Origin: an uncultured Caryophanales bacterium
GTDB taxonomy: Bacteria > Bacillota_I > Bacilli_A > RFN20 > CAG-449
NCBI GenBank assembly: GCA_945873815.1
Contig: CAMCEE010000008.1
Span: 1 to 64,000 of the forward strand
DNA length: 64,000 nucleotides
Direction of reading: 5' to 3'
This document shows positions 1-64,000 of the stretch, in pieces. A program made the position numbers and the translations under genes. The notes under the pieces were generated by a model. The model made no database searches and was not told the DNA's origin. It was given only the letters and a program-made list of their open reading frames with translations. How positions within the stretch are numbered: position 1 is the first letter of the stretch; every line of letters begins with the position of its first letter.

Positions 1-1210
1 TATCATCCTTCATAATCTTTGTATCGATTACATCAATAATAGAATAATTCTTATATGCTAAGTTTTTGACAACTTCATCATGTCTTTTTTCTTTCTTTAA
101 GTGTTTTAATACAAGTACTGCATTTTCAAGAGAAGAAAGATCACCACTATATTCATTTGTAAAAGTCAATTTATTTCCTTTATCATCATTCAATATTAAT
201 TTATTGCTGACATTAGGGGTACTAGAGTCATTATAATCTTTATTTTTTAAAACTAGATTACTTCCAATCACTACTAGTTTCCAATCGTTAACGTTTTCTT
301 TAACAACGGAGTTTGTAGTATCAATTAACTCTAAAACAAAATTAGAAATATTTTTATTTAAAACATTATCACTAAAGGAAGCTACAATTAATCCGTCAAG
401 ACTTACTTTTGTATTATGAATAATTTGGACTATAATCTTTTCTTCATTCAATACTAGATCATCTATGATATTAATATTCATCTTCTTCTCATATAGATTT
501 GTTTGGAGACAATATAACGATAAACCTTTAATTGAATTAGAGATATTTATGTTAAGTTCTCCTTTTGAATCAATTTGAATTGGTTCCGAATGGTAATAAA
601 ATTGCCCACCACTAATATTCAGATTAATCTTTTTTGTAATAGAGGAAAAAATCGGTTCATCAAAGATTCCTCCACTAATATTTATTGAAGCATTAGAAGC
701 AGAATAAGCATCAACAAAAGAGGCAAAATTAGAAATATACCCTCCTTCGATATTAAGTTTAATATCATTAGAAGTGCTTGATAAAACTATTTTATTATTA
801 AAATCTCTATCCGTTTCATTAACATAATTCCATTTACCAGTTTTATCAATCGAGCCATCCTTTAAAGTAAATGTTCCCTCTAGATTCATTCTTTTAAATG
901 TATCATTCTCTATTTTTTCATTATACGTATAGCCATTTAAATCAAAAATAACATTAATATCATTATTAATGGTAATTTTATCTTTCCATATATCACCATC
1001 TATATCACTTAATAATCTTACTGTTCCACCATTAATTGAAGCCTCTTTTAATGCTAAATAAGGTGAAGAAAAAAACGTGGATACATCATTGATGATAAGT
1101 TCACAATTCTTTTCTTCAGCATATGCTTCTGTATAAGACGGAACACTAAAAAAAGATAGGAGTGAAGTAAATACTATAACACTTGATATACATAATAGTT
1201 CTTTCTTCAT
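1..1210 (-). CDS. Secreted beta-helix-like surface protein, C-terminus cut by window edge
   Basis: This open frame starts at the ATG at 1210 and runs off the left edge without a stop; 403 codons are visible. AGGAGA lies four bases upstream of the ATG. The N-terminus (MKKELLCISSVIVFTSLLSF, then a short polar stretch) is a typical signal peptide. The mature part begins with a segment of the kind seen in exported Bacillota proteins with right-handed beta-helix folds: an LALKEA..NGGTVRLLSDI motif followed by INVIFDLNGYTY. Short beta-rich repeats with LNISGG and INISGG motifs follow, which fit stacked parallel beta-helix coils. The start lies only 26 bases after the stop of the degenerate GGDEF-EAL gene and on the same strand, so it is probably the last visible gene of the surface-protein operon. 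Its ligand or substrate cannot be told from the sequence. The beta-helix reading is inference; secretion is well supported. Confidence 0.75.
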   Translation of the reverse strand, partial: MKKELLCISSVIVFTSLLSFFSVPSYTEAYAEEKNCELIINDVSTFFSSPYLALKEASINGGTVRLLSDIDGDIWKDKITINNDINVIFDLNGYTYNEKIENDTFKRMNLEGTFTLKDGSIDKTGKWNYVNETDRDFNNKIVLSSTSNDIKLNIEGGYISNFASFVDAYSASNASINISGGIFDEPIFSSITKKINLNISGGQFYYHSEPIQIDSKGELNINISNSIKGLSLYCLQTNLYEKKMNINIIDDLVLNEEKIIVQIIHNTKVSLDGLIVASFSDNVLNKNISNFVLELIDTTNSVVKENVNDWKLVVIGSNLVLKNKDYNDSSTPNVSNKLILNDDKGNKLTFTNEYSGDLSSLENAVLVLKHLKKEKRHDEVVKNLAYKNYSIIDVIDTKIMKDD

Positions 1211-1236
1211 ATGTTCTCCTATCTTTTAGAAAATAA

Positions 1237-3432
1237 TTAATTCTTATTGTTTCTAACTTGAGATTGCATTGATTTGATATAATCTTTTTCTTTGTAATCT
1301 TCTCTTGGTGAAATTTGATTTAATCTTGCCAAATCATCAATTAAGATATTTGCTCTTCTTATTGCCAAGTTAGATGATACTTTCATAACAAATGGTGTTT
1401 TCTCATGACGCTTAATATCGGAAGCATCTTTATGAGGGAATTGTCCTGTTGGATAATTATTAGGATTCAATGCTAAGTAAATCTTAATACTCTTACCAAC
1501 GATAGCAATCTTAAAGAAAATTCTTCTCTTATTAATGAAGGTATCGAAATAATTTGTTGTAGCATTAGTAATATCAGAATATGACATAATCTTATTCTTA
1601 ATCATATTATAATACTTTTTGTTATCTGGGCTCAAGTTAACAACTCTTTCATAGAAATTTCTTCTAGCGTAATGTTTTTTCATAAGCTCAGGATATTTAC
1701 GAAGCATTTCTTGTTCCCATTGATCTTGGAATTGTTTCTTATAAATCGCCATTAATTTAGCAATCTTTTCTTCTTCTGCATCGTTATCTGCTGCATCATC
1801 ATCTTCTTCTACATCATCATCCATTTCTTCTTCTTCATCGTCATCTGCCTCTTCAACTTTCTTTGATTTAGGCTTTTCTTTAATTTCTTCTACTGGTTCT
1901 TCTTTTACTTCCTCAACAGTGACTTCATCGATAACGATTGAAGGAATAACTGGTTCATCCTTAACTTCTTCAACATGAACTGGAGTTGGTTCAACTACTG
2001 GAGTTGGAGAAGGAGTTGGAGCAACTTCCTTTACTTCCTCAACTACTTCAGGAGTATCAGAATTAGTCATAAATGTGTTATCAATTACACGCCTATTATC
2101 TTGTAATAATGATTCAAAATTACTTACAGGAATTGCTTGGAATAAATAATTACCTTGCAACAAAACATTCTTGCCACATTTTTTAGCATATTCGACAACC
2201 GAAGGAGTATCAATATTCTTTATGATTGCAGTTTTATTCAATTTTTCAATCATTTCAATAAATGATTTAAGAATAATTTGATCATTATTAGTTCTCAATT
2301 GATTTCTCATAAATGATTCATTAAGTTTATATGCTGTAAATGTTGGATTCAATAATTGTTCATCAGTATATTCTGAACCAAAATTATTACCTTCGATTTC
2401 AATTCCTAATTCTTTGATAGCTTTAATTGATTTATCAATTGCTGTTTGATTGTCAAAATCACCAATTCCGGAAATTAAGAAATGAACATTCTTTATATCG
2501 AATTCGTATTTAGAAATGATTTTTTTCACATTTTCAATGAAGAATGGGTTTAATAAATCAATACCTGCGATGTTAACAGAAATAACAACTGGTAAGATTT
2601 TTCTTTTCACTAAACTATCCAAAAATGAACATACTGTTTCAAATACATATAAATCAATTTGTGTAATAAAACCGATAGTTGTAAATTCTTCTAAGAATTC
2701 CTTAGGGAAATATAGAATTTGACCATTTTCACCAAGCCATCTAACTTTTGCTTCAGCTGCAACTAATTCACCAGTACGGCCTTTAACAATTGGTTGATAA
2801 TATACGCCAAATTCATCGCCAATTAAATTTGGATTATTGAGAATGCGGTTAAAATTGTTTTGCATCTTAAATACGCGTTCATCATAATATACTGCATTAA
2901 TATTCTTTCTTTTTGCATATTTTAATGCATATATAGCTTTTTCAACTTGTTTTTGAGGAGTACCCTCTTCTCCACATACACCATATAGAATTGACAATTT
3001 AATAAAAGTACGATTCAATTCCATAATTCTATTCTTAAGATTTTCCATTTTTGAAAGAATGAATGAAGAATCAGTACTTGGAATTGCAATGAGGAAATTA
3101 TTTGATCTAAAATAGCCAATAATGCAAACTCCTAATTCTTCTTTACTTGCTTTAACAATATTTTTAGCAAGTATTTCAACTTCATTTGAATCACATTGAT
3201 TAGAAGAGCCATCCCCAAATGATATTTCAAGGGCAACAACACTATGTCTAACTTGAGATTTTCCTAATGCCCATATAAAGCCTTTATATGTGTAACAATT
3301 TACATTATCATCATAATATTGAGTTTCTTCTAATTGTCTAATTGAATCTTTTTTTAGAATAATTATGAATATTACAGCGAGAACAGCAATAACTAAAATT
3401 GCTATTAATAATAGTATTTCATTTAGTGTCAT
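1237..3432 (-). CDS. Membrane-anchored degenerate GGDEF-EAL protein with extra C-terminal domain
   Basis: The 731-residue product starts with one transmembrane helix (about residues 5-27). Residues 45-185 look like a GGDEF fold, but the signature is replaced by RSNNF. Residues 195-445 look like an EAL domain (YYQPIV, then AEAKVRW where AEALLRW is usual; SVNIAG; LLQGNYLFQAIP). Several metal and catalytic positions are lost: the usual DDFG is NNFG, the acidic residue of the ITE motif is gone, and AEGVET is KNIDTP. Cyclic-di-GMP synthesis or breakdown is therefore unlikely; a binding or scaffolding role is inferred. A Pro/Glu-rich, strongly acidic linker (about 450-560) leads to a C-terminal domain of about 160 residues containing FFKIAIVGKSIKIYLALNP, a type I have seen in other Bacillota proteins but cannot name. 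GAGG precedes the ATG by nine bases and lies in the last codons of the upstream gene; the gap is five bases, so translation is probably coupled. Confidence 0.85.
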   Translation of the reverse strand: MTLNEILLLIAILVIAVLAVIFIIILKKDSIRQLEETQYYDDNVNCYTYKGFIWALGKSQVRHSVVALEISFGDGSSNQCDSNEVEILAKNIVKASKEELGVCIIGYFRSNNFLIAIPSTDSSFILSKMENLKNRIMELNRTFIKLSILYGVCGEEGTPQKQVEKAIYALKYAKRKNINAVYYDERVFKMQNNFNRILNNPNLIGDEFGVYYQPIVKGRTGELVAAEAKVRWLGENGQILYFPKEFLEEFTTIGFITQIDLYVFETVCSFLDSLVKRKILPVVISVNIAGIDLLNPFFIENVKKIISKYEFDIKNVHFLISGIGDFDNQTAIDKSIKAIKELGIEIEGNNFGSEYTDEQLLNPTFTAYKLNESFMRNQLRTNNDQIILKSFIEMIEKLNKTAIIKNIDTPSVVEYAKKCGKNVLLQGNYLFQAIPVSNFESLLQDNRRVIDNTFMTNSDTPEVVEEVKEVAPTPSPTPVVEPTPVHVEEVKDEPVIPSIVIDEVTVEEVKEEPVEEIKEKPKSKKVEEADDDEEEEMDDDVEEDDDAADNDAEEEKIAKLMAIYKKQFQDQWEQEMLRKYPELMKKHYARRNFYERVVNLSPDNKKYYNMIKNKIMSYSDITNATTNYFDTFINKRRIFFKIAIVGKSIKIYLALNPNNYPTGQFPHKDASDIKRHEKTPFVMKVSSNLAIRRANILIDDLARLNQISPREDYKEKDYIKSMQSQVRNNKN

Positions 3433-3437
3433 ATTGC

Positions 3438-6400
3438 TTATCCTCTCTTTCTCTTATATGTTTTAGCAACAACGAATGTTACTATAACAGCAATTAATGA
3501 TAGTGCAGATACAGCTGAATAAATTGCGATTAATGTAACTCTTGGAACATCAAAGATTGTTGATTGTCCACTACCACGGAATACCATCAAAGTGATTTGT
3601 TTTGCAAGTTCACCTTCTGAATAGACGTCAACTGTTACTCTATTACTACCCTTTTTAAGATTCTTTGCATTTTCACTGACGATATATTCGGTAGAATCAT
3701 TATCTGTTTCAAATGAAATATCTAATGAAGAAACAGAACCATCCACTTGATATGAATACACATCTACATCATTTGAATAATCATTTGCGAATTCACTGAT
3801 TTGAGAGATATTTGCAGAACTCAATTTAACTCTTTCTCTTTCTACATCAATAATGTAAATTGCTTTATTAATACCTAATGAAGATGTTGCAATAATAACA
3901 ACTGTATTATTACCAAATTTCAATCCATCATTTCCGATCACTTCGTATTTTGGTAAAGTTTCATCTGCTGAAATATCGAATGAAATATCGATATCAAGTT
4001 TCGTAACATTACTTTGAACGGTAATGCTATACTCAAATACGTCACTCTTGAAGTTGAGTGCAAATCCAGGAACTTGACCAATTGTAATACCACCAACATT
4101 AATATTATCTGTATTTCTAGTTTTTCTAGTAATATAAACCGTATAAAGAGTTGGTACTAAATCAGAATCATCTGGAATTGCATAAATACGAACTACGTTT
4201 TTATTAACACCAACCGATAATTTCTTTCCACCATCATAGAATATTCTAGCTGTGATAGTTGGATCGTATGTTTCTGCAGTAACATTAACTGAAGTAACTT
4301 CATAATTTACAACAACATAATATTCAAAGACGTTTTCATTGAATTGAATTTCTTGTCCATTTACATCTTGTAAAATATATCCATCAACATCGATATTACT
4401 TAATACTGGTTTATTTGATTGTCTTGTAATATTCAAAGTATAAATATCAAAATCACCATTTTGAGCAAATACAGTAATTGTAATAACGTTTACACCCTCA
4501 TTTAATGGAATTTGTGAACCATCTTTTTTTAAGTTATCGCCATTTGCAATAATACTATAACTTGACTCTTTACTTACAGGAGATACATTAATATCAATTG
4601 TTTTAACGCTATATGGTTTCTTAATATTATATGTAAACAATGTTGACTCAAAGTTATCAATTATTTCACCATTAATCTTAATATAACTAAGATGAGTTGT
4701 ATCATCTGCTAACTCTCTTGTAAATATGAATTCATACATTTTTCCTTGAATTCCTGATTGAGAAATCGCATAAACTGTGAAACCAACAGGGTCATTATTT
4801 GTAAATACAAATGTTTTTGTTTTTGTAGAAGTAGATGAATTATTTTCCTTGAAGAATACATTAGCATTTGATGTTACTGATACTGTAAACGATGTTATAA
4901 AATAAGGTAAAATATTATTCTTATACTCTAATGTTTCAACATCAAAATCAGTAGAAGAGAAATAAGTAACACCATCAGATCCAACAACTTCAATATTTGT
5001 TATTTCATTATCATTACTTAAATCAACGTTTTCTCTAGATACACTAATTCTATAATCATTAGTTACACCATTTTCAGCTGTGACTGTTATAGTTAAAAAG
5101 ATAACGTTACCACTAGCTAATTGACCACTAAATTTTGAAAGAGAAACTAAACCATAATCGCCAGAAAGAGTAGCTTTTGGACTATCTAATTGAGCATTAA
5201 TTCTAATTGAATTAGTTGTATCTTTTAAAACTAATACATAGTTGTTTAAGAATGAACTAAAGTTATTAATCAAATTTACTCCATCCTCAATAACTTCCAA
5301 TTCACGTAAATAATTATTTGTATCAACAGCTTCACGAATGATTTGAATTGTGTACGATGTACCTTTATCAAAGACTTCACTAGTAACATAAACAGTAATA
5401 GTATTATTACCTACATTTAAAGGTTTTGTACCTTCGCCAGTAATAGTACCGTATTGACCATCATAATCTACTTCAATCTCAACAAATTGTGTTTTATAAG
5501 GAACAGTAATTGCAGGATATGATGTAGTAGCAGAATTAAAGGTAAATTCATTACCTGAACCGAGGCCATTTATTCTAATATCTATAATAGTGTTCTTTCT
5601 TTCACCACAATAAATTGTTAACTTATAATTTTGGACAGCCCCATTTTCAGCATTAACAACGATTGTTTGTTCGTTTCTTCCACTTTGAATAGCCTTATAT
5701 CCTACACCTGAAGTAATAGTTGAGGTTGCCTCTTCAGTAGTAGCTCCAATTGTTACTCCTGGGGTACCATGTTGTACATAAACAGTATAATTATAAGTTT
5801 TAGATGAGAAACCATCTATTGGAGTACCATCTATAGTTATTTGAGATAAATAAACGTTGGATCCTGCAGCTTTTCTTTCAACATTAATTATATAAACAAC
5901 ACCCTTTTCACCAACTTCACTAGTTGCATAAACTTTAATTTGGTTAGTACCAATTTTTAAGTTTTCTGCACCTTCAATACTTACAGTACTATATACACTA
6001 GTCTTTGATACAAATAAAGTCAAAGAAGTAATAGTATAAGGAACTGTAAAAGTTGTATAATTCGTCGTTGCTTTATTGAATAAGAATGAATCTTCATCAA
6101 TATCTTCAATCGTAATATCATCAATACCATTTTCTGTATCACCAGTTAAAATGATTAATTTATAAGTTTTAATTGTTGCCGAGTCTTCAGCTAATACAGT
6201 AATATTAACTTCTTTTCTAACACTACTTATTGCAACAGACCAACTACCACCAGAAATAGAAACCGTAGATTTACTATCACTTGGAGTTGCAGCAACTGTT
6301 ATTCCCGTAGTACCGCGAGGTTTATAAACAGTATATTCTTCATCTTCACTATTGAATCCACTAATTGCAGTTCCATCAACTGTAATTGAACTTAATGTCG

Positions 6401-9400
6401 CATCAGTAGAAGCATTTTCTCTAGTAATTCTAATCTCATATCTATGAGTTTCATCACTCCCATCTGGTAATGCTACATAACAATAGAAAGTTCTTGTAGT
6501 GCCTGCAGCAATAGGATATGTTCCATGTCCGAACACAACATTATTTGAGCCAGTAGGCTTAGAAACAGAAATTGTTACACCAGTGACAGAAAATGGAATA
6601 GTGATTTCCACTGGAGCAAGATTGCTCTCATTAAATGTATAATAATTTACTCCGTTCGAACCAACTACTTGAATATCACTAATCTTTGGTGGGTCAGATT
6701 CAGTACTTGTTTCACGTTTAATTTTGATTGTATATGAAGTTCCAGCTTCTCCAACTTCATTTTCAATATATACTGTAATTGTTTTTACATTGCCAGAAGG
6801 AAGAGTTACCGTTGCACTTGAAGTACCAGTTGAACTAATCTCTCCAAATGATTCAGTGCCCTTAATTAATCCATATCTGGAATCAGTTGTAATAGAAACA
6901 GTTACATTAGATATAACGTATGGAACAACATATTCTCCTGTTGAAGGATATACTAGTTGTGAAGAGTTAAATGTAAAGCCATCAATTCCGCTAATCGATA
7001 TTGAGGTAATTGAGTTTTTTGTTTCTCCACGATATACAAAGAATTTGTATGATCTAAGTGAGCCACTTTCTGATCTTACCGAAATAGACATTTCGTTCTT
7101 ACCAATTGAAATAGCTATTCCATCACCTGAGTGACCTGAAATCACTGCTCTACTAGAATCACTAGCTAAAGTAGCTGCTATGTCTATAGAATCTGTATCA
7201 CGATCAACATATATTGACTCAGAATAAACGAGTGCCGTTGTACCAGAGAATTTAGACATATCTAAGGATTTAGTTCCAACTGTAATCGCAGATAGAGTAT
7301 TTCCAGTTTGAGGACTTTCTCTATTGATCACAATTGTATATTCTTTTCCTTTTTCTTTTGATTCACTAGTTGCATAAATCTTAAATGTTTTAGAACCACC
7401 TTGCAATAAAGCTTCTGGACCCGAAGGTACATTTACAACTGCGTGTTCATTTGCAGTAACAACATTGAATACTACATCTGAAACTTTGTAAGGCACGTTA
7501 ATATTATAGGTTGTAGTTATAGAATTAAATGTGAATGGGAATACATATGAAGAATCAATTGAAGTAGATAAAGTAATTGAAGTTATATCATTATTCCTAT
7601 CACCTTTAACAACATCGAAATAATAGGTTCTAATCGTACCACTTTGTGCTTGCACTTGAACAGATAATGTATTTGGTCCCATAACCAATGCTTCAGATGT
7701 TCCAGTACCAGACAAAATAGTTGCAGTTTGAGAATCAGCAGCTAATGTAGCCGCAATATTTACTGTAGAAACAGTACGATCAACATAAACCTTAGTCGTT
7801 GAAGTATAATTATTTCCATTTGCAGTAAACGAAGTTAATTCCTGACTACCAACTGTAATCTTATCAATATTACAATTTGTTGATGGAGCATTCTTAGTGA
7901 TTGTAAATGTATATTCTTTTCCTTTAACTCCGGATTGACTAGTAGCATAAATAACTACTGTATTTGTTCCAACAGATAATGTTTTATCTCCTGCACCAGT
8001 AATAGTTGAGTAATTTGAATTCTTAGTAACTTCAAAATAAATTCCTACAACACTATTTCCAACTGTTAATGAATAACTTTGTGTATTCTCATTGAATACA
8101 ATAGTATTACTATCAGTACCAACAATTGGATTTCCACCTTGTTTGTCCAATACTCTAATATTTGTAATCTTATTGTCTGTATCTTTTCCTTGTTGAATAT
8201 TAACTTGAATTTCTTTATAAGCAGTGCTTTGAGCAGTAGCTCTTACTCTAATATCAGTTGTAGGAATATTATATTCTTTAGAATCAGTTGCTACTGTATC
8301 AAATGTAATTACAGTAGTCGATGCATAATCAGTAACCTTAATTACTGCTTTACCAGCACTTGAAGGTAATTCATAATTAAAAACTGTTGATGTAGAAGAT
8401 GATGTCTTTGAATACTCTATTCCATCATTCTTACCAGTAACTGTAATAGTAAATTCAGTAGCATTATTTGGTTTATTTCTCGTAACATTTACAGTATATG
8501 TTTCAACGATACCAGAAGCACTTGTTACTTTAACTGTAACTGTACCAGTTTGTTCGTCATATCCAGAGAAAGTGAATGTCTTATTTGCAGAATAAGTAAC
8601 TGTAGCATCTTCATGAACCACTGCATTTACAGTAAAAGATGTAACAGTAAAATCTAATTTAGATGCAGCAGTATATGTATTACCACTCTTATTAAGAGTG
8701 ATTGCTTGGCCATCATTTGTAGTTGCAGTAATTGTTGCGCTTGCATCATCAGATAATTTGGAAACATGGAATGTATATGTTTTAGTAGAATTATCTTGAG
8801 CGGTAACAGTAATTGTAATATCTGAATTCAAATTAGTAACGTCAATTGTTCCTCCAGAAGCAACCGTAGTACCATTTACTTTTATGACCGCATTCGTATC
8901 TCCAATTATTGGACTAAATGTTAATTTACTCGTCGATTCAGAAATCTTAATAGTATATTCTGTCGTTGTTCCACTAAACGTTGCAGCTGCTGTACCACCT
9001 GCGTTAAATAATTTTGGATTAATTGCCGACCCAGTTTGAGTAATAGTCAATCCACTTAATGAATTTACATTAGATTTCGCCCTTGTAATATTTAACGTGT
9101 ATGTTTTCGTTGATCCATCTTGTGCTTCAACTACAATAGTTGCAGTCTTACTAGATCCAGTTACACCTAATGGAACAGAATAAATTCCTGAAGATGCTGT
9201 AATAGTATTACCATCAACAACAAAGGATTTAATCTTAGCTGTAGAATCATTTAATGTAACCTTAACATCTGCAGTAGCTTTCGTTGAATCCGTTGTTGTA
9301 GTCGTATATGTTGTCCCACTAGATGAAACAGCATTACCATCTACGGTAAGAGTCTTAATACTGTTATCAGAAGAACTTGCAACAAGAGGTACAGTTCCAG

Positions 9401-10742
9401 CAGCTTTTTCCACATTTATTTGACCTTTATCTGAAGTGTAGTCAGTACCATATTCGTATGTAAATGTAATATATAAAGTTTTAAATACTACATTCCCTTC
9501 TAATGTTGAAGGAATATCAAATGTCAATGTACCAATTTTACCATTTTTTATACCTAATTCATTAAATTCATCTGAAGAAATACCAATTGTGCTTAGATTG
9601 TTATTTATGTCATTCGTTTGTATACCTGAATCAATATTAGTATAATACATGTGCTCTGCTTCTTCATATTCACTTTCGTAAATTATTTCAGAATATGTAT
9701 ATTTCGGGTCTAAAAGATTTTCATTATCATTTGTCATTTCAAATGTATGTGTATATTCTACATTTGAGGTTTGGAAGTTTAAGTAAAAATAAAAATTAAC
9801 AGAACGGATAACATTAGATGTATTTTTAGAATAAAGATAAAAATCTACACTCCCTGTTGTTCCTTTTGCAAAAGTAGATGGAGCATCAATATACAAAGCA
9901 AATAATTCACTATCACCTAAATCGCTAGGATCAAACTCGCCACTTCCTGTTCCACCACTTGCTGAACTAGATGACGAATTACTAGATTCAGAGCTAGATG
10001 TGTTTCCACCACCGGAAGTACTACTGGAACTAGATGTTGTTCCACTTGAGCCTCCGCCAGTTGATCCGCTGCTAGACACTGATACAGTTCCAGAAGCTTT
10101 TTCCACATTTATATGACCTTTATCTGAAGTGTAGTCAGTACCATATTCGTACGTAAATGTAATATATAAAGTTTTAAATACTACATTCCCTTCTAATGTT
10201 GAAGGAATATCAAATGTCAATGTACCAATTTTACCATTTTTTATACCTAATTCATTAAATTCATCTGAAGAAATACCAATTGTGCTTAGATTGTTATTTA
10301 TGTCATTCGTTTGTATACCTGAATCAATATTAGTATAATACATGTGCTCTGCTTCTTCATATTCACTTTCGTAAATTATTTCAGAATATGTATATTTCGG
10401 GTCTAAAAGATTTTCATTATCATTTGTCATTTCAAATGTATGTGTATATTCTACATTTGAGGTTTGGAAGTTTAAGTAAAAATAAAAATTAACAGAACGG
10501 ATAACATTAGATGTATTTTTAGAATAAAGATAAAAATCTACACTCCCCCTTGTTCCTTTTGCAAAAGAAGAAGGAGCATCAATATACAAAGCAAATAATT
10601 CACTACTATTCAACGTCGGAGGAGTGACTTCGCGACGAATATCATCTCGTTTTCCCGATAAGTTTTGACCTACTCCAATTCCTACTCCAACTAATGCCAA
10701 TATTGCTAAAAGTGAAGTTATAAACTTTCCAAATTTTTTCAT
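3438..10742 (-). CDS. Membrane-anchored protein with two cohesin-like domains and about 20 cadherin-like repeats
   Basis: The product has 2,434 residues if translation starts at the ATG at 10742, which has GGGGGTAGG just upstream; an in-frame ATG five codons earlier (10757) is the alternative. Order: signal peptide (KKFGKFITSLLAILALVGVG), two nearly identical beta-rich domains (about 46-220 and 278-451) joined by a Ser/Thr/Gly linker, about 20 beta-sandwich repeats of 80-110 residues ending in a Y.I.I.R-type strand, then a transmembrane helix (about 2395-2420) and a KTYKRKRG tail. The N-terminal domains read like cohesins: an opening strand LFALYIDAP, the pattern VDFYLYSKNTSNVIRSVNFYF, and a late IGTLTFDIPSTLEG strand. 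The repeats fit the cadherin-like beta sandwich family (PF12733). No LPXTG signal is present, so anchoring is by the C-terminal helix. The role is inferred to be a cell-surface scaffold that binds the dockerin protein encoded upstream. The cohesin call rests on pattern and context only. Confidence 0.85.
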   Translation of the reverse strand: MKKFGKFITSLLAILALVGVGIGVGQNLSGKRDDIRREVTPPTLNSSELFALYIDAPSSFAKGTRGSVDFYLYSKNTSNVIRSVNFYFYLNFQTSNVEYTHTFEMTNDNENLLDPKYTYSEIIYESEYEEAEHMYYTNIDSGIQTNDINNNLSTIGISSDEFNELGIKNGKIGTLTFDIPSTLEGNVVFKTLYITFTYEYGTDYTSDKGHINVEKASGTVSVSSSGSTGGGSSGTTSSSSSTSGGGNTSSSESSNSSSSSASGGTGSGEFDPSDLGDSELFALYIDAPSTFAKGTTGSVDFYLYSKNTSNVIRSVNFYFYLNFQTSNVEYTHTFEMTNDNENLLDPKYTYSEIIYESEYEEAEHMYYTNIDSGIQTNDINNNLSTIGISSDEFNELGIKNGKIGTLTFDIPSTLEGNVVFKTLYITFTYEYGTDYTSDKGQINVEKAAGTVPLVASSSDNSIKTLTVDGNAVSSSGTTYTTTTTDSTKATADVKVTLNDSTAKIKSFVVDGNTITASSGIYSVPLGVTGSSKTATIVVEAQDGSTKTYTLNITRAKSNVNSLSGLTITQTGSAINPKLFNAGGTAAATFSGTTTEYTIKISESTSKLTFSPIIGDTNAVIKVNGTTVASGGTIDVTNLNSDITITVTAQDNSTKTYTFHVSKLSDDASATITATTNDGQAITLNKSGNTYTAASKLDFTVTSFTVNAVVHEDATVTYSANKTFTFSGYDEQTGTVTVKVTSASGIVETYTVNVTRNKPNNATEFTITVTGKNDGIEYSKTSSSTSTVFNYELPSSAGKAVIKVTDYASTTVITFDTVATDSKEYNIPTTDIRVRATAQSTAYKEIQVNIQQGKDTDNKITNIRVLDKQGGNPIVGTDSNTIVFNENTQSYSLTVGNSVVGIYFEVTKNSNYSTITGAGDKTLSVGTNTVVIYATSQSGVKGKEYTFTITKNAPSTNCNIDKITVGSQELTSFTANGNNYTSTTKVYVDRTVSTVNIAATLAADSQTATILSGTGTSEALVMGPNTLSVQVQAQSGTIRTYYFDVVKGDRNNDITSITLSTSIDSSYVFPFTFNSITTTYNINVPYKVSDVVFNVVTANEHAVVNVPSGPEALLQGGSKTFKIYATSESKEKGKEYTIVINRESPQTGNTLSAITVGTKSLDMSKFSGTTALVYSESIYVDRDTDSIDIAATLASDSSRAVISGHSGDGIAISIGKNEMSISVRSESGSLRSYKFFVYRGETKNSITSISISGIDGFTFNSSQLVYPSTGEYVVPYVISNVTVSITTDSRYGLIKGTESFGEISSTGTSSATVTLPSGNVKTITVYIENEVGEAGTSYTIKIKRETSTESDPPKISDIQVVGSNGVNYYTFNESNLAPVEITIPFSVTGVTISVSKPTGSNNVVFGHGTYPIAAGTTRTFYCYVALPDGSDETHRYEIRITRENASTDATLSSITVDGTAISGFNSEDEEYTVYKPRGTTGITVAATPSDSKSTVSISGGSWSVAISSVRKEVNITVLAEDSATIKTYKLIILTGDTENGIDDITIEDIDEDSFLFNKATTNYTTFTVPYTITSLTLFVSKTSVYSTVSIEGAENLKIGTNQIKVYATSEVGEKGVVYIINVERKAAGSNVYLSQITIDGTPIDGFSSKTYNYTVYVQHGTPGVTIGATTEEATSTITSGVGYKAIQSGRNEQTIVVNAENGAVQNYKLTIYCGERKNTIIDIRINGLGSGNEFTFNSATTSYPAITVPYKTQFVEIEVDYDGQYGTITGEGTKPLNVGNNTITVYVTSEVFDKGTSYTIQIIREAVDTNNYLRELEVIEDGVNLINNFSSFLNNYVLVLKDTTNSIRINAQLDSPKATLSGDYGLVSLSKFSGQLASGNVIFLTITVTAENGVTNDYRISVSRENVDLSNDNEITNIEVVGSDGVTYFSSTDFDVETLEYKNNILPYFITSFTVSVTSNANVFFKENNSSTSTKTKTFVFTNNDPVGFTVYAISQSGIQGKMYEFIFTRELADDTTHLSYIKINGEIIDNFESTLFTYNIKKPYSVKTIDINVSPVSKESSYSIIANGDNLKKDGSQIPLNEGVNVITITVFAQNGDFDIYTLNITRQSNKPVLSNIDVDGYILQDVNGQEIQFNENVFEYYVVVNYEVTSVNVTAETYDPTITARIFYDGGKKLSVGVNKNVVRIYAIPDDSDLVPTLYTVYITRKTRNTDNINVGGITIGQVPGFALNFKSDVFEYSITVQSNVTKLDIDISFDISADETLPKYEVIGNDGLKFGNNTVVIIATSSLGINKAIYIIDVERERVKLSSANISQISEFANDYSNDVDVYSYQVDGSVSSLDISFETDNDSTEYIVSENAKNLKKGSNRVTVDVYSEGELAKQITLMVFRGSGQSTIFDVPRVTLIAIYSAVSALSLIAVIVTFVVAKTYKRKRG
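9391..9912 (-). repeat. Second copy of duplicated cohesin-like cassette
   Basis: This 522-bp segment encodes the second cohesin-like domain. It aligns without gaps to 10084-10605, offset by 693 bp. I count about seven mismatches, or close to 99 percent identity. Changes at the protein level include KGTTGS versus KGTRGS, STFAKG versus SSFAKG and VEKAAGT versus VEKASGT. Confidence 0.95.
10084..10605 (-). repeat. First copy of duplicated cohesin-like cassette
   Basis: This is the N-terminal copy of the 522-bp unit also found at 9391-9912. The bases between the copies encode a low-complexity Ser/Thr/Gly linker. Such high identity within an otherwise diverged repeat protein points to recent duplication or ongoing gene conversion. 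Confidence 0.95.
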
Positions 10743-10814
10743 ATTTCCTACCCCCATAGATAATATTTCTGAATTTATACTTAAAAAATATTAGTTTTAA
10801 ACTATTATTTTTTC

Positions 10815-10853
10815 TTATTTTTTTTGCAATTTTATGATTACCCCTAATCTCAT
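10815..10853 (-). other. Possible leader mini-ORF or remnant start region
   Basis: A 12-codon frame (MRLGVIIKLQKK, then TAA) starts at 10853. Its start region, ATTATGAGA, three bases, then GGGGTAATCATAA, nearly repeats the start of the giant dockerin gene at 40427-40400 (same blocks, four bases between them). It is either a leader peptide of the cohesin gene or a leftover of an ancestral start that was copied together with the leader. No translation evidence is available. Confidence 0.35.
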
Positions 10854-10881
10854 AATCTCTTTCTCTTTCAAATTTTTAAGT

Positions 10882-10919
10882 TGTATAGTAATTATAATAC
10901 TATACACCTATTCTACCTT
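10882..10919 (-). promoter_or_regulatory. Candidate promoter and palindromic operator of the larger cohesin gene
   Basis: A perfect inverted repeat with nine-base arms, TGTATAGTA and TACTATACA, spaced by seven bases, spans 10882-10906. A perfect minus-strand -10 box TATAAT (10891-10896) sits in its centre. The -35 region about 17 bases upstream is weak (AAGGTA). The layout suggests a promoter blocked or controlled by a dimeric regulator, so the larger cohesin gene may also be transcribed separately from the upstream gene. Confidence 0.45.
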
Positions 10920-10982
10920 AACTATATCACACGATTTTTTCATTAACAATATTCAAAACCCCTTTTTTTGCCTTTTTTTTGC

Positions 10983-11002
10983 ATTATCCCCTTAAAAAAA
11001 CG
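10983..11002 (-). repeat. 20-bp leader repeat, copy in the intergenic region
   Basis: The minus-strand sequence CGTTTTTTTAAGGGGATAAT is identical over all 20 bases to 40645-40664 upstream of the giant dockerin gene. A looser copy lies at 40537-40554. Its position upstream of two surface genes suggests a shared regulatory element. Confidence 0.7.
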
Positions 11003-11025
11003 GGTTATATTCTATTTTTTTAAGG
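10990..11025 (-). terminator. AT-rich hairpin across the stop codon of the smaller cohesin gene
   Basis: Perfect 11-base arms, CCTTAAAAAAA and TTTTTTTAAGG, are separated by 14 bases and enclose the TAG stop at 11012-11014. The stem is almost entirely A/T and is not followed by a new T-run, so it is at best a weak terminator or attenuator between the two cohesin genes. Confidence 0.35.
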
Positions 11026-14000
11026 TCTTGTGCTTTTTTGAGAGCTGTTTATCCTGTCTTTCTTCCTTCTCATAATCCTTCTTTTTTAATACTATTATCA
11101 TTGTGATCACTACGATTATTGACACTATTCCAACTCCACCACCAATGATAAAAGGAGTAATTTGCGTAGAAATATTTGAGTCAGTTCGATACACAATAAG
11201 TTTTATTTGTCTAACTTTTTCATTTTTAGAATAAACATCAATATTTATTTCATTTCTTCCTACTTTTAATTTGTTTTCACTTATTACATATGTGGTATCC
11301 TTTGAGTCTGTATCAAATGATATATGAAGTACTGCAACCCTAGATGAAACATTATATGTATATTCATCAACATCATTTCTAAAATCAAATGTGAAATCAT
11401 CAATCTCATCAATAACTGGATGAGATAAAACAACATTTCGTCTTGTTACATTTATTTTATATTTTTTTGTAATAGTCCCATCTGATGATGTAATAATAAT
11501 TATAACTTCATTATTCCCGAATTTTAAATTCTCTCCTCCGATCATTTCAATAGATGGTTCTTTTTCATCATCATTTTTCTCAAAGTTTATATCCATATTA
11601 AGAGAGGATATATTGCTATTAACGTCAATGTTATATTCAAAAATCTCTTCTTCAAACATTTTATTAAAACCATCAATCTCTTGAATAGAAAAATCGAATA
11701 TATTTATTCTATTTGATTCCTTATATTCTCTATATGCATGGATAGTATACTCAGTATATTGCATATCATTATATTTAGAGACTACACGAATATATATAAT
11801 GTTATCTCCAACAACCAACTCTTTGTTTCCAGTAACAATATAAAAATCATCGTCTTGAATCGTTGAAATAATTTCTATTTCTTTTTTGTCATATGGTACA
11901 TTAACATAATAATCATAAGTAGTAGAATTAAAATCTATGATTTCATTATTATGATCTAATAAATTGTATCCAGTAATTAATAGATTACTCAAGTTACATT
12001 TTTTATATTCTCTATAAATCAAAATGCTGTATACCTTATATATATCATTATCTGCATATACAAAAATGTTAATGTTATTATTTCCTTGAGATAGAGTGAT
12101 TATAGAATCATAAATAATATTACCCTTTAACTTAATAATTTTAGTAGCATTAGGATTATTCAATTCCACACATAAGTCTATTGATTCTTTGTCAAATTCA
12201 AAGCTTACTTCATATCTTTCTTTTGTACTTTCAAATCCATCGATTTGTTTATCATCAATCTTAAGATTTTTCAATCTAGTATCTTCATTTGGTGGTTGCC
12301 TCAAAAGGCTAAATACATAAACATTGCCTTGAACCCCACTATCACTAGTAGCAAAAACTTTAATTATATTATTACTATTTAAATTTAAGTTATACAATCC
12401 TTCACCAGATATCTCTCCCTTAGATTCAACCGTTACAGAAACAGCAGAAACACGATATGGAATCACTATTTCATAGGAGAAAACATCTGATGAAAATTCT
12501 TTGTAAAAATAAATATTACCATCATTTCCTCTAATCATAACAGTAGAGATTTGATTGTCATCAGATAAATTGACGTCTTCCCTATATACACATATATCAT
12601 ATTTACGTACATTTCCACTTTCGCTAGTTACAGTAACAATTATTATTGTCATACCATTCTTAATATAATCATCATTATTACCTAGCAAAAAAACACCATT
12701 TCCTTGTACTACAGAAGTTTGACTATCAGATATTGCATTAATATGTATTTCATTTATTGATTCATTTATAGAAATAATATACCTTTCTTTATTTTTATCA
12801 AACGAAGAAATCAGATTTTTACCATCAACATTTATTTCTAATGATTTGAGATACGAATTTGAGTCTGCTTCTAGGCGATTAATTATATATGTATAAACAT
12901 GTCCCTTTACTCCCGCTTGACTTTCTACATATATTTCAATATTGTTCGGTCCCTTCTCAATTTTCCTTAGTCCATTTCCATAAATAGTACCATTTTTTCC
13001 ATCATATAAAACATCAAAAAATAGTGTTGATTGCGCATATAATACTTCTATATTATATAAATATATATCTTTATTAAATATATAATTAGTAAGTAATGTA
13101 TCATTATCAGTGTATATTTTTATATCTGTGATAGTATTTTTACATTCAGCACGTACGATATCTAATACATATTGTTTTATAGTTCCAGTTTTTGACTTGA
13201 CCTTTATTTCAAATACGTTATTCAACATATTCAATTTCTTATTTCCATTATCAAATAATAGAATTGATTCATTAGAACTTAATATGCATATAATCTCGAT
13301 AAAATCCTTATTTTCATCAACATAATACTTATATTCAGTTATTTTTGAATCAAATCCTTCTAATTCTAGTCCATCAAGTTTAATCATAGAAAGAGTAGAA
13401 TCATCATCAATGTTCTCTCTTTTAATATTAATTGTATATTCTTTTCCTTTTATTCCAGATTCGCTTACTGCATATATCTTTAATAAATTATTACCAACTT
13501 CTAATCTAAATAAGCCATCACCATGAATCGAAGATTTCAAAGAAGATGGAATAACCTCTACATAAACATAATCTTGTTCATAAGGAAAAATTAAATCATA
13601 TATTGTTATATCTTTATTATATACAAATGAATTTCCATCTATATCTTTTAAATTATTTCCATTTATTTCATCGAGCAAGTTAATATTGCTAATAGTATTA
13701 TCTGTATCTTTTTCATAATTGAATACGATTTTGATTTTTAGTTCATCACCATCTGTTGAACGCGCGCATATAAAGAATTCATCGCAAGGTATATCATATA
13801 TCCCTGAACCTGATACAATAGTAGTTTTGTCAACTGGTTCAACTTTAACATTCACTTTTTCGACAGATTTAGGAATGTAATAAACAAATCTAGTTCCATC
13901 CGATTCATTTGTTGGATAATACTCTATTTCGTCATTAACTCCGATAACAGAAACTATCATATCTAATTTCTCATTTGCAGATTCTTTTCTCACTTTAACA

Positions 14001-15919
14001 CAATATTCTTTTGTTACTCCTGATTCACTTGTGATTTTAACAATAATCTTTCCGGTTTCTGATATATATTGATAAAATGAGTAAAAATTTGGTTCATAAG
14101 AAACTTTAGACTCATCGTTTGATGGAGTAACTTCAACTGAAAATGACAATAAAGAATTGTTCTTCACATTCAATTGATATTCATCGTTTATTAGTGTAGG
14201 ATTCCCTAAAAAAACATGATTCTCATCTTTTGTTTTGCCATAAATATCAATAGTTTTTATACTATTATCATCTGATAAAATCTTAAAATTAAATGTATAA
14301 ATCTTATAGTCTTCACTTTGAGATATTACTTTAATCACAAAAGGTTCGTTAAAATTATTAATTTTGATATGTTGTCCGTCTGAATACTCTATTTCACCAA
14401 CTAAAATTTTCGAATTAACATCTGACAAAGTAGGAGTGAAAACTATCTCAGATAATTCTGTAGAATAGCCCACTGTATATTCATATATATTTTTATTAAA
14501 AAGGGTTAATGACATACTTTTTTCATCATATAATTTTGGTGTAGGTAATGTATTACCATCTATCTCTACATTTTTTAATAGACAATCAGTAGATTTTGCT
14601 CTAAAAATAGACAGGATTTCTTCTTTCTCAGTCAATCCATCTTCTGCAATTAAAACAATATTAACATGTTGTATGTATCCACATCCTTTTAATGGAATCA
14701 AATACTTTCCTTGTTCATCGTGATTAATTATTTTATCAGTTTTTACTTCTTTTACAGATCCTTTATTCATTATTATCTCTAAAGAAACATTTTCTATCTT
14801 GTAATCTGTTGTTTCAATATACAATGTATTAAGATTAACTTCTTTATCATCAATGATTATGCTTGATATATCAATCCCATCTGAGACAGGCAATGTCTCA
14901 AGTTCTAAATAAGTGTAAGTATTATTTATTACATCATATGTATTAGAGTTTGAATAAAACGACTCATAACTTGAAGAAATATTAAGCCTATCTAATGTAT
15001 GGGTGAAGACTGTAAAAGTGAATGAACAAAGCAATCCTGAAGTAATATAAATAGGTTTATACTCAACTTCTAAAACATTTATTGAAAACTCAAATTTATA
15101 ATAAAAAAAATCATCTTCTTCTGAATCAATCATATCTGGAGAACTATCATTTAATAATAAAGCATAGTAATCGCTTCTTCCATAAGTCTCATATTCTATA
15201 TTCAGTAACTGATGTGAACTCTTTAAATAAAACTCTGCAGTAAAAATAGCACTATCATCATAATCTAATAAATATATATCAATACTAGCTTTGTTTTTTG
15301 ACCCAACAGTATGATTTTTACTATCAAAAAAAAGACCAAGTCCAGAATTAATACTGTTATATGGACTTATAACATGACTATTATTATCAACGATTTTTTG
15401 GGAGTAAAAAGAACGAGGTTTTAAAATAGTTTCATTCACTAATTCACCATTTCCATTCTTTACTATTAAATCTTCAATGTGAAGTTTTAGTTCAAACTCT
15501 TCATTATCTTCCGAAATAACAAATTGTAAAGAACATAAATGTCCATTAGAAAAGAAATCATCATCATGAAGATCATTTTTTTCTATCATAATAGAATAAA
15601 TATATTCTTCATCAAACGTTGAACTAATTAGTGAAGCAGAAAAAGAATTTTCATTGCTATCACTCAAAGTCCTATCAAAAGAAATATCACGTAACTCGAC
15701 ATTCGAATATAATTCAAAATCAATGGATTTAGCATGATTCAACTCATTTGTGTTTTCATAGATAAAGTCGAGAGTAGTGAAATCACCCTCGGTGATTTCA
15801 CTACTCAACTTCATTAATAAACTGATTTGTCCATTTGCATATGTTTGTGGTAACAGATTACATAAGAATGATAGAATCATTATTAAACCCATTATTGCTA
15901 ATAAATATATTCTTTTCAT
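11012..15919 (-). CDS. Smaller membrane-anchored cohesin-like/cadherin-like repeat protein
   Basis: The 1,635-residue product begins with a signal peptide (MKRIYLLAIMGLIMILSFLC). Two diverged cohesin-like segments follow (about 30-170 and 195-335; ITEGDFTTLDFIYENT and VGSKNKASIDIYLLDY), then 13 cadherin-like beta-sandwich repeats (about 345-1585), a transmembrane helix (about 1590-1613) and a basic cytoplasmic tail (KKKDYEKEERQ). It is a paralogue of the next gene downstream. Its repeats 5-13 match in order that protein's repeat 5 and repeats 13-20, as if a block of seven repeats had been lost here or gained there. The ATG sits one base after the TAG of the giant gene and lacks a good ribosome site of its own, so translation is probably coupled to the giant protein. 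An anchoring receptor for the dockerin protein is the inferred role. Confidence 0.85.
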   Translation of the reverse strand: MKRIYLLAIMGLIMILSFLCNLLPQTYANGQISLLMKLSSEITEGDFTTLDFIYENTNELNHAKSIDFELYSNVELRDISFDRTLSDSNENSFSASLISSTFDEEYIYSIMIEKNDLHDDDFFSNGHLCSLQFVISEDNEEFELKLHIEDLIVKNGNGELVNETILKPRSFYSQKIVDNNSHVISPYNSINSGLGLFFDSKNHTVGSKNKASIDIYLLDYDDSAIFTAEFYLKSSHQLLNIEYETYGRSDYYALLLNDSSPDMIDSEEDDFFYYKFEFSINVLEVEYKPIYITSGLLCSFTFTVFTHTLDRLNISSSYESFYSNSNTYDVINNTYTYLELETLPVSDGIDISSIIIDDKEVNLNTLYIETTDYKIENVSLEIIMNKGSVKEVKTDKIINHDEQGKYLIPLKGCGYIQHVNIVLIAEDGLTEKEEILSIFRAKSTDCLLKNVEIDGNTLPTPKLYDEKSMSLTLFNKNIYEYTVGYSTELSEIVFTPTLSDVNSKILVGEIEYSDGQHIKINNFNEPFVIKVISQSEDYKIYTFNFKILSDDNSIKTIDIYGKTKDENHVFLGNPTLINDEYQLNVKNNSLLSFSVEVTPSNDESKVSYEPNFYSFYQYISETGKIIVKITSESGVTKEYCVKVRKESANEKLDMIVSVIGVNDEIEYYPTNESDGTRFVYYIPKSVEKVNVKVEPVDKTTIVSGSGIYDIPCDEFFICARSTDGDELKIKIVFNYEKDTDNTISNINLLDEINGNNLKDIDGNSFVYNKDITIYDLIFPYEQDYVYVEVIPSSLKSSIHGDGLFRLEVGNNLLKIYAVSESGIKGKEYTINIKRENIDDDSTLSMIKLDGLELEGFDSKITEYKYYVDENKDFIEIICILSSNESILLFDNGNKKLNMLNNVFEIKVKSKTGTIKQYVLDIVRAECKNTITDIKIYTDNDTLLTNYIFNKDIYLYNIEVLYAQSTLFFDVLYDGKNGTIYGNGLRKIEKGPNNIEIYVESQAGVKGHVYTYIINRLEADSNSYLKSLEINVDGKNLISSFDKNKERYIISINESINEIHINAISDSQTSVVQGNGVFLLGNNDDYIKNGMTIIIVTVTSESGNVRKYDICVYREDVNLSDDNQISTVMIRGNDGNIYFYKEFSSDVFSYEIVIPYRVSAVSVTVESKGEISGEGLYNLNLNSNNIIKVFATSDSGVQGNVYVFSLLRQPPNEDTRLKNLKIDDKQIDGFESTKERYEVSFEFDKESIDLCVELNNPNATKIIKLKGNIIYDSIITLSQGNNNINIFVYADNDIYKVYSILIYREYKKCNLSNLLITGYNLLDHNNEIIDFNSTTYDYYVNVPYDKKEIEIISTIQDDDFYIVTGNKELVVGDNIIYIRVVSKYNDMQYTEYTIHAYREYKESNRINIFDFSIQEIDGFNKMFEEEIFEYNIDVNSNISSLNMDINFEKNDDEKEPSIEMIGGENLKFGNNEVIIIITSSDGTITKKYKINVTRRNVVLSHPVIDEIDDFTFDFRNDVDEYTYNVSSRVAVLHISFDTDSKDTTYVISENKLKVGRNEINIDVYSKNEKVRQIKLIVYRTDSNISTQITPFIIGGGVGIVSIIVVITMIIVLKKKDYEKEERQDKQLSKKHKTLKK

Positions 15920-15920
15920 A

Positions 15921-18900
15921 CTACTTATTCATTTGATTAATCATAGAAGCTAATAAGTTAATATCAGCACTTGTAAGTTTCAAATCAGAGTTTATATCAC
16001 AAGCATATAATACAGCATTTGAGCATGGCTTTGAAATAGCTGAGAACAAATCATTAACATCCCTTTTTGCAACAACACCATCACCATTGAAGTCTCCCGT
16101 TAATGATAAATAGAATGCATCAATTACTGTTTCACCAGATAATAATTCTATTTTCCATCCTGTTCCAACTATGTATCTTGGATTTCCATAATATGTTGAT
16201 TTCACTAAGGAACCTTTTGCATTATATATTCTAATATTTGCTGTATCAACTGAGTTAAAATGTGTTAATAATGTATTAACGGTCATTTTTTGTTGTGTAA
16301 TATGAATTACTGGTATGTTTTCCGGATCATATTCAGTATGATCTTTTACGTAAGTATATTTCCATCTAGGACCACTCTTTACTAATTTTACTATTCCAAA
16401 ATCAGTTTCCGCAGTTAATGATAACAAACTAGCCTTTGCAATAATCAATTGACCTGGATTAATTGTTAGGTTAGTTACATTATAGTTTTGTGATGTAACA
16501 GTTGTTGTTTCACGATCCATAATGATTTCATATGTACCAAAGTCAGTAGGTGCAACTTCTGAAGTTGGATATACTGTATCTCCGGAACCTTGATATAAAA
16601 TTGTACCTGGAGTGAATACGAGAGAACTTGTATTTTCTCCTTCAACGAATCCATTTGAAACCATAGTATATGTGATATTATCTAATGTTCCACCTTCCAT
16701 AATTGTTTGGTGATCAACTGCAACAGTTAAGTCAATATCTTTCTTAACAACGGAGTGTTTACCTTTTCTTAATGTGACAATATAGTTCTTGTCAGCACCT
16801 TCAGAAACCTCAATATTCAATTCATATTCACCTACATTTGCCTTTTCACCTGCAGTTGTAGTAACTACTGCTTCAATATCATTTCCATAAACTTGACCAA
16901 CAATAGCTTCCCATTGACTGTTCAAGTCTGTAACAGTATCACCATAAGTTGTAACTAAGTCTTTTGCAGAAATTGTTACTTCTTCCTTTTCAATTACGAA
17001 TTGTCCTAGTAATTCAACTGTATTTTCGAAGATTAATCCTCCGAATTCAACAGTAATATAATATGTACCTGCATCAATCGCAGCATCTACTTCTGTTTCA
17101 TGGATTTCATCAGTAAAGTATCTAATTGAATATTGATCTTCTACTGGAACCCCATTCAATAAGAATGATAATCTTGGTTCTTTTGCTTCTTTTGAGTAAA
17201 CGATTGTTTCATCTTCAATTACTAATTCGATATTATTTGGATCAATTTCACCTGCAACGCTAGTAACCTTATATGTTACTACAAATTCACCACTATAGAA
17301 GTCACCAATACCTCTAATAGTCAATTCTTTATTCATTCCTGGGTTTACTGTTGTTCCTTCGTTGATTACAATTTCGTAATCAGTATTGATAATTAATTCA
17401 ACATCACTTACATAAATCTTCAAATCCTCGAATGAAGGATGTGAACCAGTGTATTCATATTCTCCAACAAATCCCTCACCAATATTATTTGAAGATAATT
17501 CATATTTATTGATGTTGAATTGTAAAGTCTTTTCACCGCTGAAGTTTGCATTTGTATCACTAGCTCTTACAGTAAGAGTGTATCCACCAAGAGTTAATTC
17601 TTTTGGATTCATTAATTTAATATCCTCAATTGCAAGAGATAAATTATCTGGTCCCTTAATATCGAACATTAAATCGATATCATCATATGGGAATTCGTGT
17701 GCAAATCCTGCAACTGAGATTGTTGGGAAATTCTTAGTAATATTGCTTGGATCAAATGTGATTTCAGAACTACCAGCTTCAAGGCTGATTACTGGTTTTT
17801 CATTTGTAACAGCGTTGAGATCGATTGGTAAGATATCAAATGTCTTATTTGTGATACTACCTGAATAGTTACCTATACCTGAAATCGTTAATGGCTTACC
17901 ATTTCCAACTTCAAAGTCTGCTGCAGTAATCACATAATCAACATCTTTAACTAATGTATTTCCATATTGGTCGACAATGGTAATTCCACTGAAATCAGGA
18001 CCCAATGGATTTGGAGTATAGTAGAATTGTTCTTGTGCCATTTCAACTGTACCCTTACCATTTGATAAGACTTCTGGAGAGATAGTATATGAACCTCTTA
18101 CAGAAGTTTTAATACTACCAGTTGTCTTAACATTAATATAATATGTTCCTACATCTTTTGGAGGAGTAGTACCTAATGAACCTACATATCCTTCATCGCT
18201 GAAGTAAGTTACAATATTATCTCCTTCTAATTGAACTCCATTGTATTTTACAACAAATTCTGGAGCAAGTGGAGAACCATTATATGTGTATTTTTGTTTT
18301 GTAAATTCTAATGATAGAAGCGATGGATCAATACCACTTTCAAGGATTCTATATGGAAGTTCAAATTCACCAGTAAATCTACCCATTCCTCTTACAATCG
18401 CAATCTTGTTATCTCCAATTGAGACATCTTGATCTGCAACAATTGTATAATCGACATTTCTAATCAAATCATAATCTTGAATTGTTAAGAATACATCATC
18501 GAATAAAGGTTCGCTTCCAGTGAAAGCATAATCTCCATTATATTCAATCTTACTATATGCTTCTGAAGTAATAGTGATTGGTTGAATCTCGAATGGGAAC
18601 TTCTTTAATCCACCATAATTTGCATTGCTTCCTTGAACTTTTAGAACGTATGAACCTACAACCATATCTGAAACTTTAATTGTTTCTAATTCAGATGATG
18701 TTACAGTAGTCCAGTTAGGGAATGCTACTGAAACGGATAAATCACTATCTTTATATGGGAATTCATATTGTTCATTACCAACGAATAATGTTGGGAAGTT
18801 ATTTTTAACTTCAAGTAATGATAATTCAATTGCTTCAGGACTAATAGTGATTGTCTCATCTTGAGAAATATCATATTTCAAGATGGAGAATCTTATCGAT

Positions 18901-21900
18901 GTACCATCAGTATAATTACCAATACCTAAAATTGTTAATACTTTATCTGTGCCAACATTGAAGTCACTGACACTCAATGAATAATCATCTTCTGTTAAGA
19001 CATTTCCATGAGCATCGACAATTTCTAAGCCTACGAATTCTGGTAACATACCTGTATAATCATATTCAGTTTGTTCCAATGATACTCTTGTTCCATCTTC
19101 TGCCAATGATAATTGATCAATTGTAAATTCCGATCTCAATGTTGAAATTGGAATTGATTTACCATGTGTAGTTACTGAGAAATAGTATCTACCAGCATCT
19201 ACTGGAGTTTCTGTTCCTATTCCATTTGTATATTCACTATCAAGGTAATATGAAACAGTATAGCCATCATCAATATTCGTTCCATTATATGAAATTGTGA
19301 ATTGAGGAGCTATTGCTCTACCATTATATGTGTAATTTGTCTTTGTTAATGTAAGTTTTAATTTTGATTCATCAAATGCTGGTGTATCTGGATTATTTAC
19401 ATCGTATGAATTAATTCTATATGTTAGATCAAATTGACCTTCATATAATTCTCCAATTGCAGAAACAGTAACAATCTTATTTGTTCCAACAGTTGGTTTG
19501 TCTTTTGTCGTTACTGTGTAATCAACATCTCTTACTAATTCAGTACCATTAACGACTATTCTAATATCACTGAATGATGGAGTTTCACCAGTAAATGAAT
19601 ATACTCCTAAGTATTCTTCATTTACAAGATCATCAATTGTAAGAGTATGTTTCTTAATTTCGAATGGTATTTCAATTTCACCACCATGGTTACCATCATC
19701 TTCAGGTGAAGAGATAATTACCTTATAATCACCAGTAATTAAATCTTCTAAGCCACGGTCAATGATTTCTTGTGGAGTTAATCTTTCTCCATTTGGAGTA
19801 ACGATAATAATATCGAATGGACAATCATTGTATGGGAATTCATATGTAATTCCATCAATTGTAATTGGTGGGAAGCAATCTCTAATATCGTTAGGGTTGA
19901 TATCAGAAGTTCCTCCAACTTCAATTCTATTATCGCATTCTTCTCCGCATTCTGGACACTTACCATTTTCAAGTTCAGTACCACATTCTGCACATCTATT
20001 AATATCGTGAACAAGAATGTCAAATAATGTTACCGTTTGACCAGTATAATTATTAATACCATCAATATATAATAACTTATTCTTTCCGACATTATAGTTA
20101 TCAACTGATAAGACGAAGTCAATGTCTTTTACTAATACATTATCATGAGCGTCTCTTACAACAAGATCATCAAATGTTTGACCAGCTGAGTGATAAATAT
20201 ATTTTCCACCATTTGTTAATGATGCTCTAACATTGAAATCTGCTAATGATGCTGGAGATATCATGAAACAGCGTCTCTCAAATTGATGGGAAACTACGTT
20301 TTGTCCACCAGTTGTGACGATGAAATAATATGTGCCAACATTAGTTGGAGCCGTATTACCGAGGCTATTTAATAATTCTGGGTCTGAGAAATATTCAATA
20401 GTGTATCCTTCTTCGAATAATATATCTCCGAAGTATAAATTGAATTGTGGTTCAATTGGTGAACCTGTGTATTCATAATCTTCAGCTAATAATTCGAATG
20501 TCCAATCTCCTTCAACAACAACGCCACCTTCTGGAGTAATGCTATATCTTAAGAGAATTCTACCATTGAAGTTTCCAATACCATTAACCTTTAAGAGTTT
20601 ATTTGTTCCTACATTGATTGCATCATCGTATTCAAAGACGTAATCAACTCCTAATTGTAATGTATAAATTTCACCTGAAGCTCTATGTTTGAGGACGATA
20701 TCTTCAAATGTCATTTCTTCTCCAGTGTATGTATATACACCTTTATAACCTCTTTCAAGATTATCTTCTTCAGTAATTGTAATTGGAGTAATCATATAAT
20801 CAAATGTCTTGCTTCCAGTTACGTTTTCATTTGAACCAGAAACGATGATTTGATATTCTCCAACATTACCATTGAAGTCTTTAAATAATACTTTATCAAG
20901 AGTTGTCTTTTCGACGATTTCTAGAACAAAGTTATTATTTAAGATATTAATCTCTGCACCATTAACCGTAACAACAGGTAAATTGTTATTTGATGAGAAT
21001 GGATTATATCTATTAAGAGTTTTGTTAATTGTTACAACGACATCTTCACTAGATAAATCTAATGCTTTAATTGTAAATGTCTTTGTAATTGAACCTGTGA
21101 AGTTACCTGTACCAATAATTGTTGCTGTTGCAGTACCAATGTTAATGTTATTTGAGTATTCCATATCATAGGTTACTGTTCCATAAATATTTGATACTTC
21201 TGCAGTAGGTTCATTTACACTACCAGAATAAACGTATTCAGTTTGAGATAATGCTGCAGTTAAACCAGTAATGTCTCTTCTTGAAATCTCATATGAACTA
21301 ATTGCGCTTGACATGATGTTTGGATCATCGCAATATACTTTAAAGAAGTATTTACCAGCATTAATTGGAGTACCCGTTAATAATGTTTCGCATGATTCTT
21401 CAAGATAGTATTCAATTCTTGATGCTTCAACTTGAAGATCACCATACATCAATTTGAATTTTGGAGCGATTTCACTTCCAGAATATGAGTATGAGTTTGC
21501 AGTCTTAACAATACTTAAGTCTAATAATTCACCACTACCAATTGAATATGTCAATGTGATAGATCCTGAATAGTTTCCTTGACCATTAATTCTTAAGCTG
21601 TGTACGCCATTGTTCTTACCTGAAGCTTCAATTGTATAATCCTTATTGAGTTCAAGTAAATTTAAGATTCTATCTCTTATTTCAAGTTGGAAATCAGGGA
21701 CTTCACCTATATAATCATATGCATTTTCAAAGATAATAGTATCTGATGTAGATAATACATATGGAGCAATTGTATATTCTTTTGTTATTGTACCTGCATA
21801 TTTTGTGAAGATTACTTTTACGTTTGCAGTACCAACATTAAGGCAGTTATCGTAGATTAATGTATAATCGACACCTTCGATTAACTTAGTTCCATCAACA

Positions 21901-24900
21901 ACTACGTTGACTTTTGCGTGAATTTCTCTTCCACTATAAGTAAATCTGTCATTTTCAAGTGTGACACTACTTGGATCAATTTCAACATCTGTAATTTCGA
22001 ATTGAATATCTTCAATTGTTCCTTTGTAATTTCCACATCCTGTAATCATGATATATTGAGTTGTTAGTGATGTACCATCAGAACCTGGCATATATTCAAC
22101 ATTGAAATCTACACCTTGAATTAATGTATTACGGTTAATATCTCTAATAATTACGATTGGGTTTAAATATTCACCTGTGTATTTTTGAGATTTAGCGTAA
22201 ATTTCATCATCAGTTGTGATTTCATATTGTTCAATGAAGTATGGCTTTGAAACTTCACCTGTGTAATTACCTTTACCGATAAATGTTGCAAAATGATTAC
22301 CTGCACTCTTTCCTGCAGCATCGATAATGAAATCTGTTCCAAAGCTTAAGGTCAATCCATTAAATGTTAAGACAGCTTCAAGATTGACATTGCCGCCGGA
22401 ATATATAAATGAATCATTATATTCAATATGTACATCTTCAAGATCACGTGGGAGAATGTTGAAGAATACAGTGATGTAATCTTCTGAATCGAAGTTACCC
22501 ATACCATAAACTTTAACGATTGCTTCACCAACATTGACACCATTGAAGACTTCGAGACGATAATCGACATTTTCAGATAATTCTACTCCTGAGAATACAA
22601 CTGATAATGTTGGTTTAATAACTTCGCCAGTATAGACATATGAACCAACCACTTCAACATCTGATTGTGTGAAATTACCATTAACGATTTGATATACTAA
22701 GTTTTCTTTTCTAAATCCTTCGAGGTTATTTCTACCAGTTACTGTGAACTTGACAATACCAACAGAAATTCTATCTTCAGTAGTATATGAGATTTCGTAA
22801 TCGTTTGTATCGAGTGATACATCATTTCCTGCAACGGTGAATTTCTTAATTGAAACTGAAGTTTCTCTTCCAGTGTATGGAGCAATTGCAGTAGCTTCAA
22901 ATTTTATATCCGCAACATCTGCTGGAAGGATTGTAAATTGTTTTTCAAATCCACCACAGAAGTTACCAATACCTTGGATTGTTACAGTAGCTGTTCCAAC
23001 ATAACGGTTATTGCTATATGTCAATACATAATCAATTTCATTAAATAAGCTTAAACCATTATAGAAGATACTAATATCTGGTGTTAAATCCTCAGCCTTA
23101 TATGTTTGATTTCTAATCTTGAGGATTTGTAACCCTTCACCATCTTCTACTAATTCTTTCTTATCGATTACAAAGTTCTTAACGACTTCACCTTGACAGT
23201 TATTCTTACCAGTAATAATGACATTACCAATACCCGCATTGAGGTTATTATCGTATGATATCTCGTAATCTTTTAATGTTAGGTCGATATATTTTGTCTT
23301 TTGAGCATTAGTATATACTCTTACCATAGATACAATTGGACAGATTTCGCTACCAGTATATACATATTCCTCAGTTTCTAATACTACTTGAGTATTTAAT
23401 GTTGTTAAATGGATTGGAATGATTTCAAATGTTTTACTATTTGATCCAAAGTAATCAGAGCCATCTTTTGCAAGAACAGTAACTGATGCTGTACCAACAT
23501 TGATGTTATTATTCCATAAGACATCATATTGACTTGGGTCTACCGTATATGCATCAGAATTCTTTCTTACTACAAATTCTGGAGTAATTCTTTCTGAAGT
23601 ATATTCATATTCTGCACCAATAACGATTGTTGTATCGCCTAAATCTGCTTGTGCGATTCTAAAGAAGTTTTCTGAATGATCATTAATTACCAATTCATAA
23701 TTCTTAGAATCTAATAAGATTAATGTATCAGTGATGTAAGCGTAGTTTCCTGCTGCCTCACCTTCTTCTCTTGTGATTTCTCCAGCAATCAAGCTTGATA
23801 ATTCTGTTCCAGTTAATAACTCTTCACCTAATTCATCATAAGAAGCTTTATATGTAATCTTAGGATCAGCTCCTTCGAATGATTTACCTTGATTTTCATC
23901 GATTGTAATATAAATCCTTCTTGGTGTAATTGTTAATTTATCTTTTAATTCTAGAGTTGAGAAGTTTTCTTTTGAAAGTGTAATTGTATAGTTGTATTCA
24001 CCAACATTGATAAATGAAGGTAAAACAGAAGTTGATGCAAGAACTTTTCCCTCATTATCTTTTACTACATATGTAATAGTAAATGATGTTGAATCATATT
24101 TCTTTGCAAGATTAAATTCGATAGAGTGTTTTGTTCCATCGTATTCAACAACTGTGCCATTTAAGCTTGCATCAATTACACGTTTTGTAACGTGAACATT
24201 TGTTGTGTGATTTGCGTTTGTATACTCAATGACATAATCTATATCTACTTCGTAGAATGAAGAATTAGTATTCCATTTGAATAATCTAAATCTATTATTA
24301 TCAACTAATACATTTTCAAATGTTACTTCACCTTCAGATTCCAATTGAGCTAATTCAGCTTCTCCAAGGATAATACTTGATGAACTAGCTGTTTGAATTA
24401 ATCTTGTTCCATTAATCATTGCTTCAAGTGTGACGCGTAATGCCATTTCTTCTTCAGAAGCGAATTGACCATCATAATCTTCGAAATCAAATCCTTCTGC
24501 AATGCTTTGTCCGATATGAATTCTAATTTCATCTCCGACAATGATCTTCATCTTCTCAGTATTGATTAAGAAGCTAGTACTTAATCTAGAGATAGATTTA
24601 AATCCAGCACTACTATGTTTACCATCGATAAACATTCTAATTACTTTCTTATTTTGATCGATTGTTGATCCGTTATCAACTGAAGTGAATGTTGAATTTG
24701 CTGCGTCGAAGTAAATTCTTGAATTATTCTTATAATCATATACATATGGAGTGACATTATCCATTGAGAATGTATCTCCAATGCTATATTTATATGATAA
24801 TTTTAAGACATAGACTCCTTGATCAAAGTATACTCGTTCTGCAAGATATTCTGCTGCATAGTTATCAAGAGTAATAAAGTTGCTTGGATATACTTTACCA

Positions 24901-27900
24901 GAAATCTTACTTTCTTCAGTTAATGCTAACAAGAAGTTATTTTCTATAATATCTTCAGAATATCTGAAGTTGATAATTGCATTTCTTACTGCACCTAAAT
25001 CACCAGTTCTTGCAAATTCAACTTCATTATTGAATACGAGATTACCGATTGTTGAATATAATGCATAAGATCCAACTCTTGTGACATTTTCTAAAACTAA
25101 TGATTCTACTTTCAATCCTGCAAGAGCACAGTCTGCAAGTTCAATTCCTAACGAATCACCAGCGATTGTTATATATTGTAATGATGAAGGAACTTCATAA
25201 TATCTTGGATTTTCTTCACCATATGCAACCATTTCATCATCAATCAATTGATATTGAATTGTATTTGCATTTGTAGATGGTGTTCCAGTTGTAGTATATC
25301 CAAAGATATATCCGAAGACTGAAGTTTCTGTATTTGTTTCTTCAAGAGCAGTTTTACCAACAAATGGTAATACCATCTCTTCAAGACTATTACATCCATT
25401 AAATGATGCATATCCAATTTCAGTTACTGAAATAGGAACTTCTATAGCAGTTAATCCTGTATTAGCGAATGCTTTTTCACCAATTGATGTAATCTCTTGT
25501 GAGTTGAAATCAACAGTAGTTACATTGCCACAATTATATAATGCATATGCACTAACATTTGTACCACCTGAGATAATTACTGTATCTAAAGATGCAGGAA
25601 CATAATTGATTGTTCCATCTTTCTTAGTTGCTTTTACTGAATTTGTGAATGATTCACTTCCAAACATATCAGATAATACGACATTATCTAATCTTGTTTC
25701 GATTGTAGCTAAGCTTGAGAATCCATTAAATGCTCCCTTACCTACAAATGTTACAGTATTTGGAATGACTAATTCGATTTGAGAAGAACATGTTGAAGCA
25801 AATGCTTTTGTTCCAATGGTTGATAATAATTCATATTGAGTTAAATCGATAGATAATAAACCAGATTCAGCGAATGCTTCTCTTTCAATATTCTTAATTG
25901 CAGTCATTGATGGTAATGATTTTAAAGAAGTACATCCTTTAAATGCTGCTGTATTAATATTATTGACTGCGTCCATATTATTTACAGTATTCAATAATTG
26001 ACATCCTTCAAATGCTCTTTCACCTACTTCAACAGTGCCAGAAGGTAATGTTACTTTCTTGAGTGAATATGCATTCTTAAATGCGTTATAGTCTACAACA
26101 CCTTTTTCTACTACAACTTCTGTAAGTGATAGTGGTAGATAAGCATAACTATCAATTAATTCTTCATTTTCATTTAAATATGAGAAATCTACTCTATAGA
26201 ATAATGAACTATTTATTTCTTCATTACCGAAGATACGAGCAAAGATTGAACGTCCTTCGTTTGGATTTGAAATATGTTTATCTGCATCGTATGAGATGGC
26301 ATCGTATTCTTGTAAACCAATAAATGGAACATTAATCTTCTTCATTTGTTTCCATCCACCAAATGATGCTTCCCCAACAAGGATTAATGATGATGGTAAT
26401 ACAACATTATTAATATTCTTACCACTGTTTTCAAATGAGTGAGCACCGATTGATTCTACTCCTTCAGGAACGATGAATGTATAATCTTCATTTGTAATAG
26501 CTGTATTATAGAATGAATAATCTCCAATTGTATGTAAGTTACCTTCGCTAGAGAAATTAACAGTCTCTAATGAAGTACATTCTCTAAATGCTTCATTTGC
26601 AATCGTTGAAACATGTGGTCCAATATCGATTGCAGTTAAGCTTACACAGTTCATAAACATTGATTTATTAATTAATGCCAATGAATTTGGTAAACGAACA
26701 CTAGCAAGTTTTGTACAATCTTTAAATGTTGATACACCATAGATTTCTACATCATCGCCTAATGTAACTTCAACAATTGTTTCGTAACCACTTAATGTGA
26801 TTTCATAAATATCACCACCGTTAATTGTGATATTCTTTAATGATTTTGGATAATAGTATTCTCCGCTTGGAGTTAATGCTGTCGTTGCGTAAGCTGTATC
26901 TCCGAAGATAGTTGCAAATTCTTTTTCTGAATCTAATAATTTTCCAGTTGCCTTTGTTCCAGCGAATGGTAATTCAATAGAAGTTAATGAAGCCCATTTG
27001 CTTAATGCACCTGTACCGATATTAGTTACGCTTGAAGGAACGACTAATATCGTGTTCTTCATAGCACTAGCTAATGCAAAGCTACCAATGAATTCAACAT
27101 TATCTCTAACGACTGAAGCACCCTCTTCGTCACTTGATATATTAGTATCATTCAAGTTTTCGATTCCTGTGTTATATAATGCGTAGTCTTCAATTCTAGT
27201 AATTGAATTTGGTAAGCTTAAATCTTTAATATTCGTGCAATTCATAAATGCACCAGCATATAAGATTAACATATCATCTGATGTAACATTGACATCTACT
27301 AAAGATCCAGGTACATAAGCATTGTATGTTTTTTCGCTTGCGCTTAATTGTGCAGTACTTATTGCTCCATCGAATGGAAGAGTTCCAAAGATGTAAGCGA
27401 ATATTTCTTGATAAGAAGATGAATTGCAAGTATTATTAATTGCATTTGTAGTAACAAGATAATCTCCTTTTGAGGAGTCGTTTCTAGAAAGAACTGTTCT
27501 AATATCAGATCTTTCTCCGACGAAGGGAATTTGGATTGAGGAAAGTGAATCCCAGTTATTGAATGCACCTTCGCCAATAACTGTAACAGTGTTAGGAACG
27601 ACAAGTCCTTGAGCGTTCTTATCCAATCCTTTAAGTGCATAAGCACCAATCTTTTCGACTGAATCACCGACAGTTACTGTTCCTCCCACTTTAGATAATA
27701 CTTTCAACGAGTCTAAAGATGAGAGCGATAATCCATATAAACTATAATTACCGAGAATTCTTAATGTGTTTGGAAGAATGATTTGACTTACATTTGAGCA
27801 ATTCATAAATGCACCAACAGGAAGTTCATATTCACTCTTAGCACCAGCAACACCAAGTACTTCAACAGTTTTTAAAGTATTTGGAATATAGTAACTTACC

Positions 27901-30900
27901 TTCGTAGTTAAAGAAGTGTTTTGAGCAGCTTCATAACCACCTTCGTAAGCATAAGTTCCGAAGAAATATCCTAATGTTGTTGCTCCTTCAACATCATTTT
28001 CTGCGCTCGCACCAACGAATGGAACGACCAATGATTTGATTGAAGCACAACCTTTTAAGATATCAACACCAATTGAAGTAACTGTTGCAGGTAATTCAAT
28101 TGATAATACGCTTTCACAATTTCTAAATGTTTCATCGTTAATGACTGTAATATCTCCTTCAACATTAATTGAAGTAACATTTCTACAGTTCATAAATGCA
28201 CCAAATGGAATTGATCTAGCATTTGTAACATTAATTGTCTTTAATGAGATAGGTACATAGTAAGGAATCATTTGATTAGTGTAACCATTCTTTTGAACAG
28301 TTGCCTCGCTATTTTCGAACATTGTTGTACCGAAAATATAACCGAAGTTAGCGCTCTTCTTTTCTCTATCAGTTTCGTATTTGTAACTTCCACCGACGAA
28401 TGGAACGCTTAATGTTTGAAGTGATGACCAGTTAGCTAAAGCACCTTCTCCAATTGATAATACTGATGAAGGAATAACTACATCTTCAACAAGATTACAG
28501 TTATCAAATGCTTTTTCACCGATTGTTTTTAATGTATCTGGAAGTAATACTGATGCTACATTTGCACATTCAGCAAATGCATATTTACCAATTGAAACAA
28601 CACTTGTATTTTCTAAATTAATTGCAGTGAATCCTTCACAACCATAGAATGCATAATCGCCAATAACCTCAAATGCTTCAGGGAATGTTTGGTTACCAAT
28701 AGATACACATTCATAGAATGCGTTATTTGCAACCTCTTTTAAGTTATTTGGCATCTTTTCTTCAACTACAGAATCGTCCAAGACTTGATAAGTCATAATA
28801 TGTGCCAAGCTCGTACATCCTTCAAATGCACTTACACCTATCTTTTCAAGGCAAGATGGTAATTCAATTGTTTCTAATTGAACCATTCCTTTAAAGACTT
28901 CTTCGCCAATTCTTAAGACTGGTTTATTCTTGAATTCAGCAGCTACTCTATATGAAGTTGCACTTTCAAATGCGACATGAGCTAATTCGTAGCCAACGAA
29001 TGTCCAGTTCTTATCATATACTTTATTATAAATGATCTTTGTATCAAGAACTTGATCTGGTCTTTCTAATCCATAAAGATTTGGATTTGTTACCATCAAA
29101 TCATGTAGTCCTTTATTTGGAACATAAACATTTACTTTTGTATTTACTGCAGAAAGTGATACGGAGAATGCTTTTTCTCTGACGTCAACTGCAGAAGTAT
29201 TTAAGTCAATATTTTCAATTTCAACACATCCCATAAAGCAACCATATGGAATAATTGTTTCATTTGTAATGATAACATTCTTCAATGATTTAGGAATGTA
29301 GTTTGTTACTTGAGCACTTGCTGTATAGTATGAAGCAGCAGCATATGATCCTGCATATGCAGTTCTACCGAAGATAAATCCGAATACAGAGTTAGATGCT
29401 CCTGAATCAACAGTATTTGAACTACCAAGAATTGGTAATGTTACTGTTTCAAGGCTTGAACATCCTTGTAATACATATTCACCAAATGCGATAACAGAAT
29501 CTGGGAATGTGATTTCTTGTAATCCAGTACAGTTTTTGAATGCATATGAATTAATTGTTGAAACAGTATTTGGAATAATCACTTCTTGTAATCCAGTACA
29601 ATTTTCAAACGCAGATGTACCAATTGTTGTAACATCAGGTAATGTAATCGTTCTAAATCCGTAACAATTTTGGAATACAGATGCCCCCATTGTTGAAACT
29701 CTAGGCATATCAATATCTAATAAATTGTAGCAGTCATAGAATGCTGCATCATTAATTATTGTTACTTCAGGTAATTCAACATAACGTAAGAATTTAAATC
29801 CTCTAAAAGCATTAGCATAGACTGTAGTTTGTCTATTAATTGTAATCTTCTCTAATGATTTTGGAATAATATAATATGTGCTTGAAGAATAAACATACGA
29901 TGCGTATCTAGTATCATCTTGTCCACTTCCACCAGTATTGAATAAGGAACCCATAGATGTTACATAGCCACTTGTTGCACCTGTTCCGACAAATGGAACA
30001 TTAACTTCAATTAGGTAAACATTATCAACAAATAACCATGGAGTTAATGCAGTAATATTTGATGTAATACTTACATATTCTAAGTTTACATGTCCTCTAA
30101 ATGCTTCACTATGTAATGAAGTGACAGAAGGGAGAGAAATGTTTAATAAATTGTAGCAATTATACCAAGCATATCTACCAATTGTTGTAACTTCATCAAA
30201 TTTAATATTTGAGAGAACAAAGCAGTTAACGAATGCTTGTTCACCAATTGTTGTAAGTTTATTTGTATTTGTAACAGAGACTAAACTCGTACAATCAGAG
30301 AATGCAAAGTCGCCAATTGTTACTAAGGATGGAACATCAATAGTCTCTAAATCTCTACATAATTGGAATGCATATGTTCCAAGTGTTGTAACACTAGAAA
30401 TATCGATAGTCTTAAGATTTAATGCATTTGCAAATGCATATGTTCCAATTGTAACAGCTCTTGGGATACTTACTGTTTCTAGAGAATTATTTTCACGGAA
30501 TGCATAATCACCAATCGTATTAGCATTTGGTGCTTCAAATGATGTCATATTTGTACATCCTTTGAAAGCAGAATTATTAATGATTCTAACTTTTGGTAAA
30601 GTCATTTCAACTAATGATGTACAGTTTTCGAAAGCCGAAACACCAATTGTTGTTACACATTCAGGAACTGTAACGTACATTAATCCATTACATCCATAGA
30701 ATGCGAAGTCACTAATTGTTGTAACTGAAGGGATTGTAATTGTATTAATTGTGTCACATTCTCTAAATGAATATGTACCAATAGTTGAAACTTTTGGCAT
30801 ATCTACTCTTCTTAGGTTAGAACAACCATCGAATGCGTAGTTTCCAAGGCTAGTTGCTTTTGGTAAGCTTACAACTTCGATTCCTTTCATGTTTTGGAAA

Positions 30901-33900
30901 GCATTCGTTGGAATCGTAGCTTGTTTACAAATTGTAATTCTCTTTAATGTTTTAGGGAAAAGGTAATAATTGCTACCGCCAGTGTATGCTTGAGAACCAG
31001 TAAATTGAGTTGCAGTGTTACTTGAACCAGTATTAAAGAGTGAGCCCATAACACTACCTTGTCCTGAAGAATCTCCTCGACCAGTAAATGGCATCTCAAT
31101 TTCTTTTAAATATACATTTTCTGCAAGCATCCAGTAAGGAACATTTGCAATTGAAGAAGTAATCTTTAAGATTTCCAATTTTTGATGTCCTTTGAATGCA
31201 TCATTATGAATTGTAGTAACTGCAGGGAATGATAATCTTAATAATGAATTACATCCATTAAATACGTGATCATCAATAGAAGTAACTGCACTGAAGCAAT
31301 CGCTTGAGAATGAATAACAATTATTGAATGCATAAGCACCAAGAGTTGTTAAATTTCCAGTATTTGTTAGTGCAACTAATGAAGTACAATAGTTGAACGC
31401 ATATGTACCAAGTGTTGTAACAGATGGAATAGATAATGTTACTAAATCTTCACAATAACTGAATGCGTATGTTCCAATAGTGACTAATAACGGAGCATCA
31501 ACATTGACTAGTTGAACGCAATAGTTAAATACATTTGCTCCTAAGGAAGTTACACAAGGTAATTCAATAGATTTTAATAATGGACAATATGCAAATGCAT
31601 TATCGTTAACAGTAGTAATCGATTCAGGAACAATAACGTTCTTTAAATTATTACAATGATAGAATGTTTTTTGAGGAATGTTAGAAAGTTGAGGTAATTC
31701 AATTGTTTCTAATTCGTCACATTCTTCCATTACTCTATTACCCATAGTAGTAACTTTAGGCATATTAATCGTTTTAATTCTAATACAATTATATAAAGCT
31801 AATTCACCAATACTTGTAGCTTCATTGAAGTTGATTTCTTTTAAGTAATAGAAATCTCTTACAGCACTACCTGCAATTGATGTTTGATATAAAATAGTAA
31901 TCTTAGTTAATGTTTTTGGAACCCAATATCCATCTGCTAAATATCTTGGATCAGCATCACCTAATGAACCTGTATTTGCATGCAAGATATATCCCATTCT
32001 TGATCCAGCACCAGATGCTGCATTATTTCCAACAAATGGAAGAACAAGTTCTTTTAAATATAATGATTCAGCAAGCATATTTGCTGGTAATGATGTAATT
32101 TGTGAACTGATACTTAAGTATTCAAGTGTAGGCATATTTCTTAATGCTGAATTTGAAAGTGTAGTAATAGATGGTAATTCGACATGAGTTAATGCAAAAC
32201 AACTATGGAATGCATTGTCACCGATTTTTAAGACATTTTCAAATTCAATGTTTTTAAGTGAATAACAATAGATGAATGATTGTACACCAATAGTTTGTAA
32301 TGCTTCTGTATCTGTAACGCTTAATAATTCATTACATCTTTCAAAGCAATTATCACCAATTGCGTTGACTCCACCTAGTGAAACTGTATATAAACGAGGA
32401 CAGTTTTCAAATGCACTTGCTTCAAGAATTGTAGAATTATCATCATTAATGAATGTTACTTTTTCAAGACCTAAGCAGTTTTCAAATGCGTTATTTGCAA
32501 CTGTCTTAACGTTTTGAATTGTAATATTATTAATAGAATTACATCCAGTAAATGCGTATTTTCCGATAACTGTTAAGTTCTTTAATGATGGAACTTTAAG
32601 ATTTACACATTTTTCAAATGCATGTTCACCAATACTTGCTAAAGTAGCTGGGAATATTAATGTAGGAAGTTTAGGACAATTATAGAATGCATAATTTCCA
32701 ATTGTTGTTAATCCTTCTGGAAGTGAAACTTTATATAGATTATCACATCCATAGAATGAATAATTACTAATAGTTGTGACTGATGGGAGTATAACTTCAA
32801 CTAATGAATCACATTCTTGGAATGCATATGTTCCAATTGAAGTTACCTTTGGCATTGTCACTAATTGAAGTTTAGTACAACCAACGAATACATAATCTTT
32901 AATTGTAACTGCTTTTGTTAATTCAATTTCATCCACAAAAGCCATATTTTCAAATGCAAATTTTTGAATACCTGTTTGAGTATTAATAGTAATTAATTCC
33001 AATGTTTTTGGGAATCTAAATGTTGCACTAGTAGAATCGTAACGTTGAACAGCACTATATGTTGCTCCTGAGCCTGCTTCATTTGCAAAAGCAGAACCCA
33101 TAACACTTCCATAGCCAGTTTCTGCACCAAGACCAACTACAGGAACAGATAAAATTCTTAAATAAGTATTACTGTATAGATAGTATGCAGGGAATGTAGT
33201 CATCTTTGAAGTGATATATAATTCTTCAAGTTTTGTATGATTTCTCAAAGAATTACTTGTCATTGTAGTTAATAATGGGAAATGTAAAACTTGTAATGCA
33301 TCACAGTTTTCAAATACATAATCTTTCATTGTTGTGACATTAGCAAAATTATCACTAGCTAACATTTTACATGTTTGGAATGCATATGATCCAAGTGTAG
33401 TTAAACAATCTGTATCTTCAATCGATACTAGTTGAGTACAACCAGTAAATGCATAATCACAAAGTTCAGTTACTGATGGAACTGAAATAGTTGAAAGCAT
33501 CGTACAATTGCTGAAACCATATGTATTAATCTTCTTTACTAATGGCATTGATACAGTTGTTAAATTATAGCAATAAGCAAATGAATATGAACCTACTTCA
33601 ATTGCTTTAGGCATTGTGACAGTAGCTAAATTGAAACAATATCTAAATGCATTTGTTCCAAGAGTAGCACTACCTAAAATATTAACTGATGTTAATGCTT
33701 TACAGTAATGGAATGCACTTTCACCGATTGTGACTGTTGAAGCAGGGATTGTTACACTAGTTAAGAATGTACAATTATAGAATGCTGATGCATTAATTGC
33801 TGTTACAGTATTTGGAATAATTACTTCTTTTAATCCATTACAATCATAGAATGCATTTGCTGGAATAATTGCTACGTTAGGTAGAGAAATAGTTTCTAAT

Positions 33901-36900
33901 CCATCACAATTTCTAAAGATATTATCGCCAAATAAAGTTGTCTTTGGCATATTGACTTTCTTTAATGCAGTACAGTTTTGGAAAGCACTAGCTCCAATAC
34001 TTGTTGCATTTGGTAATGATATTTCTTTAACCCAATACATTGATAAGAATGCATTAGCTGGAATTGCTGTTTGTGAGCAAATTGTAACTTTTTCAAGAGA
34101 TTTTGGAACAAGGAAATAATTTGATCCAGAATATCCACTAGATAAATATCTAGGATCATAACCATCAATTCCAGTAGTGTAATTGAATAGATAGCCTAGT
34201 ACAGAAGTATTTGTATGTCCTGCAAATGGCCATACTAATTCTTTTAAATATAAAGCATCACTTAAAATCCATGCATCGCTTGAAACTAGTGATGGTGACT
34301 CAACTACTAATTTTTCTAATTTAACATTTCCTCTAAATGAAGTTTGAGTTAATTTAGTAAGAGAAGGTAATGTAATCTCTAATTGACTATGACAATTTTG
34401 CCATACATAATCACCTAATGTCGTAACCGCAGAATAATTATTTGATGATAATAAATAGCAGTTTTGGAATACATAATTTCCCAATGTTGTTAATTCATTT
34501 GTTTCTGCAACTGTTTTTAATGAAACACAGTTTGCAAAAGCATAATTACCAATACTTGTGACTGCAGGTAATGAGATTGTAGGTAAATATCTACAATTAT
34601 AGAATGCATATGTTTTAATTGTGTATAAATTTGGAGCGATTACAGTAACCAAAGATTGATCACCTTCAAATGCATATGAACCTAAAGTGACTAGACCAGG
34701 CATATTTGCACTTGCAAGATTAATACAGCTTTGGAATGCATAATCTCCTATTTCTGTTGTTTCTTCTGGTAATACAATTTTTGTTAATTCTCTACATTCT
34801 GCAAATGCATAATTCTTGATTGTTGTTACACTTGTTGGAATAACAATTTCATGTAAATTTCTACATCTATAAAATGCTTTTTCAGAAATAATAGTTACAC
34901 TTGGTAAAGTTAATGTTTCAAGTCCATCACATTCTTCGAAGACTCTATCTCCGATAGTTGTTACCTTATCCATCTTAACTTTCTTTAAACCATCACAATT
35001 ATAGAATGCTAATTGACCAACTGTAGTTGCTTCAGATAATTCAATTTCTCTAACGTAATACAATGAATGGAATGTTTGTTCTGGAATTGTAGTTTGTCTA
35101 TTAATAATAACCTTATTCAATGATTTTGGTAACAAATAATAGGATGAACCAGAATATACACTAGATAAATATCTTGGATCTGTTTCTCCAATACTAGTTG
35201 TATTATTGAATAATACTCCTAAGTAACTAGAAGCACCTGTTTGAACGCCAGTTCCTGAGAAAGGAACGGATAGTGTATTTAAGTAATAACAAGATTGTAA
35301 GAACCAAGCAGGTAAAGAAGTAATTGCTTGTGAAGTAATATATAATTCTTCTAATTTATAATGATGGAAGAATGCGCCAGAACTAATTGTAGTTACAGAA
35401 GGTAAATGCATAACTAATAATGAATAACAATTTTGGAATGCATAATCATTTATAGTTGTAACTGCAGAGAAATTATCGCTCGATAATGAAATACAATTAC
35501 TGAATGCATAAGCACCGATGATTGCAAGATTATCTGTATCTTCAATAGATACTAATCTCGTACAATTTTGGAATGAACTTTCACCAATCTCTGTGACTTT
35601 TGGCATTGAAATTGTAATAAGTGCTTCACAACCCTTAAATGCATTAGCACCAATCTTTTTAACATTTGGAATCGTAACATTCTTTAATGCTGTGGATCCA
35701 TTAAATGTATCTGAACCAATTTCAATAGCTTTAGGTAGATTTACTGTTTCTAATTTTACACAGTTTGCAAAAGCATTATTACCAATAGTTGCAATACCTT
35801 CAATAGTAATTTCTTCTAATCTATAACATTCAGCAAAGACAAAGTTACCAATTTTTGTAACTGATGATGGAATCGTAACATTTACAAGCTTATCACATTT
35901 TGAGAATGCATAATTGTCAATTGTCAATACTGAAGTAGGGATTGTAATCTTTGATAATCTATTACAGTCATAGAATGCTTTTTCACTAATAAGTGAAACA
36001 TTTGGAATAACAACTTCAACTAAAGAATCACAATCTTCAAATACTCTTGTACCGATTGTAGAAACTTTTGCCATCTTGACAGATTCAAGTGCTTTACATC
36101 CATAGAATGCAAGAGTTCCAATTGAAGTTGCCTTCAATAATTCAACTTCCTTAAGCATACTCATGTTCATGAATGCAAAAGCAGGAATTGTAGTTTGACT
36201 ATTTATAATAATCTTTTCTAATGTTTTTGGGAAAGAATATGTTTCTGAAGTTGAATCATAATTTTGTGTTCCCAAATATTGATTCTCATTTGCAGAAGAA
36301 CGAGGATAGAATGAAGAACCCATTCTACTTGCTCTACCGGTTGCATCACCATTTCCAACAAATGGAACATTTAATACTCTTAAATAATCACAATCCATCA
36401 AATACCAATATGGAAGAGAAGCAATCGGAGAAGTGATATTTAATACTTCTAATTTATAATGTCCTCTCAATGCATTTCCATCAATAACAGAAAGACTTGG
36501 GAAAGACAATGTAAGTAAAGAATGACAGTTATTGAATGCATAAGCTCCTAATTTTGTTACATTAGCAAAATTATCGCTATCTAATTCATAGCAATTTTCA
36601 AATGCATTATTACTGATTTCACTTAATGAATCAGTATTATTTAGTTTTACTAATGATTGACAATTTTGGAAAGCATAAGATCCTAATTTAGTTACGCTTG
36701 GGATTGAAATTGCAGTTAATCGATTAGCATTTTGGAATGCATAATTTCCAATTAATACTGTATTTGGAATCAATACTTCTTGCAATCTTGTACATTGACT
36801 AAATGAGTATGTTTTTATCTCAGTAACACCAGGTAAAGAGATTGATTCTAACGAATAACAATTATAGAACGCATAATCTCCAACAGTTGTAACTCCTTCA

Positions 36901-39900
36901 GGAACTATTACTTCTTTTAAGCCACGGCAATCATAGAATGCTTTATTTCCGATAGAAGTTAATAATGCAGGAAGAGTAATGCTTTCTAAACGATCACATT
37001 CTTCAAATACTCTATCTCCCATTGTAGAAACATTATTCATAGAGACTGTTTTTAATGTATCGCAATTAAAGAATGCAAGTTCTCCAATACTTGAAGCCTC
37101 AATTAATTCAATTTCAATAATTCCTGTCATATTTTGGAATGCATAAGCAGGAATTGCAGTTTGTCTATTAATAATAATCTTCTTTAATGTCTTTGGGAAA
37201 TATGTTGTAATAGAATAATATGTACTTCCACCACTAGACCATGTATATGGTTGAGAAGCACCCCAGACATCATTTGGATATGGATTATTTGTTTGATTTG
37301 CAAAAAGTGAACCCATCGTGCTACCATTACCAGTTTCAGATCCAGCTCCTACAAAAGGAGTAGAAAGGATCTTAAGATATGGACATTGTAATAACATCCA
37401 ATGAGGTAAAGAGGTAATTGTCGATGTAATATATAATTCTTCAAGATAAGTATGTCCATAGAATGATTGTGGATAAAGAGTTACAATTGAAGGTAATTCA
37501 ATAACTTTTAACGATCTACAACCATTAAATGCATATGTATCGATTAAAGTAACTGAACTGAAATCAACACTAGATAACATCGTACAATTATTAAATGCAT
37601 AACTACCAATATTTGTTAATAATGAAGTACTTGTTAATGATTCTAGAGAGTTACAACCATAAAATGCTTCATTACCAATCTTTGATAATTTTGGTAAATC
37701 CAATGTCTTTAAATAAATACAATTTCTAAATGATCTTAATCCAATTGTTGAAAGTAAAGGTAATTCTAAAGTATTTAAATACGTACATCCATCAAATGCA
37801 TAATCACCAATTGTATCTACGTTTGGTAGTTCAAATTCATCTAATGAATAATCGTTTTGGAAGACATAAGTTTTAATTGTAGTTAATTTAGGAGCAACAA
37901 GGCTACGTAAATTCATACATTCTGCAAATGCATAGTCTTGAAGTGTGACAACATTTGGTAATGTAAGTGTTTCTAAACGATCACAACTATAGAATGCTTT
38001 ATTGCCAACTTCTTTACAAGTTGCTGTTACAATAACATTCTCTAAATAGTCACAATCATAGAACATTTGTGAGGAAATAGCATTTAAAGCAGGAAGACTT
38101 ACTGTTCTTAATGCATCACAATTATAGAATGTACTAGCTCCTACAGATGCTAATTTATTAGCAGTTACTTGAATAAGATTCGTACATCCATTAAAAGTTT
38201 CAGAAGCAGCGCTAGTTGCATTTGTTAATTCAACTTTCTTCAAGCTTGTCATATTTCTGAATGCATAATCAGGAATTGTAGGTTGTCTATTAATAATAAT
38301 CTCGGTTAAGGAGTTAGGAATGTAGTATGTTCCTCTTGCTTGGTTAGCCGCATAATAATATCCACTAGCAGCATTACCAGAAGAAATAATTTGACCAATT
38401 ACACTTGTATCTCCTCCGGTACCTGCGTATGGAACAGAGATCTTTCTTAATAAATAACATCCATAGAATAAATCGCTAGGAAGTGAAGCAATATTAGAAG
38501 TAATATAGACTTCTTCTAAACGGTTACAATCTCTGAATGATGTACTAGTTAATTTTGTAATTGCTGGAAGAGTCAATGTTTTTAAGGAATAACAATATCT
38601 AAAAGCGTACTCTTGAATTGTATTAACTTTTTTAAAGTTATCTGATTTTAACGCATAACATGCGTTGAATGCGTATTGATCAATCATAGTCAATGCATTT
38701 GTATCGTTTACTGTCTCTAATTTATAACAATCCGAGAATGCATATTTTCCTATAGATGCGACTTTTGGTAAAGATATAGTAATCAAATTACCACAATATC
38801 TAAATGATTCCTTACCAATTGAAGAAACTTCAGGAATATTAACATCAGTTAATAATTCACAATAATAGAAAGCATTATCACCAATCGACATACATTTTGG
38901 AAGATCAATACTCTTAAGGAAATTACAGCCGGTAAAAGCAAATTGACTTACAGTTGTAACTCCAGGGAAATATAAATTATCCAACATCTTACAACCAGAG
39001 AATGCATAATCTTTGATTGATTTTAAATTATCAGAAACAATAACATTTGTTAAATAATCACAATGTTCGAATGTTCTAGCAGTAATCTCAACTAAAGAAG
39101 GTAATGAAATTGTATTCAACCCATCACAATTATAGAATGTGTATGTTCCTAATAAGTTAGTAACTTTTTCCATCGAAACATTTTTTAGTCTGGAACAATT
39201 ATAGAATGCTTGATCACCAATTGTAGTTGCACTTTCTAAAACAATAGTTTCAACGTATTGCATATTATAGAATGCATAAGCTGGAATTGCTGTTTGTGAA
39301 GTAATAGTAATCTTCTTTAATGAGAAAGGAAGAGTATAATTACCAACAGATTGTCCAATATAATACCATTCATTTGCTGTACCAGCATTACCATTAATAA
39401 ATAGAGCACCCATTGAAGAACCAGCACCCGTTGCAGCACCTGTTCCAACAAATGGAATAGTTAATTCTTTTAATGATCTTAACGATTTAAAAATATTAGC
39501 AGGTAAACTTGAAATCGAATTTGATGCGATATGAAGTGTTTCAATTCCATATGCACAGTTAAATGCGTTTGCATCAAGAGTTGAAATCTTTGGTAAAGCA
39601 AGTTCTTTTAACGAATTACAATTATAGAATGCATTTGCTTCGATTGTTAAAACGCTTTGACAAATATCAGAATTGAACAATGTACAATTATAGAATGCAC
39701 TTGCTTTAATCGTTTCAACATTTTCAGCACCTTCCATTGTCCTTAGGTTTGTACAACCATAAAAAGCAGAAGATCCGATTGTTACTAAATTTGATACACC
39801 ATTAACAGTCTTAAGATTTGTACAGCCTTGGAAAGCTGAAGTTCCAATTGAAAGAAGGGAATTTGCAGAAGGGACTGCTTCAAGGGATGTGCAGTTGTAA

Positions 39901-40424
39901 AATGAACTAGCACCGATAGTTTTGATATTTGTGAAATCTTCAATAGTCTTTAGTTTTGTACAACCATAGAATGCTTTATCACCAATCTCAGTAATTGTTT
40001 TTGGCAAAATAACTTTTTCAAGATTTGTCATTCCTTGGAAACCAGATGTATTGATTCCAACAACTGGAAGATTTGTTTCTCCATAAGTACTTGGAATTTC
40101 AATCTCTGTAATTGCATTTGCTGTTTTAACATCTGCCTTGATTGAGAAGAGCCATCCATCAACTGAACTTGTGAACTCACCGATTGTTTCATCTGCAACA
40201 ACTGATTTTACATTATCACGACTAAAAGCTGCCTCAAAGTGCACTTCATTGTCTTTATTATTTTTTGTTGCTTCTACTACGTTATCAAGACGATTAACGT
40301 AAGTATCGACAATATGGTTTGTCAGGATGCCTCCAAGTAAGAATGTAGCGCATGCTGCCATGGTCAGTTTAATTGTCTTCACTAACCCGAAATTTGATAT
40401 CTTATGATTACCCCTTTTTCTCAT
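15921..40424 (-). CDS. Giant LRR/Ig-like surface protein with C-terminal dockerin
   Basis: The product has 8,167 residues (roughly 0.9 MDa) from the ATG at 40424, which has GAGGGG seven bases upstream; a TTG start 11 codons earlier (40457) is less likely. Order: basic N-terminus and a hydrophobic export segment (TIKLTMAACATFLLGGILT); BspA-type LRRs (LRR_5/PF13306 style, AFYNC.SL followed by a hydrophobic strand) over about residues 90-5150; a linker of about 330 residues; Ig-like and MBG-like repeats (YTG...P.F and VGT..V.I.G.GNYTG) over about 5480-7990; then a dockerin at 8111-8165. It has no LPXTG and no C-terminal membrane helix, so surface retention through the dockerin is the likely solution, with the two downstream cohesin-like proteins as partners. 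LRR proteins of this type usually bind host or bacterial surfaces. It heads a co-directional operon (one-base gap to the next gene). A zinc-ribbon-like Cys cluster interrupts the Ig-like part. Confidence 0.93.
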   Translation of the reverse strand: MRKRGNHKISNFGLVKTIKLTMAACATFLLGGILTNHIVDTYVNRLDNVVEATKNNKDNEVHFEAAFSRDNVKSVVADETIGEFTSSVDGWLFSIKADVKTANAITEIEIPSTYGETNLPVVGINTSGFQGMTNLEKVILPKTITEIGDKAFYGCTKLKTIEDFTNIKTIGASSFYNCTSLEAVPSANSLLSIGTSAFQGCTNLKTVNGVSNLVTIGSSAFYGCTNLRTMEGAENVETIKASAFYNCTLFNSDICQSVLTIEANAFYNCNSLKELALPKISTLDANAFNCAYGIETLHIASNSISSLPANIFKSLRSLKELTIPFVGTGAATGAGSSMGALFINGNAGTANEWYYIGQSVGNYTLPFSLKKITITSQTAIPAYAFYNMQYVETIVLESATTIGDQAFYNCSRLKNVSMEKVTNLLGTYTFYNCDGLNTISLPSLVEITARTFEHCDYLTNVIVSDNLKSIKDYAFSGCKMLDNLYFPGVTTVSQFAFTGCNFLKSIDLPKCMSIGDNAFYYCELLTDVNIPEVSSIGKESFRYCGNLITISLPKVASIGKYAFSDCYKLETVNDTNALTMIDQYAFNACYALKSDNFKKVNTIQEYAFRYCYSLKTLTLPAITKLTSTSFRDCNRLEEVYITSNIASLPSDLFYGCYLLRKISVPYAGTGGDTSVIGQIISSGNAASGYYYAANQARGTYYIPNSLTEIIINRQPTIPDYAFRNMTSLKKVELTNATSAASETFNGCTNLIQVTANKLASVGASTFYNCDALRTVSLPALNAISSQMFYDCDYLENVIVTATCKEVGNKAFYSCDRLETLTLPNVVTLQDYAFAECMNLRSLVAPKLTTIKTYVFQNDYSLDEFELPNVDTIGDYAFDGCTYLNTLELPLLSTIGLRSFRNCIYLKTLDLPKLSKIGNEAFYGCNSLESLTSTSLLTNIGSYAFNNCTMLSSVDFSSVTLIDTYAFNGCRSLKVIELPSIVTLYPQSFYGHTYLEELYITSTITSLPHWMLLQCPYLKILSTPFVGAGSETGNGSTMGSLFANQTNNPYPNDVWGASQPYTWSSGGSTYYSITTYFPKTLKKIIINRQTAIPAYAFQNMTGIIEIELIEASSIGELAFFNCDTLKTVSMNNVSTMGDRVFEECDRLESITLPALLTSIGNKAFYDCRGLKEVIVPEGVTTVGDYAFYNCYSLESISLPGVTEIKTYSFSQCTRLQEVLIPNTVLIGNYAFQNANRLTAISIPSVTKLGSYAFQNCQSLVKLNNTDSLSEISNNAFENCYELDSDNFANVTKLGAYAFNNCHSLLTLSFPSLSVIDGNALRGHYKLEVLNITSPIASLPYWYLMDCDYLRVLNVPFVGNGDATGRASRMGSSFYPRSSANENQYLGTQNYDSTSETYSFPKTLEKIIINSQTTIPAFAFMNMSMLKEVELLKATSIGTLAFYGCKALESVKMAKVSTIGTRVFEDCDSLVEVVIPNVSLISEKAFYDCNRLSKITIPTSVLTIDNYAFSKCDKLVNVTIPSSVTKIGNFVFAECYRLEEITIEGIATIGNNAFANCVKLETVNLPKAIEIGSDTFNGSTALKNVTIPNVKKIGANAFKGCEALITISMPKVTEIGESSFQNCTRLVSIEDTDNLAIIGAYAFSNCISLSSDNFSAVTTINDYAFQNCYSLLVMHLPSVTTISSGAFFHHYKLEELYITSQAITSLPAWFLQSCYYLNTLSVPFSGTGVQTGASSYLGVLFNNTTSIGETDPRYLSSVYSGSSYYLLPKSLNKVIINRQTTIPEQTFHSLYYVREIELSEATTVGQLAFYNCDGLKKVKMDKVTTIGDRVFEECDGLETLTLPSVTIISEKAFYRCRNLHEIVIPTSVTTIKNYAFAECRELTKIVLPEETTEIGDYAFQSCINLASANMPGLVTLGSYAFEGDQSLVTVIAPNLYTIKTYAFYNCRYLPTISLPAVTSIGNYAFANCVSLKTVAETNELTTLGNYVFQNCYLLSSNNYSAVTTLGDYVWQNCHSQLEITLPSLTKLTQTSFRGNVKLEKLVVESPSLVSSDAWILSDALYLKELVWPFAGHTNTSVLGYLFNYTTGIDGYDPRYLSSGYSGSNYFLVPKSLEKVTICSQTAIPANAFLSMYWVKEISLPNATSIGASAFQNCTALKKVNMPKTTLFGDNIFRNCDGLETISLPNVAIIPANAFYDCNGLKEVIIPNTVTAINASAFYNCTFLTSVTIPASTVTIGESAFHYCKALTSVNILGSATLGTNAFRYCFNLATVTMPKAIEVGSYSFAYCYNLTTVSMPLVKKINTYGFSNCTMLSTISVPSVTELCDYAFTGCTQLVSIEDTDCLTTLGSYAFQTCKMLASDNFANVTTMKDYVFENCDALQVLHFPLLTTMTSNSLRNHTKLEELYITSKMTTFPAYYLYSNTYLRILSVPVVGLGAETGYGSVMGSAFANEAGSGATYSAVQRYDSTSATFRFPKTLELITINTQTGIQKFAFENMAFVDEIELTKAVTIKDYVFVGCTKLQLVTMPKVTSIGTYAFQECDSLVEVILPSVTTISNYSFYGCDNLYKVSLPEGLTTIGNYAFYNCPKLPTLIFPATLASIGEHAFEKCVNLKVPSLKNLTVIGKYAFTGCNSINNITIQNVKTVANNAFENCLGLEKVTFINDDNSTILEASAFENCPRLYTVSLGGVNAIGDNCFERCNELLSVTDTEALQTIGVQSFIYCYSLKNIEFENVLKIGDNAFHSCFALTHVELPSITTLSNSALRNMPTLEYLSISSQITSLPANMLAESLYLKELVLPFVGNNAASGAGSRMGYILHANTGSLGDADPRYLADGYWVPKTLTKITILYQTSIAGSAVRDFYYLKEINFNEATSIGELALYNCIRIKTINMPKVTTMGNRVMEECDELETIELPQLSNIPQKTFYHCNNLKNVIVPESITTVNDNAFAYCPLLKSIELPCVTSLGANVFNYCVQLVNVDAPLLVTIGTYAFSYCEDLVTLSIPSVTTLGTYAFNYCTSLVALTNTGNLTTLGAYAFNNCYSFSSDCFSAVTSIDDHVFNGCNSLLRLSFPAVTTIHNDAFKGHQKLEILKITSSIANVPYWMLAENVYLKEIEMPFTGRGDSSGQGSVMGSLFNTGSSNTATQFTGSQAYTGGSNYYLFPKTLKRITICKQATIPTNAFQNMKGIEVVSLPKATSLGNYAFDGCSNLRRVDMPKVSTIGTYSFRECDTINTITIPSVTTISDFAFYGCNGLMYVTVPECVTTIGVSAFENCTSLVEMTLPKVRIINNSAFKGCTNMTSFEAPNANTIGDYAFRENNSLETVSIPRAVTIGTYAFANALNLKTIDISSVTTLGTYAFQLCRDLETIDVPSLVTIGDFAFSDCTSLVSVTNTNKLTTIGEQAFVNCFVLSNIKFDEVTTIGRYAWYNCYNLLNISLPSVTSLHSEAFRGHVNLEYVSITSNITALTPWLFVDNVYLIEVNVPFVGTGATSGYVTSMGSLFNTGGSGQDDTRYASYVYSSSTYYIIPKSLEKITINRQTTVYANAFRGFKFLRYVELPEVTIINDAAFYDCYNLLDIDMPRVSTMGASVFQNCYGFRTITLPDVTTIGTSAFENCTGLQEVIIPNTVSTINSYAFKNCTGLQEITFPDSVIAFGEYVLQGCSSLETVTLPILGSSNTVDSGASNSVFGFIFGRTAYAGSYAAASYYTASAQVTNYIPKSLKNVIITNETIIPYGCFMGCVEIENIDLNTSAVDVREKAFSVSLSAVNTKVNVYVPNKGLHDLMVTNPNLYGLERPDQVLDTKIIYNKVYDKNWTFVGYELAHVAFESATSYRVAAEFKNKPVLRIGEEVFKGMVQLETIELPSCLEKIGVSAFEGCTSLAHIMTYQVLDDSVVEEKMPNNLKEVANNAFYECVSIGNQTFPEAFEVIGDYAFYGCEGFTAINLENTSVVSIGKYAFAECANVASVLLPDTLKTIGEKAFDNCNLVEDVVIPSSVLSIGEGALANWSSLQTLSVPFVGGSYKYETDREKKSANFGYIFGTTMFENSEATVQKNGYTNQMIPYYVPISLKTINVTNARSIPFGAFMNCRNVTSINVEGDITVINDETFRNCESVLSIELPATVTSIGVDILKGCASIKSLVVPFVGASAENDVEGATTLGYFFGTYAYEGGYEAAQNTSLTTKVSYYIPNTLKTVEVLGVAGAKSEYELPVGAFMNCSNVSQIILPNTLRILGNYSLYGLSLSSLDSLKVLSKVGGTVTVGDSVEKIGAYALKGLDKNAQGLVVPNTVTVIGEGAFNNWDSLSSIQIPFVGERSDIRTVLSRNDSSKGDYLVTTNAINNTCNSSSYQEIFAYIFGTLPFDGAISTAQLSASEKTYNAYVPGSLVDVNVTSDDMLILYAGAFMNCTNIKDLSLPNSITRIEDYALYNTGIENLNDTNISSDEEGASVVRDNVEFIGSFALASAMKNTILVVPSSVTNIGTGALSKWASLTSIELPFAGTKATGKLLDSEKEFATIFGDTAYATTALTPSGEYYYPKSLKNITINGGDIYEITLSGYETIVEVTLGDDVEIYGVSTFKDCTKLASVRLPNSLALINKSMFMNCVSLTAIDIGPHVSTIANEAFRECTSLETVNFSSEGNLHTIGDYSFYNTAITNEDYTFIVPEGVESIGAHSFENSGKNINNVVLPSSLILVGEASFGGWKQMKKINVPFIGLQEYDAISYDADKHISNPNEGRSIFARIFGNEEINSSLFYRVDFSYLNENEELIDSYAYLPLSLTEVVVEKGVVDYNAFKNAYSLKKVTLPSGTVEVGERAFEGCQLLNTVNNMDAVNNINTAAFKGCTSLKSLPSMTAIKNIEREAFAESGLLSIDLTQYELLSTIGTKAFASTCSSQIELVIPNTVTFVGKGAFNGFSSLATIETRLDNVVLSDMFGSESFTNSVKATKKDGTINYVPASLDTVIISGGTNVSAYALYNCGNVTTVDFNSQEITSIGEKAFANTGLTAIEVPISVTEIGYASFNGCNSLEEMVLPFVGKTALEETNTETSVFGYIFGYTTTGTPSTNANTIQYQLIDDEMVAYGEENPRYYEVPSSLQYITIAGDSLGIELADCALAGLKVESLVLENVTRVGSYALYSTIGNLVFNNEVEFARTGDLGAVRNAIINFRYSEDIIENNFLLALTEESKISGKVYPSNFITLDNYAAEYLAERVYFDQGVYVLKLSYKYSIGDTFSMDNVTPYVYDYKNNSRIYFDAANSTFTSVDNGSTIDQNKKVIRMFIDGKHSSAGFKSISRLSTSFLINTEKMKIIVGDEIRIHIGQSIAEGFDFEDYDGQFASEEEMALRVTLEAMINGTRLIQTASSSSIILGEAELAQLESEGEVTFENVLVDNNRFRLFKWNTNSSFYEVDIDYVIEYTNANHTTNVHVTKRVIDASLNGTVVEYDGTKHSIEFNLAKKYDSTSFTITYVVKDNEGKVLASTSVLPSFINVGEYNYTITLSKENFSTLELKDKLTITPRRIYITIDENQGKSFEGADPKITYKASYDELGEELLTGTELSSLIAGEITREEGEAAGNYAYITDTLILLDSKNYELVINDHSENFFRIAQADLGDTTIVIGAEYEYTSERITPEFVVRKNSDAYTVDPSQYDVLWNNNINVGTASVTVLAKDGSDYFGSNSKTFEIIPIHLTTLNTQVVLETEEYVYTGSEICPIVSMVRVYTNAQKTKYIDLTLKDYEISYDNNLNAGIGNVIITGKNNCQGEVVKNFVIDKKELVEDGEGLQILKIRNQTYKAEDLTPDISIFYNGLSLFNEIDYVLTYSNNRYVGTATVTIQGIGNFCGGFEKQFTILPADVADIKFEATAIAPYTGRETSVSIKKFTVAGNDVSLDTNDYEISYTTEDRISVGIVKFTVTGRNNLEGFRKENLVYQIVNGNFTQSDVEVVGSYVYTGEVIKPTLSVVFSGVELSENVDYRLEVFNGVNVGEAIVKVYGMGNFDSEDYITVFFNILPRDLEDVHIEYNDSFIYSGGNVNLEAVLTFNGLTLSFGTDFIIDAAGKSAGNHFATFIGKGNYTGEVSKPYFIEQYEITTDDEIYAKSQKYTGEYLNPIVIIRDINRNTLIQGVDFNVEYMPGSDGTSLTTQYIMITGCGNYKGTIEDIQFEITDVEIDPSSVTLENDRFTYSGREIHAKVNVVVDGTKLIEGVDYTLIYDNCLNVGTANVKVIFTKYAGTITKEYTIAPYVLSTSDTIIFENAYDYIGEVPDFQLEIRDRILNLLELNKDYTIEASGKNNGVHSLRINGQGNYSGSITLTYSIGSGELLDLSIVKTANSYSYSGSEIAPKFKLMYGDLQVEASRIEYYLEESCETLLTGTPINAGKYFFKVYCDDPNIMSSAISSYEISRRDITGLTAALSQTEYVYSGSVNEPTAEVSNIYGTVTYDMEYSNNINIGTATATIIGTGNFTGSITKTFTIKALDLSSEDVVVTINKTLNRYNPFSSNNNLPVVTVNGAEINILNNNFVLEIVEKTTLDKVLFKDFNGNVGEYQIIVSGSNENVTGSKTFDYMITPITITEEDNLERGYKGVYTYTGEEMTFEDIVLKHRASGEIYTLQLGVDYVFEYDDAINVGTNKLLKVNGIGNFNGRILLRYSITPEGGVVVEGDWTFELLAEDYEYTGSPIEPQFNLYFGDILFEEGYTIEYFSDPELLNSLGNTAPTNVGTYYFIVTTGGQNVVSHQFERRCFMISPASLADFNVRASLTNGGKYIYHSAGQTFDDLVVRDAHDNVLVKDIDFVLSVDNYNVGKNKLLYIDGINNYTGQTVTLFDILVHDINRCAECGTELENGKCPECGEECDNRIEVGGTSDINPNDIRDCFPPITIDGITYEFPYNDCPFDIIIVTPNGERLTPQEIIDRGLEDLITGDYKVIISSPEDDGNHGGEIEIPFEIKKHTLTIDDLVNEEYLGVYSFTGETPSFSDIRIVVNGTELVRDVDYTVTTKDKPTVGTNKIVTVSAIGELYEGQFDLTYRINSYDVNNPDTPAFDESKLKLTLTKTNYTYNGRAIAPQFTISYNGTNIDDGYTVSYYLDSEYTNGIGTETPVDAGRYYFSVTTHGKSIPISTLRSEFTIDQLSLAEDGTRVSLEQTEYDYTGMLPEFVGLEIVDAHGNVLTEDDYSLSVSDFNVGTDKVLTILGIGNYTDGTSIRFSILKYDISQDETITISPEAIELSLLEVKNNFPTLFVGNEQYEFPYKDSDLSVSVAFPNWTTVTSSELETIKVSDMVVGSYVLKVQGSNANYGGLKKFPFEIQPITITSEAYSKIEYNGDYAFTGSEPLFDDVFLTIQDYDLIRNVDYTIVADQDVSIGDNKIAIVRGMGRFTGEFELPYRILESGIDPSLLSLEFTKQKYTYNGSPLAPEFVVKYNGVQLEGDNIVTYFSDEGYVGSLGTTPPKDVGTYYINVKTTGSIKTSVRGSYTISPEVLSNGKGTVEMAQEQFYYTPNPLGPDFSGITIVDQYGNTLVKDVDYVITAADFEVGNGKPLTISGIGNYSGSITNKTFDILPIDLNAVTNEKPVISLEAGSSEITFDPSNITKNFPTISVAGFAHEFPYDDIDLMFDIKGPDNLSLAIEDIKLMNPKELTLGGYTLTVRASDTNANFSGEKTLQFNINKYELSSNNIGEGFVGEYEYTGSHPSFEDLKIYVSDVELIINTDYEIVINEGTTVNPGMNKELTIRGIGDFYSGEFVVTYKVTSVAGEIDPNNIELVIEDETIVYSKEAKEPRLSFLLNGVPVEDQYSIRYFTDEIHETEVDAAIDAGTYYITVEFGGLIFENTVELLGQFVIEKEEVTISAKDLVTTYGDTVTDLNSQWEAIVGQVYGNDIEAVVTTTAGEKANVGEYELNIEVSEGADKNYIVTLRKGKHSVVKKDIDLTVAVDHQTIMEGGTLDNITYTMVSNGFVEGENTSSLVFTPGTILYQGSGDTVYPTSEVAPTDFGTYEIIMDRETTTVTSQNYNVTNLTINPGQLIIAKASLLSLTAETDFGIVKLVKSGPRWKYTYVKDHTEYDPENIPVIHITQQKMTVNTLLTHFNSVDTANIRIYNAKGSLVKSTYYGNPRYIVGTGWKIELLSGETVIDAFYLSLTGDFNGDGVVAKRDVNDLFSAISKPCSNAVLYACDINSDLKLTSADINLLASMINQMNK
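15927..16093 (-). other. Type I-like dockerin domain of the giant protein
   Basis: Two calcium-binding F-hand loops are visible: DFNGDGVVAKRD and DINSDLKLTSAD. Both keep the Asp/Asn at positions 1, 3, 5 and 12 of the canonical D.N.DG....D loop, and helices such as VNDLFSAI and INLLASMINQ follow. Just upstream lies the common pre-dockerin strand segment (IRIYNAKG, then VGTGWKIELLSG). Dockerins bind cohesins, and cohesin-like domains are encoded in the next two genes. Confidence 0.88.
16900..23950 (-). repeat. Ig-like/MBG-like repeat array inside the giant gene
   Basis: About 28 beta-sandwich modules of 70-90 residues are encoded here. Typical signatures are YTYNG..IAP.F, DVGTYY..V and IGNYTG. 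In the C-terminal half four module types alternate in a fixed order, so the signature EY.G.Y.FTG..P.F.D recurs near 20730, 19630, 18540 and 17460, a period of about 1.09 kb. The last modules resemble MBG domains (TTYGDTVTDLN). Confidence 0.85.
25000..40150 (-). repeat. LRR array with regular insert modules inside the giant gene
   Basis: About 15 kb of roughly 70-base units encodes LRRs of about 23 residues. The array is broken 18 times by an insert of the form VPF.G..G..S.MG.LF, a variable Tyr-rich stretch, then FPK.L.KI.INRQT.IP..AF. The first ten inserts are spaced about 1.05 kb apart (near 39.4, 38.4, 37.3, 36.3, 35.2, 34.2, 33.1, 32.0, 31.05 and 29.95 kb); later ones are closer and more diverged. 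Confidence 0.9.
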
Positions 40425-40685
40425 AATTATACCCCTCTTATATCTTTCAATTTTCAAACCGTAGCCAAAATCCGCCCGTACAAATAGGCTATACTACAAC
40501 TTAAGAATAACATCATGTGCGCACGTAATACAAGTCTAATCCCCCTTAAAAAACAACATTTTTTTCGTTTTTTCAATACCTAAGCATTATTTTTCGGGTT
40601 TATTTCAATTAATTTTGATTAAATATCCTTTTTTTTCCAAAGAGATTATCCCCTTAAAAAAACGCTATATTTTTCATTTTTGAGC
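40425..40685 (-). promoter_or_regulatory. Leader region of the giant surface-gene operon
   Basis: This stretch holds no gene. On the minus strand it carries the exact 20-bp repeat shared with 10983-11002 (40645-40664), a looser copy (40537-40554), an imperfect palindrome centred on GTGCGCAC (40512-40529) and a possible hairpin TAGCC...GGCTA (about 40461-40490) before the ribosome site. A plausible but weak promoter is TTGTAT, 18 bases, TATTCT, overlapping the palindrome. No known riboswitch consensus was recognised. Confidence 0.45.
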
Positions 40686-40719
40686 AAAAAAAAGATTCTG
40701 ATGACTAAGCACCAGAATC
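40686..40719 (-). terminator. Rho-independent terminator after psuG
   Basis: On the minus strand a ten-base-pair stem (GATTCTGGTG pairing with CATCAGAATC, one G-T wobble) with a six-base loop CTTAGT is followed by eight T residues. It ends the marR-ABC-ABC-psuG operon and separates it from the giant surface operon. Confidence 0.9.
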
Positions 40720-40724
40720 AAATA

Positions 40725-41636
40725 TTACTTAGAAATATTCGATAATTCTTTTGCAATTCTAGCTCCAATTTTAGCGTTATTGAATACTAGTTTTATGTTA
40801 GCTTCAAGTGAATTTCCATGGGTATTATCCGCGATATTTTTGAGTAAAAATGGAGTGATTTCCTTGCCTTTTATTCCTTTTTCATCCGCGTCTTTTAGCG
40901 CCTTTTCAATGTATAAATTTATCACTTCTGAAGGCATTGAATATTGATCTGGAATCGGATTTGATATTAGTATTCCACCATCTAATTTCATCATTCTTTT
41001 ATAGTAAATCGCTTCTGCAATCTCTCGTTCAGAGTCCATCTTATAATCAACTTTTAGCCCTGAATCCTTCGAATAAAACGCTCCTAAATTTGAAGATTTA
41101 TATCCAAGAACTGGAACTCCAAACGTTTCTAAATATTCTAAAGTAAGAGGTAAATCAAGGATAGCTTTTGCTCCTGCGCAAACTACCGTAACATTTGTAT
41201 GAGCTAATTCTTGAAGATCCGCGGAGATATCAAATGTTTGTTGAGCGCCTCTATGAACTCCTCCAATTCCACCTGTTACGAATACTTCAATTCCAGCCAT
41301 ATTTGCAAGAATCATAGTTGATGCTACCGTAGTTGCACCCCACATTTTTTTTGCCATTACAATTGGTAAATCACGTCTTGAGACCTTTAGAATCCCACTT
41401 CTTTTTCCAAATAGTTCGATTTCTTCAGGGGTCATACCAACAATCGGATCCCCATCAATAATCCCAATTGTTGCAGGCACGCATCCATTCTCTCTAATAA
41501 TTCTTTCAACTTCTAAAGCTGTTTCAACATTCTTAGGATATGGCATACCATGTGAAATTATTGTTGATTCTAAAGCGACTACTGGTCTTCCTTCTTTTAA
41601 AGCTAATTTTACTTCATCTGATATTTTAATAAGCAT
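40725..41636 (-). CDS. psuG: Pseudouridine-5'-phosphate glycosidase
   Basis: The 303-residue product matches the IndA/PsuG family in length and motifs: VALESTIISHGMPYP at the N-terminus, PATIGIIDGDPIVGM, VTGGIGGVHRGA, and the C-terminal NIADNTHGNSLEANI. The family cleaves the C-C glycosidic bond of pseudouridine 5'-phosphate to uracil and ribose 5-phosphate, a step in pseudouridine salvage. No pseudouridine kinase (psuK) lies next to it, which is unusual since the two often pair up. It starts 15 bases after the second ABC transporter gene, with AAAGGGGG nine bases before the ATG, and is the last gene before a strong terminator, so it belongs to the marR-led operon. Whether the exporter and the glycosidase share a purpose is not clear. 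Confidence 0.95.
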   Translation of the reverse strand: MLIKISDEVKLALKEGRPVVALESTIISHGMPYPKNVETALEVERIIRENGCVPATIGIIDGDPIVGMTPEEIELFGKRSGILKVSRRDLPIVMAKKMWGATTVASTMILANMAGIEVFVTGGIGGVHRGAQQTFDISADLQELAHTNVTVVCAGAKAILDLPLTLEYLETFGVPVLGYKSSNLGAFYSKDSGLKVDYKMDSEREIAEAIYYKRMMKLDGGILISNPIPDQYSMPSEVINLYIEKALKDADEKGIKGKEITPFLLKNIADNTHGNSLEANIKLVFNNAKIGARIAKELSNISK

Positions 41637-41651
41637 TGTGATGTTCCCCCT

Positions 41652-43619
41652 TTATTCTAATTCAAATGCACCTGTATATAATTGATAATATGTTCCCTTC
41701 TTTTCGATAAGTGATTCATGATTTCCCTTTTCAATGATTCGTCCATGCTCAAGAACCATAATACAATCAGCATTTTGAATTGTCGACAATCTATGGGCAA
41801 TAACGAATACTGTTCTTCCTTCCATCAACTTATCCATTCCATCTTGAACTAATTTCTCCGTTCTAGTATCGATTGATGAAGTAGCCTCATCAAGAATTAA
41901 AACTGGAGCATCTGCAATTGCAGCACGTGCAATTGATAATAACTGTCTTTGTCCCTGAGATAAATTTGCTCCATCATTTGTAAGCATCGTATCAAACCCT
42001 TGTGGTAAACGAGTGATGAAATCGTATGCATTTGCAATCTTAGCTGCTTTATATACATCTTCATCAGAAGCATCCAACCTACCATATTTGATATTATCTT
42101 TAACCGTTCCTGTAAATAATGATGTATCTTGTAAGACAATACCAATCGACCTTCTTAAATCATCTTTTTTGATTTTATTAATGTTAATTCCATCATATCT
42201 TACTTTTCCATCAGCAAGGTCATAAAAACGATTGATAAGATTTGTAATAGTTGTTTTACCTGCACCAGTTGAACCAACAAGAGCAATCTTTTGTCCAGGA
42301 TTTGCATATACAGAAACATCGTGTAAAACAAGTTTGTCTTCAGTATATCCAAAATCGACATCAACTAGTTGAATATCACCTTTCAATTCAGTGTATGTAA
42401 TTTCTCCTGTTCCATGAGGATGCTTCCAAGCCCAATGACCTGTATGTTCATCAGTTTCAATCATTTTTCCATCTCCACTAATATTAACATTAACTAATTC
42501 AACATATCCTTCATCGGTCTCAGGTTTTTCGTCAATTAAAGAGAAAATTCTATTTGCTCCTGCAAGAGCCATTACAACGGAATTAATTTGCTGAGAAACT
42601 TGATTAAATGAATTTGCAAATTGACGTGAAAGATTTAAGAATGAAATTGCAGATCCAATTGCAAGTGTTGCTTCAAATCCAGTTATCGTAAGATTAGGAA
42701 CTTTATTTAAAGACAATGTAACTCCTAAAACTGCAACTAAAACATAAAGAATATTTCCAATATTATGAATGATTGGAGCAAGTATATTTGCATACTTATT
42801 TGCTGTAAAAGCATCTTCGAATAGTTGATTATTAATATCTTTCAATTCTTCAATAGATTTTTCTTCATGACAGAAAACTTTAACAACCTTTTGTCCATTC
42901 ATCATCTCTTCAACAAATCCTTCTAATCTTGCGATTGACTTTTGTTGTTTCATAAAGTATTTCGCACTGCCTCCACCAATTTTCTTAGTGACAAGGAAAA
43001 TAATAGAAACCGCAATGATGACTACTAATGCCAACCATATTGATCTAAATAGCATTAATGTAAATACTGTAACAACGGTGATAGAAGTAGAAAGGAGTTG
43101 TGGTAAAGTTTGAGATACAAGTTGACGTAATGCATCAACATCATTAGTATATGTCGACATAATATCTCCACGTAAATTACGATCGAAATATTTAATAGGT
43201 AGTTTCTCCATTTTCCTAAACATTTCTTGTCTAACATCGTTTAAGAATGATTGCGTAATAATCGCCATAAGTTGATTGAAAATAAGTGATGAAGTTAACG
43301 AAATCAAATAAATGCCAAGCATGATTAATAAATAAATCAATAAAGCATTTCCTGCAGTTAAGGGGGTAGGAATTAATCCACTGAATAGATAAACTGTTTC
43401 ATTAAATCCGTTCCCATTTAGTGCAGGATTAATGACATCATCAATAACATAAGCTAAAAAGAATGATCCAGAAACTGATGAAATTGAAGTTATCCCTAAG
43501 CAAATAAGAACTACAATAATCTTTCTAGAATATTTACTAAATAGCATTTTTAATAGACGTCCTAGAACATTCTTCTTTGAGAAGTTAGGCATTCTTTTCA
43601 TATTATAATTAGGTTTCAT
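41652..43619 (-). CDS. Heterodimeric ABC exporter subunit, catalytic ATP site half
   Basis: This 655-residue half-transporter has an N-terminal six-helix exporter domain (about 30-340) and a C-terminal nucleotide-binding domain. It has Walker A GSTGAGKTT, Walker B VLILDEATSSID with the catalytic Glu, and the switch motif IAHRLST, but its signature is LSQGQ rather than LSGGQ. With the partner gene upstream this gives one consensus and one degenerate ATP site, as in BmrCD/LmrCD/TM287-288 exporters. An insert of about 40 residues with HTGHWAWKHPHGTGE lies before the nucleotide-binding domain, as in many Bacillota homologues. The ATG at 43619 is chosen because AAAGGAGG lies eight bases upstream; a start at 43640 would put that site inside the gene. 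It follows the partner's TAA by one base. Export of drugs or lipids is inferred from the family. Confidence 0.93.
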   Translation of the reverse strand: MKPNYNMKRMPNFSKKNVLGRLLKMLFSKYSRKIIVVLICLGITSISSVSGSFFLAYVIDDVINPALNGNGFNETVYLFSGLIPTPLTAGNALLIYLLIMLGIYLISLTSSLIFNQLMAIITQSFLNDVRQEMFRKMEKLPIKYFDRNLRGDIMSTYTNDVDALRQLVSQTLPQLLSTSITVVTVFTLMLFRSIWLALVVIIAVSIIFLVTKKIGGGSAKYFMKQQKSIARLEGFVEEMMNGQKVVKVFCHEEKSIEELKDINNQLFEDAFTANKYANILAPIIHNIGNILYVLVAVLGVTLSLNKVPNLTITGFEATLAIGSAISFLNLSRQFANSFNQVSQQINSVVMALAGANRIFSLIDEKPETDEGYVELVNVNISGDGKMIETDEHTGHWAWKHPHGTGEITYTELKGDIQLVDVDFGYTEDKLVLHDVSVYANPGQKIALVGSTGAGKTTITNLINRFYDLADGKVRYDGININKIKKDDLRRSIGIVLQDTSLFTGTVKDNIKYGRLDASDEDVYKAAKIANAYDFITRLPQGFDTMLTNDGANLSQGQRQLLSIARAAIADAPVLILDEATSSIDTRTEKLVQDGMDKLMEGRTVFVIAHRLSTIQNADCIMVLEHGRIIEKGNHESLIEKKGTYYQLYTGAFELE

Positions 43620-43620
43620 A

Positions 43621-45444
43621 TTAATTGCCTCCTTTCTCATTTAATCTATTTTGAGAATAATATACATCCTTATAAATTTGATTAGTTTTCAACAATTCTT
43701 CATGTTTTCCAATTCCATCAATTTTTCCATTCTCCATCACGATAATTAAATCGCTATCTTGAATGGATGAAATTCTTTGTGCGATGATAATCTTTGTTGT
43801 ATTTGGAATTGCTTTTTTAAAAGAGTTTCTAATAAATGCATCAGTTTTTGTATCTACAGCCGAAGTAGAATCATCAAGAATTAAAATTTTTGGTTTCTTT
43901 AATAATGCTCTTGCAATACACAATCTTTGCTTTTGTCCACCAGAAACATTTGTACCACCTTGTTCAATATACGTGTCGTATTTATCAGGGAAACCCTCAA
44001 TAAAATCGCTTGCACACGCATATTTGCAAGCCTCGACTATCTCTTCATCAGTTGCATTTTCATTTCCCCACTTTAAATTCTCTTTTATTGTTCCTGAGAA
44101 TAATAAGTTCTTTTGGAGTACCACAGATACTTGATTACGGAGTGATTCCATATCATACTCTTTGACATTAACTCCACCTACTCTTATTTCTCCTTCACTA
44201 ACATCGTATAGTCTTGAAATTAAGTTAACTAATGTTGTTTTTGAAGAGCCTGTTCCTCCAATAATACCGACAGTCATTCCACTATCAATCTTTAAATTAA
44301 CATCACTCAATGCGTATTTTTTTGCATTTTCTGAATATTTAAATGAAACATTATCAAAGACAATCGAACCATCTTTTACTTCATAAATTGGATTATCGAC
44401 ATTAGTTAACATTGACTTTTCATCAAGTACTTCCATGATTCTTCTTCCTGATTCGATTGAAAGAGAAATCATAACGATAATCATTGAAAGCATATTTAAA
44501 CTCATCAAGCATTGAAAACCATAAATTAGAAGAGATGATAATGCAGGAGCAATCAACGCTTCACCATTAGTATCAACAATCAACTTCGAACCAACGAATA
44601 TTACAACGATTATAATTGTATAAATTGCAAGATTCATAACTGGACCATTAAGCGCAACTATTCTCTCTGCAGAAGTAAAATCTTTTTTCACATCAGAAGC
44701 TGCTGCATTAAATTTATCAATCTCATATTCTTCTCTAACAAAAGATTTAACCGTCCTAATACCCGAGATATTCTCTTGGACTGAACTATTTAATTTATCG
44801 TATTTTTTAAATACTCTTTTGAACCTAGGATGAGCTTTAAGAACAATAAGAATTAATAAAAGAAAGACGATAGGTAAAGCAATAATGAAAATCCATGCTA
44901 AACGAGGAGAAATAATGAAAGTCATAACAATTGAAAATATTAGCATAAGAGGAGATCTAATCGCAGTTCTTATCACCATCATAAATGACATTTGAACGTT
45001 TGAAACATCAGTAGTAAGTCTAGTAACTAAACTCGAAGTAGAAAACTTATCAATATTTGCAAACGAAAACTTTGTAATATTTTCATATAAATCATTTCTT
45101 AAGTTTTTTCCTAATCCCGCACTTGCTTTTGCAGAGAATTTTGCCGATAAAGATCCAAAAAGTAAAGAGGCAAAAGCCATAACAACTAAAATACAAGAAA
45201 CAAGTACTAACAAAGTAGTAATCTCTTGCATTGAGTTAACACGAAGAGTTGAGAAAATTATGTCGACATCATAACTAAGATTCATCGTTACTTTTTCAAT
45301 AGCATAAAACAAATCAACAAGTACAGTCATGATTAATGGCATAAAACATTCCATGACAACTTCTAGACCAATGAATACAATAGAAAGTATCGAATCTTTT
45401 TTATATTCACGAATACAACTAACTATTTTCCTTACCATATTCAT
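43621..45444 (-). CDS. Heterodimeric ABC exporter subunit, degenerate ATP site half
   Basis: The 607-residue half-transporter has the exporter-type transmembrane domain (about 15-320) and a nucleotide-binding domain with Walker A GGTGSSKTT, an intact signature VSGGQKQR, Walker B ILILDDSTSAVD (catalytic Glu replaced by Asp) and a switch motif AQRISS (His replaced by Gln). Its own ATP site is therefore degenerate, while its signature completes the working site of the partner. This complementarity with the next gene is the hallmark of heterodimeric multidrug exporters. AAAGGAGG lies nine bases before the ATG, inside the last codons of marR, and the marR TAG is one base away (TAGTATG). Regulation by the MarR protein encoded upstream is likely. 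Confidence 0.93.
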   Translation of the reverse strand: MNMVRKIVSCIREYKKDSILSIVFIGLEVVMECFMPLIMTVLVDLFYAIEKVTMNLSYDVDIIFSTLRVNSMQEITTLLVLVSCILVVMAFASLLFGSLSAKFSAKASAGLGKNLRNDLYENITKFSFANIDKFSTSSLVTRLTTDVSNVQMSFMMVIRTAIRSPLMLIFSIVMTFIISPRLAWIFIIALPIVFLLLILIVLKAHPRFKRVFKKYDKLNSSVQENISGIRTVKSFVREEYEIDKFNAAASDVKKDFTSAERIVALNGPVMNLAIYTIIIVVIFVGSKLIVDTNGEALIAPALSSLLIYGFQCLMSLNMLSMIIVMISLSIESGRRIMEVLDEKSMLTNVDNPIYEVKDGSIVFDNVSFKYSENAKKYALSDVNLKIDSGMTVGIIGGTGSSKTTLVNLISRLYDVSEGEIRVGGVNVKEYDMESLRNQVSVVLQKNLLFSGTIKENLKWGNENATDEEIVEACKYACASDFIEGFPDKYDTYIEQGGTNVSGGQKQRLCIARALLKKPKILILDDSTSAVDTKTDAFIRNSFKKAIPNTTKIIIAQRISSIQDSDLIIVMENGKIDGIGKHEELLKTNQIYKDVYYSQNRLNEKGGN

Positions 45445-45445
45445 A

Positions 45446-45877
45446 CTACTTGTCCTCCTTTAATTTTTCTAAAATATTCAATAAAATATCTTTTTCTTCT
45501 GGAGTTATTTTCTCTTCTAAACTATTCTCATAGTCTCTAATTACAACTCCAACTTCATCATCTATTTTTCTTCCTAATTCGGTTAATTTAATAACATTTT
45601 TTCTCGAATCATCTCTTGAAGCAACGCGAATTATATATTGACGTCTTTCCATGCAATTCAACATCTCGCACATTGTTGATTTAGAAATAGTAAAAATTGT
45701 TTCTAAATCTTTTTGGCATAGTTCATTACCTTTTTCTTCCTCAGATCTCAATATATGAAGAATTCGTGCATTCATATGAGTAACTCCATTAACTTTATTA
45801 TTTACTAGTTCATTCACTCTATTTCTAATCTGTAAACTTATTTCTCTAATTGATGGGCCAATCTGTTTATTATTCAT
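45446..45877 (-). CDS. MarR-family transcriptional regulator of the ABC exporter operon
   Basis: The ATG at 45877 gives 143 residues, the usual MarR size, with AGGAGG six bases upstream. An upstream in-frame start at 45949 would read through the promoter and is rejected. The winged-helix core is visible: MNARILHILRSEE, the recognition region KDLETIFTISKSTMCEMLNCM, and the wing RRQYIIRVASRDDSRKNVI, which carries the typical D.R wing residues. The C-terminal helices (VVIRDYENSLEEKI, ILLNILEKLKE) would form the dimer interface. It is the first gene of the operon and is probably an autorepressor that also controls the two ABC subunits and psuG. The inducer is unknown. Confidence 0.93.
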   Translation of the reverse strand: MNNKQIGPSIREISLQIRNRVNELVNNKVNGVTHMNARILHILRSEEEKGNELCQKDLETIFTISKSTMCEMLNCMERRQYIIRVASRDDSRKNVIKLTELGRKIDDEVGVVIRDYENSLEEKITPEEKDILLNILEKLKEDK

Positions 45878-45895
45878 AGTTCGCCTCCTAACTGT

Positions 45896-45937
45896 TCGTA
45901 CGCTAACTATTATATTTTTAACCATGAAATAATTCAA
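45896..45937 (-). promoter_or_regulatory. Promoter of the marR-ABC-psuG operon
   Basis: On the minus strand TTGAAT (45932-45937), 17 bases, TATAAT (45909-45914) form a near-consensus sigma-A promoter. Just downstream lies GTTAGCGTACGAAC, an imperfect dyad around CGTACG that overlaps the expected transcription start and is a plausible MarR operator. Confidence 0.75.
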
Positions 45938-45947
45938 GTGGAATATC

Positions 45948-45975
45948 AAAAAACGTTAGAAATAATATCTAACGT
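45948..45975 (-). terminator. Rho-independent terminator after the cardiolipin synthase gene
   Basis: On the minus strand ACGTTAGA and TCTAACGT form a perfect eight-base-pair stem with a seven-base loop, followed by a run of T. It lies about 60 bases after the cardiolipin synthase stop. It could double as an operator, but the T-run favours termination. Confidence 0.8.
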
Positions 45976-46038
45976 CGCAATAAATATAAAATAATATATC
46001 TATTAGTTAATATATTAATTATATATAATATATAGTCT

Positions 46039-47565
46039 TTATAAAAGAGGTTGGAAAACTTCACCAACTTTACATAAGAAATGAATGATTCTATTTTGTT
46101 TATAATCTTTCATATTATACGAGCTAGCGAAAATCTCTTTAAAGTCTTCTTTCATATCAATTAATGCATATGATTTATACATCCACACTGCATTTTCATA
46201 ATGATGTAAAAGACTACGATAATCGAAATTAATCGTTCCAATAATTCCAACATCATCGTCACAAAGAACTTGTTTTGCATGAATAAATCCCGGTTTATAT
46301 TCGTAGATTTTAACACCATATTTTTGTAAAGTTTCGTATGACGAACGAGTAATCATAAAAATTAATTTCTTATCTGGAATATGTGGAGTTACTATTCGAA
46401 CATCAACTCCCCTACTCGCAGCATTTTGCAAAGCAGTTTTCATCTTCCCATCAATTATTAAGTATGGAGTAGTAATCCATATATATCTTTCCGCTTGATT
46501 AATCATATTTAGATATACATTTTCTCCAACGTATTCTTGGTATACTGGTCTTGGTCCATCACCATATGGAACTACAATTCCATCATGTTCAACATAATCA
46601 AATTGGTTCAAATACTTGCTTGTACTTTCAATCTTTCTTCTTTGAAGGTTATAGTTTGTCAAAAACATAATCGTTAATTCATCTACTGCTTGTCCAACTA
46701 GTTTTATTCCAGTATCTTTCCAATGTCCAAATGGATGAGTAACATTAATATATTCATCCGCAAGATTAATTCCACCAGTAAAACCTACTTTTCCATCAAT
46801 TACGACGATCTTCCTATGATCTCTATTGTTATGAACCGCAGAAACAATTGGAACAAAACGATTAAATTTAACAACCTTAATTCCTTTGTTAGTCAAATAT
46901 TTATAGTAATTGAAAGGAACTTTTGTCATTGAACCTAAATCATCAAAAATCAATCTAACATCCACACCATTTTTAACTTTTTCCTCAAGAACCTCTACAA
47001 TGGAATCGAAGAATTTACCAGGTTCAATAATAAAGAATTCCATAAAAATAAATTTTTCTGCTTTTTTTAATTCTGTTAGTAATGAGTCGAAATACTTCTC
47101 TCCTGAAGAATAAAATTCAGTCTTCGTGTTAGTAAAACCAATTTGACGATTACAGGAATAAATATATTCCATTTGCCCATAGTATTTAATAGGCATTTTT
47201 TTCTTCATCTCGTTTTCATAATCATCTTTTTTAATATTATATCTATCCTTTTTTTCTTCCATTTTCTTATACATTTTCTTTTGTCTATTCGAAATGAAGT
47301 TTTTAGAAAACATAATATATAATATTGCACCAAATGGAGGTAATACAAGAATCAATAAAAGCCATGTAATTTTCCCCTCCGCGGGCATTGATCTAAAAGG
47401 TAAAGTAACAATCAAAGCGAATGAGATAACTAAAAAAGCGATATAGAACCAAACATAATCAACTAAAAGGTATTCAATACATATAAAAATAATAACAATT
47501 TGTAAAAGTACACTTATTGCAATTAAAGAAAATCTACTAAAAAAAGTTCTTAATATTTTTTTCAT
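46039..47565 (-). CDS. cls: Cardiolipin synthase (phospholipase D family)
   Basis: The 508-residue product has two N-terminal transmembrane helices (about 12-60) with the PLDc_N-type segment ITWLLLILVLPPFGAILYIMF, then two HKD catalytic motifs: HNNRDHRKIVVIDGKVGFTG and HAKQVLCDDDVGIIGTINFD. The first reads H.K....D in HRKIVVIDG; the second in HAKQVLCDD. This is the standard bacterial ClsA/ClsB architecture and length. The enzyme condenses two phosphatidylglycerol molecules into cardiolipin and glycerol at the membrane. GGAGA lies four bases before the ATG. It reads away from the serine hydrolase gene upstream with a gap of about 100 bases, and has its own terminator. Confidence 0.95.
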   Translation of the reverse strand: MKKILRTFFSRFSLIAISVLLQIVIIFICIEYLLVDYVWFYIAFLVISFALIVTLPFRSMPAEGKITWLLLILVLPPFGAILYIMFSKNFISNRQKKMYKKMEEKKDRYNIKKDDYENEMKKKMPIKYYGQMEYIYSCNRQIGFTNTKTEFYSSGEKYFDSLLTELKKAEKFIFMEFFIIEPGKFFDSIVEVLEEKVKNGVDVRLIFDDLGSMTKVPFNYYKYLTNKGIKVVKFNRFVPIVSAVHNNRDHRKIVVIDGKVGFTGGINLADEYINVTHPFGHWKDTGIKLVGQAVDELTIMFLTNYNLQRRKIESTSKYLNQFDYVEHDGIVVPYGDGPRPVYQEYVGENVYLNMINQAERYIWITTPYLIIDGKMKTALQNAASRGVDVRIVTPHIPDKKLIFMITRSSYETLQKYGVKIYEYKPGFIHAKQVLCDDDVGIIGTINFDYRSLLHHYENAVWMYKSYALIDMKEDFKEIFASSYNMKDYKQNRIIHFLCKVGEVFQPLL

Positions 47566-47663
47566 GCGTTCTCCAATCTTCTAGTAATTCAAATCACCAG
47601 TTAAAAAATGATAACATAAAAAACAAATCAAATAAATAAAAATCGCGAAAAATAGACGTTTTA

Positions 47664-48632
47664 TTATAATACATCGACAATATTTCTTTCTATATATTCT
47701 ATCCTATCAAATACTAATGGTTTGAAATACCCAGTAACTGCAACGACAATCTTTTTCTTCTTATTAATATAAATAACGTTTCCGCCATCTCCAATTGCAG
47801 CAATACATTCACTGTTTCTATGAGGTAACCACCATAAAAAGCCATAATCTTGATTTCCAAATCTTTCTCCTAAAGAAACATAAGATTTTGACATCAATCT
47901 AATCCATTCTTTACTTATTACTCTTTTATTATTGTATACTCCTTCATCTAAAACCATTAATCCAATCTGTGCCATCTCATAAGCAGAAAGAGATAATCCC
48001 CATCCTGCAGTTGGAGTATTCTGAGGATCTAAAAACCATACTTTTCCATGATTCTTCCTATTCATTAAGTAGTTAAAATGATCTTCTTTTGAAAAGCAAT
48101 TAGCGCTTGTTCTTGCATCTATTCCTAAAGGAATAAATAAAAACTCATTTGCAAAATCTAAAACATTCATATTCGATGATTCTTTAATAATTCCAAGAAG
48201 AATTTGTACTCCTAACGTATGATATCTAAATTCATTCGTTATCCCATTTTTTCCTCCTAATATATCAAGAGCTGCAAATGTCCAATCATTGCTAGTACAT
48301 ACTTTTGTCCATGGTTCGCTCTTCCCTTTATAAGGAGCTGTCATTGTTAATATATCTCTTATTGTAACATCATAGATCGTTCTTTCTCCTCTTTTTGGAA
48401 TATAGGAATCCTTAAAATAATCCATAATCTTATCATCGATTGATTTTATATAGCCTTTATCTATAGCAATTCCAACTAATAAGGAAGTAATCGATTTAGT
48501 CACACTCATCACATTCATTGTGTCTTCTTTTTTAAAACCATAGTAATATTCTTCTACTTTAAGATTTGCATTCTTATATGCTATTATTTGCGTAATATTT
48601 ACATCATTTTTACTTGAATAATTTTTCTTCAT
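47664..48632 (-). CDS. Serine hydrolase of the class C beta-lactamase/D-Ala-D-Ala peptidase fold
   Basis: The ATG at 48632 gives 322 residues and has GGAG ten bases upstream; a TTG two codons earlier is possible. The catalytic S..K motif is in VMSVTKSITSLLVGIAID. Further on, FRYHTLGVQILLGII holds the Tyr motif (YHT where YxN is common), and IGDGGNVIYI stands where the HxG/KxG box is expected; both deviate from beta-lactamases proper. Other family marks are TIRDILTMTAPY and PTAGWGLSLSAYEMAQIGLM. No signal peptide is visible, so it is probably cytosolic. It is best described as an esterase/peptidase-like member of the beta-lactamase class C (PF00144) family with unknown substrate, not a resistance gene. 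A weak promoter (TTGAAA, 17 bases, TAGACT) lies at 48660-48688. Confidence 0.88.
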   Translation of the reverse strand: MKKNYSSKNDVNITQIIAYKNANLKVEEYYYGFKKEDTMNVMSVTKSITSLLVGIAIDKGYIKSIDDKIMDYFKDSYIPKRGERTIYDVTIRDILTMTAPYKGKSEPWTKVCTSNDWTFAALDILGGKNGITNEFRYHTLGVQILLGIIKESSNMNVLDFANEFLFIPLGIDARTSANCFSKEDHFNYLMNRKNHGKVWFLDPQNTPTAGWGLSLSAYEMAQIGLMVLDEGVYNNKRVISKEWIRLMSKSYVSLGERFGNQDYGFLWWLPHRNSECIAAIGDGGNVIYINKKKKIVVAVTGYFKPLVFDRIEYIERNIVDVL

Positions 48633-48787
48633 AAACAATATTCTCCTCTTTCTTATCGAAGTCTATATTGATATAAAATCTATTTCAAGTATTATTTTAA
48701 ATATATTCATCAAATCTAAATAGTCCTAAGAATCCTATTTTTTATAAAAATCATTCTTTTATGCCAAGATTATTCTTCATAAAATAT

Positions 48788-48816
48788 TTGCAAATCATAT
48801 AATTTTATGATAAAAT
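48788..48816 (+). promoter_or_regulatory. Promoter of the CNNM/CorC-type gene
   Basis: TTGCAA (48788-48793), 17 bases, TAAAAT (48811-48816). The spacer carries ATCATA and TATGAT as six-base inverted arms. Confidence 0.6.
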
Positions 48817-48844
48817 GCATATCGTTATTTAGGAAAGGAAACAT

Positions 48845-49888
48845 ATGGACCCGAGTATTCTGTTTATATTTTTATTCATTTTATTAGTTTTATCAGCTTT
48901 CTTCTCAGCAAGCGAAACATCATTCACATCATTTTCCATGATTCGAATGAAAAACATAGCAAAAACAAGGAAAAGTGCAAGACTTGCACTTAAACTACGC
49001 GAATCATATGACAAATTAATTTCCACTATCTTAATCGGTAATAATATCGTTAATATTGCAGGAACAACACTTGCCACAGTCATTTGTGTTATGTGTGATT
49101 TTTCAACTGCAATATGTACGGTTATTGTGACAGTTGTAGTATTGATATTTGGTGAAATCCTTCCAAAATCATTTTCAAAGATAGCGGCAGAAAAATTTGC
49201 AATGTTCAGCGCTTATCCTCTTATTGTTTTATACTATCTTTTCTACCCATTCACTATTTTATTTGAATGGATTAATCTTGGATTAAGAAAATTATTAAAA
49301 ATCAAGGATGAAGTAACGATGACTGAAGAAGAATTCGAAATTCTTGTAGATGAGATTCATGAAGAAGGTATCTTAAACGGGATTGAAAGAAATTTGATTC
49401 TTAATACAATCGAATATGGTGATCTTCTTGTTGAGGATATCATGACAAAAAATAAAGATATCGTCTTTGCAAAATCTACAGATAAAATCGAAGATATCCA
49501 AGATAAATTTGAAAAATACAATTATTCACGTTTGCCGATTTCAAAAACAAATAAGCCACAACAAATATATGGAATTATCTATCAAAAAGAATTCTATGAA
49601 ATGCTTCTCAATGAAGAATATGATTTGAAGGAAGTTATCATTCCTCCACTTGAAACAAAACCAAACATTAAAATATCAAGATTATTAAAGACATTTCAAA
49701 AAGAACATCAACATATGGCTATTGTTAAAAGCAATAACAAAGTAATAGGTTTAATTACAATGGAAGATATCATTGAAGAATTAGTCGGTGAGATTGAGGA
49801 TGAATACGATATTGAACGTGATGAACAAGCCGAGCTCGATGACGAACTTGAAGAAAAAGAGAAATCAACTGAAAATAAACAAAATTAA
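48845..49888 (+). CDS. CNNM/CorC-family membrane protein (DUF21 plus CBS pair)
   Basis: The 347-residue product has a DUF21/CNNM transmembrane domain (about 1-180) with LFILLVLSAFFSASETSFTS, IGNNIVNIAGTTLAT and FGEILPKSFSK, all signature stretches of the family. Two CBS domains follow (about 200-325; DIMTKNKDIVFA and GLITMEDIIEELVGEIEDEY). The tail is short and acidic and there is no C-terminal CorC_HlyC domain, so it is shorter than the usual 430 residues. Members of this family are linked to magnesium or other divalent cation transport and were long called hemolysins; transport is the more likely role. AAGGAAAC lies just before the ATG. It is a single-gene unit with its own promoter and terminator. 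Confidence 0.93.
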   Translation: MDPSILFIFLFILLVLSAFFSASETSFTSFSMIRMKNIAKTRKSARLALKLRESYDKLISTILIGNNIVNIAGTTLATVICVMCDFSTAICTVIVTVVVLIFGEILPKSFSKIAAEKFAMFSAYPLIVLYYLFYPFTILFEWINLGLRKLLKIKDEVTMTEEEFEILVDEIHEEGILNGIERNLILNTIEYGDLLVEDIMTKNKDIVFAKSTDKIEDIQDKFEKYNYSRLPISKTNKPQQIYGIIYQKEFYEMLLNEEYDLKEVIIPPLETKPNIKISRLLKTFQKEHQHMAIVKSNNKVIGLITMEDIIEELVGEIEDEYDIERDEQAELDDELEEKEKSTENKQN

Positions 49889-49918
49889 TTTAAAGATAAA
49901 ATAAAAAAGATGGAAACA

Positions 49919-49951
49919 AGAACTTGGATCTAATAATCTAGGTTCTTTTTT
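49919..49951 (+). terminator. Rho-independent terminator after the CNNM gene
   Basis: AGAACTTGGAT and ATCTAGGTTCT form an 11-base-pair stem (two G-T wobbles) around the loop CTAATA, followed by six T. Confidence 0.9.
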
Positions 49952-50202
49952 ATGTTCAAAAATAGATATAGGTTTTACTTATTTTTAATCAAAAATTTGG
50001 ATTGTATTACAATTGCTTATCATTTCAATTTTATCCCATTTTATGGAAGCTATGGATACCAAAATAAAAAGATAAAGGACATCTCCATAATAGAATGGGT
50101 ATACCCTATACGAGGAACTACCCATAGTAGAAACATAATGCAAATATCACTTAATCATAATAATTATCAGTCCATTCGTTAAGATATAAAAAATATATAA
50201 AT
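49952..50202 (+). other. Intergenic stretch without a supported gene
   Basis: A 76-codon frame spans most of this stretch but has no ribosome site, starts inside the terminator tail and has no recognisable protein pattern, so I do not call it a gene. The only structure seen is a ten-base palindrome GGGTATACCC near 50097 and flanking ATGGGTA...TACCCAT arms. Confidence 0.6.
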
Positions 50203-50778
50203 TTATTTTTTTAAGCAACTCAATAAGATAATCAAAACTTGAATAGGTATCCCAATTAAAAGAATCAACCAAGTATCGTATTCATATGTCGACCAATAAA
50301 TCGCGATTAAAAACGACCAAACAAAGCCCGACAAAACAAAAGGTATCAATTTCTTTTTATTCCAGTTTTTAAACAATACCCATAATACTAAAAAATTTAA
50401 AGGAATCGTCCAAGCAAAGACTCTAAATTCCATTTTGCTTTGATAAAAATATAAATATAAGAATACAATCGTTGAAATGCACCAAACAACCGTAGAAACT
50501 GCTGCAGAAATGATTCTTCGATTGATGATAATATTACGAGGAAGCGCGTATTTTTTAAGGTCTTTTGTTGCATTTTCAGTCAATAAAACATCAACCGTAC
50601 AATTAAAGAGTTCGGCTATTCTTTTAAGTGTCGCAATTTCTGGAATCGACTCTCCTCTTTCCCATTTTGAGATAGCTTTATCCGTATAATTAAGCTTTTC
50701 TGCAAGTTCAGCTTGCGTTAATTTATTTTGTTTTCTTAACTCAATAATATTTTGAGCAATAATGTCTTTTAATTCCAT
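50203..50778 (-). CDS. XRE-type regulator with four membrane helices
   Basis: The 191-residue product starts with a Cro/CI-type helix-turn-helix (residues 8-62: ELRKQNKLTQAELAEKLNYT, then DKAISKWERGESIP). A C-terminal part with about four transmembrane helices follows (VSTVVWCISTIVFLYLYFY; FAWTIPLNFLVLWVLF; FVLSGFVWSFLIAIYW; LLIGIPIQVLIILLSC). This layout is common in Bacillota membrane-tethered regulators whose signals are mostly unknown. AGGAGA lies ten bases before the ATG. It is divergent from the GT4-acyltransferase-BioY operon, with 174 bases between them containing two perfect palindromes, so it may control itself and that operon. No terminator was recognised downstream. Confidence 0.92.
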   Translation of the reverse strand: MELKDIIAQNIIELRKQNKLTQAELAEKLNYTDKAISKWERGESIPEIATLKRIAELFNCTVDVLLTENATKDLKKYALPRNIIINRRIISAAVSTVVWCISTIVFLYLYFYQSKMEFRVFAWTIPLNFLVLWVLFKNWNKKKLIPFVLSGFVWSFLIAIYWSTYEYDTWLILLIGIPIQVLIILLSCLKK

Positions 50779-50820
50779 ATCAACTAAATCTCCTATAAAA
50801 AAATCCGATTTTTAGGACGT

Positions 50821-50837
50821 GTAAACTAGCAGTTTAC
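50821..50837. promoter_or_regulatory. Palindrome between XRE regulator and GT4 operon
   Basis: GTAAACT, AGC, AGTTTAC is a perfect inverted repeat with seven-base arms, located 43 bases upstream of the XRE start. It is a candidate binding site for that regulator. Confidence 0.45.
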
Positions 50838-50890
50838 CTTACTAAACTGTCAGTATCAGTCAGTAGAGATATAAAGCAACCGATTTTTTC

Positions 50891-50919
50891 TTGGATATTA
50901 CTATAGTAATATATATAAT
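50891..50919 (+). promoter_or_regulatory. Promoter and palindrome of the GT4-acyltransferase-bioY operon
   Basis: TTGGAT (50891-50896), 17 bases, TATAAT (50914-50919). A perfect 18-base palindrome, ATATTACTATAGTAATAT (50895-50912), fills the spacer, so a repressor bound there would block RNA polymerase. Confidence 0.7.
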
Positions 50920-50952
50920 TTCTATAGTCAACAAAAAAGGAGGCTGTAATAA

Positions 50953-52107
50953 ATGAAAGTATGTGTAGTATGTGATGTACTTGGAGAAGAAAACAATGGC
51001 ACAACAATTGCGGCAATGAACTTAATTAGATCATTAAAGGCTAAAGGGCACGAAGTAAAAGTTCTTTGTCCTTATTCAGATATTTATGCTAATCAAGAAG
51101 GATTCTATTTTTTTAAGGAATTAAAACTTCCAAGTATTCTTCAAAATATTATCAAAAAAAATAATGTTGTACTTGGAAAACCTGATACGAAATTATTTAA
51201 AGAGGTAATGTCAAAATGTGATATAGTCCATATCATGTTTCCTCTTTTTATCGGTCCAAAAGCTGCAAAATACGCAAAAACTATTTTGCATAAACCAGTA
51301 ACTGTCGGTTTTCATTGCCAAGCAGAAAATGTATCAAGCCATTTATTTGGTCTAATGGATTCTAAACGTTTCAATAGAGCGATTTACAAATATTATTATC
51401 GAACGATATATAGATATGCAGATATAATTCATTACCCAACATTCTTTATAAAAGATACATTTGAAGAGATTGTAGGTCCTACACCAGGAAGTGTCATTTC
51501 AAATGGTGTTCAATCTGCATTTGTTCAAAAAGAAGTTGAAAAACCAGAAAACCTAAAAGATAAAAAAGTAATTCTATTCACAGGTCGTATATCAAAGGAG
51601 AAATCTCATAAAGTTTTAATAAAAGCAGTTTCTCTATCGAAATATAAAGATGATATTCAATTAGTCTTCGCCGGTAAAGGGCCAAGAGAAAATGAAATAA
51701 AGAACCTATCGAAGAAACTATTAACAAATCAACCAATTATCAGTTTCTATACACGTGAGGAACTAATTGATATTATCAATATGGCTGATTTATATGTTCA
51801 TCCCGCAGAGATTGAAATTGAAGCTATCTCATGCTTAGAAGCTATACGATGCGGACAAGTTCCTATCATTGCTAATTCACCAAAATGCGCAACAAAAGCA
51901 TTTGCATTAGACGATAGAAGTTTATTTAAAGTTAACGATCCAAATGATTTAGCAAAGAAAATCGATTATTGGTTCGATCATCCTGAAGAATTAAAAGAAA
52001 TGAAAGAAAAGTATTCTTCTTCAGCTTCTCAATTTGATTTCAATGTCTGCATGAATAAAATGGAAAAAATGTTAATAGAAGCAATTGAAAAGAATAAGAC
52101 TATGTAA
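50953..52107 (+). CDS. Family 4 glycosyltransferase, probably glycosyl-diacylglycerol synthesis
   Basis: The 384-residue product is a GT-B fold family 4 enzyme: the N-terminal half carries VCVVCDVLGEENNGTT and VHIMFPLFIGPKAAKYAK, the C-terminal half VILFTGRISKEKSHKVLIKA and the nucleotide-sugar region PAEIEIEAISCLEAIRCGQV, which holds the E(x7)E-type pair. The N-terminal pattern and length resemble 1,2-diacylglycerol glucosyltransferases of low-GC Gram-positives and mollicutes. Coupling to an acyltransferase gene also points to lipid glycosylation at the inner face of the membrane. AAGGAGG lies about ten bases before the ATG. It is the first gene of a three-gene operon. The exact sugar and acceptor cannot be read from the sequence. 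Confidence 0.88.
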   Translation: MKVCVVCDVLGEENNGTTIAAMNLIRSLKAKGHEVKVLCPYSDIYANQEGFYFFKELKLPSILQNIIKKNNVVLGKPDTKLFKEVMSKCDIVHIMFPLFIGPKAAKYAKTILHKPVTVGFHCQAENVSSHLFGLMDSKRFNRAIYKYYYRTIYRYADIIHYPTFFIKDTFEEIVGPTPGSVISNGVQSAFVQKEVEKPENLKDKKVILFTGRISKEKSHKVLIKAVSLSKYKDDIQLVFAGKGPRENEIKNLSKKLLTNQPIISFYTREELIDIINMADLYVHPAEIEIEAISCLEAIRCGQVPIIANSPKCATKAFALDDRSLFKVNDPNDLAKKIDYWFDHPEELKEMKEKYSSSASQFDFNVCMNKMEKMLIEAIEKNKTM

Positions 52108-52108
52108 T

Positions 52109-52924
52109 ATGAAAAAGAAAGTTATTTATTATTACGATGAGATTAACAACGATTTTGCAGGAACAAAAATTGAGCAAAAGCCGATAGATAATTCCTTTAA
52201 TTATATTAGAGATAAAAATATTTTTTGGCGATTATGTTCATTTGTTTTGTATTATATCATTGCTAAGCCTTTAATATTTTTAATCAACAAGATTTGGAAT
52301 GGTTCAACGGTAAAGAATCGAAAAGTATTAAAATTAATTAATAAAAAACAAGGTTTCTTTCTATATGGAAATCATACAAATATCCTTTCTGATGCCTTTC
52401 AGCCAAGTTTAATAAAATACACTAAACGATTTTATATCATTGTAAACCCAGATTGCACTTCGATTCCGGGAATACAAAATATCGTTATGATGTTAGGTGC
52501 AATTCCTCTTGCAAGTACAATGTCTTCAAAGATTAACTTTCTCAAATGTGTAAAAAAAAGAATTGCTGATGGACATTGTGTAACCATATATCCGGAAGCA
52601 CATATCTGGCCTTTTTATACAAAATTAAGAGATTTTTCTCCCGATGCTTGTCATTATCCAGTTAAATTAAATGTCCCAACATTCACTATGACTACATGCT
52701 ATCAAAAACACCGTGGGATATTATCATTTATTAAAAGACCAAAAACTATTTCCTATATTGATGGGCCTTTCTTTCCTGACTCCTCGTTACCTCCTAAAGA
52801 AGCAGCATTAAAACTCAGTGAAGAAATGAAAACAGCTATGCGTGAAAGACTTGATAAATACTCGAATTATAACTATATTGAATATGTAAAAGTTGATGAT
52901 CCTACAAAGGTTACAATTTTGTAA
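52109..52924 (+). CDS. PlsC-like acyltransferase
   Basis: The ATG at 52109 follows the upstream TAA by one base and gives 271 residues; an earlier in-frame start at 52085 would overlap the GT gene. GFFLYGNHTNILSDAF corresponds to acyltransferase motif I (NH....D, here with five residues between His and Asp), and IYPEAHIWPFYTKLRDFSPD to the motif III region, in which the usual PEG is PEA. FTMTTCYQKHRG and FIKRPKTISYIDGPFF follow. A hydrophobic helix (VLYYIIAKPLIFLI) would bring it to the membrane. The family transfers acyl groups to lysophosphatidic acid or other lyso-lipids; the acceptor is uncertain here. Its position between a glycolipid glycosyltransferase and bioY supports a role in membrane lipid synthesis. 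Confidence 0.85.
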   Translation: MKKKVIYYYDEINNDFAGTKIEQKPIDNSFNYIRDKNIFWRLCSFVLYYIIAKPLIFLINKIWNGSTVKNRKVLKLINKKQGFFLYGNHTNILSDAFQPSLIKYTKRFYIIVNPDCTSIPGIQNIVMMLGAIPLASTMSSKINFLKCVKKRIADGHCVTIYPEAHIWPFYTKLRDFSPDACHYPVKLNVPTFTMTTCYQKHRGILSFIKRPKTISYIDGPFFPDSSLPPKEAALKLSEEMKTAMRERLDKYSNYNYIEYVKVDDPTKVTIL

Positions 52925-52936
52925 TAGAGGTTATTT

Positions 52937-53494
52937 ATGAAGATTACTACAAGAAGAATCACATATTGGGCTATTATGCTCGCTTTATTTTGTGTTTTAG
53001 GAATGTTCTCCATTCAATTTGGAGACACAATAAAAGTATCGATTCAATTATTTATTGTATTTTTAATCGGTATGCTTTCTCCAGGCATTCTTGATTCATT
53101 CATCATCTCTACTTGTTATTTATTACTTGGGTTATTTCTCCCAATATACGCTGGTTTTTCTTCAGGAATAACTCCAACATTTGGTTTTGTTATCGGTTTT
53201 ATCCCTGGAAGCATAATTCTTACTCTTATTGCTAAAATATTTAAAGAAAAAGAGATAAAGAAGATGATATTTGGGCTTCTTATCGGATGTGTCGCTTCGA
53301 CGATAATCGTTTATGTATGTGGCGCAACTTTCATGTATTTTTATTTTCAAGGACTAGGAAAAGCAAAGGATATATTAACAATCATTGGAATATGTATAAC
53401 TCCATATATTCCATTTGATATCATAAAAATAATACTTTCAATTTCTGTTTATCTTGCTTTATATAAACCATTAAAAGTATTAAATCTTAAATAA
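52937..53494 (+). CDS. bioY: BioY-type biotin transporter, substrate-binding subunit
   Basis: The 185-residue, highly hydrophobic product has about six transmembrane helices and the BioY signature layout: FGDTIKVSIQLFIVFLIGML (matching the usual PVPITLQTLFVLLAG region), CYLLLGLFLPIYAGFSSG, and TPTFGFVIGFIPGS (matching GPTGGYLIGF). BioY is the S-component of an energy-coupling factor transporter; the energising EcfA/EcfT subunits are not in this window and are presumably shared. Biotin is the cofactor of acetyl-CoA carboxylase, so co-transcription with lipid enzymes makes sense. AGAGG lies upstream of the ATG and the gap to the acyltransferase is 12 bases. Confidence 0.9.
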   Translation: MKITTRRITYWAIMLALFCVLGMFSIQFGDTIKVSIQLFIVFLIGMLSPGILDSFIISTCYLLLGLFLPIYAGFSSGITPTFGFVIGFIPGSIILTLIAKIFKEKEIKKMIFGLLIGCVASTIIVYVCGATFMYFYFQGLGKAKDILTIIGICITPYIPFDIIKIILSISVYLALYKPLKVLNLK

Positions 53495-53495
53495 T

Positions 53496-53831
53496 TTATT
53501 TTCTTAACGAGAGACCTAGAAGTCTATTTGAAGCCAGGTCTCTTTCTTTTTGATATTTTTTCTCAAGAATATGAAGAATTATGAATATCAATAAAACAAT
53601 AAAGCCTCCAATCATAAACCCAATTCCTATCCAAAATAATATGTAATAATAAGGAGGGCGATTCATTTCTCCACTGATATTGTTAATCAAACTAGCATCA
53701 ACTATTAATAAAATCAAAGAAATTAGAAAAGCAAATGGAAAAATGTATGCAAAAGGTCTTTTCCTTTTTGCATATTTTGACACTAATAATGTACATTTAT
53801 CTCTTTTTTCAATTAATTCTTCTTTAGTCAT
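53496..53831 (-). CDS. Small two-helix membrane protein, function unknown
   Basis: The product has 111 residues from the ATG at 53831 (GGAAG upstream) or 116 from 53846. Two strong transmembrane helices are visible (PFAYIFPFAFLISLILLIVD and YYILFWIGIGFMIGGFIVLL), flanked by basic, probably cytosolic ends (KYAKRKR; LEKKYQKERDLASNRLL). It overlaps the 3' end of the LRR lipoprotein gene by eight bases and is probably translated with it. No family was recognised. A role in lipoprotein or envelope function is only suggested by position. Confidence 0.75.
   Translation of the reverse strand: MTKEELIEKRDKCTLLVSKYAKRKRPFAYIFPFAFLISLILLIVDASLINNISGEMNRPPYYYILFWIGIGFMIGGFIVLLIFIILHILEKKYQKERDLASNRLLGLSLRK
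53510..53551 (+). terminator. Terminator after bioY, inside the convergent gene
   Basis: AGAGACCT and AGGTCTCT pair around an 18-base loop and are followed by TTCTTTTT. The hairpin lies within the last codons of the convergent membrane-protein gene. Confidence 0.55.
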
Positions 53832-55305
53832 TGCTCTTCCATCCAAAAACCTTATTTACCATTGATAATTGATCACTCGTTTTCTTATCCATATGAATTT
53901 TCCCTTCATTATACTCTTCATTACTGCATCCGAAATATAACGTTTCCAAATGGTAACATCCATTAAATGCATTATTACCTATCGTATCAATTGATTTAGG
54001 AATGACAACGATATGTAAATTTTCGCATCCATTAAACATATAATCTGAAATCCTGTCCATCGATGAGCTCAATGTAATACTTCCAAGACCAATACAACCT
54101 TCGAATGCATTATCTTCAATGGTGTTCACACTATTTGGAACAACAAGCGTTTTTAAAGATGGATTACGATCAATTATCTTATTTTGAAATGCCTTAGAAG
54201 AAATAGATACAACATCCTTTGGTATTCTTGTATTCTTCGTTCCAAAAATTAATCTATTTGTTGAAGATTCAATAATCGCATTACAATTATTCCTTGAATC
54301 GTATACTTTATTATCAGAATGAACGGAAACATTAGAAAGTTTTTTCCATCCATTACTCGAAGTAATATTTATATCTTTGATGTTTTTTGTAATATTTATC
54401 GTTTCTAAGGAATTTAGTTCCTTATCATTAAGATATATAACTTTACACATCTCATCAGTATTTAATATAGTGCAATCAGATGCGATATTAACTAATATCA
54501 AGTATTTGTTCTTTCCATTACCTAAATAGTATCCTTTAGAAGTTGAATCGTAATTGTAATTCAATTTTATGCATCCATTAAATACTTCTTCTCCGATTTT
54601 CTCAATAGAGTCTGGAGCATAAATCGAAGTAAGATTTTCACAATCCTTGAATGCGTAATCTCCAATGTAAGTAACCGAGTTAGGAATGGTAATATGAGTC
54701 AATTCTTTGCATCTATTAAATGCATCTTTTCCAATTCTATTAATCCCATCATTTAATGAAACATAATTTAGAGCTTCCAAACCATAAAACGCTCCATCAG
54801 AGATTGAAGTCGCATTTGTTAAAGTAATCTTACTTAAATATGGAGGAATCAAAGAATAAGATGTATATCTCTCCTCATTAAACAAATAACCAATATATGG
54901 GTTAGTAGTTTTAGTTTCACCAACAAATGGAAGCGTTAATTCTTGTATTCTTAAACATCCAGACAATGATCCTTTCCCTATTTTATTAACATTATCGGAG
55001 ACAATAATCTTATTAACGTATTCGTAATCTTTAAAAGCATTCTCCTCAACTTCTGTTACTTTTTTTTCTTTATAGAAATTAGGAACAATAATATTATCAC
55101 GCGAATTTCGATATAGTGGATTCATTCTAAAACTATATGAATCAGTTTCTTCATGATAAGTTAAAATTGCTCTATCATCGTTAAAATTTTCAATATATGA
55201 AGAAGTGGAATTTTGTTCACTTGAATTATTTTTTGGCTTACAAGAAGATAGAGTCCATAAAGAAAAGATAACGGTACCAACTAATAATATTTTTATTTTT
55301 TTCAT
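53824..55305 (-). CDS. BspA-like LRR lipoprotein
   Basis: The 493-residue product starts with a lipoprotein signal (MKKIKILLVGTVIFSLWTLSSC) whose LSSC lipobox puts the lipid anchor at Cys22. A Ser/Asn-rich spacer follows, then two blocks of LRR_5-type repeats (VEENAFKDYEYVNKIIV, IGKDAFNRCKELTHITIP, IGNNAFNGCYHLETLYFG). Near residue 125 it carries the same insert as the giant LRR protein, TLPFVGETKTTNPYIGYLF then PPYLSKITLTNATSI..GAF. A central region of about 100 residues without clear repeats separates the two blocks. It is probably a short surface adhesin or ligand-binding protein. AAGGGGG lies ten bases before the ATG. It is divergent from glf. Confidence 0.92.
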   Translation of the reverse strand: MKKIKILLVGTVIFSLWTLSSCKPKNNSSEQNSTSSYIENFNDDRAILTYHEETDSYSFRMNPLYRNSRDNIIVPNFYKEKKVTEVEENAFKDYEYVNKIIVSDNVNKIGKGSLSGCLRIQELTLPFVGETKTTNPYIGYLFNEERYTSYSLIPPYLSKITLTNATSISDGAFYGLEALNYVSLNDGINRIGKDAFNRCKELTHITIPNSVTYIGDYAFKDCENLTSIYAPDSIEKIGEEVFNGCIKLNYNYDSTSKGYYLGNGKNKYLILVNIASDCTILNTDEMCKVIYLNDKELNSLETINITKNIKDINITSSNGWKKLSNVSVHSDNKVYDSRNNCNAIIESSTNRLIFGTKNTRIPKDVVSISSKAFQNKIIDRNPSLKTLVVPNSVNTIEDNAFEGCIGLGSITLSSSMDRISDYMFNGCENLHIVVIPKSIDTIGNNAFNGCYHLETLYFGCSNEEYNEGKIHMDKKTSDQLSMVNKVFGWKSND

Positions 55306-55333
55306 ATTATACTGTCCCCCTTCTTGTAAATAA

Positions 55334-55362
55334 ATAATAAAATAACAAAGTTATTTTGTCAA
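55334..55362 (-). promoter_or_regulatory. Promoter of the LRR lipoprotein gene
   Basis: On the minus strand a consensus TTGACA (55357-55362), 17 bases, TATTAT (55334-55339). The spacer holds the inverted repeat AAAATAAC, TTT, GTTATTTT. Confidence 0.75.
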
Positions 55363-55403
55363 TTTATATAAGTACATTCACAATTTATGCATTAAGCATA
55401 ATC

Positions 55404-55433
55404 TTGTTAAAATAATATCACTATGATATTATT
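55404..55433 (+). promoter_or_regulatory. Promoter and palindrome of the glf-GT2 operon
   Basis: TTGTTA (55404-55409), 17 bases, TATTAT (55427-55432). A perfect inverted repeat with ten-base arms (AATAATATCA, CTA, TGATATTATT; 55411-55433) covers spacer and -10 box, a layout typical for a repressor site. Confidence 0.65.
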
Positions 55434-55472
55434 ACTATTATGAAGATTAAGTCATCTTCTTAGGAGTAAATA

Positions 55473-56606
55473 ATGAAAAACATAAATAAAATTAACATAA
55501 ATGAACATTACGATTATTTGATTGTTGGTTCAGGAATATTCGGCTCAACATGTGCTCGATTATTGAAAGATAAAGGAAAAAAAGTACTTGTAGTTGAGAA
55601 ACAATCCCATATAGGTGGAAATGTATATACGCAAATTGAAGACGATATTATTGTTCACGTTTATGGAGCTCATATTTTTCATACAGATAACGAAAAGATT
55701 TGGGAATTCGTGAATCGCTTTGATGAAATGATGCCTTTTATCAATTCACCAATTGCAAACTATAAAGGAGAGCTTTATCATCTTCCTTTCAATATGAATA
55801 CTTTCCATGAATTATGGGGTGTTAATACAGTTGAAGAAGCAAAAGCAAAGATTCAAGAGCAAGTTGAAAAAGAAGGAATCAAAAACCCAAAAAATCTTGA
55901 AGAGCACGTTCTTTCTCTTGCAGGGCGTGACGTCTATACAAAATTAGTTAAAGGATACACGGAAAAACAATGGGGGCGTTCTTGCAAGGAATTACCATCT
56001 TCCATCATTAAAAGATTACCATTTAGATTTGAGTACAATAACAATTACTTCAATGATAAATATCAAGGTATTCCAAGAAATGGTTACACAAGAATTATCG
56101 AAAACATGTTAGACGATATAGAGATATTGCTTGATACAGACTACTTGAAGAATAAAGAAGAATTAGATAAAATCGCAGATAAGATAATATATACTGGACC
56201 AATCGATGTATTCTTCGATTACAAAGAAGGACAACTTGAATATAGAAGTTTAAAATTTGACACGCAAAAACTTCAAATTCCTTCTTATCAAAATATGCCT
56301 GTTATGAATTTCACATCTCATAACGAAGCATATACTAGAATCATCGAACACAAATTCTTTGATAAAAACTGTAAGAATAATACTTCGACGATTATCACTA
56401 AGGAATACCCTGCTTCATACGAGGAAACAAAGACTCCATATTATCCAATAAACGATGAGAAAAACAATGATACATATGAAAAATATGAAAAATTAGCTTC
56501 TTCACTAAAGAATATATATTTCGGAGGAAGATTAGGATTATACAAATATTTTGATATGGATGATGCGATTTTAAAAGCATTTGAATTAATCGAATCGATT
56601 GATTAG
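55473..56606 (+). CDS. glf: UDP-galactopyranose mutase
   Basis: The 377-residue product matches Glf in length and motifs: the FAD-binding YLIVGSGIFGSTCARLL, then VVEKQSHIGGNVYT, YGAHIFHTDNEKIWEFV, the active-site region YNNNYFNDKYQGIPRNGYT, YTGPIDVFFDY and the C-terminal FGGRLGLYKYFDMDDAI. The flavoenzyme interconverts UDP-galactopyranose and UDP-galactofuranose, supplying galactofuranose for surface glycans. AGGAG lies six bases before the ATG. The next gene, a membrane GT2, follows after 14 bases and may use the product or build the glycan. Together with the nearby galactose operon this suggests galactose-containing surface polymers. Confidence 0.97.
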   Translation: MKNINKININEHYDYLIVGSGIFGSTCARLLKDKGKKVLVVEKQSHIGGNVYTQIEDDIIVHVYGAHIFHTDNEKIWEFVNRFDEMMPFINSPIANYKGELYHLPFNMNTFHELWGVNTVEEAKAKIQEQVEKEGIKNPKNLEEHVLSLAGRDVYTKLVKGYTEKQWGRSCKELPSSIIKRLPFRFEYNNNYFNDKYQGIPRNGYTRIIENMLDDIEILLDTDYLKNKEELDKIADKIIYTGPIDVFFDYKEGQLEYRSLKFDTQKLQIPSYQNMPVMNFTSHNEAYTRIIEHKFFDKNCKNNTSTIITKEYPASYEETKTPYYPINDEKNNDTYEKYEKLASSLKNIYFGGRLGLYKYFDMDDAILKAFELIESID

Positions 56607-56620
56607 AAAGGAAAACATAT

Positions 56621-57985
56621 ATGGAAATATTATATAAAGTACTTGAAGCCATCAACTGGGTTGCAATCGTTCTTGCTTCACTTGGTATCGTATGGCAATT
56701 ATTATTTACTTTCTTTGGGTGGATTAAACCTAAGAAATTTAAAAAAGCAAAAACAAAAAGAAGATTTGCAATAATCTTCCCTGCGCACAATGAATCTGCA
56801 GTAATTGAAGATTCAATCAAAGATTTATTAGAAAACCAAAATTATCCAAAAGATTTATATGACATCTTTGTTTGCGCGGATAATTGTGATGATAATACCT
56901 TTGAACTAGCATCTAAAGCTGGCGCAACAGTCATAGAGAGATTTGAAAAAGATCCTAAGAAGAAAAAAGCAGCTTATCCTATAAGAGCATTAATGCAATA
57001 CGTATTAGAAAATTATCCTGATAAATACGATGCATTCATCAAATTTGACGCAGACAATAGAGCTTGTCCTGATTTCTTAGATGCAATGAATAATGCTCTT
57101 GAAGAAGGAGTGGAAATAGCTCGTGCTTTCGAAGCTTCAACAAATGCAACGCAAAATACATGGACTTCAGTTTCTGCAACATACTATATTAGAGATTCAC
57201 GTATAGCATCAAACTTTAGAGAAAGAGTTCATATGAACTCAATGCTCTCTGGCGCTGGAATGATGGTCAGTACAAAAGTTATTAAAGATATTGGAGGATG
57301 GGATGCAATGAGCGGTTCAGATGATGCCGAATTTGCAATCAACAGAATGCTTCAAAATTATAAATGTCACTACGTTCCAGATGCTGTTGTATATGAAGAT
57401 CAACCTTCATCACTAAAAGATACTTGGAATCGTCTTTCAAGAATGGGTCATTCGTTACACGGCGTATTCTGGAAAAAGGGCTGGAAATTATTATTTAAGA
57501 CTTTCCAATGGAAAAAAGGTGGATTTACATATTTTGATATGTTTTATACAATCTTCTTTATTCCTATTGCATTAATGGCAACATTATGGTTCCCTGCATA
57601 TTATATTTTCTATTTCATCATCAATGCATTGAATGCATGGGGTCCAAATGCTAATTTTCTCGCTTCTTGTACCAATCTGTTCAACGAATCTATGACATCT
57701 AGTTGGTCTTCCAATCAAATACTATCTAATCTCCTTCCAATGATTGCAGTAGTCCTAGGAAGTTTATGTTTCTTTTATACCATTCAAACACTTATGGCTG
57801 TTTCATTAAGTAAAAAAGAATTAGGAATCAAAAACTTAAAAGGTTATTGGAAAGGAATTCTCTTATCTTCTCCATTCATGCTTGTTTATGATTTATCAAT
57901 TGTATGGGGAGTATTAACTAATCCTGGATGGAAATCAATTAAGAGAAATGTACCAACTACTAAAGAAGATAAGATATCAAATTAA
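56621..57985 (+). CDS. Membrane family 2 glycosyltransferase
   Basis: The 454-residue product has an N-terminal helix (LEAINWVAIVLASLGIVWQLL), a GT-A domain (about 48-280) and three C-terminal helices (about 310-345, 385-405, 415-440). GT2 marks are FAIIFPAHNESAVIEDSIKD, the FVCADNCDDNT segment, the DxD motif in IKFDADNRACPDF, GSDDAEFAINRM as the acceptor-base region, and WNRLSRMGHS near the usual QxxRW position. This resembles processive or polyprenyl/glycan glycosyltransferases of the cell envelope. AAAGGAAAAC precedes the ATG. It is in one operon with glf, so a galactofuranose-containing polymer is a reasonable but unproven product. Its last nine bases overlap the convergent Mur-ligase gene. 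Confidence 0.92.
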   Translation: MEILYKVLEAINWVAIVLASLGIVWQLLFTFFGWIKPKKFKKAKTKRRFAIIFPAHNESAVIEDSIKDLLENQNYPKDLYDIFVCADNCDDNTFELASKAGATVIERFEKDPKKKKAAYPIRALMQYVLENYPDKYDAFIKFDADNRACPDFLDAMNNALEEGVEIARAFEASTNATQNTWTSVSATYYIRDSRIASNFRERVHMNSMLSGAGMMVSTKVIKDIGGWDAMSGSDDAEFAINRMLQNYKCHYVPDAVVYEDQPSSLKDTWNRLSRMGHSLHGVFWKKGWKLLFKTFQWKKGGFTYFDMFYTIFFIPIALMATLWFPAYYIFYFIINALNAWGPNANFLASCTNLFNESMTSSWSSNQILSNLLPMIAVVLGSLCFFYTIQTLMAVSLSKKELGIKNLKGYWKGILLSSPFMLVYDLSIVWGVLTNPGWKSIKRNVPTTKEDKISN

Positions 57986-59281
57986 GTGAATCTTTTCTCC
58001 ACTTGGGAACACGAGTAAATTATTATATTCAATACTTTCTAATAATGAATATGCTTTTTGAATATCTTTAACTATATAAAGAGTATTAAACGACGCATTC
58101 TTTAAAAGGATGTGTCTTTTATTTCCCACAAAAATGATATTTCTCCCCATTAGTAGTTTTTTTAGAGTATTCGTATTTTCCTTATTCTTTTTTCCCTGTT
58201 CCACTAAACCACTAGTGATTATATATGAAATACCATCAAACGAATCAAGTAGAGATAAAGATGATTTAACGCTATTAATATTCGAATTATAAGAATCGTT
58301 AATTAGATAACCATTTGGAATCTTTATCACCTCTTGTCGACGATGAATTTGTTTAATATTACTAATTCCTTTATAAAACATTTTCTCACTATGGTTAAGC
58401 ATAATAGAAAATGATTTTAAAGCACCTAAATACAAAAATACATAATCATTAAAGACTTTGATATTAATTGTTCTATTATCAAATTCAACTTTCATTCCTT
58501 TTTCATTCTTTTCTTTTATTACTCCTTCGATACTTTTAAAATAAATACATTCTCCTTTATATTCTTTTAAATACAGATCCTCCCTATTCAAAAATATCAT
58601 CTTTTTATTTTTTAATAGATTAACAATCTTGATTTTACCTTTATAAACATTATCGATGTTATTAAAAGTGGAAAGATGATTATCACCAATCGAAGTGATG
58701 AATGCATAATCTAAAGATAAATACTTTTTAAAAACATCCATTCCATCAATTTCATCAATTCCAAGTTCTAGAAGGAGAAATCCTTTATCATCGAATGATG
58801 TATCATTAATGTATTTAGCAATTCCTTTTGGCGTATTTATATTACCTTTTGGAGAATATACGTGAATAAACCTACTTAAATAACAAGCAAGATAATTCCT
58901 TAAAGTTGTTTTTCCATAACTTCCTGTAATACCGATTACTGTTAAGTCTAATTCTTTTAGTTTCTCTTTAGCAGTTTTATAATATTTCCTTTCAATTCTT
59001 TTTTCAAACGGAAAAGAAATAAAATATCCTCCTATAACAATAAGAAAAGACAAGAAAAAAGGGAGAACAAAACAAAAAGGAAATGAAGCAAGAAACAATA
59101 ACACATTTCTTCTTGTTAATTTAGTTTTAATTGGAATAATCCTTCGATAATTACTTAATGTAAAAACGACTTTAAAATATCGTTTCAGTGAATAATATTG
59201 ACTCACCAATATCGACTCATAAAATACTAAAAGATATACATTAAAAATGAAGGATGTTAAAAAATATATCAATATTATCAT
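57977..59281 (-). CDS. Mur-ligase-family protein with N-terminal membrane helices
   Basis: The 434-residue product has N-terminal hydrophobic segments (about 1-25 and 60-90; FLASFPFCFVLPFFLSFLIV) followed by a MurF/MurT-like ATP-dependent ligase. The P-loop GITGSYGKTTLRN is intact, and SPKGNINTPKGIAKYI, LLLELGIDEIDGMD and AFITSIGDNHLSTF fit the central domain; YLINDSYNSNINSVKSSLSLL matches the MurF region DAYNANP.SM. MurF itself is soluble and lacks the membrane part. Membrane-bound homologues are known in Bacillota but their substrates are mostly unassigned. Its ATG overlaps the stop of the alpha/beta hydrolase by four bases (ATGA), so the two are co-translated. Peptidoglycan or precursor modification is the likely area of action. 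Confidence 0.88.
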   Translation of the reverse strand: MIILIYFLTSFIFNVYLLVFYESILVSQYYSLKRYFKVVFTLSNYRRIIPIKTKLTRRNVLLFLASFPFCFVLPFFLSFLIVIGGYFISFPFEKRIERKYYKTAKEKLKELDLTVIGITGSYGKTTLRNYLACYLSRFIHVYSPKGNINTPKGIAKYINDTSFDDKGFLLLELGIDEIDGMDVFKKYLSLDYAFITSIGDNHLSTFNNIDNVYKGKIKIVNLLKNKKMIFLNREDLYLKEYKGECIYFKSIEGVIKEKNEKGMKVEFDNRTINIKVFNDYVFLYLGALKSFSIMLNHSEKMFYKGISNIKQIHRRQEVIKIPNGYLINDSYNSNINSVKSSLSLLDSFDGISYIITSGLVEQGKKNKENTNTLKKLLMGRNIIFVGNKRHILLKNASFNTLYIVKDIQKAYSLLESIEYNNLLVFPSGEKIHLI

Positions 59282-59982
59282 CTATCAATCATATAAGAGA
59301 TGATTCCTCTTATCTCCTTTATTCGATTTAGATATTCAAAATGATTTCCATCATAGATATATAATTCGGAACTTCTTAAGTATTTATGAGCTTTTTTTAA
59401 TGATTTTAATTTAACCTCTTTATCCTTATTAAAACCGATTAGAAAGATTTTTATTCTAACTCTTCTTAATCTTTTTTTAGAAAAATAATATGAACATACA
59501 TTTAAAAATGTCTCCTTAAGATTTCCTGTTGCATTAATATAATCTTTACTACCTTTAAAAAATGATGGAAGATTCCATCTCATTATTTTAAATAATTTAT
59601 ATCCATAGATTTTAATCACTTTTATTAAACTAAATGGTGGTTTATAGATTGAAGGAGCAATTAAAATCATTCTTTTTAATAAATACATTTCCTGATAACG
59701 TAGTAAGACTTTGCCCCCAAAGGAATGAGCTATTCCATATACTTCTTCTATTTCTAAATGCGAGATTATTCTATTTATTTCTTCACAATAATCATCAAGA
59801 GTAAAAGCTCTTTTAAGTGGAGAAAGACCAAATCCATTTAAATCTATATTGATATAAGAATAAGAATTCTCAATAGACTTAATAAGTGGTTTCATATATG
59901 ATGAATCCACTCCCCATCCATGAACAAATAAAAGAGTGAAATTAGTATCATTATTCTTGTATTCAAAATTAATCATCCTCAA
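59278..59982 (-). CDS. Alpha/beta hydrolase
   Basis: The 234-residue product is an alpha/beta hydrolase fold protein: FTLLFVHGWGVDSSYMKPLI (oxyanion region), INIDLNGFGLSPL, nucleophile elbow GIAHSFGGKVLL with Ser in AHSFG, a probable Asp in GFNKDKEVKL, and the catalytic His in YDGNHFEYLN. The start is uncertain: TTG at 59982 has AGGAG five bases upstream, while ATG at 59976 has it eleven bases upstream. It overlaps the upstream gene by 14 bases and the Mur-ligase-like gene downstream by four, so all three are one translation unit. The substrate is unknown; the neighbours suggest an envelope ester or amide. Confidence 0.9.
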   Translation of the reverse strand: MRMINFEYKNNDTNFTLLFVHGWGVDSSYMKPLIKSIENSYSYINIDLNGFGLSPLKRAFTLDDYCEEINRIISHLEIEEVYGIAHSFGGKVLLRYQEMYLLKRMILIAPSIYKPPFSLIKVIKIYGYKLFKIMRWNLPSFFKGSKDYINATGNLKETFLNVCSYYFSKKRLRRVRIKIFLIGFNKDKEVKLKSLKKAHKYLRSSELYIYDGNHFEYLNRIKEIRGIISYMIDR

Positions 59983-60442
59983 GCAAACTCCTATTTTCTA
60001 CAAAGAGAAGGTAATCTTTTACTAGCATTTCTGTATCTAAGGAAGATCCTAAACGATTTGATATTTTAAAACTAATATTCGAAGAAAGCAAATAATTTAA
60101 TTCTTTTTCTTCAGTTACATCTATATATTTCCCTTGTTCATTAAATATATGGATGCTTATTTCTCCATCTGTTGTTTCTATGAAGATTCCTCTTTCACTA
60201 TTCGAATTCTTAGAGATAAACCTTACCATATCTTTATTTGCTTCTTTAAGAATATAAGCATTACTTCCTCTAGTTAAGTATCCGCATATAAATAAATCGT
60301 ATGCTTCAACAGATTTTTCATCATAACCGATAGTAATAATATGATAATCTTCTCCAATTATCTTTCCAATTTTAAGTAATAAAAGCGAATCTACTAGTGA
60401 TTCGAAACTTCCTCTAAGCAAACCAGAAAAAAAGTATTCCAT
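59969..60442 (-). CDS. Unknown protein resembling a decayed N-terminal domain of a phosphohexomutase
   Basis: The 157-residue product has no confident family. Its layout recalls domain I of alpha-D-phosphohexomutases: FSGLLRGSFESLVDSLLLLK (compare GIRG...LT...A..IG), IIGEDYHIITIGYDEKSVEA (compare VVVGRDTR), FICGYLTRGSNAYILKEAN (compare AL..GL.S.G.DV..LG), then RGIFIETTDGEISIHIFNEQ where GI.ITASHNP..YNG.K is expected. The catalytic Ser-His-Asn is absent and domains II-IV are missing, so mutase activity is not expected. It may be a repurposed binding module or a decaying gene. It overlaps the alpha/beta hydrolase gene by 14 bases and still has a clean open frame, which argues that it is in use. 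The homology is inference. Confidence 0.65.
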   Translation of the reverse strand: MEYFFSGLLRGSFESLVDSLLLLKIGKIIGEDYHIITIGYDEKSVEAYDLFICGYLTRGSNAYILKEANKDMVRFISKNSNSERGIFIETTDGEISIHIFNEQGKYIDVTEEKELNYLLSSNISFKISNRLGSSLDTEMLVKDYLLFVENRSLLEDD

Positions 60443-60480
60443 ACATTCACCTTATAGAATAATATGAAATACTTATATAA

Positions 60481-60792
60481 TTAATTCGCTTTATATAGGT
60501 CGAGTCTTTTAATTCTACGTTCCTTTATTTCAATAATAAAAGCATCATACGAAAATAAATCCGATTCAATTTCAATTTTCACCGCAACATCACTTTCAAA
60601 GATTCTTCCTATTTTAATCTCTTTGCCCATTAGGTTTGCTTTTAAATATGAGATGAATTCATCTAAAGTCCATTCTCTCAATTCATTAGTATCAAAAATT
60701 ATACTACGAGGAGTAAAAAACTTATAAATTTTATCTTTGTCGCCATTTCTTAATGTTTCAATGAACGAAGTGACGTATTCAATCTTATTCAT
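60481..60792 (-). CDS. Small protein, possibly NTF2-like
   Basis: The product has 103 residues from the ATG at 60792 (107 from a GTG at 60804); neither start has a strong ribosome site. The pattern helix (YVTSFIETLRNGDKDKIYKF), short strand, helix (WTLDEFISYLKANL), then three beta strands (KIGRIFESDVAVKIEIESD, FDAFIIEI-like, RRIKRLDLY) fits a SnoaL/NTF2-type fold, which is common in small proteins of varied function. No catalytic residue can be named. It lies after galK and has its own likely promoter at 60843-60871. Confidence 0.7.
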   Translation of the reverse strand: MNKIEYVTSFIETLRNGDKDKIYKFFTPRSIIFDTNELREWTLDEFISYLKANLMGKEIKIGRIFESDVAVKIEIESDLFSYDAFIIEIKERRIKRLDLYKAN

Positions 60793-60842
60793 AATAATAT
60801 CCACAAGAAGAAAAATCCTCTCCCTTTCTTTTCAATATGTTT

Positions 60843-60871
60843 ATGATACAAAAATAATCATATGATTTCAA
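60843..60871 (-). promoter_or_regulatory. Promoter between galK and the small NTF2-like gene
   Basis: On the minus strand TTGAAA (60866-60871), 17 bases, TATCAT (60843-60848). The -35 box overlaps the galK stop codon, and the spacer carries the 12-base palindrome AATCATATGATT (60856-60867). Confidence 0.55.
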
Positions 60872-62082
60872 TTAGATTTTTTTAATATGGAGGTAAGATT
60901 ACCACAATATTTTGTTCCATCTGAATTAAAGATCACACCTCTAACGTTATTTTTACCAAACATTTTAATCATTTCAAGACGATATTTTTGTGTTTCATCT
61001 TTTCTAGTAAAAGCAAGAATCGTTCCAGCAAACCCACCACCATGAACTCTACAAGAACCATTTTTAATTATTTTTTTACTAGCTAGAATTGCTTTTGGCA
61101 AATTTTCTTCTTCCGATTTAACATAGCAATTTTTCAATTGGTAGAAGCTCGATTCTCCAGATTCTCCTAATTTTCTAACAAAAGTATCTTCATCTTTATT
61201 ATTTATCGCTTCAAAAGCCTCTATAACACGTCTATTCTCTTCAAAATAATGTTTACCTCTTAAATATACATCTTCTCCAAATTCCTTGATGATTTCCTCT
61301 TTTTTAGCAAAAAATTCATCTTCATCGACTTCTCTTAAAAACTTTTTATTAAAGAAAGAAGCAACTTTAAACATATCTTCTTTTATCTTAGCGTATTCTT
61401 TTGTCAATTTAGAATGATTACCTTTTGTATTAACAATCGTAACATCGTATTTACTAAGCTCCACTTTAACGTTTATTATTATTGGAGATGAAGGGTTCTT
61501 AAAATCAATAAAATTGATACCACCAAGTGCAATCCCTGATTGATCTAATAATCCACAAGGTTTACCAAAATATTCCGTTTCCGAGAATTGAGCAATTTTA
61601 GCTAGTTCATAAGCATCGATTTTATCATCGTTAAAATAATGATTCATTATTTGACAAATAAGCAATTCGAATGCAGCGCTAGAAGAAACTCCTGCTCCTT
61701 TAAAAATAGTAGTACAAGTTGAAACATTTACGCCTCCTATTTTATATCCTAATTCTTTCATACGAAATAAGACCCCCCTAATCATTCCAATTGATGAGCC
61801 TAATTCGTTTTCTTTTTTCTCTAGATCTAAAATGTTAACTACCATCTTTGGAAAGCCATTAGTTTGATATACAAATAGATTCTCTTCGTTTTTCTTACAA
61901 ACTGCAGTAATCATCATATCGATAGAACTAACTAAAACCATTCCATTATTATGGTCGGTATGATTTCCAATTAATTCAATTCTACCTGGAGAAGTAAATA
62001 CATCTTCCGCATTTTCCCCATAATTTTTTTTAAAATTATCATTGAGGATTCTCAATTTATATTTGAATACTGATTTTTTCAT
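60868..62082 (-). CDS. galK: Galactokinase
   Basis: The 404-residue product has all three GHMP kinase motifs: FTSPGRIELIGNHTDHNNG (the galactokinase signature, with GNHTD in place of GEHTD), the ATP-binding GAGVSSSAAFELLIC, and the C-terminal HGGGFAGTILAF. It phosphorylates galactose to galactose 1-phosphate in the Leloir pathway in the cytosol. AGGAG lies nine bases before the ATG, inside the end of galT, and the gap to galT is four bases. It forms the galM-galT-galK operon with the genes upstream. Length is normal for the family. Confidence 0.97.
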   Translation of the reverse strand: MKKSVFKYKLRILNDNFKKNYGENAEDVFTSPGRIELIGNHTDHNNGMVLVSSIDMMITAVCKKNEENLFVYQTNGFPKMVVNILDLEKKENELGSSIGMIRGVLFRMKELGYKIGGVNVSTCTTIFKGAGVSSSAAFELLICQIMNHYFNDDKIDAYELAKIAQFSETEYFGKPCGLLDQSGIALGGINFIDFKNPSSPIIINVKVELSKYDVTIVNTKGNHSKLTKEYAKIKEDMFKVASFFNKKFLREVDEDEFFAKKEEIIKEFGEDVYLRGKHYFEENRRVIEAFEAINNKDEDTFVRKLGESGESSFYQLKNCYVKSEEENLPKAILASKKIIKNGSCRVHGGGFAGTILAFTRKDETQKYRLEMIKMFGKNNVRGVIFNSDGTKYCGNLTSILKKSN

Positions 62083-62086
62083 ATGT

Positions 62087-63601
62087 CTATACTCCTAAAA
62101 ATTCGATAAATTTTCTAAAGGCTTTTTCTCCATTTTCATCCTTTTTAAAAACTGCAGTATTAGATAAAATATCAAGGCATGTATCATTGATATGATTAAT
62201 AATGATTTCATGGGCTTTCTTTTCTGAATTATCTTGACCAAAATCATTAATCATCCTATTTATCATTTCTCTATGAATGGAAATATCCCTTTTCTCAAGA
62301 TATTCATCATTTACTTCAACCTTATTTGAAAGAATATATTCTATCTCTCTTATTTGTCTTTCAAGTCTTCCTGGAAGAATGAATAAGCCCATTGCTTCAA
62401 TTAATCCAATTCCTTCCGATTTAATATTATGGTGTTCTTTATGTGCATGAAAAATCCCTTCAGGATATTTTTCATTACATCTATTATTTCTTAAAATCAA
62501 AAACAATTGATATCTTCCATTTTCCATATTTGCAATCGGAGTAATAGTTGAATGAGGTCCATTACTATCGTGAGAAATAATATCTACTTCCTCGCAATCG
62601 AATTGTTTCCATTTATTTAATATGTGAGATGCTAGATTAGTTATTTCATCTCTATTCGTTCCAGAAAGTTTTATTACTGAATTGTACCAATTCAAGTATT
62701 CCATTTTCACCGATGGAAACATATGTTTTTCTATCACATAACGAACCTTTGAATCGAATAATGGGAAACGATGTCTCCCTCCTTGATAGTGTTCATGCGA
62801 TAATATCGAACCACCAACAATTGGTAAATCAGCATTACTTCCAATAAAATAAGTTGGGAATTCATCAATAAAATCAAACAAATTCACAAATGTTTGTCTC
62901 CCTATAGTCATCGGTTTATGAGTATCATTTATTACGATGCAATGCTCACGATAATATCCATATGGAGAATATTGTAAAAACCATTTTTCTCCTCCCATAG
63001 TAAGAGGAATTATTCTGATATTTTGTCGAGGAGCTTTTGAAAGATTCCCACTAAATCCTAGATTATCCTTGCATAATAAGCATTTTGGATATGATGTTGA
63101 ACTAACATTTAACATTTTTGCAATATCAGAATTCTTCTTTTCTGGTTTAGATAAATTGATTGATATCTCTATTCTTTCTAATCTATCATATGTCCAAAGG
63201 ATATTCTTATCGATTGATGTTTTTTGAATATAATTATTCTTAATTTCATAATCATAAAAAAAATTTAAAGCGCTATCTACACCTTGTTCTTTTCTTCTTT
63301 TATTAAATTCATTTAAAAATTCATTCGGTCTTAATGAGATAATACCCATAATCTCGCATGCAAATAAATCAGCATGAGCTTCATCTACTATTCCTCTATT
63401 AATTGCTTTTTCTTTAATTTCCTCAATTAATACATCAGGAGTATTCATACTTTTAATCTCTTCTTTATCGATTTCTCCTTCGTATGGTTTATCTTCTTTG
63501 AATCGATTTAATAAAAGATTCCTTACATAAATTTTATCCAATTCACCTAATGATAAATGAACTGAAGCATATTCTACTAATTTCTCAATTAACTTATTCA
63601 T
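62087..63601 (-). CDS. galT: Galactose-1-phosphate uridylyltransferase, class II
   Basis: The ATG at 63601 gives 504 residues and has GAGG nine bases upstream; an in-frame start 17 codons earlier would overlap galM. The class II (GalT2) layout and length (about 490-510) are clear: MNVSSTSYPKCLLCKDNLGF-like residues (CLLC at the metal/uridyl region), MGGEKWFLQYSPYGYYREHC, SHEHYQGGRHRFPLFDS, DSNGPHSTITPIA and NRCNEKYPEGIFHAHKEHHN. The enzyme exchanges UDP between glucose 1-phosphate and galactose 1-phosphate. No galE is in the window. It is one base after the galM stop and four bases before galK. Confidence 0.96.
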   Translation of the reverse strand: MNKLIEKLVEYASVHLSLGELDKIYVRNLLLNRFKEDKPYEGEIDKEEIKSMNTPDVLIEEIKEKAINRGIVDEAHADLFACEIMGIISLRPNEFLNEFNKRRKEQGVDSALNFFYDYEIKNNYIQKTSIDKNILWTYDRLERIEISINLSKPEKKNSDIAKMLNVSSTSYPKCLLCKDNLGFSGNLSKAPRQNIRIIPLTMGGEKWFLQYSPYGYYREHCIVINDTHKPMTIGRQTFVNLFDFIDEFPTYFIGSNADLPIVGGSILSHEHYQGGRHRFPLFDSKVRYVIEKHMFPSVKMEYLNWYNSVIKLSGTNRDEITNLASHILNKWKQFDCEEVDIISHDSNGPHSTITPIANMENGRYQLFLILRNNRCNEKYPEGIFHAHKEHHNIKSEGIGLIEAMGLFILPGRLERQIREIEYILSNKVEVNDEYLEKRDISIHREMINRMINDFGQDNSEKKAHEIIINHINDTCLDILSNTAVFKKDENGEKAFRKFIEFLGV

Positions 63602-63602
63602 T

Positions 63603-64000
63603 TTATTTTTCCTCAATAAATCTATATTTGATAAATTCATGGTATAATTCATTTTTCTTTAAATCTATAGCCCCTTTTTCAACATCAAATACTCTTTTTT
63701 GCATTTCTATTGCCATAGAATTATATTTTTCATCTTCCTTAGCATAATTATTGGTGTAAATATGGCAAACTGGGTTTGAAGTATATACTTCCATCCTAAT
63801 ATGTGACTTATCTCCAGTAACGACCAGTTGAGGAGATGATTTTGAAGATGAGATAATCCAATCGTGATCATACCCCATCGCGCTTTCTTGTATCTCATTA
63901 TCAAAAAGGTTACTTCCTATCTCTTTTTCTTTTCTAAAATCAAATGTGTCGTTAACTTTTTCAACACCTATTTTCAATAGATTGTTATCTATCTTCACAT
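63603..64000 (-). CDS. galM: Aldose 1-epimerase (galactose mutarotase), N-terminus cut by window edge
   Basis: Only the C-terminal 132 or so codons are in the window; the frame stays open to position 64000 and the GTG near the edge is an internal Val, not a start. The family marks are DTFDFRKEKEIGSNLFDN (compare TPFDFR....IG), MGYDHDWIIS (compare GYDHNFVL) and IRMEVYTSNPVCHIYTNNY (compare L.V.TTEPGLQLYTG). The enzyme interconverts the anomers of galactose ahead of galactokinase. The TAA stop is one base before the galT ATG, so the two are translationally coupled. Confidence 0.9.
   Translation of the reverse strand, partial: VKIDNNLLKIGVEKVNDTFDFRKEKEIGSNLFDNEIQESAMGYDHDWIISSSKSSPQLVVTGDKSHIRMEVYTSNPVCHIYTNNYAKEDEKYNSMAIEMQKRVFDVEKGAIDLKKNELYHEFIKYRFIEEK

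Follow-up and report, generated by a model that had tools for sequence, protein, structure and literature searches.

The window, by which we mean the whole 64,000-nucleotide stretch analysed here, belongs to a genome of 1.8 Mb, and five of its minus-strand genes run head to tail from 40457 to position 2, where the contig ends inside the last of them. A giant surface protein (P0003) is followed by two stalk proteins, P0002 and P0001, then by a membrane protein of GGDEF/EAL type, and finally by a secreted-looking fragment that shows a beta-helix-like pattern and has no Pfam match (Table 1). A terminator-like hairpin (40719-40694 on the coding strand; one found upstream of the giant against 0.2 expected) marks the upstream border of the run and the likely operon start. 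According to the original prediction the giant and both stalks form one operon. The spacing of the first two genes agrees with this, the start of P0002 lying 1 bp past the giant's stop codon; however, 254 bp containing a promoter-like site, itself not above chance level, separate P0002 from P0001, so that a single operon is likely but unproven as to P0001.

Table 1. Positions in the window of the giant gene, its neighbours and the features they contain
Feature	Position	Strand	Remarks
Terminator-like hairpin upstream of giant	40694..40719	-	10 bp stem, T8
P0003, giant surface protein	15921..40457	-	8,178 aa
P0003 pre-dockerin module, aa 8037-8118 (~80 aa)	16104..16349	-	profile match E 5.3e-8
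P0003 dockerin type I (PF00404)	15936..16097	-	two Ca-binding loops
P0002, stalk/receptor	11012..15919	-	1,635 aa; after the signal peptide two N-domains and 8 detected PF12733 stretches; membrane helix at the C-terminus
P0002 N-domain 1, putative divergent cohesin	15380..15832	-	profile match
P0002 N-domain 2, putative divergent cohesin	14885..15361	-	similarity to P0001 domain only
P0002 C-terminal membrane helix	11087..11161	-	
P0001, stalk/receptor	3438..10757	-	2,439 aa; after the signal peptide two N-domains and 14 detected PF12733 stretches; membrane helix at the C-terminus
P0001 N-domain copy 1	10077..10604	-	nine-stranded in the AlphaFold2 model; cohesins lead its PDB matches
P0001 N-domain copy 2	9384..9911	-	97.9% DNA identity to copy 1
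P0001 C-terminal membrane helix, then KTYKRKRG	3465..3539	-	
Membrane GGDEF/EAL-type protein	1237..3432	-	731 aa; EAL catalytic residues lost
Secreted-looking protein fragment	2..1210	-	cut by contig end

P0003 begins with a signal- or anchor-like N-terminus, continues with about 5,000 aa of BspA-type LRR_5 repeats and a long series of Ig/MBG-like repeats, and ends in a pre-dockerin module and a dockerin. Pfam detected 34 LRR_5 stretches in its N-terminal half and 8 in its C-terminal half, and no enzyme domain. Its mass computed from the Met at 40424 is 897 kDa, matching the earlier figure of roughly 0.9 MDa. The dockerin scored 30 bits (E 1.2e-6) in the search of the genome, above the Pfam cut-off of 22.9, while a scan of the 4,099-aa C-terminal half alone gave 21.2 bits, below the cut-off. 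Both loops, DFNGDGVVAKRD and DINSDLKLTSAD, carry D/N ligands at n, n+2, n+4 and n+11; the domain may bind a cohesin in a calcium-dependent manner. It is the sole dockerin that the profile search found in the genome. The module before it was recognised by a profile of class sequences that excluded the window, and module and dockerin can therefore be regarded as a class-wide unit. At the C-terminus we found neither an LPxTG-type signal nor a membrane helix, and sortase (PF04203) was not detected in the genome by a search that was positive in control genomes. The description of P0003 as a giant that ends in a dockerin and has no sortase signal or membrane tail thus stands, and the protein probably functions as an adhesin.

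The next two genes on the same strand had been described as encoding signal peptides, cohesin-like domains, cadherin-like stalks and C-terminal membrane helices. Most of this architecture was found: both proteins have a signal peptide, PF12733 cadherin-like stretches detected by Pfam, and a C-terminal membrane helix with a basic tail. The label "cohesin-like", on the other hand, received no support from sequence. The Pfam cohesin family PF00963 had no match in P0001, in P0002 or elsewhere in the genome, the P0001 N-terminal domain (N-domain) gave no Pfam match even at E 10, and a phmmer search of PDB sequences with the N-domains returned no match. When the window N-domains were compared with cohesins of the class by hhalign, one run reached P 0.0096, which was not above stalk-piece controls; we discarded this signal because the stalk controls scored equally well or better.

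The two N-domains of P0001, which are joined by a Ser/Gly-rich linker, differ at only 11 positions in 528 bp of DNA (window 9384-10604), so that a putative cohesin has recently been either duplicated in tandem or copied by gene conversion. An N-domain profile found four clear copies in the genome, all within P0001 and P0002, and no convincing copy among 146 relatives. Since the genome has one dockerin and all four copies sit in two adjacent genes, chance can be excluded as the explanation of this placement. No dockerin over the cut-off was found among the 97 relatives searched, the operon was missing from the close relatives sampled, and two scans of genome collections turned up neither relatives of the window N-domain nor any of a related stalk. 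Two loci that had appeared as weak matches (L006 and L008) were set aside as chance; they proved to be a peptidase and an Ig-like protein that is not related.

Structure prediction, the check proposed with the original prediction, was more informative for P0001 than for P0002. The AlphaFold2 model of P0001 residues 52-227, built on a 3-row alignment, is a nine-strand sandwich (pLDDT 74.6, pTM 0.76), and cohesins have nine strands. When the model was compared by Foldseek with 350,542 PDB chains, cohesins were the top two and the most numerous matches: the best was the Ruminococcus flavefaciens ScaC cohesin 5lxv (E 4.9e-5), the second the Clostridium perfringens cohesin 2vo8 (E 1.1e-4), and the further C. 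perfringens cohesins 2jh2, 2w1n and 2o4e were within the top 17. The support for a cohesin fold of the P0001 N-domain is good but not conclusive, because the RMSDs against most cohesins are large (4.5-5.9 A) and the model is matched as well by the CARDB domain 3idu and by other sandwich folds. For P0002 the model of domain 1 was too poor to judge the fold (pLDDT 62.7) and matched nothing in Foldseek; this domain is called a putative cohesin solely from its identity of about 21% to the P0001 domain. The P0002 domains are presumably cohesins as well.

A dockerin encoded beside a cohesin-like fold whose closest structural match is the ScaC cohesin could also point to a cellulosome-like, polysaccharide-degrading complex. 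With a single dockerin and no Pfam cohesin genome-wide, we rejected this interpretation; P0003 has no detected enzyme domain, the genome lacks an array of dockerin-bearing enzymes, and such a complex appears extremely improbable. The same models bear on a second alternative, in which the N-domains serve the stalks as adhesive tips of Ig/CARDB-like type, the stalks are independent adhesins sharing the operon, and the giant's dockerin docks elsewhere, that is, on another cell, in the matrix or in a dockerin-dockerin contact. The window N-domains do lack sequence support as cohesins, CARDB and other sandwich folds do match the P0001 model, and the poor P0002 domain-1 model matches nothing, all of which would suit adhesive tips, but the two best and the most numerous structural matches of P0001 are cohesins, and no other cohesin was detected in the genome for the dockerin to meet.

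If dockerin genes are wired to adjoining membrane-anchored cohesins, the pairing should recur across the class. Among 395 genomes of the same class, Pfam cohesins occur in 60 and dockerins in 106, and 31 of the 81 Pfam cohesin matches, from 28 genomes, have a dockerin 105-154 bp upstream of them, on the same strand but in another ORF. We surveyed the next gene at 79 dockerin loci of the class, taking one dockerin per genome. At 52 loci it encodes a protein composed of a signal peptide, an N-domain, cadherin-like domains and a C-terminal membrane helix, at a distance of about -4 to +30 bp from the dockerin gene, and the N-domain is a recognisable cohesin in 27 of those 52. For two loci Pfam confirmed Cohesin and Cadherin-like in the gene that follows the dockerin gene; another pair (G371) has a Glucosaminidase domain on the dockerin protein and a Cadherin-like domain in the next gene. 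The window locus fits this class pair, its dockerin-ended gene being followed by a gene for a signal peptide, N-domain, cadherin-like domains and a C-terminal transmembrane helix.

In the other 25 of the 52 receptors (e.g. L155, L157 and L160) the N-domain is shorter and Ig-like in appearance. Such domains may be degenerate or shrunken cohesins, another dockerin-binding domain, or unrelated domains; gene position alone therefore does not prove a cohesin fold, and the argument that the same position means a cohesin is weakened. That half of the class receptors carry N-domains that do not look like cohesins is also what would be expected of adhesive tips. Nevertheless, 27 of the 79 loci have a recognisable cohesin on the same stalk-and-anchor plan with a near-zero gene gap, and we consider independent adhesive stalks unlikely. 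The recurrence across the class is stronger support for docking of the giant on the stalks than the window's own domains are, and because related bacteria repeat the gene arrangement many times, it looks like a general surface-anchoring device, not a digestive machine.

Other arrangements were seen in the class as well. Three loci (L089, L092 and L094) encode a protein with three N-terminal cohesins, a small lipoprotein-like protein and then a dockerin protein of ~2,400-2,500 aa; the three-cohesin proteins of L092 and L094 end in a membrane helix, and the dockerin protein of L092 is a subtilase that carries RCC1 and Ig-like repeats. At L096 (G384:C10) a cohesin and two dockerin matches lie within one 5,415-aa open frame, which suggests self-assembly or chaining.

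The plan of the window is repeated by 13 other dockerin-ended giants, with open frames of about 4,400 to 16,300 aa. For nine of them (G183, G203, G189, G255, G162, G219, G225, G360 and G243) the direct next gene encodes a signal peptide, N-domain and cadherin stalk. Seven of these stalks have a C-terminal membrane helix and measure 2,613-4,167 aa; those of G189 and G219 are represented by partial sequence only. A second LRR giant that has no dockerin is inserted between giant and stalk in four cases (G307, G331, G343 and G348). The dockerin-ended open frames there reach 16,337 aa (G343:C3), 16,208 aa (G307:C8), 12,480 aa (G331:C4) and 10,680 aa (G348:C32), each followed by a dockerin-less LRR giant of ~5,600-5,850 aa. 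The LRR and dockerin ends of the f27 giants and the C-termini of their stalks can be aligned with the window proteins. N-domain profiles of the other giants gave no match to the window N-domains, and the fold of the N-domain was computed for the window proteins only.

The gene that follows the stalks in the window encodes a 731-aa protein in which EAL residues are lost (DDFG to NNFG, and EGV to KNI in KNID) and in which Pfam did not recognise the GGDEF region. At four f27 loci a protein of ~1,000 aa encoded directly after the stalk is homologous to it (E about 1e-30), over the EAL region and a C-terminal domain of ~170 aa. Three of these f27 loci (G307, G343 and G348), and also G371, retain intact EAL catalytic residues, which are partly lost in G331. 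The five strongest matches of the C-terminal domain all fall within dockerin-giant loci, and the sixth-best match of its profile, G371 of another family, immediately follows a truncated cadherin stalk that has a membrane helix; this was a blind check of the linkage between stalk and EAL protein, and it came out positive. We rejected the C-terminal domain as a specific marker, since it occurs in many unrelated loci and proteins of the order. At f16/f21/f28 loci a shorter post-stalk protein has weak EAL/GGDEF similarity, according to Pfam on one of them. The giants of these families at L115, L116, L117, L118, L119 and L120 have a conserved trio after the stalk gene, namely a weak GGDEF/EAL membrane protein, an AAA-like membrane protein of ~500 aa (about 49-68% identical between loci) and a DUF2357 protein of ~600 aa.

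These neighbours could mean that the giant and the stalks form a coat or a stretch sensor that is read inside the cell by the degenerate GGDEF-EAL protein, an apparatus of envelope assembly or sensing in which adhesion would be secondary. The gene immediately behind the stalk does encode a GGDEF/EAL-type protein in the window, at four f27 loci and at G371, and a weak, degenerate one accompanies AAA-like and DUF2357 neighbours in six f16/f21/f28 loci; however, the link between stalk and EAL protein is putative and the C-terminal domain of the latter is found in many unrelated loci as well, and we regard this function as very unlikely. Sensing of c-di-GMP by the EAL-type protein is put forward as a hypothesis only. 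It is conceivable, though doubtful, that the conserved locus of dockerin giant, cohesin-cadherin stalk and degenerate GGDEF-EAL protein is an undescribed, sortase-free display system in which c-di-GMP controls assembly or retention of the giant.

Taking together the gene order, the domain architecture, the dockerin, the stalks and their membrane helices, the absence of a detected sortase, the predicted fold of P0001 and the recurrence in the class, we think it likely that the giant is docked at the surface, via its module-dockerin, by membrane-anchored cohesin receptors on cadherin-like stalks. The giant would be secreted and, since it lacks both a membrane anchor and a sortase anchor, would be held non-covalently: its C-terminal module-dockerin would plug into a divergent cohesin carried on the tip of either membrane-anchored cadherin-like stalk, and the LRR/Ig-like body, thereby held far from the cell, would presumably bind other cells or host material. 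The proposal that the stalk proteins are membrane-anchored dockerin receptors is supported by the P0001 fold and the class-wide survey of dockerins and receptors, and we infer that the giant's dockerin binds these N-domains. If docking holds, many members of a class with small genomes would hang proteins on the membrane via cadherin-like stalks, with cargo ranging from ~600-aa wall hydrolase-like proteins to giants whose open frames reach about 16,000 aa. It would explain how an anchor-less giant stays on a cell with no detectable sortase, would offer a reservoir of divergent cohesin-dockerin pairs, and would make control of giant display by a c-di-GMP-type protein testable.

Cohesin-dockerin pairing is known mainly from cellulosomes, the cellulose-digesting enzyme complexes. 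As in the anchoring of cellulosomes by Ruminococcus champanellensis DocB:CohE (PMC7456326) and R. flavefaciens ScaE/ScaC (PMC5429695), where surface anchoring holds cells under shear, the C-terminal module-dockerin of a large protein would plug into a cell-surface cohesin. Unlike here, the known CohE is bound to peptidoglycan by a covalent link and carries an enzyme scaffold; in the window the receptor is a transmembrane cadherin-like stalk and the cargo an LRR giant, with no enzyme array and no detectable sortase. In C. perfringens, cohesin-dockerin complexes join secreted enzymes and toxins to each other, and we know of no membrane stalk, giant adhesin or operon of the window's plan among them. 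The window resembles them in its non-cellulosomal, small-scale pairing, and the P0001 model has cohesins of C. perfringens among its best structural matches. These toxin/glycosidase complexes are those of Adams et al. 2008, cited in PMC5429695, and single-binding-mode surface dockerins outside cellulosomes have also been described (PMC5429695).

Closer in proposed function are ANME archaea and syntrophic sulfate reducers, for which a role of cohesins and dockerins in adhesion has been proposed (PMC10553843), and Omnitrophota, in which a giant ORF has dockerins (PMC10066038); as far as the available parts of these two papers go, the likeness covers the adhesion proposal, adjacent cohesin and dockerin domains and a dockerin giant ORF. 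LRR giants, PF12733 stalks, the class-wide next-gene arrangement and the GGDEF-EAL neighbour are unreported in those parts of PMC10553843 and PMC10066038. A literature search that covered few subscription papers found none joining cohesin, dockerin, cadherin-like and leucine-rich repeat, and none joining cohesin, dockerin, glucosaminidase and membrane-anchored. The LapA/LapD system of Pseudomonas has a giant adhesin with a genetic link to a degenerate membrane protein of GGDEF-EAL type; LapA stays attached through a retention module of its own and is cut by LapG. The locus of the window giant likewise holds a GGDEF/EAL-type membrane protein, one that has lost its EAL catalytic residues, but LapA is anchored differently, with no dockerin or cohesin. 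The original prediction knew of no described system of this exact make-up, a claim that has to be narrowed: cohesin-dockerin use outside cellulosomes is already known, its use in adhesion has been proposed before (PMC10553843), and the window is an extreme member of a class-wide arrangement.
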